Source: Nereocystis luetkeana (taxonomy: Eukaryota > Sar > Phaeophyceae > Laminariales > Laminariaceae). Taken from it: a stretch of 64,000 nucleotides of DNA. The stretch spans positions 1,910,940 through 1,974,939 of the forward strand of contig JARUPZ010000019.1 in the NCBI GenBank assembly GCA_031213475.1. Reading direction: 5' to 3'. The position numbers and the translations under genes were made by a program. The stretch's first letter is position 1; each line of letters starts with the position of its first letter. The notes beneath the pieces are model-generated. The model saw only the letters and a program-made list of their open reading frames with translations. It made no database searches and had not been told where the DNA came from. Positions 1 through 64,000 of this stretch are shown here, piece after piece.

Positions 1-281
1 GGGTTGGGCAAGGGCAAGGGCGACAAGGGACTGTCAAAAACGGTCTTATGAACATGACCGTGCGTGCGAGTATCGACTTTTTACGCCGCGCCCAAAACTC
101 ACAAGACAAGAAAGTGTGCGTATGTACGCACCCCTTTCGAGCTGGCCGAAGCCGGTTATTTTCGCTAATCGCCGACCGAGATTCATCTATTTACGTGGGA
201 CCTTAGTAAATAGGACCAAACAATGTCAGTGAAAAAAAGGTACATATGCAGGTTTTGCGTGTACAGTAGGTCCTGTTTACT

Positions 282-389
282 ATTACGGGGGGCCATAGTT
301 AACAGGACCAAATTTTGTTAGTAAAAATGGTTAAATATATAGTTTTTTATGTATACCATAGGTCCTGTTAACTATGGCCCCCCGTAATA
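282..389. mobile_element. MITE family 1 (palindromic, TA target)
   Basis: The inverted ends are ATTACGGGGGGCCATAGTTA and its complement, with a central ATTTTGTTAGTAAAAATGG. It interrupts an older, diverged relative (about 198-281) whose second half is missing. Confidence 0.75.
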
Positions 390-675
390 TGGCCCGCCGT
401 AATATATGCCATGCCACTCTTCTCCCGGGAATGTAAAGGGACACGTCTCACCTTCAAAAAAATAAAAAAAATAAAAAAAAACACGCACTCCTTCTACATA
501 TTTTGGAATGGATTTGGTGCGATTCTCCCGAACGACCAACAAAAGCAGATACAGCTATCTATCTATCTACACGGTAGGTAGCCTGCTTGCGCCAGTGAGT
601 GGTTTCTTGGGGGCAGTTTTACTACCTGTAAATGCCGCACAACGCCTGTGGCAGGGCGCCGGCGGAGGCGAACCG

Positions 676-890
676 GGGGGGGGGGGGGGGGGGGGGGGCG
701 GGGTGTACTCATGGCACGCATGGCCGGCCGTACGACTAGTCGTTTGCTACGTATGACCATACACTCTCGCTTTCCTACAAATGCCGGGAGGGAGCACGCC
801 GGGGATTCGCCGACCAGGCAGACATTGTTTGCGCCAAGCGGCGAAGCCCCGTCAGGTGCTTGGCGAGTCGCACGAGGGGTGAGTTTGCAT
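676..890 (-). mobile_element. SINE-like copy, 5'-truncated
   Basis: A G run, then TACTCATGGCACGCATGGCC and the shared body up to the GTCGCACGAGGGGTGAG segment. It lies immediately 3' of the ZNF830-like exon at 909-973. Confidence 0.55.
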
Positions 891-908
891 CCGAACTCGT
901 CAACTCAC

Positions 909-973
909 GCTTGCTCTAGCTCCTCGTACTGCTCCTTGTCTTCCTCCACGGCTTCCTCCTCCTGCTCCTCCTC
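909..973 (-). CDS. ZNF830: ZNF830-like acidic coiled-coil exon
   Basis: Acceptor CATTTTGTCAG and donor GTGAGTTG bound EEEQEEEAVEEDKEQYEELE followed by QA. It enters in phase 0 and leaves in phase 2. The composition suits the C-terminal coiled coil of the family. A further exon is required to the left but none is convincing in 1-908, so the gene probably ends outside the window. Confidence 0.55.
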
Positions 974-3900
974 CTGACAAAATGAGCGGGACGGAAGGGA
1001 GGACGAGCGCGCAAAGAAAGCACGAAGGAACGAAAGCAGCAGCACCAAGCGCGGATAAGGATGACAACAACCGAAAACGATCGATGCGGGAAACCTATGC
1101 ACGTACATATCGAGGGGGGGGGGGAACGAAAAACAAAAAACGCCTCGGACGGTACTGGTGGAGAGGCAAAAAAAGGCAAAGCGGCTTCAGGCTTCAAGCA
1201 GGGGGTGTGCGTTCGATGTCAAAAACGGGGAAACACACACAGACACACACATAGAACCCCGCCGCACCCAAAACACTACTACCGAAAAACCACAGCAGCC
1301 CGACGACGGCCGTGACACGAGGCAAGTCCCACACGCGCTAGCCCAAGCTCGTCCGCTTCTGTACACACCGAGCTTGCGGGAATCAGCCACGTACAGCTCT
1401 CGCAATCAGAACTAGAAAAAAAAATAAAAAAAAATGGACAAACGAACGAACGAACGAACGAACGTACACGTTGCAGACAAAACAGTACACAGCAGACAGA
1501 CGGGCCGACAGACTATTACGGGGGGCCATAGTTAACAGGACCAAATATTGTTAGTAAAAATGGTTAAACATATAGGTTCTTATGTATACCATAGGTCCTG
1601 TTAACTATGGTCCCCCGTAATATTAATACTTAAATAGTGGAAGCAGCCTGCACGCACCCAGGTAAGCAGAAATCCCCCCCCCCTCCCAATATATAGGCAA
1701 GAAAACGGCCTCATAGGATTTTTTTAAAAAACGGGGGAAAAAAAACGGGGAAAAAAAACGAGACAAAAAAACAACCATATATGTAACCTGGTATCATTAG
1801 TACATCCAACGAAATAATAGGGTCGTCCTCGGGAGGCGACGAGAAAAAAAAAGAAACGCACGTGGTGGTTGGTGCTCGCTCGCGTCGCATGCAAGGAAAG
1901 GAGGAGAAATGAAGTTCGCGTATCTATAGTACACGGTGATACTTCCTTCGTGTTTATACTATTACGGGGGACCATAGTTAATAGGACCAAATGTTGTGAG
2001 TAAAAATGGTTAAATATATACCTGGTAGTTTTTATGTATACCATAGGTCCTATTAACTATGGTCCCCCGTAATATACATACTTGATATTAAAAAGAGGGT
2101 GCACGGGAATGTGCAGCGCAGCGCGGGAGGGGTAACTCGTTGGCCGGTGACTGGCCGTCGGGAAAAAAACAAAAAACATCTTGAGTGCAGCTCTACTCTA
2201 TTGCACAGTCGAATCGATTAAAATCGACCAACAGCGGCAATGCTGCGAAAAAACCAAGGCACGTACCGGGGGGGGGGGGGGGGGGGGGCGTACTCATTTG
2301 TTGCTTGCCTTAGTCATTTGACCATTGACCACGCATCCCTTTCGAGACGGAGCACCGTTCCTACTCCTAACAGAGACACCTCCAACAATTGGGCGCTCAT
2401 TACGTTGTTTCCATATATTACATAGAAACTTTTTGCTAATCTTATCCCCTTCCTGTTTGGCCGCCTGTGGCCACCATCTATCTCCTAGGATAGCGATCGT
2501 TTTCTCGCTGCTATCTAGTGTGTCAAACTCCTCCATGTCACACTCGTCTATTTCCCTCATCTCCTCTTCTAACACATCCCGTTCCTCCTTGTATATTTCA
2601 CATTCTCCTACTATGTGAGTTCTACTCTATCGCTTTGCCACACGGGCACATCTGTGCATCTATTTCCTCCTCCTCCCGGCTACTGGTATACCTCTTTCTT
2701 CTTTCTGGCAAGTCCAGGTCGCCTACACGAAACCGCAGCTTCAGCGTTTTCGCGAAGTCCATTGGGCCGTGCAGATACGCTTTCATTCCTATTCCTTCCC
2801 TCAATCTCCCGTATATCTCTAGGTGCTTTTCCGATTCCACCTTGTTTCGTAGCGCTAGCCTTTCCCTTCTTTCTATTCTTTCTGCTACTTCTGCCTTGTA
2901 CTTCCCAAACTTCCCGGCGAACATCACCTCTTCTTGGTTTCCCCCTATATCCTTCCATACTTTCTCAACTACGCTATCCCACCTTATTCCAGTTCGCCCT
3001 TTTGGAGGGGGGGGGGGGGGGCGGAAGAAGGGGAGACAGACACCTGTGTCCAGTCCACCCACGGCGTGTCCACAAGTGATGGTAAAATGAAAAACAAATA
3101 AACAAAAAAACACAGCTCTAGCGCCCACCTTCTCCGTCTTCTTCACTTCTTCCGCGAAGGACATGAAGTCCTTCCACTCGTTTCTACCCGACAACGCGAA
3201 GCGAGCAGAGAAAAGGAGGCGGAGGCGGAAATGGGGAGGAGGGGGAGGACTGACGAGTTAGCGGGTGGCGGCGGGCGGGGGGGGAGGGGGGGGGGGGCTG
3301 AACCAATCACCGTACTTTGCAAACTTAAAAGTATTTATCAAGGCATTAATTTACTCTTAATCGCCCCGCCCACGTCGCAAATCTTCGATAGATGCGCCGC
3401 GAGTCGCGCAGTACTTGATGAGATGCTCACGGGTGGGTAGCAGCGGCACCAGTTTGGAAAGAAACATCACCCGTCGATCGCAGGAAGCAAGTAAAAAGCA
3501 CGACGCGTCAAAAGCTATATATATTGCTACTACTCCTACTGCCTGCCCTCCGCGCGTGGAACAGACGTTTAGCTTTCGCAAGGTACACCCGGCTTCTACC
3601 ACCCGCATGCCGGACAAAGAGATGACGGCGGGGCGGACGCCTCGAGGAGGGGCGCTGTTTCAGCAGCACCGCTCGAAAGCAAACAACCGCCACCCCGCCG
3701 AGCGTCCAGCCTAGGCCGCCCCGGAAGCACCGTCGCTCGACAGAAGCCAAGCCCCTAAAAATTCGCACGCACCGCCGCCGCCGCCGCCTCCGACGCTGCC
3801 GCCGCGGACACCACGCCTACTACGGTAAGCCCTGAACGAAAACCAAGCCCACCCCATCAACTCCAACCCCCCCCCTCCCCCCCCTTCCCACCCTCCTCAA

Positions 3901-6900
3901 ACGCTCGCCGATCATCTGTGCACGTAGTTCCAACTCTAAGCGCTTCGCTTGCGAGACTGCTGGGGCACCTACGTACCAAGTGCGAGTCCGCGCCACTCTG
4001 ACGACCGGCAGAAAGTGCCGCGAATGAACGCGAATTACAGTAAAAATACCACTGAAGTGTTGAGTAACTCACTGCTCCTCCTCTTTCTTTTTGGCCTTGA
4101 GGTCAACGCCGCGAGACTTGGCGTCCACCTCCGGGTCATCGAAGAAGCCTTCGGGAAGAGCGGACCCGTTCGGCGCCTCCCCTCCCTCCCCCGCTCCGGA
4201 CGCACCCTCGCCACCCTCGCCACCTGCCCCGTCGGTGCCCGTCACCGCCGCCGCCGCCGCCACCGTTCCGACAACTTGCACCATGCCTGCCGCCCGCATC
4301 GCAGCCAACATTTCCGCCTGCCGTACACCATCCGCCTCGGCAACCAGGGCAGCCTCCGCGGCGAGCTCTGCTGCTCGTTCAGCTCCAAACCTTTCCTTCG
4401 CAGCCGCCGCCCCTCCCCCCCCCCCCCGCTGCCGCTGCCGCCGCCGCCGCCGCCGCCGCCGCCGTTTCCCGAGATCGCTTTCCCGTATCACCCCGACCCC
4501 CCCTCGAAACGCCTCCCCTACCACCACCACCACCACCACCACCGCCGCCCCCGCTGCTATCGCCGCTGACCCCTCCAACACGGGGTGCCCCCGGACTCGC
4601 ACCGCTACTGTCAGGGGTTTCCACACCCTCGTCGAAAAACCCGGCCGGCAAGCCCTGCGGAACTGAACTGGCGGTTTCGGGAGCGTCGGCCCTACCGTTG
4701 ACGCCGTCGCCACGTCCTCCCCTCCGCCCTCCCTCCGCACCCCCCGCCTCGTCCTCATCGCTGCTGCTGCTGCTGTCGCTTCCTCCAATTCCCAGGAGGC
4801 CTGGGCGGACGGCGGGTAGGGGTCATGTTGCAGAACCCATGAGGCGAGGACAACAGAGAGGCCCGGATAAAAAACGATCGTGGCTGGTGGGGTGGGGGAG
4901 GGGGGGGGAATATTTTGCGGACTTCGATGGGCGTCGTTAAGTTGCTGCCAAGTCGATTGTTCTATGTTTTTTTGCGCGAACGAAGACAGGTGGCGGCGGC
5001 GGCGGCGGCACGGACCGGAGGCGATCGTCACGACCGGCGGGCATCGAAAACGTTCGACAACTCAAGGGACCATCTCCTTGCTTCGAGGCCTTCCCTTCCT
5101 TCCTCCCTCCCTCCCTTCCCCCCTCTTGCATCCGACACGCAGGCGCAATAAAAATCATTCGCGAGGTACTGTACATCTATTGGGGTGCGTGCGCGCATGT
5201 AGAGCGAGGCGCGAGCTTTCGTAAGAACTATCAGCGCCAATCGATTCACGGCCGCTTTCGGTGCTTCTCTCGGAGGATAACGCAATGTATAGTCTCGCGG
5301 TTGTTGGCCCAGACACGCAACGCACACACGGGGGCAGACGATACGCATTTTGCAGGGCGCTGGAGCCATGTAAGGCGAGCGCGCGGACGGGAGGTACTCA
5401 TGCCATGCATGGCGGTAGTCGTGCGACCATAGACCTTCGCATCCCTACACATAACGTCGGAACGGAACACGTCGGATTTTCACTGACCAGACCAGACATT
5501 TCTTGCACCTACTGCAGCGCAAAGGGCCGTGAGGTGTCCGGCGAGTCGCATGAAGGGTGAGCTGCATCCTACTAAGAATCGCTTGTGAGGCCGGCTTTCT
5601 AGCATATGGATGACAGCGGGGGTGGGGGGGGAGGGAGGGGGGGGGTACTCATTATCATGCATGGCCGTACTCGGCGGGACGCCAACGAAAACGCAATCGC
5701 ACGCAAGGCCTAGAGACGGGAAAAGGCTTCACGGCACCGTCTTACCACCGAAAATATATACCAGGTATACAGTATATATAGTTACATGCAAAGTCAATAC
5801 GAGAAGGTTGATCATGAAATATTTGACACCTACCCCACCCCCGTTGTTGCGCACCCACCAGGAAACCAACTACCACCACCAACAACAACAACGCCGACAC
5901 CGACACCAACAATACAAACACCAACACCACCAACACTGCAAATATCATTAACAGCAACACCCTCCCCCCCCCCCCGCATGACACTGTAAAACATGCCGCT
6001 CACTACGTGAGCTAGACAACCAGCGTACCGTTTCTTTGTGTATATATATTATACATATATATATTGCCGGTCGCCCACAGCTAGTTGTCGAGTTAGATCA
6101 TTTGTGCGAGGTAAAGAACCTTTACTCCGCACAAGGGAATTGATCGTATCACGTAGTGTTCAAGGAAAGACCCCCAAGAGGCAGCTACATAGTGCTTCCA
6201 TTGCGGTCTCTGGAAATGCCTACACCGGAAATTAAATTAGCTCATTGAAGCTGTCATCCACAGGCAAGTCCGCCTCACAAGCGGTTCTCAGTAAGATGCC
6301 AGCTCACCCTTCATGCGACTCGCCGGACACCTCACGGCGCTTCGCGCTTGGTGCAAGCAAATGTCCGCCTGGTCGGTCAAACCCCGACATGCTCCGTCTC
6401 GGCATTGTAGGGATGCGAGGGTCTATGGTCATACGACTACGGCCATGCATGAGATCGAGCATATCTCTCCTATCGAGTACACACCCCCCCTCATCCCCAT
6501 CACCACAATCGCAACCAACACCAGCAGCACCAACACCGACACCATAACGCCAACACCAACAACACCAACACCGAGAACAACACCACCGCCGGCACCATAA
6601 CGCCATCCGCACCACCACAACACCACAACACCCTAACCAACAACCTCACCAGTACGAACACAACCACAGGAAATTCACGACACGCCATTTCCCACGTGCC
6701 GACATGCCTTCGGTTCGCGCGGCCGTCGCAGTGTCATATACCAGCACAACACAGTCAGCCAAATCGAAACAAAAACAAAAACAAAAACAAAAGACAAACC
6801 AAGCAACACCGAACCAAACCAAGCCAAACCAAACCGAACCAAACCGAATCGAATCGAATCGAATCGAACCGAACCAAACCAGACCAGACAAGACCAGATC

Positions 6901-9900
6901 AGACCGAACCAAACCAAACAGAACCAAACCAAAACCGAACAAACCGAACCCAACCAAAACCGAACAAACAAAACCGAACCGAACCAAACCGAACCGACCC
7001 AAACCAAACGAAATTATACCACAATAAATCAAAACCAAAACAAAAACAGAACAAAAACAAAACCTAACCAACCCTACCTGTCAGTCCGCCACTCCCGGCC
7101 TGCACCACGCCCGTGGTCGGCGCGGTAGCCCGCTTAGGCGCTGGCGCCGGCACCGGCACAGCCACCTGCTCTCCCATTCCGGGGCGCAAAAAGAGGCGTG
7201 GCGAAATGCATACAGCAGCAGAAGATAACCAAACAAACAAACAAATAAACAAACAAACAAACAAACAAACAGAGTCGAGTTGAGTCGGGTCAAGCAGCGT
7301 TGAAAAAACAAAGAAAAACGCATGTCTACAAGGTACTGGTAGTAATGTCATGGAGCCCGTGGCGTTGGCGTCCGAACCGCCCTTTGGAGCTAACATCATA
7401 CAAAACCCTAACGCTTGTTTCTGCTGTAGGTTTTGCTCCCAAGGAGCAGTGATTTCTCCTGAATCCCGTAGAGCGAGGGGAGGGAGGGGGGGAGCTCAAT
7501 ATTATGCATGGCGGTAGTCGTATGACCACAGGGGAGGGAGGGGGGGGCAAAAATGCTTTGCTTACACCACTACCAGGTATGTACCTACTTGGTATATATA
7601 ACGACCTTTTGTATTTAATATTAGTATAGAAATGGACCAATATTTCGGGACAGAGTGGTAAAAAAAACACTCGTCGCTGCTGCGTACTGAGCCCCGCTCG
7701 ATCTCCTTTCCCATCACGAAACTCGTTTCCTGCGGGCGGACATAAGAACCCCCCCCCTGCGCCCTGCAGCGTTTTTCTTATCCGTGCCAGCTCGATCTCG
7801 CTAAACGAGCATCATCACAACCGCAAACACATTTACATATCACGCCTGACTCCGCGTCCGACCCTGCGCACCGCCTATCGACACCCACCAGAACCGTGCA
7901 CACGGAGAGCAGCGTCTTATAATACCCCCTCCCGTCGCCGGGGTCCCTAATCCCCCCCTCCATCCCCTTCTCCCCGCCTCCAACACTTCCCCTAGCCCCC
8001 CCATCTCTGGAAGTTGGCCACACCGGAAAAAAAAATCACTCATCGAAGCTGTCATCCATCTGCAAGTCCGTCCGCCTCACAGGCGGTTATTAGCAGGCTG
8101 TCGCTTCCTATTTCATGCGACTCGCCGAACACCTCACGTTTCGCTTCGCGCTTGATCCAAGCCATCGAAGTCTGCCTGGTTGGTGAAAACCCGACGTGCT
8201 CCGTCTCGGCAGTGTAGGGATGCGAGGGTCTATTGTTGGACACACGACTACGGCCATGCATGACATCGAGTACACCCCCCCCGACCACCACCTCTCCGGC
8301 CAAGAACACCGCACGCACCCTGACAGTAGGAGTCGTTGTGCGAGATGGCTTCCGCTCCGCAGAGCGCGGGCTTGGTCCCGCCGCCGACGCTGCGGCCGGC
8401 TTCGCACCCATGGTCTTCTTGGCCCTGAGCAGAGCCAGCAGCTGAGGGCCGTGTCGCGTTGAAAAATCAAGCCAACAACAAAACAAAAAAACAAAAAACA
8501 AAAAGCGAAGCAAAGTAAAGCAAAGGAAAAAAAAAACGGCGAGCGAGCGAGCGAGCGAGCGGACGGACGGTACGGTAAAAGCGGGATATATGCAGACCGT
8601 ACAAGGAGTAAGGAGCAGTGTTGGAAAATGAAAATCGTGTCGAAATTGTCCATATATTGGTGCCCCCTGTGCGGAACGCCGTGTGAATGATGGAAACCCA
8701 TCCCCGGATGTATCGAAGCCTTGAAATTTCGTAGGATACCAGGTATGATGTAGCGTGTCGAACCGCATTTGTTTGCCCTCGATTCCTTAGCATCTCTCGT
8801 ACTATTTATGCCGACACTAAAATAGTATTCGTGTGACATTTCGTTTTTCTGCTCTACTACTGTAGCTCCGAACGTTCCCATCGAGCCGAAAATTGGCAGG
8901 GCGGATAAGAACTCCTTGGTGCACTCCCGTGAGTGTGCCAACGCGACAGCACTTTCCGCGTCCTCCTTCGGTGCGGACCTCGTCGCTGAAGTTTGAAAAT
9001 GTGGCTCCAGGCGTTTGAATCTTCAGTTTCTCGTACTGTACGAAGCAGAGTTTTTTTTTCTGCCGTAGAACGAGAAGGAGGAACGCAGGAGCTGTGTGTA
9101 CGAGTACGTACTCACAATATGCTGTACCAGGTACACAATTCGGCCCGCGTGCTCTCGCTTGCGCCGGTAAAAGCATGCCCAAGGAACTTCGTTTTCTCTC
9201 CCGATGCCCACAGAGACAACACGTAGTGCGCTGGCCTCGATAGTGTAGATAGACTGCTGGCGGTGCTCTTGAAAAGAGCAGCGAGAGAACGACAGAGCAT
9301 ATTTTCTACATCTGTATGTACGAGTGAGTATATACAGCAGTAGCTCCTCGTGGGTTCCCCCAGCTCCTTCTACAGCAGAAAAAACACTTGGCTACAGTAT
9401 CAGAAACCCAATACTTAAGTGCCTCGATACACATTTTCAAACTTAAGGGATGAGGTGAGCCTCGAAGGACGACACGGAAAACGCTGTCGCTTCGACACGC
9501 TCACGAGAGTGCACCAAGGAGCTCATATCTGCCCTGCCAATTTTTGGCTCGATCGGAATGTACGGAACTAAAGCAAAAAAATGAAATGCCCTCAGGAAAA
9601 AGAACGGTGGCGGACGTGGTTCCAGTGTCTTTGTTATCGGGAGTTTTTTTTGTGTTTTGTGGGCAGTGCAAAACAGGTGTTCCAAACCATGTCTGCACGG
9701 CTTCTCTCGGTTTGAATGTGAGCGATATGAGAAAGTAAACAGTGTGAAATTTGGTAAGAAAGAATGAGTAGAATGTATAGTAGACCAATCAACAGCAGGA
9801 CCTAGGAGATATCTACGTATTACTTTACCGAGAAACGCTGATAGGATAAGTGCCGAGTAATATACAGTAGGAACTACTATACAGCAGAGAGGATATGCTG

Positions 9901-11670
9901 AAGAGAGGCTGTTTGGGTCCTGCTCTCTGCTTCTCGGCACGGGAGAGACGTTGGTCAACTGAAAGCTGGGGGTAGATCAGCTCTTCCCACGAGCACGGAA
10001 ATAATAGGAAGGGAATATTCGGAGTAGTTGGGATGGCGAGACGAGCAAAGTGAGATAGGTCGCCCCCGCCCCTTCCTGTCAGCTCCTCGTTCACCCTCAT
10101 CTTCTGCCCACCAGCAGGGGCATACCTCGTATGATTAAAGACTTTTCGGCATCTTTGAACAAAGGCCACTGCAACTACACAACGAGCCACCTCAGCTGTT
10201 CATCTCACATCATCACTGTGTACAGTAGTCCTTACTCCGACAAATCAGATGGGGGTTTCCACGCAGATACTGATGCGTTTTCCTTGCAGGGATAACGTGC
10301 AATCCGTCTAGACAGATGGAAACTCCTTGGCGGACGGCTTCAACCGGCTATCTACTTGACGCTTGCCCATCTCCCTTCAACTTTTGACCGGTACAGCATC
10401 AGCACGAGCAGAAATGGAGGTGGACACTTCAAATCAAAACCAGAACTGCACTCACGTGGTACCTGGTATACGATATGAACTCGGAATTATTGCAGGAATT
10501 TTTTGCTAGGGACGTTCGTACCATATCCGTGTCTTGGCTGGCAGAGCTCGCGTGGCAGCATTGCAAGAGCAGCAGACAGCAATGCTACTTCCGTGCTGCA
10601 GTGTGTAGGTTCCACAACGCACAGCCGCAGCAGACTTATATAGACGCAACATCAGTACGCTACAAGAGTACAGAGTACGGCACAGAGTAGTACAGCGTAC
10701 CACTCAGCTGACGTTTCTACAGGACTCCTCGATCCTGACGGCGCCACCACTTCCTGTGCAATCACCGATAGGCTATTATAAATAAAGTCGCACCCCGTTC
10801 GTCTACTACACAGGTGCCCGACGGGTATTACCCGGGTCTGTCACGACCCGTTCGGGTAAAAGTAATACGTAGTACCTGTCGGGTAATTGGACGCGGCTAT
10901 CCGATTACCCTGGTACCCGACAAGAACGGATATCCGTGTGCCTGGGAACCCGGGTACCCGGTCAGAATACGTATCCCCGATTCGAAATATGGAATATCCC
11001 ACTCCGTACCTCCGAACACCTACAGTGTATGCACAATTTTGATTGACAAAAAAGTCAAGGTCTTCAACACGCACAGACAAACACGTCGTTTGTTGAAAAA
11101 GCGGAGGTTCACACCCGGGTACCCGATATGAGCAGGCACCTACTGTAGGTACCGGACACACACGGGTACCCGTTACATTTTCGTTCGGGGATTGGTGTGC
11201 TCCACATTGGGTACTTGTTAACGTGCCAGGGTGTGAAATTAGGGTTCTCCCCTTGTGCCGCTTTCTTACTCTGTTACCTGTAAACAGCACTGCTACATGT
11301 TGTCCGGGTACCCGGCACCCGGGTAGCTGCGTACCCGGGTACCCGCACTACCCTGGATCGTGTGCCTGATTACTCCCCGGAAAGTCTGGGTACGCGTTGT
11401 ACTACACAGCACACAGCGATATAGAGGTCAAACCCCGACACAATGCCAGGGATCCCCATCAACACTTAATACTCGCAAGAATTAAGAGCAACTCTGTACG
11501 TATGCGAAATAGGGCTGTCCTACCTCCTCCTTGCTCTTTCCGTGGTATTTGCTCGACCCCCCAGCTCCTCCAGGTGCTGCTGATGTTGATTTCGCTGGGC
11601 CGTCTCCCTTGCGGCTTTTGGCCTGCTTGAAAAGAGCTCGAGCGTCAGGCTTCTTCTGGCGGCTAGACAT
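909..11670 (-). CDS. ZNF830: ZNF830/CCDC16-like zinc-finger pre-mRNA-processing protein (multi-exon, 3' end outside window)
   Basis: Six minus-strand exons join with matching phases: 11670-11524 (starts at ATG, ends phase 0), 8441-8319 (0/0), 7165-7078 (0/1), 4800-4073 (1/2), 3183-3129 (2/0) and 973-909 (0/2). Recognition rests on two FFD motifs: GLPAGFFDEG (about 4650) and LPEGFFDDPEVDAKSRGV (about 4120), the second being the hallmark of ZNF830. It is followed by NEWKDFMSFAEEV and then an acidic coiled coil (EEDKEQYEELEQA), the same order as in the family. GLLGIGGSDSSSSSDEDE at 4800 matches the family's acidic linker. ZNF830 proteins are nuclear and associate with the spliceosome/XAB2 complex (family knowledge). 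The N-terminal exon is Lys/Arg-rich. The expected single C2H2 (U1-type) finger exon should lie between 11523 and 8442, but I could not find it. A one-base frame break lies in exon 4800-4073. The C-terminal exon(s) must lie left of base 909 or outside the window. Confidence 0.7.
1514..1623. mobile_element. MITE family 1
   Basis: TATTACGGGGGGCCATAGTT at the left and TATGGTCCCCCGTAATA at the right, with the intact uninterrupted core GGTTAAACATATAGGTTC. It can serve as a reference empty site for the TACCWGGTA insertions. Confidence 0.8.
1959..2075. mobile_element. MITE family 1 carrying a TACCTGGTA insertion
   Basis: Same palindrome; the core AAATATATA/GGTTTTTATG is split by CCTGGTA at 2021-2027. 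Confidence 0.8.
2268..3006 (-). pseudogene. 5'-truncated non-LTR retrotransposon (LINE) 3' end with poly(C) tail
   Basis: On the minus strand, RTGIRWDSVVEKVWKDIGGN begins just after a G/C run at 3007-3021. The frame continues through a Cys-type motif CPCGKAIE...HIVGECEIYKEERD, a post-reverse-transcriptase zinc-knuckle arrangement common in LINE ORF2 C-termini. It ends with GCVVNGQMTKASNK and a TGA stop. A one-base frameshift sits at about 2610 (between KAIE and HIVGEC), so it is dead. The stop codon is part of ATGAGTAC, followed at once by the C-run (2269-2288 on the plus strand as G). No reverse transcriptase core is present. It lies in an intron of the ZNF830-like gene. Confidence 0.6.
3129..3183 (-). 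CDS. ZNF830: Small ZNF830-like exon (EWKDFMSFAEEV)
   Basis: Acceptor GGGTAG and donor GTGGGC bound 18 complete codons reading NEWKDFMSFAEEVKKTEK. The phase (2 in, 0 out) restores QNEWKDF after KKKEEE of the preceding exon. It aligns with the EWDEFQ-type helix that follows FFDDPEVDA in ZNF830. The open frame continues into adjoining LINE-derived sequence, so the exon is easily mistaken for part of the retroelement. Confidence 0.6.
4073..4800 (-). CDS. ZNF830: ZNF830-like exon with FFD motifs and a frame break at a C/G homopolymer
   Basis: This is the longest exon of the gene. The acceptor CCGCCCAG ends at 4801 and the donor GTGAGT begins at 4072. The first part reads GLLGIGGSDSSSSSDEDEA, then SSVPQGLPAGFFDEG, then a Gly-rich stretch and RSRETAAAA. 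After the C-run at about 4412-4430 the family sequence continues in another frame: KERFGAERAAELAAEAALVA, then LPEGFFDDPEVDAK. The exon body is not a multiple of three, so one base is extra (or two missing). A homopolymer length error or polymorphism is the simplest cause; a real pseudogene or a hidden micro-intron is less likely because both sides keep family motifs and flanking splice phases agree. Confidence 0.7.
5391..5665 (-). mobile_element. Two SINE-like copies in tandem, both truncated
   Basis: A copy at 5391-5612 ends in GGATGACAGC. A second G run with TACTCATTATCATGCATGGC follows at 5619-5665 and contains only the 3' end. Confidence 0.55.
5981..6492 (+). mobile_element. SINE-like retroposon, near full length
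   Basis: The sense strand begins near GACACTGTAAAACATGCCGC and runs about 0.5 kb to GGCCATGCATGAGATCGAG, ending in TATCGAGTACA followed by C-rich sequence. The body is shared with copies at 21146, 38872 and 43980, including GCGAGGTAAAGAA, AAGCTGTCATCCA and GGTGCAAGCAAATGTC. It has no coding frame. It is interpreted as a non-autonomous retroposon sharing its 3' terminus with the LINE at 2268. Confidence 0.65.
6765..7075 (+). repeat. AACCA/AACCG/AATCG pentanucleotide array
   Basis: ACCAAACCGAACC-type units with an (AATCG)n core near 6845, flanked by CAAAAA runs. It is the same motif class as at 17703 and 43015. It lies in an intron beside the small exon at 7078. Confidence 0.75.
7078..7165 (-). 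CDS. Probable small internal exon, ZNF830-like gene
   Basis: Acceptor GAGCAG and donor GTAGGG bound VAVPVPAPAPKRATAPTTGV and onward to GSGGLTG. The exon starts in phase 0 and ends in phase 1, exactly what the exons at 8319 and 4800 need. The joined G codon gives GLTG-LLGIGG. It is surrounded by CAAAC/ACCGA-type simple repeats, and codon content differs sharply from those flanks. Confidence 0.45.
7485..7535 (-). mobile_element. SINE-like 3' stub
   Basis: GGGGGGAGCTCAATATTATG then CATGGCGGTAGTCGTATGAC matches only the 3' terminus and is bounded by G-rich runs on both sides. Confidence 0.45.
8030..8282 (+). mobile_element. SINE-like copy, 5'-truncated
   Basis: It starts at ATCACTCATCGAAGCTGTCA, includes the CGCCTCACAGGCGG hairpin and ends GACATCGAGTACA plus a C run. 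Confidence 0.6.
8319..8441 (-). CDS. Probable internal exon, ZNF830-like gene
   Basis: Acceptor CCCTCAG and donor GTGCGT bound 41 codons, LLALLRAKKTMGAKPAAASA and onward to TTTPTVR, phase 0 at both ends. It fits the low-complexity linker after the zinc finger in this family (LLALLRAKK resembles the helix that follows the finger). A SINE-like copy (8030-8282) abuts it in the downstream intron. An alternative reading is a separate first exon starting at the ATG at 8411. Confidence 0.45.
8880..9553. repeat. Inverted repeat, arms about 122 bp
   Basis: Arms 8880-9003 and 9432-9553 are roughly 80% identical as reverse complements (for example CTCCTTGGTGCACTC and AAGTTTGAAAATGTG). They are separated by about 430 bp. 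Open frames cross both arms but none was recognised. Confidence 0.6.
10808..11366. repeat. Cluster of CGGGTACCCG palindromes
   Basis: At least six full or nearly full CGGGTACCCG units (about 10950, 11117, 11164, 11307, 11335) and many half-sites GGGTA/TACCC occur in 560 bp, spaced irregularly. It is otherwise non-repetitive and lies in the first large intron of the ZNF830-like gene. Confidence 0.6.
11524..11670 (-). CDS. ZNF830: Putative first coding exon of the ZNF830-like gene
   Basis: ATG at 11670 opens MSSRQKKPDARALFKQAKSR and continues for 49 codons to KSKEE, then donor GTAGGAC (phase 0). A short basic start with an ARALFKQAK-type helix suits ZNF830 proteins, where it precedes the zinc finger. 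The link to the downstream exons rests on strand, order and phase only. The opposite strand and other frames show nothing better. Confidence 0.5.
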
Positions 11671-14070
11671 GGTGATATTTCCTGAGAGCGGGCCGGGATT
11701 ATACCCCTATAACTAAGTAAGCTGGCACACGACACACAGCTGCACACTGCCTTGCACACAACAGAGGCGCTGCTGCCGTATGTGTGTGTGGGCCGGCCTG
11801 GCGGAGAACCATGGTCATTCTCGTTCCCTTGCAAATAAAGCCTTCCATCATTTACCAACTACAAGAAGTCGTAAGTTGAATTCTCGTGGGAGATGGAGAA
11901 CCAGCTCAGCTCACAGCTGCTTGTTGTCCACATGGCATTACCTGATGCCAGACGCTCCCTGAGGAGATGCTTGAGATACTGGAGAGGTGTCGCGTTGGGG
12001 GCAGGGCTATCAATCGCCTTGCAGCTAGCGTCGAGAGCCGATGGCTTCAACCCTCCACGCACGGTAGCGCAGCCTTGGGCGAGGGCGCGACAACAGCGAG
12101 CGGTGGGCGTCGAGCGGAGCACCTGGTGGGAGCGGTGAGAACTAGCGAACTATGCGGTGTTTGCCGTCGGCTTTGAATGCGATATGCGTAGGTCGTGATT
12201 GGCTGAGAACAGACCCGGGTAAGGAGTACCTAGACGTCAAAGCAGCATGTGCTGCTGTCTCCGGCTCATGTGGATCGTCCTACTGCTGCAGATGGGCTAC
12301 AAACGTAAACATGAAACATGTCCAGCGTCCAGCTCAACATGTCGTTCCAGCCTTCAGCCGCCGCCACTGCTTGCTGCTGTGTATCGTATGAATACTTCCC
12401 TCCGCTAAGCTCTCAACAGCAGCACCAGCACTCAGAAGCACTTGGGCACAGGCAGGCTACGCGGACGCTCTGCTCCGAGCGCGTCAATTCACGGGGTGGT
12501 GTGCTCGCGCGCCCCCGGCTGTGTGAATGGCTGCAGCGAAGGCATAAACATGCAAAATCATGGCGGACAGCGCGCGCAGTACCACTCTGTTCGTAAATAT
12601 AGAGAGCGTTCGATATTTGGGGTGTATACCCAAACGCACCCTATATTCCCGAATGTATGGGTACGTACTTGCCCAAGCTGCCACAGCAGCAGTATGGATA
12701 TATACTGCACCAGTTACTCAGAACCGGTAGCAGCAGGTAGCAGTTGCGGTTCGGCCCAGAGCAGTTGGTGGCTTTACTGCACGACGGCGGTAATAGCGCT
12801 GTTTTTTTTTGTTTTTCGACGTCGTGGGGCCGTCCGTCCCCCCCTACAAGTAGACAAGATAAGGCAATCTGTACAACTGTAGTAGATGAGAGCGCCGTTT
12901 TCAACTTCCAGAAACATCTGTACCCGCTGACTGCTGTACCCAAAGATGTCGCGAGACAGCACTTTTACCCCTTGACAGACACCGTCAAGGCAAATGTTTT
13001 GACAAGCAGCCTTGACAGCCAAAACCCGGGGACGCTAAGAAAAATCCCCGTTCTTCCGGAAGCGCCTGAAAAAATTAGCCGAAAGTACGTACCTGGTATT
13101 AATATTAATAGTGTGTTTTCCTGTTTTCCTGTATTCTTATTATTTGGGGGATTTTGATACCTTTCCGAGTCCGATCTACAGAAAGATGCAATTGAAATGC
13201 AGAATCTCGATATTTTCAAATAAGCTCCAAATGAAACAAGTAAAACAGCTGCACGTAAAAATGAAACAAGTAGGGGTTTCCACACATTCAAATAGGCTTT
13301 TTCTGCCGGGGGGGGGGCACGGGGTATATGTCTAGACAGATGAATTTGCCTTGATAGGCAGTCTTGACAGACAGCTTGACACTGACATGTCTCCTGACAT
13401 CTTCGGCTGTACTAGGTATTGTGTTGCGTGTTGCGGTTTTTCGGGGTTTCTATGCAGATACGTGGGCGCTATTGATGTAAGGGACAGGAGAAACTATACC
13501 GACCGCCAAAACGAAATCGATTTTTCGGTTTCGCTTTTTTTTGGCAACCGAAAAACCGACTCCAAAAAGTCGGTTTTCGGTCATGAAAAATCGGCCAAAA
13601 GCTACTCCAAGAAATACTACGTTTGGTTTTCGGTTCACACCACCCTACGAGCCGTAAATTGTTTCGTGTTTCGGTATACAATACCTGGTACCTGGTATGC
13701 AATAATCTATGCCCGCGCAGCACCATCACGACGGGCGCCTGCCTCTATCGCTGCGCATTTGTTGTATCCACTTGAGGTATTTGCGAGAGGGAAACTGATG
13801 ACGCTTGGGGTCACATAACGCACCGTCGACTTCCGGGAAAGATGAGCAATGTTCAACACTTGGCACACGCCATCTTCCACTCCAGAGTTGTTAAGAGTCC
13901 GTCCTGTGACCACGGGGTGGGTTTTTGGCGACGAGTTCACGTGCGAACAATAACAACCGTTGACTCCGGTAATTATATGTATAGGGACGAGGGACACTTG
14001 TTAAATACTACACCCCACGAACAACTTGTTATGTTGTTTTTATCTTGCCACCTTCCCCTCTTCTCCGCAG
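11671..14070. other. Spacer between the ZNF830-like and NYN genes
   Basis: The two genes diverge from here, so both promoters are expected within it. I see no clear TATA or other element. It holds TACCWGGTA units at 13090 and 13682/13689 and a hairpin-rich stretch (13530-13590, ACCGAAAAACCGACT and complement). An upstream non-coding or first coding exon of the NYN gene could be hidden here. Confidence 0.4.
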
Positions 14071-16345
14071 ACATTGCTCAGCGGCGACACGAGTCGTCGG
14101 ACGGGATGGTTCGTCCGGAGCAGCAGGAGCAGCAGCGGTGGGAGCGACGGCAGCGGCGTCTTCTTCTCCCTCGTCGTCAGGAAGAAGAGGCAGAACCCTC
14201 GGCTGCGGCACCGCTGCCGCCACCGCTACCGCCACCGCTACCGCCACCACCACCACTGGCACCGCCAAGACAAGATTGTACGCCCACGCTGAAAGCGCTG
14301 CTGACGACGTAGGCAACCCCCGGCCGAACAACAACGGCTACCAGATGGACGAGGGGTGGATGGGAAGCACCTGGGCGGTAGGGGGGAGAGGAGGAGGAGG
14401 AGGGGGAGGGGGGGTGGTGGGCGCGACCCGGGAGGGCGTGGAGGAGCCGCGGGCCACTATCGGTCTTGTGGAAGAGACCGCAGAAGATGCGGAGGAGAGC
14501 ATGGAGGCCGCCGCGAAGCGCTCGGTGCCTCTCAAAGTCATGGTTTTCGTCGACGGAACTTGGCTCTACTACAGTTTTTTTGGAAGGTGCGCGGGTTAAA
14601 ATTAAAAACGGCGCCGGGGGAGTTGCAGGTGGGTCGGGCGAGGCGGGAGGCGGTGTGAAGGCATTCGTCCGCTGGGCTACCGGTAAAAGATTAAGCGATC
14701 GCCGACTGTACGTACCCAAACTGAACCTTATTATAATATTCTCCCCTCATGGAACGGCGGTGTGTTCAGTTCCAGACCGGATATACGGGTCGACGTGTCA
14801 CCAACACGTGATTCCAATTTCTGGAGGCCCCAGGGAGAGTATTTTTCAGACTCGACATGGGAAAGTTCAACTTATTTTAGGTAAAAATGATGATTGTGGA
14901 GGGTGGAGAGATTCGAATTAGCGACCCAAAAACCGTGCCCTGCCGTCGACGCCATTTTAATTAGAAAACATCATTAGTCAGCTGGGCTAATTGGCACTGG
15001 CTCGTACTGGTAAACAGTCAACCTACGGCCTCCCCCTAAACTAAGCCTTATAGCAGCGGGACGACGCGGGGCGAGGCGGGAGGGGCCGAAAAGTGCTGTG
15101 TGTTTGTGTGCATGTATCGGGCCGGGGTACGGGGTTTGCGCTCGTATTATATGTAGGTGTGGATTTTTGGTGTTGCGTCCGTCGTTTCAAGCGGGCGTTT
15201 TGTCGCCGGGTGTTGTGTGTTTCACAGCAGTTTCACGGCTCAGCGCTGTATTCTCGGCGAGCGAGTATCGGGCGTGACTTTGACCCATCCTCGCAGTGTG
15301 TCGCCATATTTTTTTGGTTTGGTCTTCTCCACGCCCGACGGTGTATTTTATTGGGGGGGGGGGGGTTCTCGTTGGGCGGCAGGCGCTTCTACGTTTTTGT
15401 GGGTGGTGTTGGTGCTGGTTGTGGCAGTGGGTGGGGCCGGTGGTGATGGTGATGTCGGTGGTGGTGATGCTAGTGCGGCTGGTGGTGACCTCGGCCGGTG
15501 GTGGCGATGGTTCGCTGACGCTGGGCGGCCGGTCACATTCGCGCCTTTTCTTCCGTTCTGCCAACCTGTTTAGCCATGTCGGCCTGTTTTGCTAAATCGT
15601 CGTTCCGTCGACGCGCAGTAAGTTTGCCGACGTTGGGGTGGGCACTGGCGGCGACGGAGACGACCCTAGCCGCCCCTGCGTATCACACGCAACCTTGAAC
15701 AGTCGGCCTCTTTCGAACCCCCCCCCCCCCCCCCCCCCCCCCCCGCCCCCCCCCCATCCTAACGGTGGTACGGCTGCGGCCATGCAGGACATGAGTACAC
15801 CCCCTCCCCTACGCCGCGCCTCGCCTGCCTCTGCCGTTCAATACATGGCCGGTTTTTCGTGTCGCTTGCTTCTGTAGGCGGGCCTAACTCTTCATTTTCT
15901 TGATCCCCTCCTTTCGCCTCTGGCTCCCTCTGTCTTCATTGGTCTTGTTTTCGCGGGGTGTCTGGGCGGGTCTAACTCTTCTCGTGTGTGTGTGTGTGTG
16001 TTTTTTTGTCCTCCCTCTCTTTCGCGCTCTCGGGGTGGGTCGGGGTGGGGGGTGGGGGGTGGGGGGTGGGGTCAGGGGGGAGAGATGCCACGTATCGGCT
16101 AAGCTGGGGCCCGGGTGGAACTACGAGTACAAGGTCAAGTGGGAGATGCTGCCCGTGATCATCAGCCGCGCCCTGCACGAACAGCTCGCCAAGAACGGTC
16201 AGCCTTCTCGTCTCGTGGAGGTGAGGGGCCGGGTAACTCCTTCTAGGTGTCCGAGAAGCGATGCGACGGTAGTGGTGGGCGTGGAGACTGCGAAGGGTTG
16301 GCGCCCGTGCTTAAGGGTTAGCGCGAGTGCTCACAGCGTCTATCG

Positions 16346-16377
<32 letters not shown>

Positions 16378-19300
16378 GGTAGTGGTGGTGGTGGTGGCGG
16401 CGGCGATGGTGATGGCGGATCTCATGCCTGGTAGTGGTGGTAGTAATGGTCGTGGCTGTGGTGTTGTGGCTGTTGTCGTAGTTGCTGTTGCTGTTTTTGG
16501 TGGTGCTGTTGTCGTCGCTCTTGCTGCTTTTGCCGCTGTTGCTGTTGCTACTGTGGCTGTTGCTAGTTCTTCTTTGGCTATCAATTTCGGCCCATCGGCA
16601 CAACACTCTGTTCAGTGGTCGCAGGAGAACGGCAGGCCCGACGTCCTGGGAGTAAATCACGATTGAAAAAACGTGCGTTGTTCACGACCGGCCTTAAGGA
16701 GGGGCTCTTGTTTGGAACACCTATACCAGGTATACCCAGCGACGATCTCCAGATAGGCGTGCTCACGGTGGTAGTATCGTGCCCCGGAATCGGGCACGCG
16801 GCGCTTTTTGCCCTCCTCCCCGTGCTTTTGCCTTCCCCCCGCCCCCTTGCCCGGAACCCGACACCGTTTCTTATTTTTGTCGTGTGATGATGTTGTTTTC
16901 TTCGGTGTTGTGCTCTCGCTTGCTGGCAACGATCGCATCAACGCAACAAAGTGGTTGCTCCGCTTGTCTTCTTCGTCGTCCTCCTTGTCATCCTCCTCCC
17001 CCCCCTTCTTCTGTGCTGTGCGTTTTTTTGCTTCGTGCTTCGTGCGCTGCGCTTTGTGTTTTTTTGTGTTTGGGGCTTTGGGCTTCTCTCCTCGTGCTTT
17101 TTGGTTTTGCGCTTTGTTATTTTCTACTTTTTTTAATTATTTTTTTTCGTGTGTTTTAACGCCGTTTGTTGTGTTTGTTGCGTTTGTTGTGTTTTGTTTT
17201 TGTCCGTCGCGTGCTATGCGTTGTTTTGTTGTGCTTTGTATTTTTTGCTGACTTTTTTTTGTGTGTTTCGTGTTTTGTGTTTTGAAACTTCGTGCTTCGT
17301 GCTTCGTGTCTCTGTGCGGTTGATGCTCCGTATCTCTGTGTGGTTGGTGTGTTTGTGTTTTGTTGGGGGGGTTTTGGTCCCACGATGGGGGCGCGGGAAA
17401 AGGTGGTGCGAACGGTGGTTTTCTCCAGCGCGCGGAGCGACACCGACAAAGAGAGCGCCCGCATGCAGATGTTCAACGCCATGCGCGAGCAGAACTTCGA
17501 GGTGCACATGGCCACCACCATGGGCGTGCAGGAGAAGTGCATCGACATCGCCCTTGCGGTCGAGATGATGCATTACGCCACCATACCCGACACGTACGAC
17601 GTCGGAGGTGAGATGAAAAGGGCGACGAGTGCAAGGAAGCACGAAGCTTTTACCGAGCGGAAGGCAGACTGAACTGAACCAAGCAAAATACCACCGAGCT
17701 AGAACCGAACCGAACCGAACCGAACCGAACCGAACCGAACCGAACCGAACCGAACCGAACCGAAGCGAACCGGACTAAACCAGACTAACCTTAACCCTTT
17801 TAGAACTGCAGTCCCATTTTGGGGATAAGCCAGTCAAATTTCAAGCAGTTTGTCCCCAAAACGGGACTGCGGTCCTAAAAGGGTTGAATTGAAACGACAC
17901 GAAACGAACGAAATGAAGCAGGGTGAAACGAGGCGAAACGGAAACGAAACGGACACAGGACAAGTTAACGGGACGGAACGGAACTAGAAACCAAACCATC
18001 AAATGAAACCTAACCTAACCAGATCGGAACAAAACCAATCAAAGTAGCTACAGTAATATCCAAACAGTACCAAAACCAAGCTGAACCAATACCGAATATA
18101 GCCAAACCGAACCGAACCGAACCGAACCGAACCGAACCGAACCGAACCGAACCAAACCGAACCGAACCGAACCGAACCGAACCGAACCGAACCGAACCGA
18201 CCCGAACCGAACCGAACCGAACCGAACCGAACCGAACCGAACCGAACCGAACCGAACCGAACCGAACCGAACCGAACCGCACCAAACCAAACCAAACCAA
18301 ACCACACCGAACCAAACCAAATAAAACCGAACCAAACTTAGCCCCACCCAACCCAACCCGAGCCAAACCAAAGCCAAACCAGACCAAACGAAATCGAACG
18401 GGCGCGGAGTGCGTGCGTGCAGCTGCGTTTTTTTTTGCGCGGTCCCTGTCACGGTGGGGCAAGGTGCCGCCTTTTTGCCGCGATAGGGTCGTGTTTGTTG
18501 TTCGATCAGACGTACGTGAGATCTACCTTTCTTGCCCCCGCGCTACAACACGGCCCGTTTAGTTCATGCATGCAAGAAAGCCTACAGAACGGAGAGTGTG
18601 GCCGGGTTTTTTTTCGACAAGGTTCGGTTCTCACGAGAAGCTCGCGCAAAAAAGGCAGCTTGGGAACCTGTTTTCGCGGGCTGTATACAGATAAGACAGC
18701 GAGGACAAGCAGGCAGGCAGGCAGGGCAGGGCAGGGCAGGCAGGCGCACAGAGGGACAGAACTTTCCAGCAAACGGATCGGAGGCTTCACTTGTTTATTT
18801 ATTTTGATTTCTTGTTTTCTATTAATAGTGTCATGCTTGCCATCCGACAATCGATGTGTGTTCGCGTGTTGTCAGACAAAAGGGAAAAAAACGTACATAG
18901 ACGCAGAACTGCGAAACGAAGACGCGTACAAAGAACGGCATCCCATTACCGATTGGCGTATAATATACACGGAAGGAAACCCTCCTGAAACAACCCCCCC
19001 CCCCCCCTGCATCTCATCCGTCAATTCTACGAAAACCCTCCTGAACCAAAACGCCCCCTGCATATCATCCGCCATTTTTTGTTTTTGTTTTGTCTTCTCC
19101 GTCCGGCCGTCCCCTCCCCCCCCGCCCCCGCCCCCGCCCCCGCCTCCCTGTACAAACGGGAGAAGTGTTGGTGACGGGCGACAAGGACTTCATGCCCGCT
19201 ATGTCTCGCACGCGGCAGAAGGGTAGGAGGGTTTGCCTGTGCAGCATGCGGAACTCGTGCAACCAAGACCTTCTCCGCGACGACGCCCACGTGATGGACT

Positions 19301-22300
19301 TCGCGCCGGTGTGGATTAACGAGCACATCGACGACATGATGGAATACATGCCTCCGAGGTGAAGGGAAACCCTTTTGGTGCTCCGTGTTGCATTTTGCGC
19401 TCGCCCCCCTGTGCTTTTTTGGCAACCGTGCCTCATTTTTTTCAAAACATACTAGCATTAGTATATATTTTCTTTCAAGTATTTTGTACTTATTTTCTTT
19501 TTTTTGTCCTGTTCGTTTTGTTTACTTCGCCTAGTTCTCTCTACTACAACAAACTGCAGATTATTATCATATCGGTTCCCGATCCCCAGTAATATTTTCT
19601 TTTAATACGTATGTTTCTCATGTTCTCTCGTATTTTTCCTTTTTTGTTTGTTTTTTTATCGTTTAGCTATCAGTTTTTCCCTGGTGGGTTGGTTCTCTCT
19701 CGGAGTGTTGGTACAGTGCGCGGGTTGGGCGGAAGAGAAACACAGCAACCCTACATACTAGGCCTATTGACAGCACCAAGCAGTGCTGTTCGTACCCTTG
19801 GTGTACTTCGGCTATGCTCGGACGGCTGTACACTATTACGGGGGACCATAGTTAATAGGACCAAATATTGTTTATTACGGGGGACCATAGTTAACAGGAC
19901 CTATGGTACACGTAAAAACCTATATGTTTAACCATTTTTACTAACAATATTTGGTCCTGTTAACTATGGCCCCCCGTAATAGTAAAAATGGTTAAATATA
20001 TAGGTTTATATGTATACCACAGGTTCCTGTTAACTATGGTCCCCCGTAGTAGAGGCAGGGACAAAACGAATGAGTACCATGCCTCTTCTCCTCGCCTGCT
20101 GTAACTCAGACGTATGGTATAGTCCTGCTGCAATTCAGAAGTAGAGTCCGTCACTAGAGAGCCATGGTTGATTTCTCGGTAGCCAATAAAAAGCAGAGAA
20201 CCATAGGCTCCATTCTGCGCCATGATTATATGTCACTCAAAAGTAAGAAAACGAGCTTTTAGGTTGCCAGTGTTTTAAGGATTACCTCGGGCTGGGTAAA
20301 TCGATCGATCTTTTACCCCTATAGCTCAGTAGGTAACACCTTCACACCGGGCTATAATCTTTTCAGGGAACCGAGAAATGCCGGGGTGCTTCTCTTGATA
20401 GCTAAAAATAGGGTACAACACATCCTCTCGCAAGTAAGAATGACAGGTACAGGCTGGGTCAGGCGTCTTTTTCCTCGCTGCAATACTCACATACTCGCAC
20501 ACAGCTTGCGCAGAGGGGGGGTATCGACGACATCGTCGATCTCACAGCTGTTCCTTTAATTTTTTACGTCAATACTACGTGCTACTCGTAGGCGTGCTGC
20601 GCTGCTGTAGAAGGTGCTCTGCACCCGGCACCCGCGGGCCGAGGCCGTTCGCCGTGCTCGCGCTCGCCGAAAAAATTATCGAAAAAACGCTCTGCATCCC
20701 CACCACCCTGCCCGAAAATGAGTGCCTGAACGGTCCACACTTTTCCGGGCAGATTTGAAGAAAAGTTACTTATAAAAAATCCGGACGGGGTGAAAGAATG
20801 TACCAGGTATTACTTTTCCGAACAGAGCTTTTTTAAGACGCACGTTTGTATACTTTTCCCGGCAGAGTTGAAAAATATATGTACGGTATGTATACACTTT
20901 GTTCGGGCAGAGCTGAGAGAAAAATATGTACGGTGTGTACATTTTCCGGACAGCAGTAACTAAAAGTTTACTTCACGCTATTTCCGTATAGAATTTGAAC
21001 AACTAAAATAGTAAATCCGGAGAGATTGAAAATATATCTAAAGGACCGTCATTTTCCACCCGCGAGCTATCACGCACGTGTATGCATGCGCGACGGCAGC
21101 TCGGTACTGTGTGATCCCACTGCCTCACCCCCCCGTGCGCAGGTTGGGTTGGCGTCGGTTGGCAACGACACTGTAAAACATGCCGCTCAGTACGTGAGCT
21201 AGACAACCAGGGGACCGTTTGTTTTTTTTTGGCGGCCGCCTACAGCTGGTCATCGAGTTAGATCATTTGTGCGAGGTAAAGAATCTTTACTCCGCACAAG
21301 GGAATTGATTGTATCACGTAGTGTTCATGGTAAGGCACCCAAGAGGAGTTACCAGTTACCGTGCACTCCCATTGCTGTCTCTGGAATTGGCTATACCGGA
21401 AATTAAGTCACCTCATTGAAGCTGTCATCCATGTGCAAGTCCGCCTCACAGGCGGTTCTTAGTAGGATGCAGCTCGCCCTTCATGCGACTCGCCCTCCAC
21501 CTCACGGCGCTTCGGGCTAGGTGCAAGCAATGTCTGCCTGGTCGGTGAAAACCCGACATGCTCCGTCCCGGCATTGTAGGGGTGCGAGGGTTTTATGGTG
21601 ATATGACTACGTACGACCATGCATGAACGTGAGTACCCCCCCCCCCCCCCCCCCCCCCCCCGCGCGCGCATGAACACGCCTGTTGCAGCGGGAGAGCCGG
21701 CATCCGGACGCAGGCTAAGGTGTCGCCGGAGGTGTTGTGCGAGGTTATTATCAAGCTGATGGAGCAGATGGGGGGGAGCATTCGCTCTCGAGACCTCGGA
21801 CGCGCTTTGAACACCATCAGCGTTCTAGAGAATGGAACCAAAGCTTTAGCGGTCATCAAAGAGGTGAAGCCTTGGAGTGATTTGTTTTTGGCGGGCATTC
21901 GGGGAGGGGAGGGGGGGTGGGTGGGAGAGAGCTCGTACGCGCGCGGTTTGTGCCGTTGGTGCGCGCTCGGACCTACAGCCGCCACCCGCAGTTATATAAT
22001 CTTAGGGGTGCCGCGAAGACTGCAACGCCGTCCCAGATCTCGAGCAGTACGGACAGCGGAGGGGCGGGGGGGGGGGGGGGGAGGGGGGGGGGGTGTACTC
22101 GATAGGAGAGATGTACTCGATATCATGAATGGCCGTAGTCGTATGACCATAGACCCTCGCATCCCTACAATGCCGGGACGGGACGGGGGGGGGGGGGGTA
22201 TTGTGACGGTGGTTCCTGGAATGCATGTGCAGCAATGGTGAGAGGATGTGAGCCCTACGTACAGTAGTATTTTTTCGAAGCTGTACGTGCTACAGAGGTA

Positions 22301-25300
22301 GATCGTGGGAGTTCGTTTTTCGCCTTGCCCGCGCGTCGTTTTTGCATCGCACGAGCAGTCCGCTTGCTCCTGTAGTCGTTCGCTCCCGTCAAGCGCGGAA
22401 GAGCTGAATTGGCGGTGGTGGTGGTGATGGTGGTGGTGGTGGTAGCGCTTTTGGTGTTGGTAGAGGTGGTCGCGGTGATGGTGGTTGATGGTGGTGGGGT
22501 TGGGGGTGATGTTTTTTACAGCCGCGTCTGTCTTCGTCCTGTTCTCTCTCTGGATTTCCGTCTACCTTGTATGTAGCAGTATGATATTGTTGCAGTGGCA
22601 CCCGGCTCCCCGGCCTCGCCGCTTTGGACGCGCTCTCTGCTCGCTATCCGTCGCCCCTTGACTTCAAACCGAAGCTACGGCGCCATTCTTCTCCCCGTTT
22701 GGCTCTTGTCTAAATTTTCTCGGGAGGGGAGGTTGACTCGACGCCCCCCCCCCCCCCCCCTCCCCGTATCAATCAATCGCGACCCCCCCCCCCCCCCCCC
22801 TCCCCCGCCCCTTCACGCCCTGACGCGGGCTCTTTGTTTTCCACACCCAATCGGCGGCAACTACTGTACCTGGTGTATACCAGTCTGACCGGGAATATAG
22901 CCCCCCTTTGATGCTGACATCAGAGTATAAACGGGTGATATACGGTCGGAGTGGTTTACAGTAGAACAACAGTAGAAAAAACAGGGTTTATCGTCCAATC
23001 TCCCCCCCTTCCTCACCCCCCCCCCCATGGAATCCTTCCCACCCATTGCAACTCCCGACCTTTCCCCTTGCGTGCACCTGGTATATTTTACCCTCGGGGC
23101 TGTGGGCGGCGTAGAGCTGGGGCAGCCTGACCAAGTTCTTGGTGGAGCACAATGACGTGTTTCAGGTAGGCACGTCTCAGCCGGACCCTCAAGACCCGGA
23201 CATCATGCAGTTCACGATTTCCATGGTTGAGAGACAGGTGCGTTCGATTTTGGTTGGATGGTTGGTTCGTTGGTCTGCTGGTGGGCTGGTTGGTTGATCG
23301 GTTAATTGGTTGGTCTGCTGGTTGGTTGGTTGATTGCTTGGTTGGCCGGGTGGTTGGTTGGTTGGTATGTTGGTTGGTGGGTTGGTTGGTCGGTTGGTCG
23401 ATGTCCAGGTTGGTTGGTTGGTTGATCTGCTTGCTTGGTTGGTTGGTTGGTTAGTTGGTTAGTTGGTTGATTCGCTGGTTGGTCTCTTGCAGGAGCGGTA
23501 TTTTTTTGCCGTTCTTTCAGCGTGCCCTGCAATAGGCAGACCGACAGACAGGCACACCGACAAACAGGCACGGGTGTAGAAGAGGATGGTTATTACGGTT
23601 CGACGTGAGGCGTGTTCCTGATGCCTACGAAGCGATGGCGACCCGGCTGCCTCTCCCCCCCCGCCCTGTAAACACACCCTTACTCCCTCCGCACACACAC
23701 GCACCCCGCACGTAAGAGAAGCGCGAAGCACGTCTGAAAGTAGTGACCTGGCTGCGTTTTGCCCTGGTCATACGACTACGGCCATGCATAATATCGAGTA
23801 CCCCGCCCACCCCCCCCCCCCCCCCCCCCCCCCGCGCCAATGATTGTGACACTGTCATCCAATGCGAGAAAGTCCGCCTCACGAGGAGTTGCTAGCAGGA
23901 TGCAGCTTACCCTTCATGCGACCCGCCGAGCACCTCGCGGCGCTTCGCGCTTGGTGCAAGCAATGTCTGCCTGGTCGGTGAAAATCCGAATCCGACGTGC
24001 TCCGCCCCGGCATTGTAGGGGTGCGAGGGTCTATGGTCATACGATTGCGGCGATGTGGACATGAATACACACCCCACCCTCCCCCCTAACCCCCCCGCGC
24101 CCCTTGTGCCCTGGCTCGCAATCAGAACTCGATGAAATCAGTCAAACTGGGTGAGGTGATGGACGATTCAGCGTCAGGAGATGACATGTACGATGGCGGG
24201 GACGATGCGGATGACGACGAGGAGGAGGAGAGCGACTGGGCGGTCGCCGAGGAGCGAGAGACAAAAGCGAGGTAAGCACACCCCCCAGCCTATGGCGATG
24301 CCTCCGCGTGTTTTTTTTTTTGTCATGTCTTGCGGGGTGCACAGCGAACCCTCGGAGGAGCACACGTGAAGTACAGGAGGGAAATACAAGAACGAAGAAC
24401 GATTTTTGGTGCGCCGTGTTGACGTTATCTATGTGGAGAACAGGGCAGGGATGACAAAAAAACTTGGAAGTATCGCGGGCAGGCTTTGGTTTCGTTTTTC
24501 GAGAGATGGGCCTGGAAGGGGTTGGTTGTGACGCCCCCCCCCCCCACCCGCCCCTCCCCGTGCCTCTGTCCCTCGCGCTCCCGCCAATTCCTTGGTTGAG
24601 TGACCCTTGTGCCCCCACTTCGTTTTCCCTTGAAGCAGTGCAAACACTCACCGACTATTTTTCCGAAAAAAATCTCCCCAAGAAAAGAGAGTGCGGATGT
24701 AGTACATACAGGGCTGTTGTTAGGATAGAGTACGTGTTTGAACTACCAGGTACAACGTATGAATACATCTCAGCGGTCGGATCGAAAAAATATTGGTGCA
24801 TACGTATTGCGACAACGCTTGGAGGAGGACGGTCGCATATTAGGCGGATCCTCTTCTGAAAAGAGGGGCAAAAAAAACGCCTGCCGGAGGTGTAGGAGGG
24901 GGGGCACCACAGCAAGATTGATTTGGCCGCCACACGGGGTATTAACATTGCGTAGTTTTAGTTCCATTGCGTAGTTTTATTTCAGTTCCCATGTTGCCTT
25001 TTTTGAGCGAAAAAATAAACAATATAATTGTGTTCGAAACTGTCATGTGTACAGTGGTAGTCCGTTCCTCTCGGTAGTGCTGGTTGCCGGCGTTATTACC
25101 TGTCGAGTTGCTTGGCACGGATGGGATCCGCCAGTTTGGCAGTGTGCGGAGTAGAGTTACCTGTCGCCGCAAATAATATAGTTCCTGTATTGCGTGCTGG
25201 CGCATACTGGTACTATGGAGGGAACATGCTGGTACTTTCTGTTTTCATCGTTTTTAATTATTTTGTTTTGTTACAATCTCGCGCCATTTTTCTTGCGTGC

Positions 25301-28287
25301 CGTGTTTGTACCTGCCTGCCCGACTCCCTGCCCGCCCGCCCGCCCGCCTAGTCTCACTTTGGAGAAGGTGCCGCAGCTCAAGCAGCGGCTGCGGGATAGG
25401 GATCTCCCAGTCTCCGGAGTCAAGGCCGCCCTTGTCGAGCGACTCTTGCTGGCAATGGAGAGCGACCACCCCCCGCCGCCGCCGCCGCCGCGATACGCTT
25501 CACCGCCTCCTCCGACCGTACCAACTCCCGGCGCAACACAGGATGGGGTAACAGCGTCGGGAGTTGGTATGCCCGGAGGCGGCGGCGGCGGCGGCGGCGG
25601 CGCCCCGAAAGGGTGGGCGGAAGCCGCGGCGGCGGCGGCGGTAGCGGAAGCTCTTTCGGGAGTACGGGGCGCGCGCGGGGGTGGGGGGGGGGGGGGGGCA
25701 GGGGGTGGGATCGGGGTCGGGAGGCAGGCAGCGGAAACTCGCGCGGTGGCGGACGACGAGGAGGAGGAGGCGGCTAGGAACCGCCGCGTGAGCGGGCACG
25801 GAGCGCTGGTGTCCATGGTGGGGGGGATACTGGACTCGTCTGAAGCGCGGGATGGGATGGTGTCGTCGAGGGTGATCGGGCGGGAGCTCGCGCGCATGCC
25901 CTCGCCAGACCCGTCGAGCCAGACCGCGCTCATGTGCCTCAAGTCCAGGTGGCCTTCTCTGATGGCGTTCCTGAAAGCTTGCCCTTCCGAGTTCACGGTG
26001 ACCGACATCGGCCACGAGAAAGAGTTTGGCGTGGTTAGGAGGGGTAGGGCTGGGGGAGGTGGCGGTGGGCTGGGGGGGGGGGCTGGGGGGCGCGGGGGGG
26101 GGGAGGGAGCGGGGGCGGGTTAGGCGCTGCGAATGCGGTGGGTTTGGTTGAAGAACGGAACCATGCCGGGTGGTCGCGTCCGACGTTGGGTGCGGCGACG
26201 AACGGAGACCGTCGACATAGTAGTTCTGGAAGGCTGGGGGGGTAGGGGTTACCGTACGAGGGGGAAGATGACCATTTGGTTTGGTCTTGTTTTATTGTGT
26301 TGTTGTTGTTGTTTTTTTTTACGTACGAAGGGTTCTGACTTTTGAAAGAAAAGAATAATCGTATTTATGACAATGAACTTTTGCTTTGTAGTGGCAGAGA
26401 TGGCTGTCTCTCTCTCACACACACCTACGGGCACGGAGACTGGTTGTTTCGCCTCGCTTGGTGAAGGAATAAGGCGGAAGACGGAAAAATGTGAAAGCTA
26501 CTGCTGTAGTAGCGTGAGTCAGCGGTCGGTCTCGCGGCGGCGGCGGCGCGTTGGCCACCGATTCGCTGGCCGCCGAATTTAATGTCGCTGGCCGCTGAAT
26601 TTCATCGAGGGGCGGGGTCGCGACCCGATTTGACGTGGTTGCTGTTTTGGAAATAGGAACGAACAACTGTTGCTGGCGACCCGGGCTTCAAATCGGGTAT
26701 GGTACCCGTAGTATAGACTATAACCATTAACACTATATTCAATACCTGGTATTAACCCTTTTAGAACCGCAGTCCCGTTTTGGGGACAAACCACTCAAAT
26801 TTCAAGTAGTTTGTCCCCAAAACGGGTCTGCGGTTCCAAAGGGGTTAATGGATGACACACGCCCTCGGACGAATTTCTAGGGAGATATTTTGTCCCGACA
26901 ACGAGGAGGGAGCAAATGAATGCCGAGCAATCCAATCCGTCGATGGGAAGACCCCGATGAAAAACATGGCCAAAAACATGAGCTACGTACTACTGTACGG
27001 TATATACCAGGTAATAGAGTGAATGGGTACAGCGGCAGTCCCTCGATAGTGCCGCTTGAATGCGTATAGTGCCGGCTTCCCGATGTAACCCTTTTAGTAC
27101 TGCAGTCCCGTTTTGGGGACAAAGCACTCAAATTTCAAGTAGTTTGTCCCCATAACGGGACTGCGGTTCTAAATGGGTTAAAATAGAGTGCCTGGGGAAC
27201 TCGCTTCGTCGCAGACGAGACTAACATAACCAATCAGTGTGGTACATAGCGTGCGGAGTATAGCTGGTTGCCGGTATTGTTGGCTGTGGCGCTTAGGGTC
27301 GATCTTAACCCACTTGATACCGCAGTCCCCTTTTGGGGGCAAACTACTCATAATTTGAATGGAGTGTCCTCAAATCGGGACTGCAGTTCTAAAAGGGTTA
27401 ACGAGGGCTGCTTTTAAGTTTTTTTTCCGGTATTTCTTGGTTTTTTCCTGTAGGAAAATGCCGAATTTTCGGGGAAATACATGAAAAAAACTGGGAAACA
27501 CTCCTCGTTAGGATCGCGACCCTTACCGGCACTTGGAAGGACCACGATCGCTACTACTGCACTCGTAGTACCTACGCACACGTATGTATGTCTTCTGTGG
27601 GTGTTCACTCCCGCCGACATGCATAGCAGTACGACAAGAACATATATTACATGTTACGAACGGATGAAAAAAAAACTTCTTCGGTTACGAACAACAGTAG
27701 AAGAACGTCCCGGTACGTTGATACAGACCGACGGATGACGCTGGCTGTGTTGGCTGCTCTGTCGGTGGCTGTTATCATGTACCATGGTAACAGATACCAG
27801 GTATACAACAGCACTACAACAAGTACTCTCTTATAAACATCGTACGCGTAATATGCGCGTACACGTACCAACGACATACCCAACAGACCACAGACATCCA
27901 GCCGCCGACACTCTGGGCGTACGCACCAGTATATATAGATGGACCGCTTGGGCTCCATATTAAAGGTCTATTAATAAACGGTCCTTGCGCTTCCGCTCAC
28001 ATAGTATGTCGGGGGACCATAGCTAATAGGACCAAATATTGTTAGAAAAAATGGTTAAATATATACCAGGTACCTGGTAGGTTTTTATGTATACCATAGG
28101 TCCTACCTGGTACCTGGTAATAAGTATGGTCCGGCGTAATAGTACATAAGAGTATTTTTTATTTATTTATTTTCAACATCACTTTTACTTTCCAGCTTTA
28201 CTCGTGGGAGGTTTTACCCTCAACGAGCTTCTGGACAAGCCGTGGTCACAGATGTCATCCCTTCTCCCCCCCGGTAGGTGCCTTTAG
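14071..28287 (+). CDS. NYN (PIN-like RNase) protein with LOTUS-like and SAP segments
   Basis: Nine exons join in phase: 14071-14586, 16076-16220, 17403-17607, 19166-19358 (or 19163), 21689-21863, 23115-23237, 24126-24271, 25352-26043 and 28196-28273 (or a stop at 28285). The NYN fold is clear. FVDGTW carries the first Asp, KCIDIALAVEMMHY the central acidic helix, and VTGDKDFMPAMSRTRQKGRR the GDxD motif. Then VSPEVLCEVIIKLMEQMGG, RDLGRALNT and SLTKFLVEHNDVFQV form an OST-HTH/LOTUS-like winged helix. An acidic exon follows. LTLEKVPQLKQRLRDRDLPV with AALVERLL is a SAP-type helix pair. A second winged-helix segment (LVSMVGGILDSSE, SRWPSLMAFLKACPSEFTVT) closes exon 8. NYN plus LOTUS resembles MARF1/limkain-b1 RNA-decay regulators (family knowledge). 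The 5' end is uncertain: the first in-frame ATG is 14344, or an upstream exon enters at 14071. Confidence 0.72.
15762..15814 (+). mobile_element. SINE-like 3' stub behind a poly(C) tract
   Basis: GGCTGCGGCCATGCAGGACA then TGAGTACA and a C-rich tail. Just upstream (15719-15757) is another C tract of more than 25 bases, probably an older tail that served as insertion site. Confidence 0.45.
17703..18345 (+). repeat. ACCGA pentanucleotide arrays
   Basis: (ACCGA)n occurs at 17703-17765 and again at about 18098-18290, grading into ACCAA variants to 18345, interrupted by the MITE at 17791 and a degenerate CGAAA stretch. It lies in the intron after the exon ending 17607. Confidence 0.8.
17791..17887. 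mobile_element. MITE family 2 (palindromic)
   Basis: TTAACCCTTTTAGAACTGCA at left, AAACGGGACTGCGGTCCTAA then AAGGGTTGAA at right; a near-perfect hairpin of about 97 bp. It sits between two ACCGA pentanucleotide arrays. Confidence 0.75.
19834..20051. mobile_element. MITE family 1, outer copy split by a nested copy
   Basis: The left half runs to CCAAATATTGTT at 19872. The right half resumes GTAAAAATGGTTAAATATA at 19982 and ends TGGTCCCCCGTAGTA. The gap is exactly one other copy. Confidence 0.8.
19873..19981. mobile_element. MITE family 1, inner nested copy
   Basis: A complete palindrome in the opposite core orientation (ACCATTTTTACTAACAATAT), inserted at the TA of ATTGTTAGTAAAA in the outer copy. 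Confidence 0.8.
20320..20390 (+). tRNA. tRNA-like fragment, probably a pseudogene
   Basis: TACCCCTATAGCTCAGTAGG is followed by GTAACACC and, 35 bp on, GCCGGGGTGC. ACCCC/GGGGT could close an acceptor stem and TAGCTCAGTAGGTA resembles a D arm and A box. No proper T loop (TTCGA) or clean anticodon stem follows, so a functional tRNA is unlikely. Confidence 0.2.
20735..20975 (+). repeat. Diverged short tandem repeat, about five units
   Basis: Units start near 20735, 20811, 20849, 20893 and 20936, each with ACTTTTCCGGGCAGAGTTGA-like sequence followed by an A-rich segment and, in two, ATGTACGGTATGTA. It lies in an intron of the NYN gene. Confidence 0.5.
21146..21662 (+). mobile_element. SINE-like retroposon, full length, poly(C) tail
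   Basis: It starts GTTGGGTTGGCGTCGGTTGG, continues through the shared body and ends CATGCATGAACGTGAGTA followed by an unbroken run of more than 20 C. It lies in the intron just before the exon at 21689 of the NYN gene, with its tail only about 26 bp from the acceptor. Confidence 0.7.
22056..22190 (-). mobile_element. SINE-like copy, 5'-truncated
   Basis: G run, TACTCGATAGGAGAGATGTA, CTCGATATCATGAATGGCCG and the GACCATAGACCCTCG segment, then a new G run at 22184. Confidence 0.55.
23240..23480 (+). repeat. GGTT-rich degenerate tandem array
   Basis: Repeats of TTGGTTGG with TCTGC, GATTG and GGTCG interruptions begin directly after the donor of the exon ending 23237. Confidence 0.7.
23766..24080 (+). 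mobile_element. Two SINE-like copies in tandem
   Basis: A 3' stub (23766-23832, ATATCGAGTACCCC plus a C run) is followed at 23843 by a longer truncated copy, from ACTGTCATCCAATGCGAG to GACATGAATACACACCCC. Both lie in the intron before the exon at 24126. Confidence 0.55.
26752..26849. mobile_element. MITE family 2
   Basis: TTAACCCTTTTAGAACCGCA to TTCCAAAGGGGTTAA, directly preceded by TACCTGGTA (26743-26751). Confidence 0.75.
27084..27181. mobile_element. MITE family 2
   Basis: GTAACCCTTTTAGTACTGCA to CTGCGGTTCTAAATGGGTTA. Confidence 0.75.
27305..27402. mobile_element. MITE family 2
   Basis: TTAACCCACTTGATACCGCA to CTGCAGTTCTAAAAGGGTTA; it is the third copy within 650 bp. Confidence 0.7.
28003..28142. 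mobile_element. MITE family 1 with two double TACCWGGTA insertions
   Basis: CCAGGTACCTGGTA splits ATATATA/GGTTTTTATG at 28066-28079, and a second double unit lies in the right arm at 28104-28119. Confidence 0.75.
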
Positions 28288-28383
28288 TTTATGTCGCGCA
28301 TAGGGTTCATTCCCATTGCTCGTCGATTTTCATCGAATGTAGCTTACACACGCTCTCGCGCTTTCCGCTGATCAATTTCTTTT

Positions 28384-28472
28384 TTGCAAGAAAAAGCCAC
28401 GAGCATGCACTCGGTGAAACTTGAACCCACGAAATTGACCTTGATAGGCACGCGGACCACCTACCAAGCCAC
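28384..28472 (-). tRNA. tRNA-like sequence, pseudogene or SINE head
   Basis: The minus strand reads CCCGGTGGCTTGGTAGGTGG (A-box-like) and, 40 bp later, GGGTTCAAGTTTCACCGAG (B-box-like). CCCGGTG and CACCGAG could pair as an acceptor stem with one mismatch. The anticodon stem does not pair well. Confidence 0.3.
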
Positions 28473-28513
28473 CGGGGACGCCGGCAAGTATCTATCATGT
28501 CCCATGACCACTA

Positions 28514-28645
28514 TTATTACGGGGGACCATAGCTAATAGTACCTGGTACCAAATATTGTTAGTAAAAATGGGTAAATATATACCAGTAGGTTTTTATGCG
28601 TACCATAGATAGGTTCCATTAACTATGTATGTGGTCCCCCGTAAT
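28514..28645. mobile_element. MITE family 1 with insertion
   Basis: TACCTGGTA at 28540 lies in the left arm, and the imperfect TACCAGTA in the core. The right end has a small TATG duplication. Confidence 0.7.
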
Positions 28646-29176
28646 ATTAAGATTAATACTCTGCAACTACGCACAACAACGAATATACTATCACGTACGT
28701 ACCACCCCTAAACTAACTGAATGTTTGCATTTCATTATTTCCAAGCAATGCGATGCAAGGCACAATTCGATGCGAGTCGACGAGGGAAGGAAAGGCTGAA
28801 ATCTTCTCGCGATAAAAAAATGTAGGCACGTACCGTAGCGGGAAGGGGGGGGAGAAGAGCCTGCTATGTGACCCCGGATCTGAGTTACGAGTTGGAAGGA
28901 GAGAGAGAAGAAGATGTGCGAAGATAATGAATGGGATGAGAAAATAAAATAATATATATATATGCAGGACAACAACGGACAATGGACAGGACGTACTCGC
29001 ACGTAGTACTGACAGCAGTTGCCTGTGTATCTTCATATCTTCATATCTTCTGTGTTTCGTTGTTCCGTTTCGGCAAAGCCCGCTGAAACGGTCTCGCTTA
29101 TTATCTCCTTTTTTTCGTTTTCGAACGGGGTCGGAGGTCGAAGCAGCAACAGTTGTGCCGCTTTTTTTTTTTGCAG

Positions 29177-29309
29177 CAGCAGCAGCAGCAGTTGCGCCGC
29201 ACCAACCCTTGTTTCGCTTTCGCGATACGCGCACTCGCATGCTTGACTTGATGCGCTACGAAGACAAACTGCCATGCCTCGGGACCGAGACGTTGCTGCT
29301 GCTGTGAGT
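29177..29309 (+). other. Alternative terminal exon candidate for the NYN gene
   Basis: After the strong acceptor TTTTTTTTGCAG at 29176, a phase-1 frame compatible with the exon ending 28273 reads an Ala run, then HQPLFRFRDTRTRMLDLMRY and EDKLP, ending at TGA 29307-29309. It overlaps the ATG (29274) of the next gene in another frame, so both cannot be simple separate exons. Either this is the true end of the NYN gene and the downstream start lies further right, or it is a chance frame. Confidence 0.25.
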
Positions 29310-32300
29310 GGCTTGGCCATTGGGTCCGGGGAGGAGAATAAGAAGAAGAAGAAGAAGAAGAAGAGGAAGGAGGAGGAGGAGAAAGAAGCTTCAGAAAAAA
29401 AGACGCCCTCCAAGCTCATGGTCGGCGAAGGTGTCGCAACTTCGAAAAAAAGTACGAGCACGACTGGGCGAAAATATGGTAAACGTAGCGGGAGCAGCAG
29501 CAGCAGCAGCAGCAGCGGTTGTTGTGTCGACGCTGCTTTTGCTCGTCGTAATGATGATGGTGCAGATCCCGGCGATCAGAAGAAAGAAACCGGTGGTACG
29601 TATGGGGGGGTGGGCAAGGCCACGGGCCGACGAAAGTCTGCGCGGCATGGGCGATCGAGGGTTAAGGCAATAGGAACAGGAAGAGGTTCAGTGGCTCCGG
29701 TTGTTCCTGTGATCTCGCGAGCGGCGTTGGCAGCGGGGGGTGGGGGGGTACTCGGGGATGAAAAAATGCGTGTACGACAGGACGCGGCCCACTCGGAGTT
29801 GCCTTTTTCACAACAACGAAAGTCAGGCGACTCACACACTAAAGGCGACAGAGATGGTGGCGAGTTGCCGCCACCGTCCGAGCTGGATCTTACGCCGGCA
29901 GTTGCTGCCGCTAAACACCACCAGAGCGGTGCTGAGGATACTCGCAGCAGCACCAGCAGCATTTGCACCACCGGCAGTGATAACCCGCGGACTTCGTCGA
30001 CCAGTTCTCCTTCAACAACATCATCCTGTTCCGCGACGCCAGAGACCGAGGAAAAAACACAATCGCACGCAACTTCTTCCCGTTCGTCCATCAGCACCCA
30101 ACAACATTATCAAACCCGAGGAGCCACTTCTTCTGTTGTTGACAAGTCCTCGCCCTTGCCTGCCTCGAAAGAGGTGCCACCGGTAGATGGGCGACGCCCC
30201 GAAAGACGGAACAAGCGCAGCCGCCCTTCCGGCCCTTTGCCGGCGAGCCACGGAGGCGGCGAGGGGAGTGACGCGCCAACGCAGGGTAAAAGCGGCGCCA
30301 TCATCATCATGCCTGCTGGGGAGATTGCAAAAGAAACGAGTTCACTTTCTTGCCCCATCGAGGGGTCGTGTTCGGCGCGAGATGACGTGCGGGGAATTCG
30401 CGCGGTGACGACGAGCCACGACGACCACGTGGCGGTATCGGACAGATCCCATGGTTCGCCTGCTGATGCTGAACCTTTACCCCTTAGTGGCTTTATTAGT
30501 CGTGAGGAGACGGAGGCGGGAGTTCCTGGCGGGGTTCTTCGTGAGTCGAAGGAGACAGCTGCCCAGGAATATGGCGAACTTCCAGTGAGTTTTCTCCGTC
30601 CGCCTTGCTCGTTGCTGATGGTGGTCGTCATCACATTACACGTGGGCACTCGTGCTGTCGCCCTTCCTGGTAGGCACGCACTCGGTGCTATGAGTGAGAA
30701 GAGGGTGTAAAAATTGGAGCAGTTGTCCCTCCTCATAATAGCTTTTCCGAATGTGGAATTTGGAATCTGGAAAAACCCTACCAGGTATTATTTATTAAAC
30801 GATTCGAGCTTTCCTGCCAGTTTGATACACGTGCACGCGACATCTACTCGTATGTAACGCTCCCACATTGGGCTTTGTGGGGGAAAAGTCGCATTTCATG
30901 TTGATCTTAAAATCGAGATTGCCTGATTCTATTGAGTTCTCTGAAACGGGCACACTGTGGCTGTTTGGTGTCGTTGACGGAACTCCAATATACAAACCCA
31001 CGTGTGAAACTCGAGATGCAGGCACCTGGAGCATCCACTAAACATCACCCTGAGCTGGAGGTTCATGGCGGTTCCAGCAATATTTACAAACGGAAAAAAC
31101 GCACTGAATTCGACGAGCGCCTCGAGGAAGAACAAGCATCTACACGTCCGGCCGAACCAACCGCATACGAACACCCGCAGGGGATTGTTACCGCAAAAGT
31201 TGCGCAAAGGGGCGGTTCGGTGCAACGCAACAGCAGCGTGTGGCAGGAGGCCGCTCAAGAGAGAACCACGGGCAGCACCGATACAAAGGGGAGATCGTCG
31301 CAAACGCACCGACTATCTCCGGACAAACGCTGGAATCGAAACCAGGCAGGGGGGGCAGCGAGGGCGGCGGCAGCGGCGGTCACGGTAGCAGGCCAATCGC
31401 CAGCGCTAGGCGTGAAGGTGATAGACAGGGGCACGACAAAGCATCTCGTTCTTACCGCCGCCACAGACGCCACCGGAGGGGACCCGGGCCGCGCAGGCGA
31501 TCGACCAAGGGCTGCTGCTGCAGTCCTGCTTGTCCCACGACGCGTTAGCAGCAGCCGCTCATCTTCCCAGGCTGGCGACTCCCGCCACCACGAACCTCAC
31601 CAGCCCCACCACGCGCTCGACCCGAGCGCAGAGAAACGAATGCCGGTGTTTCAAGACGACGAGCTCCGGACAGCGGCTGCATCGGTCAGAAGCGACGCCA
31701 CCGTCTCGTTGCGCGGCACCGAGAAGAAACAAGTGGCGAGTGCAAGGCGGGTCGATGTGGCGGCCGTAGGCGGGGGGGGTATTTCGCACACCCCGCCACC
31801 GAAAGGCCTGTCAGCGGAAGTGGCGGCGAAGCAATGCGCACAGTCGTGGGAACACCACCCGTTTGTCGCGGACAATTCGGGGACAAAGGCATTGCAGCCC
31901 GCGGCAGCCGCGGCTGCGTTGCCTCGATTCGCTTCGGACATGGCGCCTGTATTTTCGGTGGGCGAGCGCGTCCTGCTGCGCGAGCCACCGCCTATGCCCG
32001 AGGCTGCGCCCCCGAGCATTGATTCTCTGAATGAGGACCCGTGGGGTGCCGCCTCCTCGCCCGCCTCGCGCACGTCGTCTGACACATCGGTCTTTCTTGG
32101 AGCAGAGCTCACGGTTAAGCGCACCGCAAAATACGTGCAGCAGCAGGCGTCATTTCACGACGATGGTTCGGAAGACTTCGTCGACGACAGTTCCACCTCA
32201 TCGGCGGGAGAAAAGGCTGGCCTTGCGAGCCCACGCCGTGCGATCCCGGCTGCTGCTACTGCTGCTTCGATGTTGTCGATAGCGGCGGCGGCCGCCGCGA

Positions 32301-35300
32301 AAGATCGTACCGTTGTTGTTTCGACGCTCGGAAACGCGAGACCGCCTGATGGCTGGGTGAAGGTTGAAGAATACCGTGAAGATGTAAAACCCGCCCCGTC
32401 ACTGTCACCGTCGCGGCCGCCTCCAGCGGCGGCGGCGTCATGGGCAAGCGGCGCGCAGGAGGGTCACCGGAGCCATCGGACGGGGGTCGAGATCAAGACG
32501 AGAAGGGTTCTTACTGTTCCAGGCGCGAATGATTCGCACCCAGAGTCCCCTCGTCGTCAGGCAAAGCGCGAGGTGTCGGATGCACCCTGGGGGACACAGC
32601 ATCACCCCCCGACAGCGTCAGTAAATGACGAGGGACTGGCAAGAAACGAATATCATCAAGACCAAAACCTACTAGACATTGAGGGCGCAGCACCGCCGGA
32701 AATTCCGAGACAGCCCGGTTCCAGAGCCGGGCGGCCGGGACTTTTATCTAGGAGCATCGAGGTCTCCTCTTCGGGTGGGGGTGGCGGGTTCGGCGGGAAC
32801 CTCCACCATTTTCGGGCTAACTTTTCTCGGCACCTCCTGAGTGGGGGGCGGCCTGCTCTGTTCTTCCTGAGGCCGAACGAGAGCCTGGCCGTGACGCGCA
32901 TCGAGGGCGATGGTCGCCTCCTGGTGACCCTGAGGGAAGAGGCGGGTGCTGCTGGGCTCGTCGTCGTTGACGGTGCTGTCGTCCACGACAGCGCGGCTCA
33001 CTTTGGGAACGCCGCTATCCAGGCGAGTTCTCGCCATTTTAGTAGAGTAGTGCCAAACAACTTGGAACCGCGGAAGGACGCTCAGCACCTGAGACTGGTG
33101 AAGGAATGTGAGGGTTGAATATGATAGAGAGTGTAGGAGGTTGTAGTGTAGGCTTTATAGTGAGGTTGGGTGCAGACTACAGGGCCAAAATTCAATCAAT
33201 ACTTCCAGATCCATGAAAGCATATCAACTGCGCCAAGAGTAGAGATACGTGATGATCTGTATGGATCATCGTACGCACTTTGCCTCGACGACAGGGAGAA
33301 GACCTCGATCCCTGGCGCTGGCATCATATGTCACGAGGCGGGCAAGTTATCTGCGTGCTTAAACGTGGCACAACTGTGGCTGGAGGTTGCTACGCTGAGC
33401 GCTTCGTGGTAGCCAACGGGGTGTTATTGCCACCCCGCCCAGCATCGGAACTCTAGCGTTTCAGGAAAACTACAGCCGAGGTTAACCAGTCAAGGTTAGC
33501 ATTGCCACCAGCAGTTCACCCAGGTGTTTCCACTACTGTGACCCGTGTGTCTCGGTGATGGCCGACATAGTCTAACACGTTCCATGCCCGTCTTGTCGTG
33601 CCGTCACCGGATGCTTTCCTCAACGGTGTTGGTGCGCAGACTGATCATCGGTTCCCGTACGTCGTGGGGCATCGCTATGAGTTTCAAGTGGTGCCCGCTC
33701 AGGGCGTCCAGCTTGCCATCCACGGTGTAAACGCGCATGGGACGGCCGACTCGGGGGGGTCACAGAAATCTGCGACCTCGGTAGGCCTTGACGTGGTGTT
33801 CTCTGTGATGTCCGCGTACAGCGAGGAGGCGAAACTGTGCAAAACCGACGCACTACGGCTCTCCCTGCCGGCATTCCAAGCCCCGACGTCCTTGCCGCCG
33901 AAATCTACAACACCGACAGAGGCAGCAGGGGACACTTCAACCGCGTCATCTGCTGCGCGGGATAGTACAACGACTCTCCGGCGCCCCTCTCAAGACCCCT
34001 GCAGGCCAGACTGTCAGTCGCCGCCTTCGGCCAGAGTTTCTGCGGCACTCACGGGCCCTTGCGTCATACATCCGCCCGCGAGCACAGAACCCACCGATTC
34101 AGCGACCCAGCTATCGTCCATGACGCCGACACCAGTGGGGTCAGAGATCGCAGTGGTGTCAAAATCCCCAGCGCGAAGTCTCCCCAGCAAAACGACGGCA
34201 AGAGCCGGTAGTGGCAGCGCCGAGGATACTGCGCGAGGAAGACCCTCACGAAAGGCAATACCTCCCGACGATAAGGACGGAGATAATTACTCGACAACGA
34301 TGGCCGCGGCCGGCCAGAGTCGGTTCGGAGCAGTCGGGGTCGACAACGAGCACAGAAACAAGCAGGAGCTGGACACGACTACGAGGGGACGCGATAGCCG
34401 ATATCGTCGAACGCCTGTCGCCGCAGAGTCGGGAAGAAGCGCCGCAGAGGCGAACGGGAACGTCGAAGAAATATGGCAAAGAACTGTTGGTAGTGAACGC
34501 CACCCAAAAGTAAAGCTTGCCGCAAACGTCGCGGATCGTTGCGCTCCGCGGAGCAACACTCAAACAGCGAGCCCGCCGGTCGATTACCGACGCCGATATA
34601 AGGCAGTGCCGGAGACAACGGGGGATCACCCCGCGGAACGGCTCAGATGGGACCCTGCCTGGGAGCGCCAGCCTCCCTCTCCCACAGCGCCGGTACCGAG
34701 CCAAAGCTCGCTTCCTTATATCAGGCAGCAGGCCGGCGCACGGTCAGCGTTTGGAGGACATGACTCGGGGGATAACCGTGCGCCGCGGGACGTCATCGTG
34801 AGAGACCGCCTCGGCTATCGCTCTCCTCTGCATGACCCGCAACCAGCCCACAGAAAGCGACACACGGCGGGTGCGGAGGCCGGTGAGGCAACGCCGCGTT
34901 ACCACCGCCCCAGAATCACTGACGAAGCACATCACGACACCACGGCAACGGCAACGGTGGCGGCGGCGGCGCTGTACGGCGACCACTCGCACCGCGAGGA
35001 GGCGCACTCCCCGACCCTCCCCCCCAACAGGAGACACTTCGATGGTGATGAAAGGCGAGCGGTGCTGTCGCCGTCGCCGCAAGGCAGCAGCAGGGACAGG
35101 GAAGACGGCCGCTGCGGCGCAACTCCCGAGAGAAAGTCGAGCCACCGGTTGCGGCAGCCCTCTGCCGAAGGGAGCCACAACCTCGAGCCGGACTGGGGTC
35201 CGAGCGGCACGCGCCGGCCGGGACGGAGATACGACAGAAGGGCAAGCGAGGGGGAAGACCCGAGAGTGGACCGGCGGGGGTGGAGGGAGGACGAAACTTC

Positions 35301-36489
35301 AAACTTGACGACGACGGGAAACACGCACGAGCTTAGAAGGAACGCCCCGCGCGATTTTGTCGCTGTCGACCGAAGCCAGTGGACTCAAAGAAGAAGTCCC
35401 GAAAAGGGCCCTAGACTCTATGAGTACCAGGCCCACGACGACCGCAGGGCACCAGCTCCTTTGTACGAGAGTACCCTTCGAGGCGACGCCGGTCTGCCGC
35501 CGGGAGCGTCGCGCTGGGAGAACGGAGCCCCGCGCGATCCGTGGCGGGCGGCACGGAGCGCCAAGGGCAGGGGCGAACACGCGATGGGGTATACGGAGGA
35601 GGCGTTCGAAGGGGGGGGGCGAGGCTACCCGCATCGGACCGGGCGGGCTCTGGAGGATTCCCAAGTGCAGCGAGGCGGAGATGAAGCGCGATACGGTAGA
35701 GAACCGGTGAGCGTTACGCGCGGCCTAAACTAGTAAAAACCGTGGCCGAACTGTCTGGCCCTACAGAGATCTTGGTCGTGTACAAGGGAAACAACAGTCA
35801 GCTGTACACCTGTCAGAAATATGTGATGGTAGGGTTGGTTGCAGATATTAGTGCTTACATGTACTCGTCCCTGGAAAAAAATGGGGATTTATTTTAGTAC
35901 GGCGAAGTGACGAGGCGGTGGGTTAGTGTACTTGCGATCACGTGATCTATTCCGATGGGATAAGCGAAGCGTACGACAAGACGAGGACTTTCTACTCCAA
36001 ACTACGGTGTTGCGTAATTCGCATGCTCGCCTGCTTTGTCGGCTTTCATTTGGCCGAATGTCGTTCAGCTGAAAAGCGATCAGTGCCGTGTCGAGAGAAA
36101 GCATCGTCGGGCACTTATGTATACTAGTATATACCTGGTATACAAATCAGTCTGTGCGAGTACGTTCCTTGCTGCAAACCCTCCCCCCACAACTATCAGG
36201 GAGGCTTCGGCACCACGCGGTTTAGTCATCGTGCTCTGTTATCAATAGGCGCACCGCACAGCCCTTCTTCTGGGCGAAGCTAAACTTTTCCCTCTCAGGC
36301 TCGGTTCTTGCTTTTATACGAAGTATTGCCTCACTTTCCTTACGTGCCCTGAAAATAGCATTAACCGTACCCCTGCCACCGGGCACCCCGCATATCGCGT
36401 CGCCACGCCCACCCCGTACTTTGCTGTTTTTTGTTGTCACGATTTTCTCGTGTGATATTTATAAGATGGGAAGAAAACGAGTGCAAAGA

Positions 36490-36524
<35 letters not shown>

Positions 36525-36696
36525 CGCTGTGCACCGCACCGGTGCAACCGAGCTTCCGGCCTACCGAAAGCTGAGGCACGATGCGGGAAGCCACGCGGCG
36601 CAGGTCAACGTTCACGGTGGTGGTGGTGGTGGTGGTGGTGGTGGTGGTGGTGGATCGTCTAACCGGACGCCTCCTCCACGGTGGAACAAGTTCTGA
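29274..36696 (+). CDS. Giant disordered protein, about 1,870 aa, unknown function
   Basis: Exons 29274-30584, 31022-33022, 33640-35705 and 36466-36696 join at three phase-0 junctions. The first starts at ATG 29274 (GCCATGCC) with a Lys/Glu-rich tract and a Ser run. The second is Ala/Pro/Ser-rich and ends in a more ordered stretch (FFLRPNESLAVTRIEGDGRL to HFGNAAIQ). The third opens with TDHRFPYVVGHRYEFQVVPA, probably the same folded domain, then becomes Arg/Asp/Tyr-rich. The last exon has a Gln run, a Gly run and stops after PPPRWNKF. Intron 2 would use a GC donor (CAG/GCGAGT). I recognise no family; the composition suggests an RNA-binding or condensate-type nuclear protein (inference). The start is uncertain: acceptor 29394 is also in phase with the upstream exon ending 28273, so fusion to the NYN gene is possible. 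Confidence 0.58.
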
Positions 36697-37871
36697 GGTT
36701 TTTAAGACTTACGAATTGTTTCCGCCAGCTCGAAAAGGGCTATTGGTATATATTTATATACCGGGTATATATTTGCACCTTTTGGGGTGGCAGTATGTGT
36801 TGTTTGACCCCTTTGGGGGGGGTCAAAAAATGGCTTAGAACTCCTGTGGAGTAATGTTTGCAGGCTAGCCACAAGGGTCAAGAACCGTGGATAGAGGGAG
36901 GCGTTCTTTGGATGTACCATACGATATGTGTGCAATGCTTTCGCCGCCGAATAGAAATACATAGCCCTCGCGTCATGTTCGGTAGCTTTGAACCAGCCGT
37001 GCTTTGCGCTGATCGGTGGTCTGAGAATCAAAGCAGCATAGAACTGACGCACCAACCAGCAATAATCAATACGAACATATACTTCGAAGGATCGACATAC
37101 TGCAGGTAATTGTGGTGAAGTTAATGTATCGCCACACCGCAGGTGCATGTAGTGAGTTGATCAGTAGTCGGGGACGTTTCTGCTTGCCGGCGAGAGCGGC
37201 TACAAGCAGTTCATTTCCGTTGCTGACTTGACGCCGAGTGATACTTGCTACCATGCACCTGGTACCTTTTGTCCGTAAAAACCATCAGATGGTGACTAGC
37301 TGAAGGCTTCTCAGGCAGTTCGCCCTCAATAAAGAAACACCGCACAAGAGGGACCAATGTCATAAGCAAAAGTACCTGTGACGGGTGGCACGACGACACA
37401 CACGCCGCAAGGAGGCAAGCTCTGCTGTATGCGTTACGTGGTACGTACACGAGCAGTCCACTCGAGAGCCCAGATAGCTTACGGTGACGGAGCGACTTCT
37501 TGATGGTGTTGCCCACAGCGGCAAGACAGATGACAGTTCGTATGAACATATGTGTGTATTGTTTCATTATCAAAGGCGATAAAACAGGCACCCTTCCTTT
37601 GTTTAGTACTTGGCATTTGGTAGTGATTCTAGGGCCGGTGAACCTAGGTGAATCAGTGAGAACGCCTTCCGTTGGCCGTTGGCGCTGGGAGTCTTTCTGG
37701 GGTTCGTCAGAACACCAATCAGTCGTCGATGACAGGTTGAAACTACAGGAGGGTCAGGTTTTGCGCGTTGTACCTAATCAACCAGCAGATTGTTGTTTGT
37801 CGAGTCGATTCACGTTGTCATCAATGCTGCAACCACACAACTACTGTTAGGTATCCAACACCTGCCGATAA

Positions 37872-37935
37872 TATGGTCATACGACGACGGCCATGCATGA
37901 CAATGAGTACCCCCCCCCCCCCCCCCCCCCCCCCA
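37872..37935 (+). mobile_element. SINE-like 3' stub with poly(C) tail
   Basis: ATGGTCATACGACGACGGCC, CATGCATGACAATGAGTA, then a run of more than 20 C. It shows the ATGAGTA-poly(C) junction cleanly. Confidence 0.55.
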
Positions 37936-38529
37936 GGGGTCTTTTCATCGTCTTCTGTCCGGCTTATCCGTAGCTCCAATGTGGGATTGACCTCGTCGGG
38001 ATGCGGTTGGAAGACTACTACTACCGTTACTGCCTCTACCACGACTAAATACTACCAATACTACTGATGCAGTTACCACTACCACCACGAACTCTCCCAC
38101 TACCACGACCATTGTCACCCCCACTACTACTAATTCTGCCACTACTACTGCCACGATCACTACCACTACCTATTCCACGAGTACTACTGCACTGCTACAA
38201 CTGCTACTACACTGGTGTGGCTTTGCAACTTTGACGCGACCCGACACACAATATCTAGGCCCCGCATCGAAAGCATCTCCCTCCATGGTTCAGACGGCCT
38301 CTGTGCCTGCCCCCCAACCTCCACTGCCGTGGGCATCAGCACACACGGCCGCCACAGAGGTGGTGATGATGTTGTAAACTGAATCCCCGTAGAACTATTT
38401 GAGTGGGAGTGGCAACAATACCCCACGGGTCGCCATTCGCGGGGTGTCTCCCGCTTCAAGCTCCACAGCTTAGTGATCGCCAGGGAGCAAGAAGGAGGCG
38501 GGGGGGGAGCAAGAAGGAAGCGGGGGGGG

Positions 38530-38685
38530 AAGCAAGAAGGAGGCGGGGGGCGGGGGGGGGGGGAGGGAGCGGGGGATCTACTCGATATCACGCATGACCG
38601 CAGTCGTATGGCCATAGACCCTCGCATCTTTGCAATCCCGGGATGGAACACGTCGGGTTTTCACCGACCAGACAGACGAGGGGGG
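38530..38685 (-). mobile_element. SINE-like copy, 5'-truncated
   Basis: A G-rich run, ATCTACTCGATATCACGCAT and the body as far as the CACCGACCAGACAGAC segment. It heads the stack of tails at 38.5-38.9 kb. Confidence 0.55.
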
Positions 38686-38699
38686 AGAGTACCCGGGGG

Positions 38700-38803
38700 G
38701 GGGGGGGGGGGAGGGGGGGGGGGGAGGGGGGGGGGGTACTCATTTGTTGCTTGCCTTAGTCATTTTACCATTGACCACGCATCCCTTTCGAGACGGAGGG
38801 GGG
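38700..38803 (-). mobile_element. LINE 3' stub with poly(C) tail
   Basis: About 65 bp (TACTCATTTGTTGCTTGCCT onward) matches the last codons and tail of the LINE at 2288-2350. It abuts a long G run (C on the minus strand). It is severely 5'-truncated. Confidence 0.55.
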
Positions 38804-38850
38804 GGGGGGTATTCATTCGTTGCTCGCCTTAGTCATTTGGTGACTGAGGG
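38799..38850 (-). mobile_element. Second LINE 3' stub
   Basis: TATTCATTCGTTGCTCGCCT after a G run repeats the LINE terminus again, shorter and more diverged. It is stacked directly behind the stub at 38700. Confidence 0.5.
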
Positions 38851-38871
38851 GGGGGGGAGAGGGCAGAGGAG

Positions 38872-39402
38872 GGGGGGGCACTCGATAGGAACGATGTACT
38901 CGATATCATGCATGGCCGTAGTCGTATGACCATGGACCCTCGGATCCCTGCATGCCGAGACAGAGAATGTCGGGTTTTCACCGACCAGGCAGACATTGCT
39001 TGCACCAAGAACGAAGCGCTGTGAGGTGTCCGGCAAGTCGCATGAAGGGTGAGCTACATCCTACAACGAACCGCTTGTGAGGCAGACTTGCATATGGATG
39101 ACAGCTTCAACGAGTTAATTTAATTTTCGGTGCAGCCACTTCCAGAGACAGCAATGGGAATACTATGCAACTGCCTCTTGGGTGCCTTACCATGAACACT
39201 ACGTGATGCGATCATTCGCACTTGTGCGGAGTACAGGTTATTTACCCCGTAACAAATGATCTGACTCGACCACCAGCTGTGACCGACCGCCAGAAACAAA
39301 AAACCGGTACTCTGGTTATCTAGCTCACGTAGTGAGCGGTGTGTTTTACAGTGTCGTTGCCAACCGACGCCAACCCAACCTATACCCTGGTATATAATAG
39401 CG
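38872..39402 (-). mobile_element. SINE-like retroposon, full length
   Basis: It is the reverse complement of the copies at 5981 and 21146. The plus strand shows a G run, CACTCGATAGGAACGATGTA, the full body and the 5' end at CCAACCCAACCTATA (about 39384). Confidence 0.65.
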
Positions 39403-39447
39403 TGCCATCTCGCCCTTCAGTTACTTTCGGGTTTTCACCGACCAGGC

Positions 39448-39715
39448 AGACAGGGGGGGAGGGTACTGGAGATGTACTCGATAGGAGAAACGTACTCGAT
39501 CTCATGCATGGCCTTAGTCGTATGACCATAGACCCTCGCATCCCTACAATGCCGGGACGGAGCACGTCGGGTTTTCACCGCCCAGGCAATTGTTGCTTGC
39601 ATCAAGCGCGAAGCGCCGAGACGTGTTCGGCAATTGGCATAAAGGGCGAGCTGTATCCTACTAAGAACCGCTCGTGGGGCGGACTTGCACATGGATGACA
39701 GCTTCATTGAATCGG
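39448..39715 (-). mobile_element. SINE-like copy, 5'-truncated
   Basis: G run, GATGTACTCGATAGGAGAAA, then the body as far as GGATGACAGCTTCATTGA. A short duplicated piece of body (GGGTTTTCACCGACCAGGCA) sits just before it at 39430. Confidence 0.55.
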
Positions 39716-40196
39716 TTCTATTTTCCCGGGGTATGCTGCTTTAGGTTGTTTCAGGATGGGGGGGTGGGGAGTGCAGGGGGGGGGGGGGGGGGAGGAATAG
39801 AGGTGGCGATGGGGGTGGGGGAATGGGAGTGGGAGTGGGGGCGGGGGGGGCGAGGGGGGGGGGGGGGGGGGGATAAGTGGGGGTAGGGGGGCGGTAGGGG
39901 TGGGGGGAGTGGGGGCGGGGGTATGAGGGGGGGATGCACCCACAGAGCGAGCGGCAGAAGTTACGTACCAGGTATTTGACAACGAGCCAACTTGGAGCTA
40001 TATCGCCCTGTGGTAAGAGGCGGACACAATCAAGACATACAAGTATGAATTTACTGCGGTGTTTATGTAGCCTTTCTGATTAATCAACATATATATACAC
40101 ACATATATATATATATATGATCCTACTCCCCTCCGTTGGCAAGCCCTCGTTCCCTCGGCAAACTCTCGTCGATTTCCCACCCCCATGTCATCGGCA

Positions 40197-40253
<57 letters not shown>

Positions 40254-40372
40254 GCTGTTGTTGTTGTTGTTGTTTTTGTTGTTGTTGTTGTTGTTGCTGC
40301 TGCTGTTGTTATTGTTGTTGTTGTTTTTGTTGTTGTTGTTGTTGTTTGTGGCGGTGGTGGTGGTGGCGGCGG
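40197..40372 (+). repeat. TTG/GTG triplet microsatellite
   Basis: About 50 TTG triplets with a few GTT, TTT and CTG interruptions, ending in GGTGG units. The long Leu, Val and Cys runs it encodes in every frame are artefacts. Confidence 0.9.
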
Positions 40373-41227
40373 TGTGGTTCTTGTGACACTTTTTTTGCTC
40401 TCTTGCGTTTGCTTGGTGATATGGTGATATCCTATTCGTCACAAAGCTTCGTACATACTTCATAAATATTCATGCATGCATGGCATCTTTTCCATTTATT
40501 TCTATTGCGCCGCAGGTGATACATTACATGTATGTATATGATACCTGACGGGTAGCAAGTTTATTGCGTGTCCCCTCGTCGCTCGCCCCCTCTCTTTCCG
40601 GCCGGCTCATCTTCCCTCTCGTTGTTATGCCTACCAGGGTACCAGGTACCAGGTATCACGTACTTTTGTATCCCGTATTGTTTTATGTTTCCGATCCGGA
40701 CAATCAACGTGGAGCGTGTGCCAATCGGTAAAAAAGACGACGAAACAAAAAAAAGAATTTAATTGTTTCGCTAATAATAAGCCATCTGGCACAATTAATT
40801 GCGCCGCAGGTGCGTACGTACATAGATACATACACACCGGTAGGGTGCAAGGTCTTACGTGTCACCCCGCCTAGCCGCACCCTCACGGCTCTCTCATGTT
40901 TCAGTCTGGAGTCTGGACACACACCAATATGAATCGAGTGAATCGAGCGGAGCGAAGCGAGAGTACTCTTAACTCTTGGTGCGTGCGTCAGTTGGCTTGG
41001 CTTTCGCCTTCTCTGGCAGTAGTTGACGATGTTGCAGCGCATGTTTCAGCCCGATGTGAATCGGGTACACATGCCTAGACTGTACAATTATTACCCTATA
41101 ATAGGACGTACAGTTTTTCCCCCCTCTTTTCTGTATTATTAGTGCGTCTTGCCGCACCCGACCATGATGTGCCGCGCATACTAACTTGAGCTTCACAACG
41201 TCCACCCCTCATGGGCATTCAAAGAAG

Positions 41228-41284
41228 GGGGGAAGGGAAGAAAGGAAGGAAGGAAGGAAGGAAGGAAGGAAGGAAGGAAGGAAA
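41228..41284 (+). repeat. GGAA tetranucleotide microsatellite
   Basis: About twelve AAGG units. Confidence 0.85.
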
Positions 41285-41424
41285 GGACAAAAGCAATGGA
41301 ATAAAAAATAAAAATTGATGCCAGGCGTCGCGCACCCACATACATACCTGGTAACTCTTTTTTCCCCTCGTTATTTTTTTCCTCTTTGTCCTCCCTTGAA
41401 ACTAAAAGGCAACGACAAGTGGAG

Positions 41425-42178
41425 TCAGTAGGTCGATGTTCAAGCCGGAAAGTAAGCGCAGTAGGAGCCGAATGGATCTACTCGTAGACGTGTCCAATAG
41501 GTTTCCTTGCGTAGGCTGATGCTAGGCTGGAAGCACAGTGGGTGCCACACGGAGGTAGATACCAGGTATACCATTGACTTTCTTGTCCAAAAAAAGGTTT
41601 CCTTGGGCAGGCTGGTGTAGGACTGCAAGCACAGCAGTGAGTGGGTACCGAATGGAGCTACTACTGCTGCACTATGTATTAATAGCCTTCCCCGAGTGGT
41701 GAGGTTGGTGTCAAGCCGGAAATGCAGTAGTAGGTGCCAAGTAGAGCTACCGAGTACACACAGACTACCGTCGTTGTAGCAGCAGACAGACTATCGCAGT
41801 AGTAGCAGTGAGTGGGTCCTACCACAACAAGGTAGGCGGTTAGAATAAGGTGGCCGACTCGAAACAAGGCGGTTGAAATCGGTTGTTCGCCTCGACGGTA
41901 ACTCTGAACACAACCGCCCGGACCCTCGACGGATAGGGCGGCCTCTCGGCAGAAGATAAACAGAGAGGCCAAGATTGCCTCGCACTACTGCTGCTGCTGT
42001 ACGGCCTTACAGACATACTTCGTATATAGACCCCACTACCGTAATGAACATGTTCAATAGGCTTCCCTCGTTTGATTCTCTATGGACTTTCAGAAGGGTC
42101 GAAGGAGGGCAACAGCTAGAGTAGGTTGATGCCAAGCCCGCAAGTACAACCCGCACCGAGTGGAGCTACAGTAGGCTA
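41425..42178 (+). repeat. Degenerate 50-60-bp repeat, about five units
   Basis: Units near 41425, 41510, 41607, 41700 and 42120 share TAGGCTGATG...AAGCCGGAAGTACAG...GTGCCGAGTGGAGCTAC. Spacing is irregular (85 to 420 bp). No reading frame is shared. Confidence 0.5.
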
Positions 42179-42750
42179 TCGATAGACTCTTAGGTAGGCT
42201 GTTGATAGACTATTATTATCGTAAACCGCAACAGGTTTCCTTTTATTTGGGTTTCTATGGGTTTTTTCTTCTCTTTTTTTGCTGCGGTTTGACAGAGACG
42301 TTGGTATGTATCGGCGTCGAAGTTTATGCTACTGCATCGCGTTGAATGTCGGATGGCAAACATGACGGCAATAAGAGCGCAGATTGGCAGGGCCGCCAGT
42401 GATGGAGCTCTACTCCTTTCTACTTCCTACCCTCTATACTCTCTACTTTCAACTTTTCACTTTCTATTACTCTCTATTTTCTATTGTCTTCTTTGTACGG
42501 GCTACTTCAAGTTGCCCTTTTTTCAACTCTTCAGTGCTTCTTCCGATGTTATTTTTTGTGTTCTATTCATGCTCTCTTTTCTAGCTGTTCCCTCGATCGA
42601 GTCTTGTTCTCATCATCATTGTCATGGTTGGCCATCGCCCCCCCCCGCTCCCCCGGGTATTCCACCAACTCCGTGCTCGCCCTATTCATGACACTACCAC
42701 AAACAAACACACACAGTTGTATTTATGATGTTGCACGAGTCGTACATATA

Positions 42751-42860
42751 CTATCACGGGGGACCATAGTAAATAGGACCTACGGTGCAAACAAAAACCG
42801 ATATATTTACCTATTTTTACGAACAATATTTGGTCCTATTTACTATGGTCCCCCGTAATA
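42751..42860. mobile_element. MITE family 1
   Basis: CTATCACGGGGGACCATAGT at left and TATGGTCCCCCGTAATA at right; no TACCWGGTA unit inside. Confidence 0.75.
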
Positions 42861-43014
42861 GTTGGTCACCGCGATGATCGACATCAATAAGTTCCGCAGT
42901 ATTACTACCAATATTGTGGTTGCCATCCGAAATCACAACCGCTGGGCAACACCACGGGACCCTTCAACGTTGATCCTTCATAAACATGCCCAGAAACACA
43001 CACACAGACGAACA

Positions 43015-43100
43015 AACCCAAACGAAACAAACCGAACCAAAACCAAAGCGAAACAAACCAAACCAAACCAAACCAAATCAAACCAAACCAAACCAAGAAA
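43015..43100 (+). repeat. Short ACCAA/ACCGA array
   Basis: AACCAAACCAAACC units, about 85 bp; a third location of the same motif class. Confidence 0.6.
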
Positions 43101-43870
43101 AAAGGAAAATCTTATTTATGCCGCACATACAAAAAACCGGATGGCAAATGTACCACGAGATGGCAAAACACGATGCTAACATAATCGGACACCTAGGAAG
43201 GAACATAGTGCGGGAAAGACGACCCGGCCCTTGTCTGCGCAGGGATAGGGACGCACCACGAATCTCGCTCAGTACAGAAGGAAAGGACCGTAAAGGTAAA
43301 GGGAAGGGTCTCTCCACCCCTTCGCAGGCAGGGCAGATAGATCAACGATCTATCTGATCTATCTGTAGACCCTTTATACCGCTATGTGCCTAAATTTAAG
43401 TAACTTTCTGATTTCGTATAAGTATAGCAACGATCCTTATAATTGGGGACAGAGAGTGGTAATATCCAAACCTGCCGCTCTGAGGTGCTGTGCAGGATTT
43501 GCCGAGTTTGCAGATCCAACCCAGGAAACATATCATCCTGCAGATCACGCAGGTTGTACGGCTCATTCCGTCAGCCGGCAACGTGAGCTACAGATCATGC
43601 AGATCATAGAGATTATTCACATCATACAGATCACGCAGATTTTCCAGATCATACAAATCATACAGATCATACAGATCATACAGATCATGAAGATCAGGGA
43701 GCTATTTATATCTATCTATCTGTCTACCTATCCATCACCCATCTTCCCTGAAAGAACGAGATCATCAAACATGGGAATTCATTATCTATCTGATCTGTCC
43801 CTGGTGGGCACCACCATCCACCTTCTTGTCCCATCCATGCCATCTGAGAGTAAGAACTGTACGCAGGAAA

Positions 43871-44712
43871 ACGGGTAGTCTAGGCGTGTAGTGTACCTGG
43901 TATATAGTGTGTGCGCTCTTCAAGGGGGGGGGGGGGGTATACTCATTGTCATGCATGGGCGTAGTCGTATGACCACGGGGGCGGGGGGGGGGGGGGGTTG
44001 TACTCGATAAGGAGAGATGTACTCGATCTCATGCATGGCCGTAGTCGTATGACCATAGACCCCCGCATCCCTACAATGCCGGGACGGAGCATGTCGGGTT
44101 TTCACCGACCAGGCAGACATTGCTTGCACCAAGCGCGAAGCGCCGTGAGGTGTCTGGCGAGTCGCATGAAGGGTGAGCTGCATCCTACTAAGAACCGCTT
44201 TTGGGGCGGACTTGCATATGGACTACAGCTTCAATGAGTTGCTTGAATTTCCGGTGTAGGCATTTCCAGAGACAGCAATGGGAGTACTATGTAACTGCCT
44301 CTTGGGTGCCTTACCTTGAACACTACGTGATACGATCATTCCCAATTGTGCGAAGTAAAGGTTCTTTGCCTCGCACAAATGATCTAACTCGACAACCAGC
44401 TGTGGGCGACCGCCAAAAAAACAAAAACAAAAAAAGGTACCCTGGTTGTCTAGCTCAGGTAGTGAGCGGCATGTTTTACAGTGTCGTTGCCAACCGACGC
44501 CAACCCAACCTATATCAAATAGGCCAACGGGTAGTCTAGGCGTGTAGTGTACCTGGTATATAGTGTGTGCGTTCTTCAAGGGGGGGGGGGGGGGTATACT
44601 CATTGTCATGCATGGGCGTAGTCGTATGACCACGGGGGCGGGGGAGGGGGGGGGGTGTACTCGATAGGAGAGATGTACTCGATCTCATGCATGGCCGTAG
44701 TCGTATGACCAG
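43871..44712 (+). repeat. Direct duplication, unit 656 bp, second copy truncated
   Basis: ACGGGTAGTCTAGGCGTGTA and about 180 bp more at 43871 recur at 44527 with few differences, until similarity ends at GTATGACC (44712). The first unit holds the full SINE-like copy and the second only its tail. Confidence 0.7.
43980..44520 (-). mobile_element. SINE-like retroposon, full length
   Basis: On the plus strand: G run, TACTCGATAAGGAGAGATGT, full body, ending CCAACCCAACCTATATC. It is the best-preserved full copy in this orientation and is framed by the 656-bp direct duplication that starts at 43871. Confidence 0.65.
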
Positions 44713-44762
44713 CGGGGGGGGGGGAGGGTATTGTACACCTACCTGGTACTATTTAACACTAC

Positions 44763-44799
<37 letters not shown>

Positions 44800-45085
44800 A
44801 TTTTGTTGCGTATTATGGCTGGCTCCTTTTGCGATCGCGTTCTGTTTGGCTCTGTCGAGGTGGCGAGAGGGAAGAGAGGGGGGATATGTGGCCCACATTT
44901 TTTGAAGGAAATCCAATGTGCGGGTAGTAGTGGTGTTAGGGTCTTGGTCCGTTCCGATTGCTGCCACGCTGCTTGTTCTATGCACCGGCCGATTATTCTC
45001 GGTTGGACCTGCATCGTCTACTCACAGCATTATTTCTTACCATGCTTGCCACCCCTATGGCCAAATCAATGTTGATCTCACTCGC

Positions 45086-45205
45086 TATTATTACGGGGGG
45101 CTAGAACAACTAGGATCTATGGTACCCACAAAAACCTACCAGGTATATATTTACCCATTTTATCTAACAATATTTGGTCCTATTTACCATGGCCCCCCGT
45201 AATAA
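45086..45205. mobile_element. MITE family 1 with insertion
   Basis: Reverse core orientation; AAAACCTA/TATATTTACC is split by CCAGGTA at 45139-45145. Confidence 0.7.
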
Positions 45206-45340
45206 CATTCCCCCAAAAAACAAACCCGAACAAAAAGGGAAAACTAAAAGCAGGGTATCCTACCCACATATGCGCGAAGTCTATGTATCACTAGACCCCC
45301 CTCCGTATACTTGTGCCTGCTTTCCGGCCGGACATCGATC

Positions 45341-45465
45341 TATTACGGGGGGGCATAGTAAATAGGACCTATACGTATATACGGTGCAATCGAAAACCAA
45401 TAAATTCCCTTATTTTTACTATTAATAACACTATTTGGTCCTATTTACTATGGTCCCCCGCAATA
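45341..45465. mobile_element. MITE family 1
   Basis: TATTACGGGGGGGCATAGTA at left and TATGGTCCCCCGCAATA at right; the core has diverged and grown by about 15 bp. Confidence 0.65.
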
Positions 45466-46159
45466 CTATATGCTCCGAGGCGTTCTACGATAGAGGTTCA
45501 CCGTAAAATTTTCTGAGGCTCCTCACTTGAGGAGCTCCATACCTCACCCAAAAACTGACTCCAGCAGAAATCAAACTGCATCGCGGCGAATAATCCCATG
45601 CCAAACGTTTATTTTCGAAATCAAGATTGACATTCCGACGATTTGGGGTCAAGGAATCCCGTCTTTCAGAAAAAAAATTGCGGAAATTTGCTACCTCTAT
45701 CGTAGAACGGATCCTCCCGCCATACCGCCCTTTCTTGCTCCACCCTTTTCCTCTCACTCCTGCTGTTACGTTTGCCACCTTTCGATGCGTTTTGCCACCT
45801 TCTGATGATGTGGTCTTCACAACGTCGCTCACTCATACCATAACCATTGATTGCCAGAGGAGAACAACCCCCCCCCCCCAAAAAAAAAAAAACAGGGGAA
45901 AATATACAAGAAGAAATAAAAATACCCGCCGGTACGAAACACGCAGGAGAGTCGACCTCCATTTCGTGTCTACTTCCGGCGGAACATCGACCTACAGCAA
46001 CAGCGTGTACTCCGCCGCCCTTGCGCTCTACGTACGTACGTAGGACCCTTCCTCTCACAGATCAGTAGTTCGGGTTATCGTGCTTGCTACCCGTAACAAA
46101 TCAATGTGGAGCATGGGCTGCAACGTCGATCACTGACAATCACCCTCCATCAGCATCAT

Positions 46160-46412
46160 CATCATCATCGGACAGAAGAATAATAATAATAATAAGAATA
46201 AGAAGAAGATGAAGAAGAAGAAGAAGAAGAAGAAGATGAAGAAGAAGAAGAAGAAGAAGAAAGAGAACAAGAACAAAAAGAACAAGAACAAAAAGAAGAA
46301 GAGATAGAAATAAGAACAAGAACAAGATCAAGAACAAAAAGAAGAAGAAGAAGAAGAAGAAGAAGAAGAAGAAGAAGAAGAAAAAGAAAAAGAAGGAAAA
46401 GAAGAAGAAGAA
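46160..46412 (+). repeat. GAA/GAAC triplet microsatellite
   Basis: Polypurine tract of ATC, AAT, AAG and AAC units dominated by GAA; it is 250 bp of almost pure purine on one strand. Confidence 0.85.
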
Positions 46413-47461
46413 GGCCACAAGGGTAAAAAAAATCGAAAGAAAAAAGGAAATCTTTCATATCCTATGCACACGAGTCAACCCCCATTCGTGCGTATCTGCT
46501 TCCGGGCTACAGGCCGTCTGACACCCCCGAGATAACCACAAAAATAAATGATAACTGCTGCCGTGATGTTATCAGCCGCCTACGATCAGCGTGGACGCCG
46601 AGCAGCAATACGGGGTGAGGGGGCGCGTGTTTGCACCCACGCCTTACGACTCATTGCACGGTGTAACTCGGGCACCAACCAGCTTGCGTTACGCCCCCCA
46701 ATCAAGCACGATGGCCGTCGCTGTACGTAGTCGTTCCATTATTTACCTTCGATTTTCCCCATCACTGGGCGTGCACTACGTGCCGGTACGCCGTACGCAT
46801 GTATACACCGCAGACCTACGAGCGTGAGCATACAATAGGTATGAGCATGGCGTGGGGGTGCTCACGAAAGCTGAAGCTGCTTGATGGTATAGTTGGAGGT
46901 TTGGCTGGGACACACCGCCCGCATCCCGTTCCAGGCTTGTTTTACCAATATAGATGTACGCTAGAGAAATTCTTCGTGTTGTCACTCTCTCACGTGCGCT
47001 GTGTGTGCTCGGTTGGGAGATCTGAAAGGAGGGCTCCATGGCTACTATTTCCTCGCCTTGAACCCCTGTGATCCCTAACCCCGGCTTGTGTAGGCCTTCC
47101 AGGTATTCCACCACCCCTTTCCCTAGCGGTGGGTCTTTTGTATAGGGGATTTCCACAGACCAGTACCATAACACCAGCCCACCCTGATGAGCCGTGCTGG
47201 TAGAATACCTGGTGTACAATAAGGCAATATGGAAGATTTTTCCCTGGAAACACCGGGTTCCACGAACTATTGTTATAGAACACGAATCGAAGGTACCGCT
47301 CTTCCTCGAAACCCGCTCCCACGTACACCTCTATCCTGCGAGGCTATGGAGCTCCCCGAAGGGGCGCCCAAACATGGGGGAAAGGACAGGGAGGCTACCA
47401 GTAGGTATACCCCTATAAGGCACCGAACCTAACACCGCACCACCTTGGACGGCGGAAGGGA

Positions 47462-47650
47462 GCGGGGGGGGGGGCGGGTACTCATTGTGATGCACGGGCG
47501 TAGTCGCATGCATGACCATATGAACATGCACCTCCTCTCGCATCGCTGTGCATTGCCGGGGCGGAGCATATGTCCGGTTTTCACCGACCACCAACCGGCG
47601 GACATTGCCGGCATCAAGCGTGCGAAGCGCCGTGGGGTGTTCCGACGGAG
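47462..47650 (-). mobile_element. SINE-like copy, 5'-truncated and diverged
   Basis: G run, TACTCATTGTGATGCACGGG and a diverged body, including GGTTTTCACCGACCACCAAC. Confidence 0.5.
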
Positions 47651-47954
47651 GGGATGTGCGGGGGGGGGGGGGGGGGGGCAGCGCGGGCGGAAAACTACAT
47701 CCTTGAAAAGGAAGAGCACAGAAAGCTACCGCCGCATCTCCAGCGAAGGGGCAGGGGGAGGTTGGGAGGCGAGTGCACAGTGAAAGCGAAAGAACCGAGG
47801 CCCTACTCCCACATCCCCATCGAGGTGGTGGGGACGCGGCGGCGTAAATGCGTTCGGAAAACAGAACAAAAGCACAGAAAGCGACAGTCCTGCACCAGCA
47901 GGTGTGGTCACATTATAGTTACCCAAACCATGGGCGTGCGGGGCGGCGGGAGGT

Positions 47955-48036
47955 GGGGGGGGGGGGGGGGGGGTACTCGATAGGAGAGATGTACTCGATA
48001 TCATGCATGGCCGGCCGTAGTCGTTATGACCATAGA
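47955..48036 (-). mobile_element. SINE-like 3' stub
   Basis: G run, TACTCGATAGGAGAGATGTA, CTCGATATCATGCATGGCCG; it stops at GACCATAGA. Confidence 0.5.
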
Positions 48037-49129
48037 GGGGGTGGGAGCGAAAAATAACCAAGAATGTGCGTAGGACTAACGGTCAAGCGCGAAAACGCTG
48101 ATTTAGAGGAGGTTGAAGACGCGAGACCGTACGTATGTATACGTAAGCAACTCTGGCCACGAAACCCGGAACGAACGCAAAGACTGCCGGTACACTGCAA
48201 AAATGCCACGTATGCGTATACGGTACGTGCGTGTGTAAACTGTCACTCAAAGTCTGAGTTGCGGGCGTCGTTCCTAAATCCTAAATATCTCTGACTGCAG
48301 AAAAACGGCTAAGATACGTCAAGGCCGAGTTGCAAAGGCGGGGGGTTTCACTCCGAAAAACAAACCCAAAATTCAGAAAAAAACGGAAATTAATCGAGTG
48401 CAGTGGTGTCCTACCGACGACGCCAATTGTTAAAGATATTGGCACACGCACATAAAACGAGACCCGCACGTATCCCTCCCCCCCCCCTCCTGCGTTGTCA
48501 CGTCTTTCTTGTCGCCCTTTCGCGTGTGCTGTGTGAGTTGTATTGGACATATACGGGTTTCGGTATAGGATCCAATCCGGGTGCAAAACAGACGATCGGG
48601 TCTTGCCTCACCCCGAACGAACCCCCTGCCCTCTGGTTTTCAGTATGCGTACACAATTTAAGTACAACAGCAGTACAACTACTAGTAGTACTATAAAGTT
48701 CGAGTAGTAGTAACTCTTCCACTGGTGCCGTTATTTACAGGTGCTAATAGTTACACTTGCTGTTTTTGTTGGTGCTGCGCCGCTGTGAAAATTTAAATGT
48801 GAGCTGTGAAGGGCCCAGCAAGTAAGTGGGGTTCAAGGGTGTCTCTCGCTAGGATCACACCGCGCAAAAAGAGGAGAAGTCGGCGGGGAAATATAGATAG
48901 CGAGGTGTTGACAACTAAAACACTACCAGGTACCTGGTACGTGCGTACGCGCCTCTGTGCTCCCGTCTCTGCTCTTCTTGTGGTCTGATTTGTACCTCCA
49001 CGGCAGTCCCCTGCCCCCTACGCACGCATTCTTATTATACCCTCTATCAACTTTGTACCCGTGCGTGTCGTATGAAATTATGTGATATGATGTGATACAC
49101 GCACTCGTTCGTCGTGCAATCACACGCCC

Positions 49130-49173
<44 letters not shown>

Positions 49174-49225
49174 GAAGGAACAAACGCGTTGCTGTTGTTT
49201 GTTGTTTGGCCACCCACCCAGCATC

Positions 49226-49274
<49 letters not shown>
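49130..49274 (+). repeat. CTG triplets and AT dinucleotides
   Basis: (CTG)about 14 at 49130-49172 and (AT)about 20 at 49229-49271, 60 bp apart. Confidence 0.85.
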
Positions 49275-49275
<1 letters not shown>

Positions 49276-49519
49276 AGGTACCCACAGTGGCTGTGGTATC
49301 TCAAACGCACCATCCATTCATTTATTGACTGCTGCGTGTGGTTGGTTGCTGTTCAATAGTGTAGTTAGTGGTGGTGGTGTCGGTGTATGAGCGAGCGTAT
49401 CTGTGCTGCACAACACCAAAACACATCATCTACGAACAAAAAGGACACGCCAGCTATTATTAATACTACTACTCACTACTGTACTGTACGAGTGATAATT
49501 GTCCCGCCACAACCGCCAC

Positions 49520-49521
49520 AA

Positions 49522-49589
<68 letters not shown>

Positions 49590-49620
49590 GCACGAACAGC
49601 AACGACAACAGCAAACAGCA
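49520..49620 (+). repeat. CAA triplet microsatellite
   Basis: About 20 CAA units followed by CAG/CGA-rich variants. Confidence 0.85.
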
Positions 49621-50005
49621 GCAGAGCCACCCTGCTTAGGTCTCCGCCTCTCGGGCCTCAAGACTACTCACGGGTTGTACTCACGCCTCACAGACTTTTG
49701 TGCTCTCCGCCTCTCTCTCTGTCTCACAATCACCACAGCAAAGAGATCCGCAACGAGCATTTTTAGCAACTCATTTCGGTTCGGATTGCGGAAATCTGAA
49801 AATAGAAAACTGGTGCAGGTACACTGAAATTTTGAAATTTTCCAAAAAGTAGTGTCTTCAAAATTACCGATCATTTCGATTTTTCGTGGAAGATCGAACG
49901 GAGAACATATGTACAGGTGTGTGTGGAGAGGAGGTATTGAGTCGTTGGCATTATGCTTGAACATATTCATCACAAGCCTCCGGGTACCTACAGCAGTATT
50001 TCGGG

Positions 50006-50227
50006 GGACCATAGTAAATACCAGTAAATAGGACATGGTATAGAATGAAACCTACCAGGTACCTGGTACATATTTATCTTTTTTTACTATTACGGGGGAC
50101 CATAGTTAATAAGACCAAATATTGCTAGTAAAAATGGTTAAATATAGAGTTTTTTATATATACCATAGGTCCTATTAACTATGGCCCCCCGCAATAACAA
50201 TACTTGGTCCTATTTACTGTGGACCCT
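50006..50227. mobile_element. MITE family 1, outer copy split by a nested copy
   Basis: The left half begins TTTCGGGGGACCATAGTAAA and carries a double TACCWGGTA unit (50053-50068). It breaks at TTTTTTTAC (50087) and resumes ACAATACTTGGTCC at about 50197. Confidence 0.7.
50088..50197. mobile_element. MITE family 1, inner nested copy
   Basis: A complete palindrome inserted at the TA of TTTTTACTAACAAT in the outer copy, the same internal position used at 19873. Confidence 0.75.
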
Positions 50228-51319
50228 CCTGCGGGGGGGGGGCACGACAGATTGTTTCTCTTAGTTTCTGCTTTCATTTTTCTCCTTTTTCTCTTTCGAT
50301 TTGTCTACTTTGTTTTTGTTTTCTCTTTGGTTGTTTCTTTTCGTTTCTCTATTTCATAGATTGTGTATGTCGTGCCTGTCGTATCTAGTATGATGACATC
50401 GCTTTGCATTGCCCACTGCAGTGCTTACTCCACACGTGGCAACGTAGTATCTCTGTGGCGTAGCTTTGTGACCACAGAACTTGTATCTCTTCTAGGATTG
50501 GAGAATCGGCACGGACACTGACTGTGGTTGTGCTGGATGTCGACGGGTAGAAAGAACGGTTTGATGTGAAGAACACACACACGTAATAATAGTATCAATT
50601 ACCAGGTATACGGGGGACCCATGAGTAACTACCTGGTAGGATCTAATCTTGTGATTAATAGAAAAAATACGAAAATATATAGATAGGTTTTTGTATGTAC
50701 CGTATAGGTCCTATTTACCCCTACGTCCCCCGTAGCGTAGTAGTACGTAGTGGTATACCTCGATCGGTACCTTTTTTTTGCCCATGAACGATGAACCATC
50801 AACACACCGAGTACAGTGTCGAATCAACACTTCAACACTACTATACTCGGTCATTCATTGTCACTACGGACGGAACTCACAGCTTTGTGCTTGCACGTAC
50901 GACAGCAATCTGATAGGGACGGGCACACAGCAAACTGCCTCTACAGCAGCAGCAGTGTGTGTGTGTGTGTGTGTGTTCTTCACATTAAACCGTTCTTTCT
51001 ACCCGTCGACATCCAGCACAACCAGTGTCCGTGCCGATTCTTCCATCCTAGAAGAGATACAAGTTCTGTGGTCACAAAGCTACGCCACAGAGATACTACG
51101 TTGCCACGTGTGCAGTGTGAACTGCAGTGGGCAATGCAAAGCCATGTCATCATACTAGATACGACAGGCACGACATACGCAATCTATGAAATAGTGAAAC
51201 GAAAAGAAACAATCAAAGAGAAAACAAAAACAAGGTAGACAAGTCGAAAAAGAAAAAGAAGAAAAAAAATGAAAGCAAAATCTAAGAGAAACAATCTGTC
51301 GTGCCCCCCCCCCCGCAGG
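50228..51319. mobile_element. Fold-back element with inverted arms of about 360 bp
   Basis: The left arm (50228-50584) starts CCTGCGGGGGGG...CACGACAG and ends CACATCAAACCGTTC-complement sequence. The right arm (about 50955-51319) is its reverse complement, ending CTGTCGTGCCCC...GCAGG. Matches include GGCACGACAGATTGTTTCTC and GTCGACGGGTAGAAAGAACG, with only scattered differences. The loop (about 370 bp) contains a MITE family 1 copy. No transposase frame is visible. It abuts the right end of the MITE at 50006. Confidence 0.7.
50601..50738. mobile_element. MITE family 1 with insertions
   Basis: The left arm ATACGGGGGACCCATGAGTA is diverged. TACCTGGTA at 50630 splits the arm and TACCAGGTA at 50600 abuts the left end. 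It lies in the loop of the 1.1-kb fold-back element. Confidence 0.6.
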
Positions 51320-52050
51320 CGAGGTGGCCTACACTTGAAAAAGAACGAGCTGGAAAAAAGAAGAAATAACAAAAGACACCACTGCTTGTGAACAGAGTAA
51401 GACAAAGAACCAAGGAGAAAGTAACAAGGAAAAATAACAAAGGGGAAATAACAGGCAGACCAAAGCCCAAAGCACCTTCTAGGTGGCGGCAGCAGCTTGT
51501 GGTACGAGTAGTATAGCCAGGTTCTCCCTGCTAATCCGCCTGGTACCTTGCTACCCAGACTGCCGTCTCCGCCCTGCGTTCGTCAACTATGCCCAGCCCC
51601 TTGGCGTCAGACAATACGAGCCGAGCAGAGCAGGTTCGTCTTCCTACCACGCCACACGGCTCCTTGAGTACGGCTTATCAATCAGAAAAGGAAGAGGAAG
51701 AGAAAAAATGAAATGAAAATCACGGAGAGTCAGCGCAAGAAAGAAAAAAAAAAACAGTGGGAACGAACGACCGTAAAATATTATCGTACTCGGTACGAAA
51801 CCTACAAAAAAACAGCATACTGCTGTACCAGCATACCAGCATACCTCGTACCTGGTACGTTTTACAGGTACCAGGTACTGGTACCTGGTGCCTACCAGTA
51901 CCTGGTGCCTGGTATTGATTGTTGTCGTACCGTATATGTATGACGGAAAAAATCGGAAAAAAGAAAAAAGAATAAAATACTCGTTGGTTTGTTCCTGGCT
52001 GTGGCGCTCGGCTGGCTACTGGCTGGCGGGCGAAAAGCGGTGGAACCTAC

Positions 52051-52122
52051 CAACCTCATCTTCAAAATCGGATTCACACATTCATCTACGTATATAAAAT
52101 CCTCGTCACTCGTCACCTCCAT
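52051..52122 (-). CDS. Possible first coding exon of a divergent gene
   Basis: ATG at 52122 (GCAATGG) opens MEVTSDEDFIYVDECVNP and 24 codons in all, to donor GTAGGT (phase 0). The acidic, non-repetitive composition is unlike the flanks. It lies about 110 bp upstream of, and divergent from, the ATG of the WW-domain exon, as in a head-to-head gene pair. No following exon was identified on the minus strand, so this is a candidate only. Confidence 0.3.
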
Positions 52123-52231
52123 TGCACATAGCCAGCACAAAAACAACAGCAGCTTTTTTTTTTTTGGAACGGGACCACATCATCATCACACACACTATTT
52201 AATATAGCCAGGCCTGCTTTGCCCGGTCGTG

Positions 52232-52542
52232 ATGAAGAAGGCCGTGCGCAGCATGGAATCCTTGGCGGAGAACGACGAAGAGGAGGAGGAAGAGGAGGAA
52301 GAGGAGGAGGAGGAGGAGGACGAGGAGGAGGAGGACGAGGAGGAAGACGAGGACGAAGACGAGGAAGATGACGACGAGGAGGATGACGACGAGGAGGATG
52401 ACGACGAGGAGGACTTGCCTCCAGAAGCGGCCATGTGGCGGAGTGTCCAAGATCAGGCCAGCGGGAAAACGTACTATTACCACATTTGCACGAGAGAGTC
52501 CGTATGGGACAAGCCTCTGGCTTTGTGCTCGGCGCGAGAGAG
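52232..52542 (+). CDS. WW-domain protein exon with long acidic tract
   Basis: ATG 52232 gives MKKAVRSMESLAEND, an uninterrupted run of about 55 Glu/Asp, then LPPEAAMWRSVQDQASGKTY, a YYH core and TRESVWDKPLAL. The two Trp, the Tyr block and the final W..P are the WW fold, which binds Pro-rich ligands; SGKTYYYH...VWDKP is the splicing/FBP11-like subtype (family knowledge). The frame ends at GAGAG/GTGAGA (52543), a donor followed at once by a stop, so at least one more exon is expected. An acceptor at 52211 (phase 1) is also possible, which would make this an internal exon. The acidic tract is encoded by a GAG/GAC microsatellite, so its length is probably variable. Confidence 0.6.
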
Positions 52543-55397
52543 GTGAGAGCAACAGAAGAGGTTCGTTCAAGAAAGGAGATGTCAGAGAAGTTGCGGAGGG
52601 ACGGCATAGCCGCGTGCGGGGCATGGTGCTTTGTCGGCGAAGAGGAGGGACTGGGTCGATCGCCATTGGATCTTTTTGCTCCCGGAGTCGAGAGATTCAC
52701 ATAAAATGTTTTTCGTACGTGCCTATGTCCGTAAATTTAAGACACGTTTGTGGTCTAGTATCAAAATAAAATAATGTGTATATTTTCGGATATATTGGCA
52801 TCTCTCTGTTTTGAAGAGGGATTTGTGCAACAAAGGCAATGATATCTGTATGTACTGATTGTATACACACAAGAGGTGGTATTGTCGTCGGGCACGGGAT
52901 GGAATGATGTGCCCGATACACCGCGCGAAAACGCGTTTAGCTCGCTCTCTCTCGTCCGTTTGGCTTCGCAAGCTCTCGGCCAGCGGCCGACCTGACAGGT
53001 CCACTACCCCTCCCGGAATTTCAGTCGTTCAAGATCCGAGCCCCTAGCCTCCCTGCTGCGGGGTGCACATTGCACAACACCAGAACAGGACCAGCCGCAG
53101 AGGGCCAGAGAGAGGCTTGAACTAGCGATTCATCACAGACAGGAAAACCCCACGCTGGCCGGAAATATAATACACGTTTTCGATATTCCTGACCAAATAT
53201 TGGTATTTTTACAGCGGCAGCAGCGGTATACCAAAATATACATGTACTACTGATGCTACCGTGATAATACCGATCTGTCCGTAAATATAATGACGGATCT
53301 CAGGATCATATTGGGGCTAAAACGTTAATTATATTTATGGACAGATTGGTGCGGAAAAAAAAACGCCTCGTACCAGGTACCAGGTACCCATGAAGTACTG
53401 CTGTAGTTTGTCTCTTGCCTCTTGCCCCCTGTTCAGGGAAAATTGTGCTCGCGATGATTGGGGGACGATTGGGGAGAAATTACTTGGAATTAGAGTCAGA
53501 TGGTATGTTTTGTGAATTCAGTAATTTTTTTTATTTTTTTTTTTATCCTCCGGCGGATTGGTAAAAATAAACCTTAAGCTCACCACACTACCACGTTCGT
53601 GTCGTGTGTCAATTTAGCCCAGTTGGGCACGTTGACCCGACCTGACCCCCGAGAGGAGCAGGTGCGGTGGAGATAGCCACCCGGGAGAAAATAAACGCTC
53701 GCTTGTCGCCTGTCGCCGGGGAGCCAGCCCGCCAGGAGGAAAAAGGAAAAAGGGACTATTTAATACTGGTATTAATATTGAATATTTAAATATTAAATAT
53801 TAATATTAGGTACCAGGTACAGCCAGCATGTACAGGTAGGGAAGAGGAAAGAAGGCAACCTTCGTTTTGTCGTGCCTGTTGGCATTACTTTCATATGAAA
53901 AAAAGTGAACAAAACGACATCGTCGACTTGAAAGAAAAATGCTTCTCGTTGTTCAAGTTACGAGTAGCAACATGCTGCTGTTCCGGTATGATACAGCGGT
54001 ACATAAATAAAAAAAAAAGTCATGGAAGTGTTGCGGAGATCATGGATCGTCGGTGAATCATATCGTTCAGTCCCCCCGCGAGTATTATGGATTTTGTATG
54101 TTTTCAGACACGATTACTGAGTGAGGAGTGAGGGGTGAGAGGTATACCTGCCCATACATAACTATTAATAGCAGGCAGCAGCAGCAAACAGCAGCAGCAG
54201 CAGCAGCAGTAGCAGCTACAGCAACATGACATCTACAACTACAGCATTTCGCCGTAGAGTAAGAGGGCGCCCGCAATACACTGATATTTATCCTACATAC
54301 CTGGTACAGCCAGTAGTAAATACCTGGTACCTGGTACCGGTACCAGATATCAGTAGACGTCAATTTCTTTTTCTCTTGGAACGCGCTATTGGCTGTTAAC
54401 CCTTTTAGAACTCCAGTCCCGTTTTGGGGACACAACAGTCAAATTCCAAGTATTTTGTCCCAAATTGTCCCCAAAACGAGACTGCAGTCTTAAAAGGGTT
54501 AATACCGCTGGCTGTATACGAGTATTATATTATCCTGGAACAACTTATTATAATTATAGTGGTGAAAGCACCCGACCCTGAGCACCGTTTCCTCGGCCAG
54601 ATCTCTTACGACTCATCGTGAAAAAACGAACCTCCGTTTCTGATGCACGACCGAGTTTGCCCTCTCCGGATACCAGGTATGATATTCCGGGGGTGCGTAC
54701 GAGTACGAGTAGTACTTGGCTTATATGTACACCCGCCAAAAAAAAACCGGAAGAAAACAAACAAAAAAAAACGCGACGAGGGTACAAAACAAACCAGCAA
54801 GAAAGGAAGGAAGGAAAAAGGAAAGAAAGAACGAAAAAGAGAAAGGAAGACGAAGCATACATGCGCTCAGGGCGCAGACCGAGTCCCGGCGGCAACGCTG
54901 TCCGCTTGAATGATCAATCCTATACTATGGCCAGCTGATAGACCAAACGACATATGGACGTCACAGAAAGGCCAGAGGCAAGAAGAGGGTAGGGACAAAA
55001 GAGCTACGAGTTCGAGCGGTCCTATATATGCCCAGCTGGTGGGTCAAGGACGACACGAGAGACACATATGTAGAGGACAGAAACAGACGGACCAAGGGGA
55101 GCTGAAAAAAACGTAAATCGAAACCAAAGTAACGAAAACGAAAAGTAGCGTAAGGGTCACGCAAATAGAACAAATTCGAACAAAAATAAGGCGACGCAGA
55201 ATAGCAGGGTGTGGGGGGGGGCACCATCGATTTCGCACGGGACAGGGCAGCACAACAAACAAAACAAAACAAAAACTAGAAAATGGGGATTGTATTGTAG
55301 CACAGCATTAGGCAGTAATCACTGGGCGTCTCAACTATTGACAGAAAGACGGCCAGTGCCACGTTTCGGCGAGTACCTTCCGTTTCTTAACCGGCGT
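52543..55397. other. Non-coding or unrecognised sequence downstream of the WW exon
   Basis: At least one more exon of the WW gene should be here. One candidate acceptor is TTTCAG at about 53024, but its short frame shows no family signal. Otherwise there are AT-rich tracts (53770-53810), TACCWGGTA clusters (53371, 53811, 54298-54336) and a MITE family 2 copy. Confidence 0.35.
54396..54502. mobile_element. MITE family 2
   Basis: TTAACCCTTTTAGAACTCCA to CTGCAGTCTTAAAAGGGTTA, with a 10-bp internal duplication (TTGTCCC). Confidence 0.7.
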
Positions 55398-55876
55398 AGC
55401 TGCTGTTGCTACGCCCTCCTTCAACGCGGCTCCTCTTCCTCCCCCCCCTCCCCTCCCCCCCCCCCCCCCCCCCCCGGTGCTTGGGCCCGACGGCGTCTCA
55501 AGTTGCTGCGCATTCTGCACCTCAGGCGCTCGTCGTTTTGCTATATAATAGTTTCCTTCTCCTTAACGAACCAGCGCTTCATGCACAGCTCTGCCGCTTC
55601 CTCAACACGTCTGAACCACTCGCCCGATTTCTTCGCTGCCAGCGTCCGTTTGTTTCTCTTCGGTGGGCAAGCTATGCAACGATGCAACGACAGGTCGCGT
55701 TCGAGACAACCCATCCAGCCCTGCTGCTGCCCTCCCCAGCAACTCCTTTCCCCCCCCCTCCAGTTCCCCAAACATCCATCACTCGTTGTCGGGTTATTCT
55801 CTCGCTTTACCCGTACGAGCCACGAGCCTCGCGAAAAGTATCCTCGGATTTCGCACCGTCATCTCTCACAGCCAAG
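55398..55876 (-). CDS. Doubtful multi-exon minus-strand gene fragment
   Basis: Three minus-strand stretches look more protein-like than their surroundings. About 55876-55818 reads RRPALGQDLAVRDDGAKSED then TFREARGSYG before donor GTAAAG. About 55684-55547 includes KRNKRTLAAKKSGEWFRRVE and a stop. About 55513-55398 reads VQNAQQLETPSGPSTG, a Gly run, and KEGVATAATPVKKRK before GTACTC, the last a nuclear-localisation-like basic cluster. I could not make all phases agree, and the plus strand is also open (Pro-rich). Treat as a candidate. Confidence 0.22.
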
Positions 55877-56079
55877 TCTTGGCCGAGTGCAGGGCGTCTG
55901 CGTGTGAAAGCATGTGGTAACCGTCGCGAGGTATTCTCTACCAGACGATGCAGCGGACGAGCAATCGATGGTAAGCTGTCCGCAGTATGTGTACATACAA
56001 TAGTATTGTCATACAGAGTACCAGGTATGCTTTATGGATTTTATGGGCATACCCCCCCCCCCCCCCCCCCCGCCCCCGG

Positions 56080-56275
56080 CTTTTAGTAGGATGCAGCTCG
56101 CCCTTTATGCGACTCGCTCAACACCTCGCGGCGCTTCGCGCTCGGTGCAAGCAATGTCTGTCTGGCCGGTGAAAACCCGACGTGCTCCGTCCCGGCATTG
56201 CAGAGATTCGAGGGTTTATGGTCATACGACTTCGGCCATGCATGATAATGAGTAGACTCCCCCTCCCCCCCTTGT
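56080..56275 (+). mobile_element. SINE-like copy, 5'-truncated
   Basis: AGTAGGATGCAGCTCGCCCT through GGCCATGCATGATAATGAGT, then a C-rich tail. A C run precedes it at 56049-56072. Confidence 0.55.
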
Positions 56276-57516
56276 CAAGTTACTATTAATAAGGAAAGCA
56301 GCGAATGAGGACGCCCCTGCCTCGGGCCAAATTTAGTTGTTGTTTTTTGTAGTTGATGTTGGTGCTATATATGGTCGTCGTCTTCGTTGTTCCTGATGAT
56401 TCTTAATATGCTGTTTTTAACACCAGTACTATTCTGCTATTATTATTATTATTATTATTTCCCTTGCCATCCGACAATGTGCAGCATGATCTTCAACATT
56501 GATCACTCATACATTTTCCGAAAGAAGAAAACCTCGGAAACAAAAGCAAACCCATGCACCAATTGATAGTCTACCTCCCTTCTGTGCTGCTATTGAATAA
56601 CATCTCGGGAAAAAGTTCATGTTTTTTTTTTTTTTCTTTTGTCTGTTGTTTTGTTTTTCGCGTCGAAAAAATGAATCGCCGGCGGGGTAAATATCAAACA
56701 TAACATCAAACAAACTTCAAACGACATCTTACATCTCACATTTTCAACAACAAACGCTAAAAGTGCCCCCCACATTTTGCGCTCCAATCTCCTCTTGTGT
56801 ACGTATTTCTAGTATATACATACGCACTCCCTCGTATTGGAGATACGTGTATAAGTAGATACACTTTCTCCTGCGATTTGTCCGGTTGAAGTACGTTCTA
56901 TTTTTCGTACCCAGTACGTTCAGCATTCGTAGCATTCTCGGTTTTTTCCCTGTGGTATTATAGTGTACCAGACATATATACCATGTGTGGTGGTGTGCTA
57001 CAGGTTGATGTTTTTGAGTGTCCCCTGTCTAGCCGGTTGTGACCACAAGAGCTTGCATCTCTCTCTTTCTCATATTCAGCATGAAGAATCAGCACGAGGC
57101 GGGCTCTGACTCCGCTGGATGTAGATGTGTGCACGGCTCCTCGCTCAAGTCCAACGGAGAGCATCCCCCCCCCCCCCCACACGTTTCTGCTGTCATCCCT
57201 ACGAGTAATCCGCGGACGCACAACACACGCGTATGGTTTCTTGTGGTCACGTTTATAATACGGATATATTGTACCGGTCAGCTGGTATCCATACCCCGAT
57301 TCGTATCCAAACATAATACGAGTATACCCGCCGCGACCGAATATCACACCTTGCAAAGATGAGTTTGAGGAAAAATTTGATTTTTTCGATTAGGTGTTTG
57401 TTTTGATCCCCCTCCCCCCCCCCCCCGCCCGCCCCCAATGTTCAGTTCGATCTGCCCATGGTGCCATGGTAGTATCTCACCTGAGTACTACTCAGGACTG
57501 CTTCGAACGTGGAGTG

Positions 57517-57621
57517 TTAACCCCTTTAGAACTCCATTCCCGTTTCGGGGACAAACCATTCTAACTCCAAGTAGTTTGCCCCCAATTGTCCCCAAAAGGA
57601 GACTGCAGTCTTGAAAGTGTT
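57517..57621. mobile_element. MITE family 2 (diverged)
   Basis: TTAACCCCTTTAGAACTCCA to CTGCAGTCTTGAAAGTGTT; it shares the internal TTGTCCC duplication with the copy at 54396, so the two form a subfamily. Confidence 0.65.
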
Positions 57622-59654
57622 GGAGGGGCCCCGTCCGGAGGACCTTTAACAATCTGGGAGAAGGGATCTTTAGGTTGGCAGGCTGTTCGGGTGTTTCGGT
57701 TCCTGTTGGGATCAAGGTACGGGCGAAGACCCAACCCCACCCCTGACTCTAACCCTAACCCTAACCTTGACCCCAAACCGCAGCCAAAACGGGCCAAAAC
57801 TCGCCATAAACGCGGCTGCGCCGAGTTTGCGTCGAACCAGGAAATTTCTCAGTTGCGGACGACGATTCCGAAGTGCAGACCACGCTACACATTTTTCAAG
57901 TAAAAAACATCCCTGAAGATCCCTTCTCCCAACCTGCTAAACCTACTCCCCCGTCCGGCTGTTGATCCTTCGCTAAACAAAATCGAGCAAACGAAGCAAT
58001 CAATTGATCAATCAATGCTGTCCGTCTGCGCTGTCGCAGCTGCGCCGTTCTCTGCATCGACCTTGAATTTTCTGACTGGGGACCACGATTCCGAAATGAG
58101 GGGGCCACGACTTGCCTCGTTGGCCAAAAAAAGGGAGCAGAAACTGCCTAGAATTTTCCGTCCGACCACGATGTTGCAACTTCTATAATAGTAATATTTA
58201 CAAGGCGCTTCGCTCCGCGGGCGGCCTACGCCGCCCGCCACGCTCGCTCAGGAAGGAAAAAAGTACATCAAATTATGCGAAGTGACAGAGGTTCACGATT
58301 GATTTTAGTTTTTTCAAGGATCGTAGTTGCAAACCGGCGACTTGATAATGCCAAGAGTCCCGACGCCATGCTTCAGGAAAAAACAGCTCCGACGCCAGCT
58401 CGGATGCCACATATACGCTTCGCGTCGCGGATGTCGTACGTACGTACATACCCCAGGTAGGATACTACTGCCTGTTCTTTTTTCGCTATGCTCTCATGTC
58501 TGTACTCGTATGTACGAAGAAGGCGAAAGCACAGCACGGCACAGCAGCAAAAAACATTGAAAATGAAACCGAAAACTCGGAAAGGAAGAAAAATCCCCGT
58601 CCCCTCTCATGTACCAGCTAATAATTTTCTGCCTGATTGGAACACCTTACACCCGGTCAAAGAGAAGAAAAGAAAAAATCGCACAGAAGAGCTTCTCTCT
58701 CTAGCCTCGTAGGCAGCCCGCCCCTCTCGCGAGCACCTCGCTACCGATTCGGTCCGGGTAAAGTTTTTATCGCTCTCTGCCACAATCAGCCCCGTCGCCC
58801 GCCTCGCGTGAAGCCCGGTGCTCACCGTGGCCGTCGTTCGTCAGCTCGATAACGTTGGTGCTCAAACTGCACATCTGCCTCTTTCAACTTCAGTGTGGTC
58901 GCAAAAATAAGCGCCGCTTGAATATTATCTTGCCGTCCCGAACGACCCTTATAACTCGTACATACTCTATCGAAAGTCATAAATGGAGGGGAAGACAAAG
59001 CCCGTACATGCATCCCTCGTGTCTCGAGGCACACGCGACGCCTAGGCACGAAAGCGGCGACCGCGCTCCTTGCAACCCCCCCCCTACCCGCCAGCACTCG
59101 CTGACACCCGCGACGATGCCGGGCTCTCCCGCGGTGCCGTGCTCGGAGTACACGCACGCACGCACACGAAACGAAAGAAGAAAAAAGGAAGAAAGACCGA
59201 GAGTGCCAAGAGAAATGGAGAAAACAAAGAACTGCTGGAAAGGTCCGGCAAGTAATGAAAGGAGGCGGTTTGGAAGTGGGAGCTCTGAGAGGCCAGGGAT
59301 GTACCAACCGAGTACGCTCAGGGGTTGTGATCTAGGTATGTAGTTCTATGCTATGCTGTGTATCACGATGCACCTCATTTTGTCAGATTCGGACATACAA
59401 CGACTCCCACACGCTTTTTTTGTCTTCTCTTTTTCATCGTTCTCCCACTATTAATATTAATATGGGGAGGGGGCTCACCCTAAACGCTACTTGCTCTGGA
59501 AAAATCTGATATATATCTGGGAAAAATCTGGGTTTCTTTTATTATGAGGCTGCTTCCTATCCACGACAGCAAACAGCAGCAGCACGATCAATGGGTTGGA
59601 TGGTGACACAGCTGTATAGCGACGTTGCTTCGCGCCCGACGCGCGGTCGACGGG

Positions 59655-59965
59655 CGGCGCGTCTCTCCGTGGCCAGACTACAGTCGGCTGGCGCGGGCTT
59701 GGGCCTAGAGACTAAGAGAAGCGCACTCGGCGCGCACCTCTCCGTGGTTACGTACTCGTAGACTACACTGCTGTACAGCAGCAGCAGCAGGAGCAGCAGT
59801 CAGTCACATTGTGAAACACAAAATACCAAGACAGGTTGACTCTAGCGCACTCGCCACGTCTCTTCGTCGCCAGACTAGAGGCAGTCAGCCTTGGCTCGGA
59901 CGCGTGGGTCCTACGCGCAGTGCAGCGCACCCAACGCGTCTCTTTGCGGAGCCAGACCACAACAA
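59655..59965 (+). repeat. Imperfect repeat of a GCGTCTCTCCGTGGCCAGAC motif
   Basis: Related motifs appear at about 59658, 59738, 59850 and 59932 (CGTCTCTTCGTCGCCAGACT, CGTCTCTTTGCGGAGCCAGA), at 80-110 bp intervals in the same direction. Confidence 0.4.
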
Positions 59966-60731
59966 CAGAAGTCGGTTTCGGCGTTTGCTCGAACCCCTGC
60001 ACGCACAATATATCCGATTTCTCCGCGTAGGAAGCCTGATTCGATTTGCCAAGTTCACATCTCAAAATGCGATCGGGTCAAACTCTGAAGCTCCAGAATC
60101 GAACCGCGTAGGAAACAGCCTTAGGTAACTATTACGTAAAACCACCAGCGGTGCTGAACCCGACACTCCTAAGAAAAGTCAAAATGAAAAACAAGCCACC
60201 CAAGGTGGGGTGGGACCTTCGGTCGAGTTAGCCTGAACACGACTCCGAGGAAAAACTAGCCACCAGTGCCAAATATTAAATGCCTCCTGGGGTGCACGAC
60301 GAAAAAAAAAAAAAATACACTGAAGAACCGCTCTGAAGAGGAAGGGCCGGGGTGTACCGGCGACCGAACTGTTGCAGAAGCTAGCTAGCCCTTTTGATAC
60401 CATACCCTACCGGCGGACCGTGAAAGCGCCGACTGCCCCCCCCCCCCCCCCCCCCCCCCCAGGGTGGCGCGGCCTCAACCTGTTAGGAAAACCCCGCAGA
60501 TTGTGCGCTGACGTCTCCGCGACCGCGCACCGCAGCCGGTGCGCGCCGCCACCATACTTCTCCCCGCTGGCGGGAGGGAGCCAAGGGCGTAAGGGGCTGG
60601 GCGGGGGCGGGTGAATTAATATTCACGACCGACACAATGACAACAACCGTAGTCGCAGTTTATCACGGAGGCAGCACACACGAGCCTTCGCGAAATTATT
60701 CTCGCAAGCACGGACAAGGTATTCACCGGTG

Positions 60732-60980
60732 TTAGCAACCACGACTCTTGAGAGCTGCTGCCACGTCCAAAGAGTCGTCGGACTTCTTGTCCTCCTGTGG
60801 TTCATCTTTTTTGGTTCGGCGGGCCGGTGACCTGCTGCTGCTGCTTCTGCTGCTGCTGCTGCTGCTGCCTCCTGTGTCATCCCACTTAGTCTTTTTCTGG
60901 CCCGCCGTGTGGTTGCGGGAGCTGCCGTTTCCGTCGCTCGACTCCTCCCTGATCTCTCCCTCGCGTGATATTTGCCGCCG
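60732..60980 (-). CDS. Terminal exon of an RS/Ser-rich protein
   Basis: An acceptor (TACATAG) ends at 60981, with an in-frame stop just before it. The exon then reads 82 codons to TAA at 60732: RRQISREGEIREESSDGNGS, later GQKKTKWDDTGG, a Ser run broken by Arg (SSRSSSSRSPARRTKK), then DDSLDVAAALKSRGC. Acidic-basic-Ser/Arg composition with KKTKWDD is typical of splicing-related proteins (inference). The Ser run is a CTG/CAG microsatellite. Upstream exons, which should lie to the right on the minus strand, were not identified. Confidence 0.45.
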   Translation of the reverse strand, partial: RRQISREGEIREESSDGNGSSRNHTAGQKKTKWDDTGGSSSSSSRSSSSRSPARRTKKDEPQEDKKSDDSLDVAAALKSRGC

Positions 60981-61881
60981 CTATGTATACCTTGTACGTT
61001 GGGTGCCCTCCTCCCCCGATTCCTCGGCCAGACCCGCAAGCCGCTGCACGTCTGACTGCGGTACTGTAGGCCAATACGCCGTCTGCCCTTGGGGCTTGGC
61101 ACGACGAGGGTAGCACTTTTTGGCCAAAATATTTCTGACCGATTTCCAGTAGACCCCTTAACCCAATAAATATCGCTCGAAATACCAGAGCAGTGTTTAA
61201 TTTACACAAAACTGATTTCGTGATGTACCTTTTGTGAGTACGTAGATTATTAATAGTAGGCTTTTGAGATCGTTCCATCGGGTTGCACTTTTTATCCAGC
61301 TTTTTCCCAAAAATCAGTTTTTTTTGTTGTTGATGATTTGCTAACAGTATAGAGCCGCACGAGTGAGGAGCCTCAGAAGAATTAGGGGCTGCCCCTATAA
61401 GGCAAAACACGCGTTGCCTTTGTTGCAAACACGGTAGGTGACGCTGGTCGGCGAGTCTTCCTCCGCCGGCGCGGAGGCCGATTCGAGTGCGTCCACAGAA
61501 AAAAAAGGTGTTCGTCAGCACCCGTCGAGGGGGGGGGGGAGTGGGCGGGATCTGTTCTCGCAGACTGCCTCGCCGCGCCCCGTCCGGAACATGGGTGTCG
61601 GGGCTTCGTGCGAAGGGCGCAGCTGCGGTTAAACCCCGTGGGGGAAAATATGCCCCCTATACCGGCTCGCCGGCCGCCGGCAGAACGCCTTAGGTCGAGG
61701 GAAAACCTTTGGCCATTGCGCTGACCAAGAAGGGGCGTCGGGATGAGCAACATTCAGACACGTCTTCCGTCGTTGGCGAAGAGCGGGTTCGTCGTTGGCG
61801 CAGAGCGGGGGGGGGTTCGACCGGTCCTGTTTGCAGACGTGGAGCGGAGGGCCGGTACAGAGCTCTTACGTCGCTGTAGGA

Positions 61882-62214
61882 GGAAGACTTCTTCGTCCGA
61901 GGCGTGGACCTTCCGAAATGTGCTCGGAGAAAGTTTGCGACCAAGCTGCCGCGCAGCGAGGGGGACGTTGCTGCCCGTTCGGCGGCCTTGGTCGAGTCGC
62001 TGTAGACCGCTGGGGTGACTGGTAGAGGGCGTGGGTGGGTTACCTTGCCCCCCCCCCCCTCTGCCAGCCATCCCAGCGGTCCACAGCGACTCTCGATGAA
62101 AGCTTCTGCTGAACGGGCGGTGGCAATGTCCCCCTCGCTGCACGACAGCTTTTGCTCTTCAAATGCTCCGAACGCAGCGGTCAGGAGGGTCCCACGCCTT
62201 AGAGACAGAAGCCC
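61882..62214. repeat. Inverted repeat, arms about 140 bp
   Basis: Arms 61882-62022 and 62074-62214 match as reverse complements (GCAGCGAGGGGGAC, GAGTCGCTGT.GACCGCTGG) with about 75-80% identity and a spacer of about 50 bp that includes a C run. Confidence 0.6.
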
Positions 62215-62450
62215 TCGTCTAGCAGCGCCAGGTGGAGGATTCGGACAACCCCCACCCGTCGACGCCAGTTTTACGATACGGTTGAAGTATGGGACGGACC
62301 CGCCTACGGCTGCTGTGCTGCACTTTTTTCTTTTTCTTTTATTTCCCCATCCTGCCAGGTATTAATTTAATTGTTGCCCTTTTTTTGCTGTCTCTGTTGC
62401 ATGTTTATAGTCGTAGACTCAGATTCGGAGTCACAAAGCAGGCGACTGTT

Positions 62451-62483
<33 letters not shown>

Positions 62484-62586
62484 ACCACCGCCGCTACGGA
62501 TACGATATTTTTTGCCTTTTTGCTTTTTTTTTTTCGCGATAAGACTTGGGGCCCTTTGTTCTCTCGTCGACCGGCATCGAACCGCA

Positions 62587-62700
62587 CTATTAACGGGGGG
62601 GCCGTAGTAGGTAGGACCAAAATGTTGTTGGTAAAAATAGCAAAATAGATAGGTTTTTGTGAGTACCATAGGTCCTATTTATTATGGTCCCCCGTAATGT
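62587..62700. mobile_element. MITE family 1 (diverged)
   Basis: CTATTAACGGGGGGGCCGTA at left and TATGGTCCCCCGTAATG at right. It joins a family 2 copy directly, and the pair is partly duplicated. Confidence 0.65.
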
Positions 62701-62710
62701 TAATAACTGT

Positions 62711-62952
62711 TGACCCTTTTAGGACCGCAGAGCCCCGTTTTGGGGGCAAAATACCTAGGATTCGAGTGGATTGTTAGTAAAAATAGCAGAATAGATGGGT
62801 GCTTGTGTGTACCATAGGTCCTATATAATATGGCCCCCCGTAATATTAATAACTGTCGACCCTTTTGGGACAGCAGCCCCGTTTTTGGGGCAAACTACCT
62901 AGGATTTGAGTGGATTGTCCCCAAAACGGGACTGCGGTCCTAAAAGGGTCAA
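62711..62952. mobile_element. MITE family 2, one half copy and one full copy
   Basis: The first half (62711-62772) stops at GAGTGGATTGT and is followed by MITE-1-like sequence. A full copy follows (about 62857-62952, GACCCTTTTGGGACAGCAG to CTGCGGTCCTAAAAGGGTCA). Confidence 0.65.
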
Positions 62953-64000
62953 GGGGCATGACTCCATCAGCAGGCCCTCCTCACTCGCCGGCACCCGGAC
63001 CGGGCTTGCGTGTACAGCAAGGGCGGCCCATGAATGCAAACGGACGATATGTGGAGAACTTTAGGTCGGTACGTAAGCATATCGTGCTCACCGGCTAGAG
63101 AGCTATGGTACACCAAATCCTGTATGCACCCGGACGTATTTAATTAGCGTATGACCTATGCTCAAGGTTTGCTCAAGGTTGATGCCCCTCGTATCGGGTT
63201 TCAATAGAAGCCTTTTTTGCTCAGGTTTCAGGTTTCACCTATCAATAGGCGTTTTCTTCTTGGGGGGCCCGTACTGCTGTACCACTCTGACCGATAATAT
63301 AAGCACCATTCGGGCTCTGATATTAGTATCGAACGATGCTTATGTTTCCGGTGAAAGGGTGGTGTAGAACGGGGGAGAGAACTGCAGTAGACGGACTGAA
63401 TTACTGCTGTAGCGCAAAGCGCGAGTGGCATTTGTAAGAGTATTGGGGCATAGTTCTGGCTTGGCGTCGGCCCACGAGCCCCGTAAAAAAGTGCACCCCC
63501 CTAACCACCGCACTGTACAGGCATGGGTCTAGTAGCATGCGTCCTCACTCGACAACCGCCCGACCGGGCTTCTACACCAAACACCACCTCCCCTACCGCA
63601 CTGTAGAGGCAATACTTGAGTAATAGGCCTCCACACTCGTCGGCCCCGGGATTACAGTGGTATCGGCAGGCACACCCAACTTTACGTGCCAGGTATTTTA
63701 CGTATGATATACCTGGTATATGTAACGTTAGGCTGGACGCTAGGAAATTTTGATCTCAACAAAGAAACCGCGCTCAGCAGCAAGAGCTGCATTGCAATAA
63801 ATCGTACCGGGGTTTATGATACAATAGCCTATGATGGCACGTGCTGCTCAAGTTTGCTAGCCTGTGCTCAAGGCCGCCCGCCTGCCCGTGCTCAAGGCTT
63901 GCCCGCCCCATGCTGGAGGTTGCTCGAGATCGGCGTCACGATGAGGTTTCGGGCGTACGTACCACTCTGTCCCATAATACAAGCAACGGTTTCACACTAA

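Follow-up and report, generated by a model that had tools for sequence, protein, structure and literature searches.

What could have spread the nine-base word TACC(A/T)GGTA through the 64-kb stretch of Nereocystis luetkeana DNA analysed here (hereafter the window)? Its two forms, TACCAGGTA and TACCTGGTA, are reverse complements and therefore represent one asymmetric unit in two orientations. Between positions 2019 and 63718 the window contained 48 exact copies, whereas 100 dinucleotide shuffles averaged 0.45 copies and never exceeded 3, which agrees with the at least 48 copies, against fewer than one expected, of the original prediction. The copies form 40 arrays, 32 of single units and eight of tandem pairs, none with an assigned strand. 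Those placed by the exact-copy count comprise the single units at 5759–5767, 7571–7579, 8737–8745, 9125–9133, 10460–10468, 13090–13098, 16724–16732, 20801–20809, 24744–24752, 27005–27013, 27795–27803, 30779–30787, 36132–36140, 39966–39974, 41345–41353, 41560–41568, 44740–44748, 50600–50608, 51849–51857, 51869–51877, 53811–53819, 54298–54306, 54671–54679, 56019–56027 and 63710–63718, and the tandem pairs at 13682–13697, 40640–40655, 48924–48939, 53371–53386 and 54321–54336; the other arrays are located below with the repeats that they touch. None of the 48 units lay in the three long open reading frames of the window, where 4.4 would be expected by length and 1.8 by TA content. Local hopping was considered as a source of clustering and rejected: nine spacings were below 50 bp against 4.2 expected (simulated maximum 11) and 16 were below 200 bp against 14.7, so that unit spacing gives it no support beyond the tandem pairs.

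Counting the word genome-wide, the check proposed with the original prediction, gave 182,395 copies in the window's own assembly (465,085,209 bases in 1,987 contigs); the reversed word, used as control, occurred 1,744 times. The enrichment thus extends beyond the window, and the objection that there might be none outside it is ruled out. In GTDB prokaryote contigs the fixed inverted dimer had 56 matches, with about 60 predicted from base count by our own arithmetic, and the dimer pattern had nine matches in viral contigs; both collections may leave out the window's own genome. A literature search on the 9-mers and the topic, with most subscription journals outside its scope, returned no report of such units.

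The way in which the unit arrives can be read from repeats that exist with and without it. Among 13 aligned copies of MITE family 1, the same core was seen in both states; four of these copies are interrupted (1957, 28000, 28510 and 45086), and with two further ones at 50053 and 50630 the earlier statement that six copies of this family are split by the unit is a fair one. The empty-site comparison is provided by the forward-strand copies at 278–390 and 1512–1625; the uninterrupted sequence once quoted as an example was slightly off, since copy 1512–1625 reads AAACATATAGGTTCTTATG. The unit at 2019–2027 lies inside copy 1957–2078, and that at 45137–45145 in the minus-strand copy 45086–45206, with 35 empty homologues of which 29 keep the TA. 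The tandem pair at 28064–28079 (A form, then T form) likewise has 35 empty homologues with the TA kept in 29, and a second site in the same copy, the pair at 28104–28119, has 32 with the TA kept in 21. The pair at 50053–50068 sits in a partial copy (15 empty homologues, TA kept in 14), and the unit at 50630–50638 in a diverged copy whose alignment has two small gaps. Copy 28510 has two interruptions, one of them the shortened form TACCAGTA. For the interrupted copy of the quoted example, an uninterrupted counterpart identical at 22 of 22 junction bases lies elsewhere in the genome, at L089:8377. A unit at 26743–26751 abuts a copy of MITE family 2.

The comparison was extended to a 273-kb sample made of the window and 23 own-genome loci (L066–L068 and L074–L093), in which 126 arrays had enough flank for a gap-free test with the unit taken out and one TA left. 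At least one empty homologue was found for 21 of the 126, and 19 kept theirs when the low-complexity filter was on and the TA was required. The closest pair, L077:9233 and L079:8129, is 98.9% identical over 90 bp. Weak cases are the window unit at 28540–28548 in MITE family 1 and L081:3428, each with the TA in only one of 41 empty homologues (best match GA for the former), L074:4610 with the TA in none of four, and L074:6714, which lies inside an AT run. Among 13 seven-base indels in repeat alignments at 85% identity or more, nine are the unit, from about six independent events. The unit therefore adds a net 7 bp with the TA duplicated, so the change from TA to TA-CCWGG-TA that had been proposed is borne out, both by the 19 of 126 arrays and by the nine of 13 indels. 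Insertion at TA with TA duplication is as in Tc1/mariner elements; the 8-bp target duplication of hAT elements is not seen, TA alone being duplicated at the unit. What the empty homologues prove is that the unit was inserted; they do not prove that something longer was excised beforehand. A hAT-like element, read by eye at L086:5460–6447 with CAGGGATGCGTATTTCC ends and the 8-bp duplication CCTGGTAC, lies inside a footprint; its terminal TACCAGGGATGCG, considered as an end of a CCWGG element, was rejected because it is the hAT-like end.

Could the units simply have been copied along inside MITEs, satellites or duplications that already carried them? Some evidently were: the paralogous copies with units at 43894–43902 and 44550–44558, and the palindrome arms in L077, inherited units together with their repeats, and L081:3428–3477 and window copy 28510 share the two MITE sites at which each of them carries an insertion. 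However, different repeats each have both empty and filled copies, and the target consensus described below remains when MITE family 1 flanks are left out, so that passive copying is very improbable as the general explanation. The L077 palindrome (5100–5560) is itself long; its arms are identical over at least 141 bases, and both contain double units.

Up to about eight bases out, the flanks of 128 arrays differ from those of ordinary TAs, symmetrically on both sides. The preferences are for A/T at −7 (G 0.06 vs 0.24), A at −6 (0.50 vs 0.25), A at −3 and A/G at −1; each has p <1e-6, and beyond −8 none reaches p <0.01. Without flanks having TA at −7/−6 the −6 signal is nearly gone (p 0.02) and those at −7, −3 and −1 remain, and without either unit-like flanks or MITE family 1 flanks the preference remains at all four positions. 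A symmetric AT-rich target around TA is a Tc1/mariner trait, and the palindromic AT target described for Tc1-like elements is similar in kind (PMC7913693). In the 273-kb sample, 116 of the 130 arrays were single and 14 double, the doubles being AA in five cases, TT in four, AT in four and TA in one; because they mix orientations, simple slippage cannot make all of them. The unit itself supplies a target half-site, which may explain the tandem excess.

Once in place, the unit decays as neutral DNA does. The 273-kb sample held 144 exact units and 145 single-mismatch forms, against 45 of the latter in controls, the excess consisting of 70 transitions and 30 transversions; this corresponds to roughly 8% per site if mutation made all single-mismatch forms. 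Two-mismatch forms, 565 against 548 in the control, were not clearly above it. A protein-binding motif spread or retained by selection would account for the very high copy number, but it sits badly with transition-rich decay, empty homologues and tandem units, as well as with the finding that one young transposon family (L100–L107, see below) contains no unit in its eight 3.1-kb loci, and we regard it as extremely improbable.

A second form of the unit carries one base more. TA-CCAGGG-TA (TACCAGGGTA) occurs 11,422 times genome-wide (5,725 + 5,697), against 409 (195 + 214) for the control. Approached from the other side, TATATACCWGG followed by a base other than T was found at 2,110 places against 502 in the control, and among the 100 of these places that were listed, 22 read CCAGGGTA and one CCTGGGTA; in the 273-kb sample the counts were nine and one. 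The extra G thus accompanies a central A rather than T, as expected if a flank retains one further base of the element, since that base would then derive from the strand that supplies the central A. Slippage gives no reason to prefer A in the six-base form, whereas the coupling fits overhang joining if the sixth base of an element is G. Of the first 100 places of TACCAGGGTA itself, seven form a tandem array with 528-bp spacing at G000:C1:1305185–1308362.

These observations are best accommodated if TACC(A/T)GGTA is the scar left on excision by a TA-target, cut-and-paste DNA transposon working in the manner of Tc1/mariner elements, which we consider probable. Such a transposon would insert at TA and duplicate it; on excision, its transposase would cut about 5 nt inside each end and leave 3′ overhangs CCAGG on both flanks, in which the outer CC/GG would pair and the central A:A mismatch would be repaired to A or T, giving TA-CCWGG-TA. 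Occasional retention of a sixth terminal base, presumably G, would give TA-CCAGGG-TA, and since the new TAs would be good targets, tandem units could build up stepwise, which may be the reason for their excess. The element, formerly present and then gone, would accordingly have had the ends TA-CCAGGG...CCCTGG-TA. A unit that is palindromic except for its middle base, with a strand-coherent six-base variant, fits 3′-overhang joining after excision, and the same model predicts that TACCTGGGTA is far rarer genome-wide than TACCAGGGTA. Of the original footprint reading, the insertion at TA with its duplication, the empty homologues, the target and the palindrome logic stand; no element turned up in the loci searched, and the 5-nt stagger is one that we infer from the form of the unit.

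The putative element was sought by scanning the window, L066–L069 and L072–L093 for inverted repeats of the form TACCWGG...CCWGGTA spanning up to 10 kb; the scan would not pick up an element exceeding its locus in length or one whose repeats are very short. The scan returned two perfect 20-base pairs and many pairs with 2–7 mismatches. The perfect pair in L077 belongs to the palindrome carrying units in its arms, that in L084 to inverted satellite-like repeats carrying units, and neither is an element; near-matching pairs in L089 and L086 were rejected as element ends, their similarity ending after 20 bases. At 100 listed places the sequence after CCWGG was diverse, with none dominant. A motif CCAGGAAYACY...TATCAGG is common to four of the 100; these similar short stretches, TATATACCAGGAAYACY...ATGTATCAGGT at G000:C1:3004832, 4122540, 10379521 and 13716250, may represent a repeat that begins or ends in CCAGG. 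The TA-flanked element with CCWGG ends and a DDE transposase that the original prediction had called for was not found in the own-genome stretches examined, which amount to about 0.07% of the genome in loci of 3–10 kb and place only weak bounds on it.

Aligned pairs in which one member carries an inserted segment were also compared across 345 kb, made up of 46 sequences of which some overlap: of 581 such pairs, many of them redundant, not one was bounded by CCWGG ends, and the same 345 kb held 162 exact units but no filled site among these pairs. This, together with tandem growth by one unit where L079 has one and L077 has two, would suit a direct 7-bp insertion in which, with no long element involved, an enzyme opens the TA and adds CCWGG, either templated or as the minimal substrate of a transposase. 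Direct insertion, however, does not explain why the unit is palindromic around a single ambiguous base or why GGG is coupled to a central A, the observed target preference resembles that of a TA-specific transposase, and we know of no enzyme that adds such a unit directly at TA; we rate it as rather unlikely. If transposon excision is retained as the source, the very many exact scars and the absence of an element from the stretches examined could also mean that transposon copies left near-quantitatively, in a life-cycle-gated or programmed manner, leaving few or no elements in the assembly. We saw neither excision machinery nor a stage in which elements are still in place. A small number of highly active autonomous copies working over a long period would look no different, and the search for the element was a limited one; programmed exit appears distinctly unlikely. 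The fuller version, a transposon with a 5-nt stagger that left more than 180,000 scars by near-quantitative excision, possibly under life-cycle control like that of the internally eliminated sequences of ciliates, is to be held as a doubtful proposal.

Transposase genes were present, with ends of other kinds. A DDE_3 profile search of the own genome gave no matches at 0.001 and 30 at E up to 10. The eight DDE_3 loci L100–L107 form one young family (97–100% identity per 100-column stretch to the right end), whose right end GGTCCTACTAATTATGAGCCTCCGTAATAG-TA matches MITE family 1 (window 278–390, 1512–1625 and others); they are likely the autonomous partner of that family, judging by this shared end, and for the same reason were rejected as the CCWGG element. 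Both MITE family 1 and L100–L107 end in CTATTACGG, and MITE family 2 and L109 end in AACCCTTTTAG, neither of which is CCWGG. At L109:525–2548, inverted repeats AACCCTTTTAGRACCGCAG surround a DDE_3 gene and match MITE family 2 (window 26752–26848 and 27086–27181). No CCWGG element was found around the DDE_3 matches in L108–L113, and L108 and L110–L113 were without definable CCWGG ends. A DDE_1 search gave 28 matches, and the scan of six of these loci (L094–L099) gave no TA-flanked inverted repeats. None of the DDE_3 and DDE_1 loci looked at was linked to CCWGG ends, their ends being other or undefinable. A Transposase_1 (PF01359) search of the own genome had no matches, as had its controls. The presence of young DDE_3 transposons with an end matching a TA-flanked MITE family gives the footprint reading a supporting context. 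Relatives of the MITE family 1 transposase occur in Ectocarpus (best 73%), Ascophyllum (58%) and Laminaria (50%), with two more at 80% and 88%; for one host open reading frame the only named relatives were from Ectocarpus, with 44% identity across roughly one fifth of the frame. By these protein relatives the host is most likely a brown alga.

Excision scars are as a rule no more than an occasional oddity, and to our knowledge no other genome has nearly so many. If the footprint reading is true, few dispersed features of a nuclear genome would here be commoner than the scars, which would densely document past transposition and keep generating 7-bp frameshifts; they would also provide material, already at hand, for testing how the still unseen element moves, and a 5-nt stagger would widen the known range of Tc1/mariner-type cleavage. 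Among known systems, Mos1 mariner ends begin with CCAGG, like the unit, and the Mos1 stagger is three bases; Transposase_1 was unmatched in this genome in a search whose controls did not work. Minos, also of the Tc1/mariner type, leaves TA, four terminal bases and TA, and differs from the unit in bases and length. The footprint of Sleeping Beauty and Frog Prince is C(A/T)GTA (PMC3878927, Table 1), and these elements share with the unit a TA target with duplication, a palindromic remnant and an ambiguous middle base; the unit has five (or six) bases rather than three, and its element was not encountered in the loci examined. Tc1/mariner footprints are given as 2–4 bp (PMC7913693), whereas the unit has 5 bp and its variant 6 bp. 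Because of this length, and because the stretches examined yielded neither a CCWGG-ended element nor a transposase linked to such ends, membership of Tc1/mariner is unproven and is not claimed. Ectocarpus, from the same host group as this genome, has abundant non-autonomous Mariner-Tc1 elements and MITEs; the study reporting them terms brown-algal transposon biology particularly underexplored, and the words 'footprint' and 'excision' are absent from its main text (PMC12477816).

Shortened forms of the unit, which had been ascribed to imprecise repair, differ in their enrichment. TACCAGTA and TACTGGTA, one word on opposite strands, occur four and six times in the window against 1.2 and 1.05 expected; in the 273-kb sample, however, TACCAGTA is found 30 times against 25 for its reversed control, so that this form is not clearly enriched, whereas TACCTGTA is (13 vs 3). 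Other words with a short insert between two TAs are also over-represented in the own-genome sample. The pair TACGAGTA/TACTCGTA, relevant to the comparison with Minos, is found 52 times against 12, yet had no empty TA homologue in 49 cases, no strong flank preference and no unit-like target consensus. TACWGTA occurs 90 times against 40, with empty TA homologues in four of 89 cases and a flank bias only for C at −1 (0.43). TACTCGATA occurs 22 times against two, with empty TA homologues in six of the 22 and strongly biased, repeat-like flanks.
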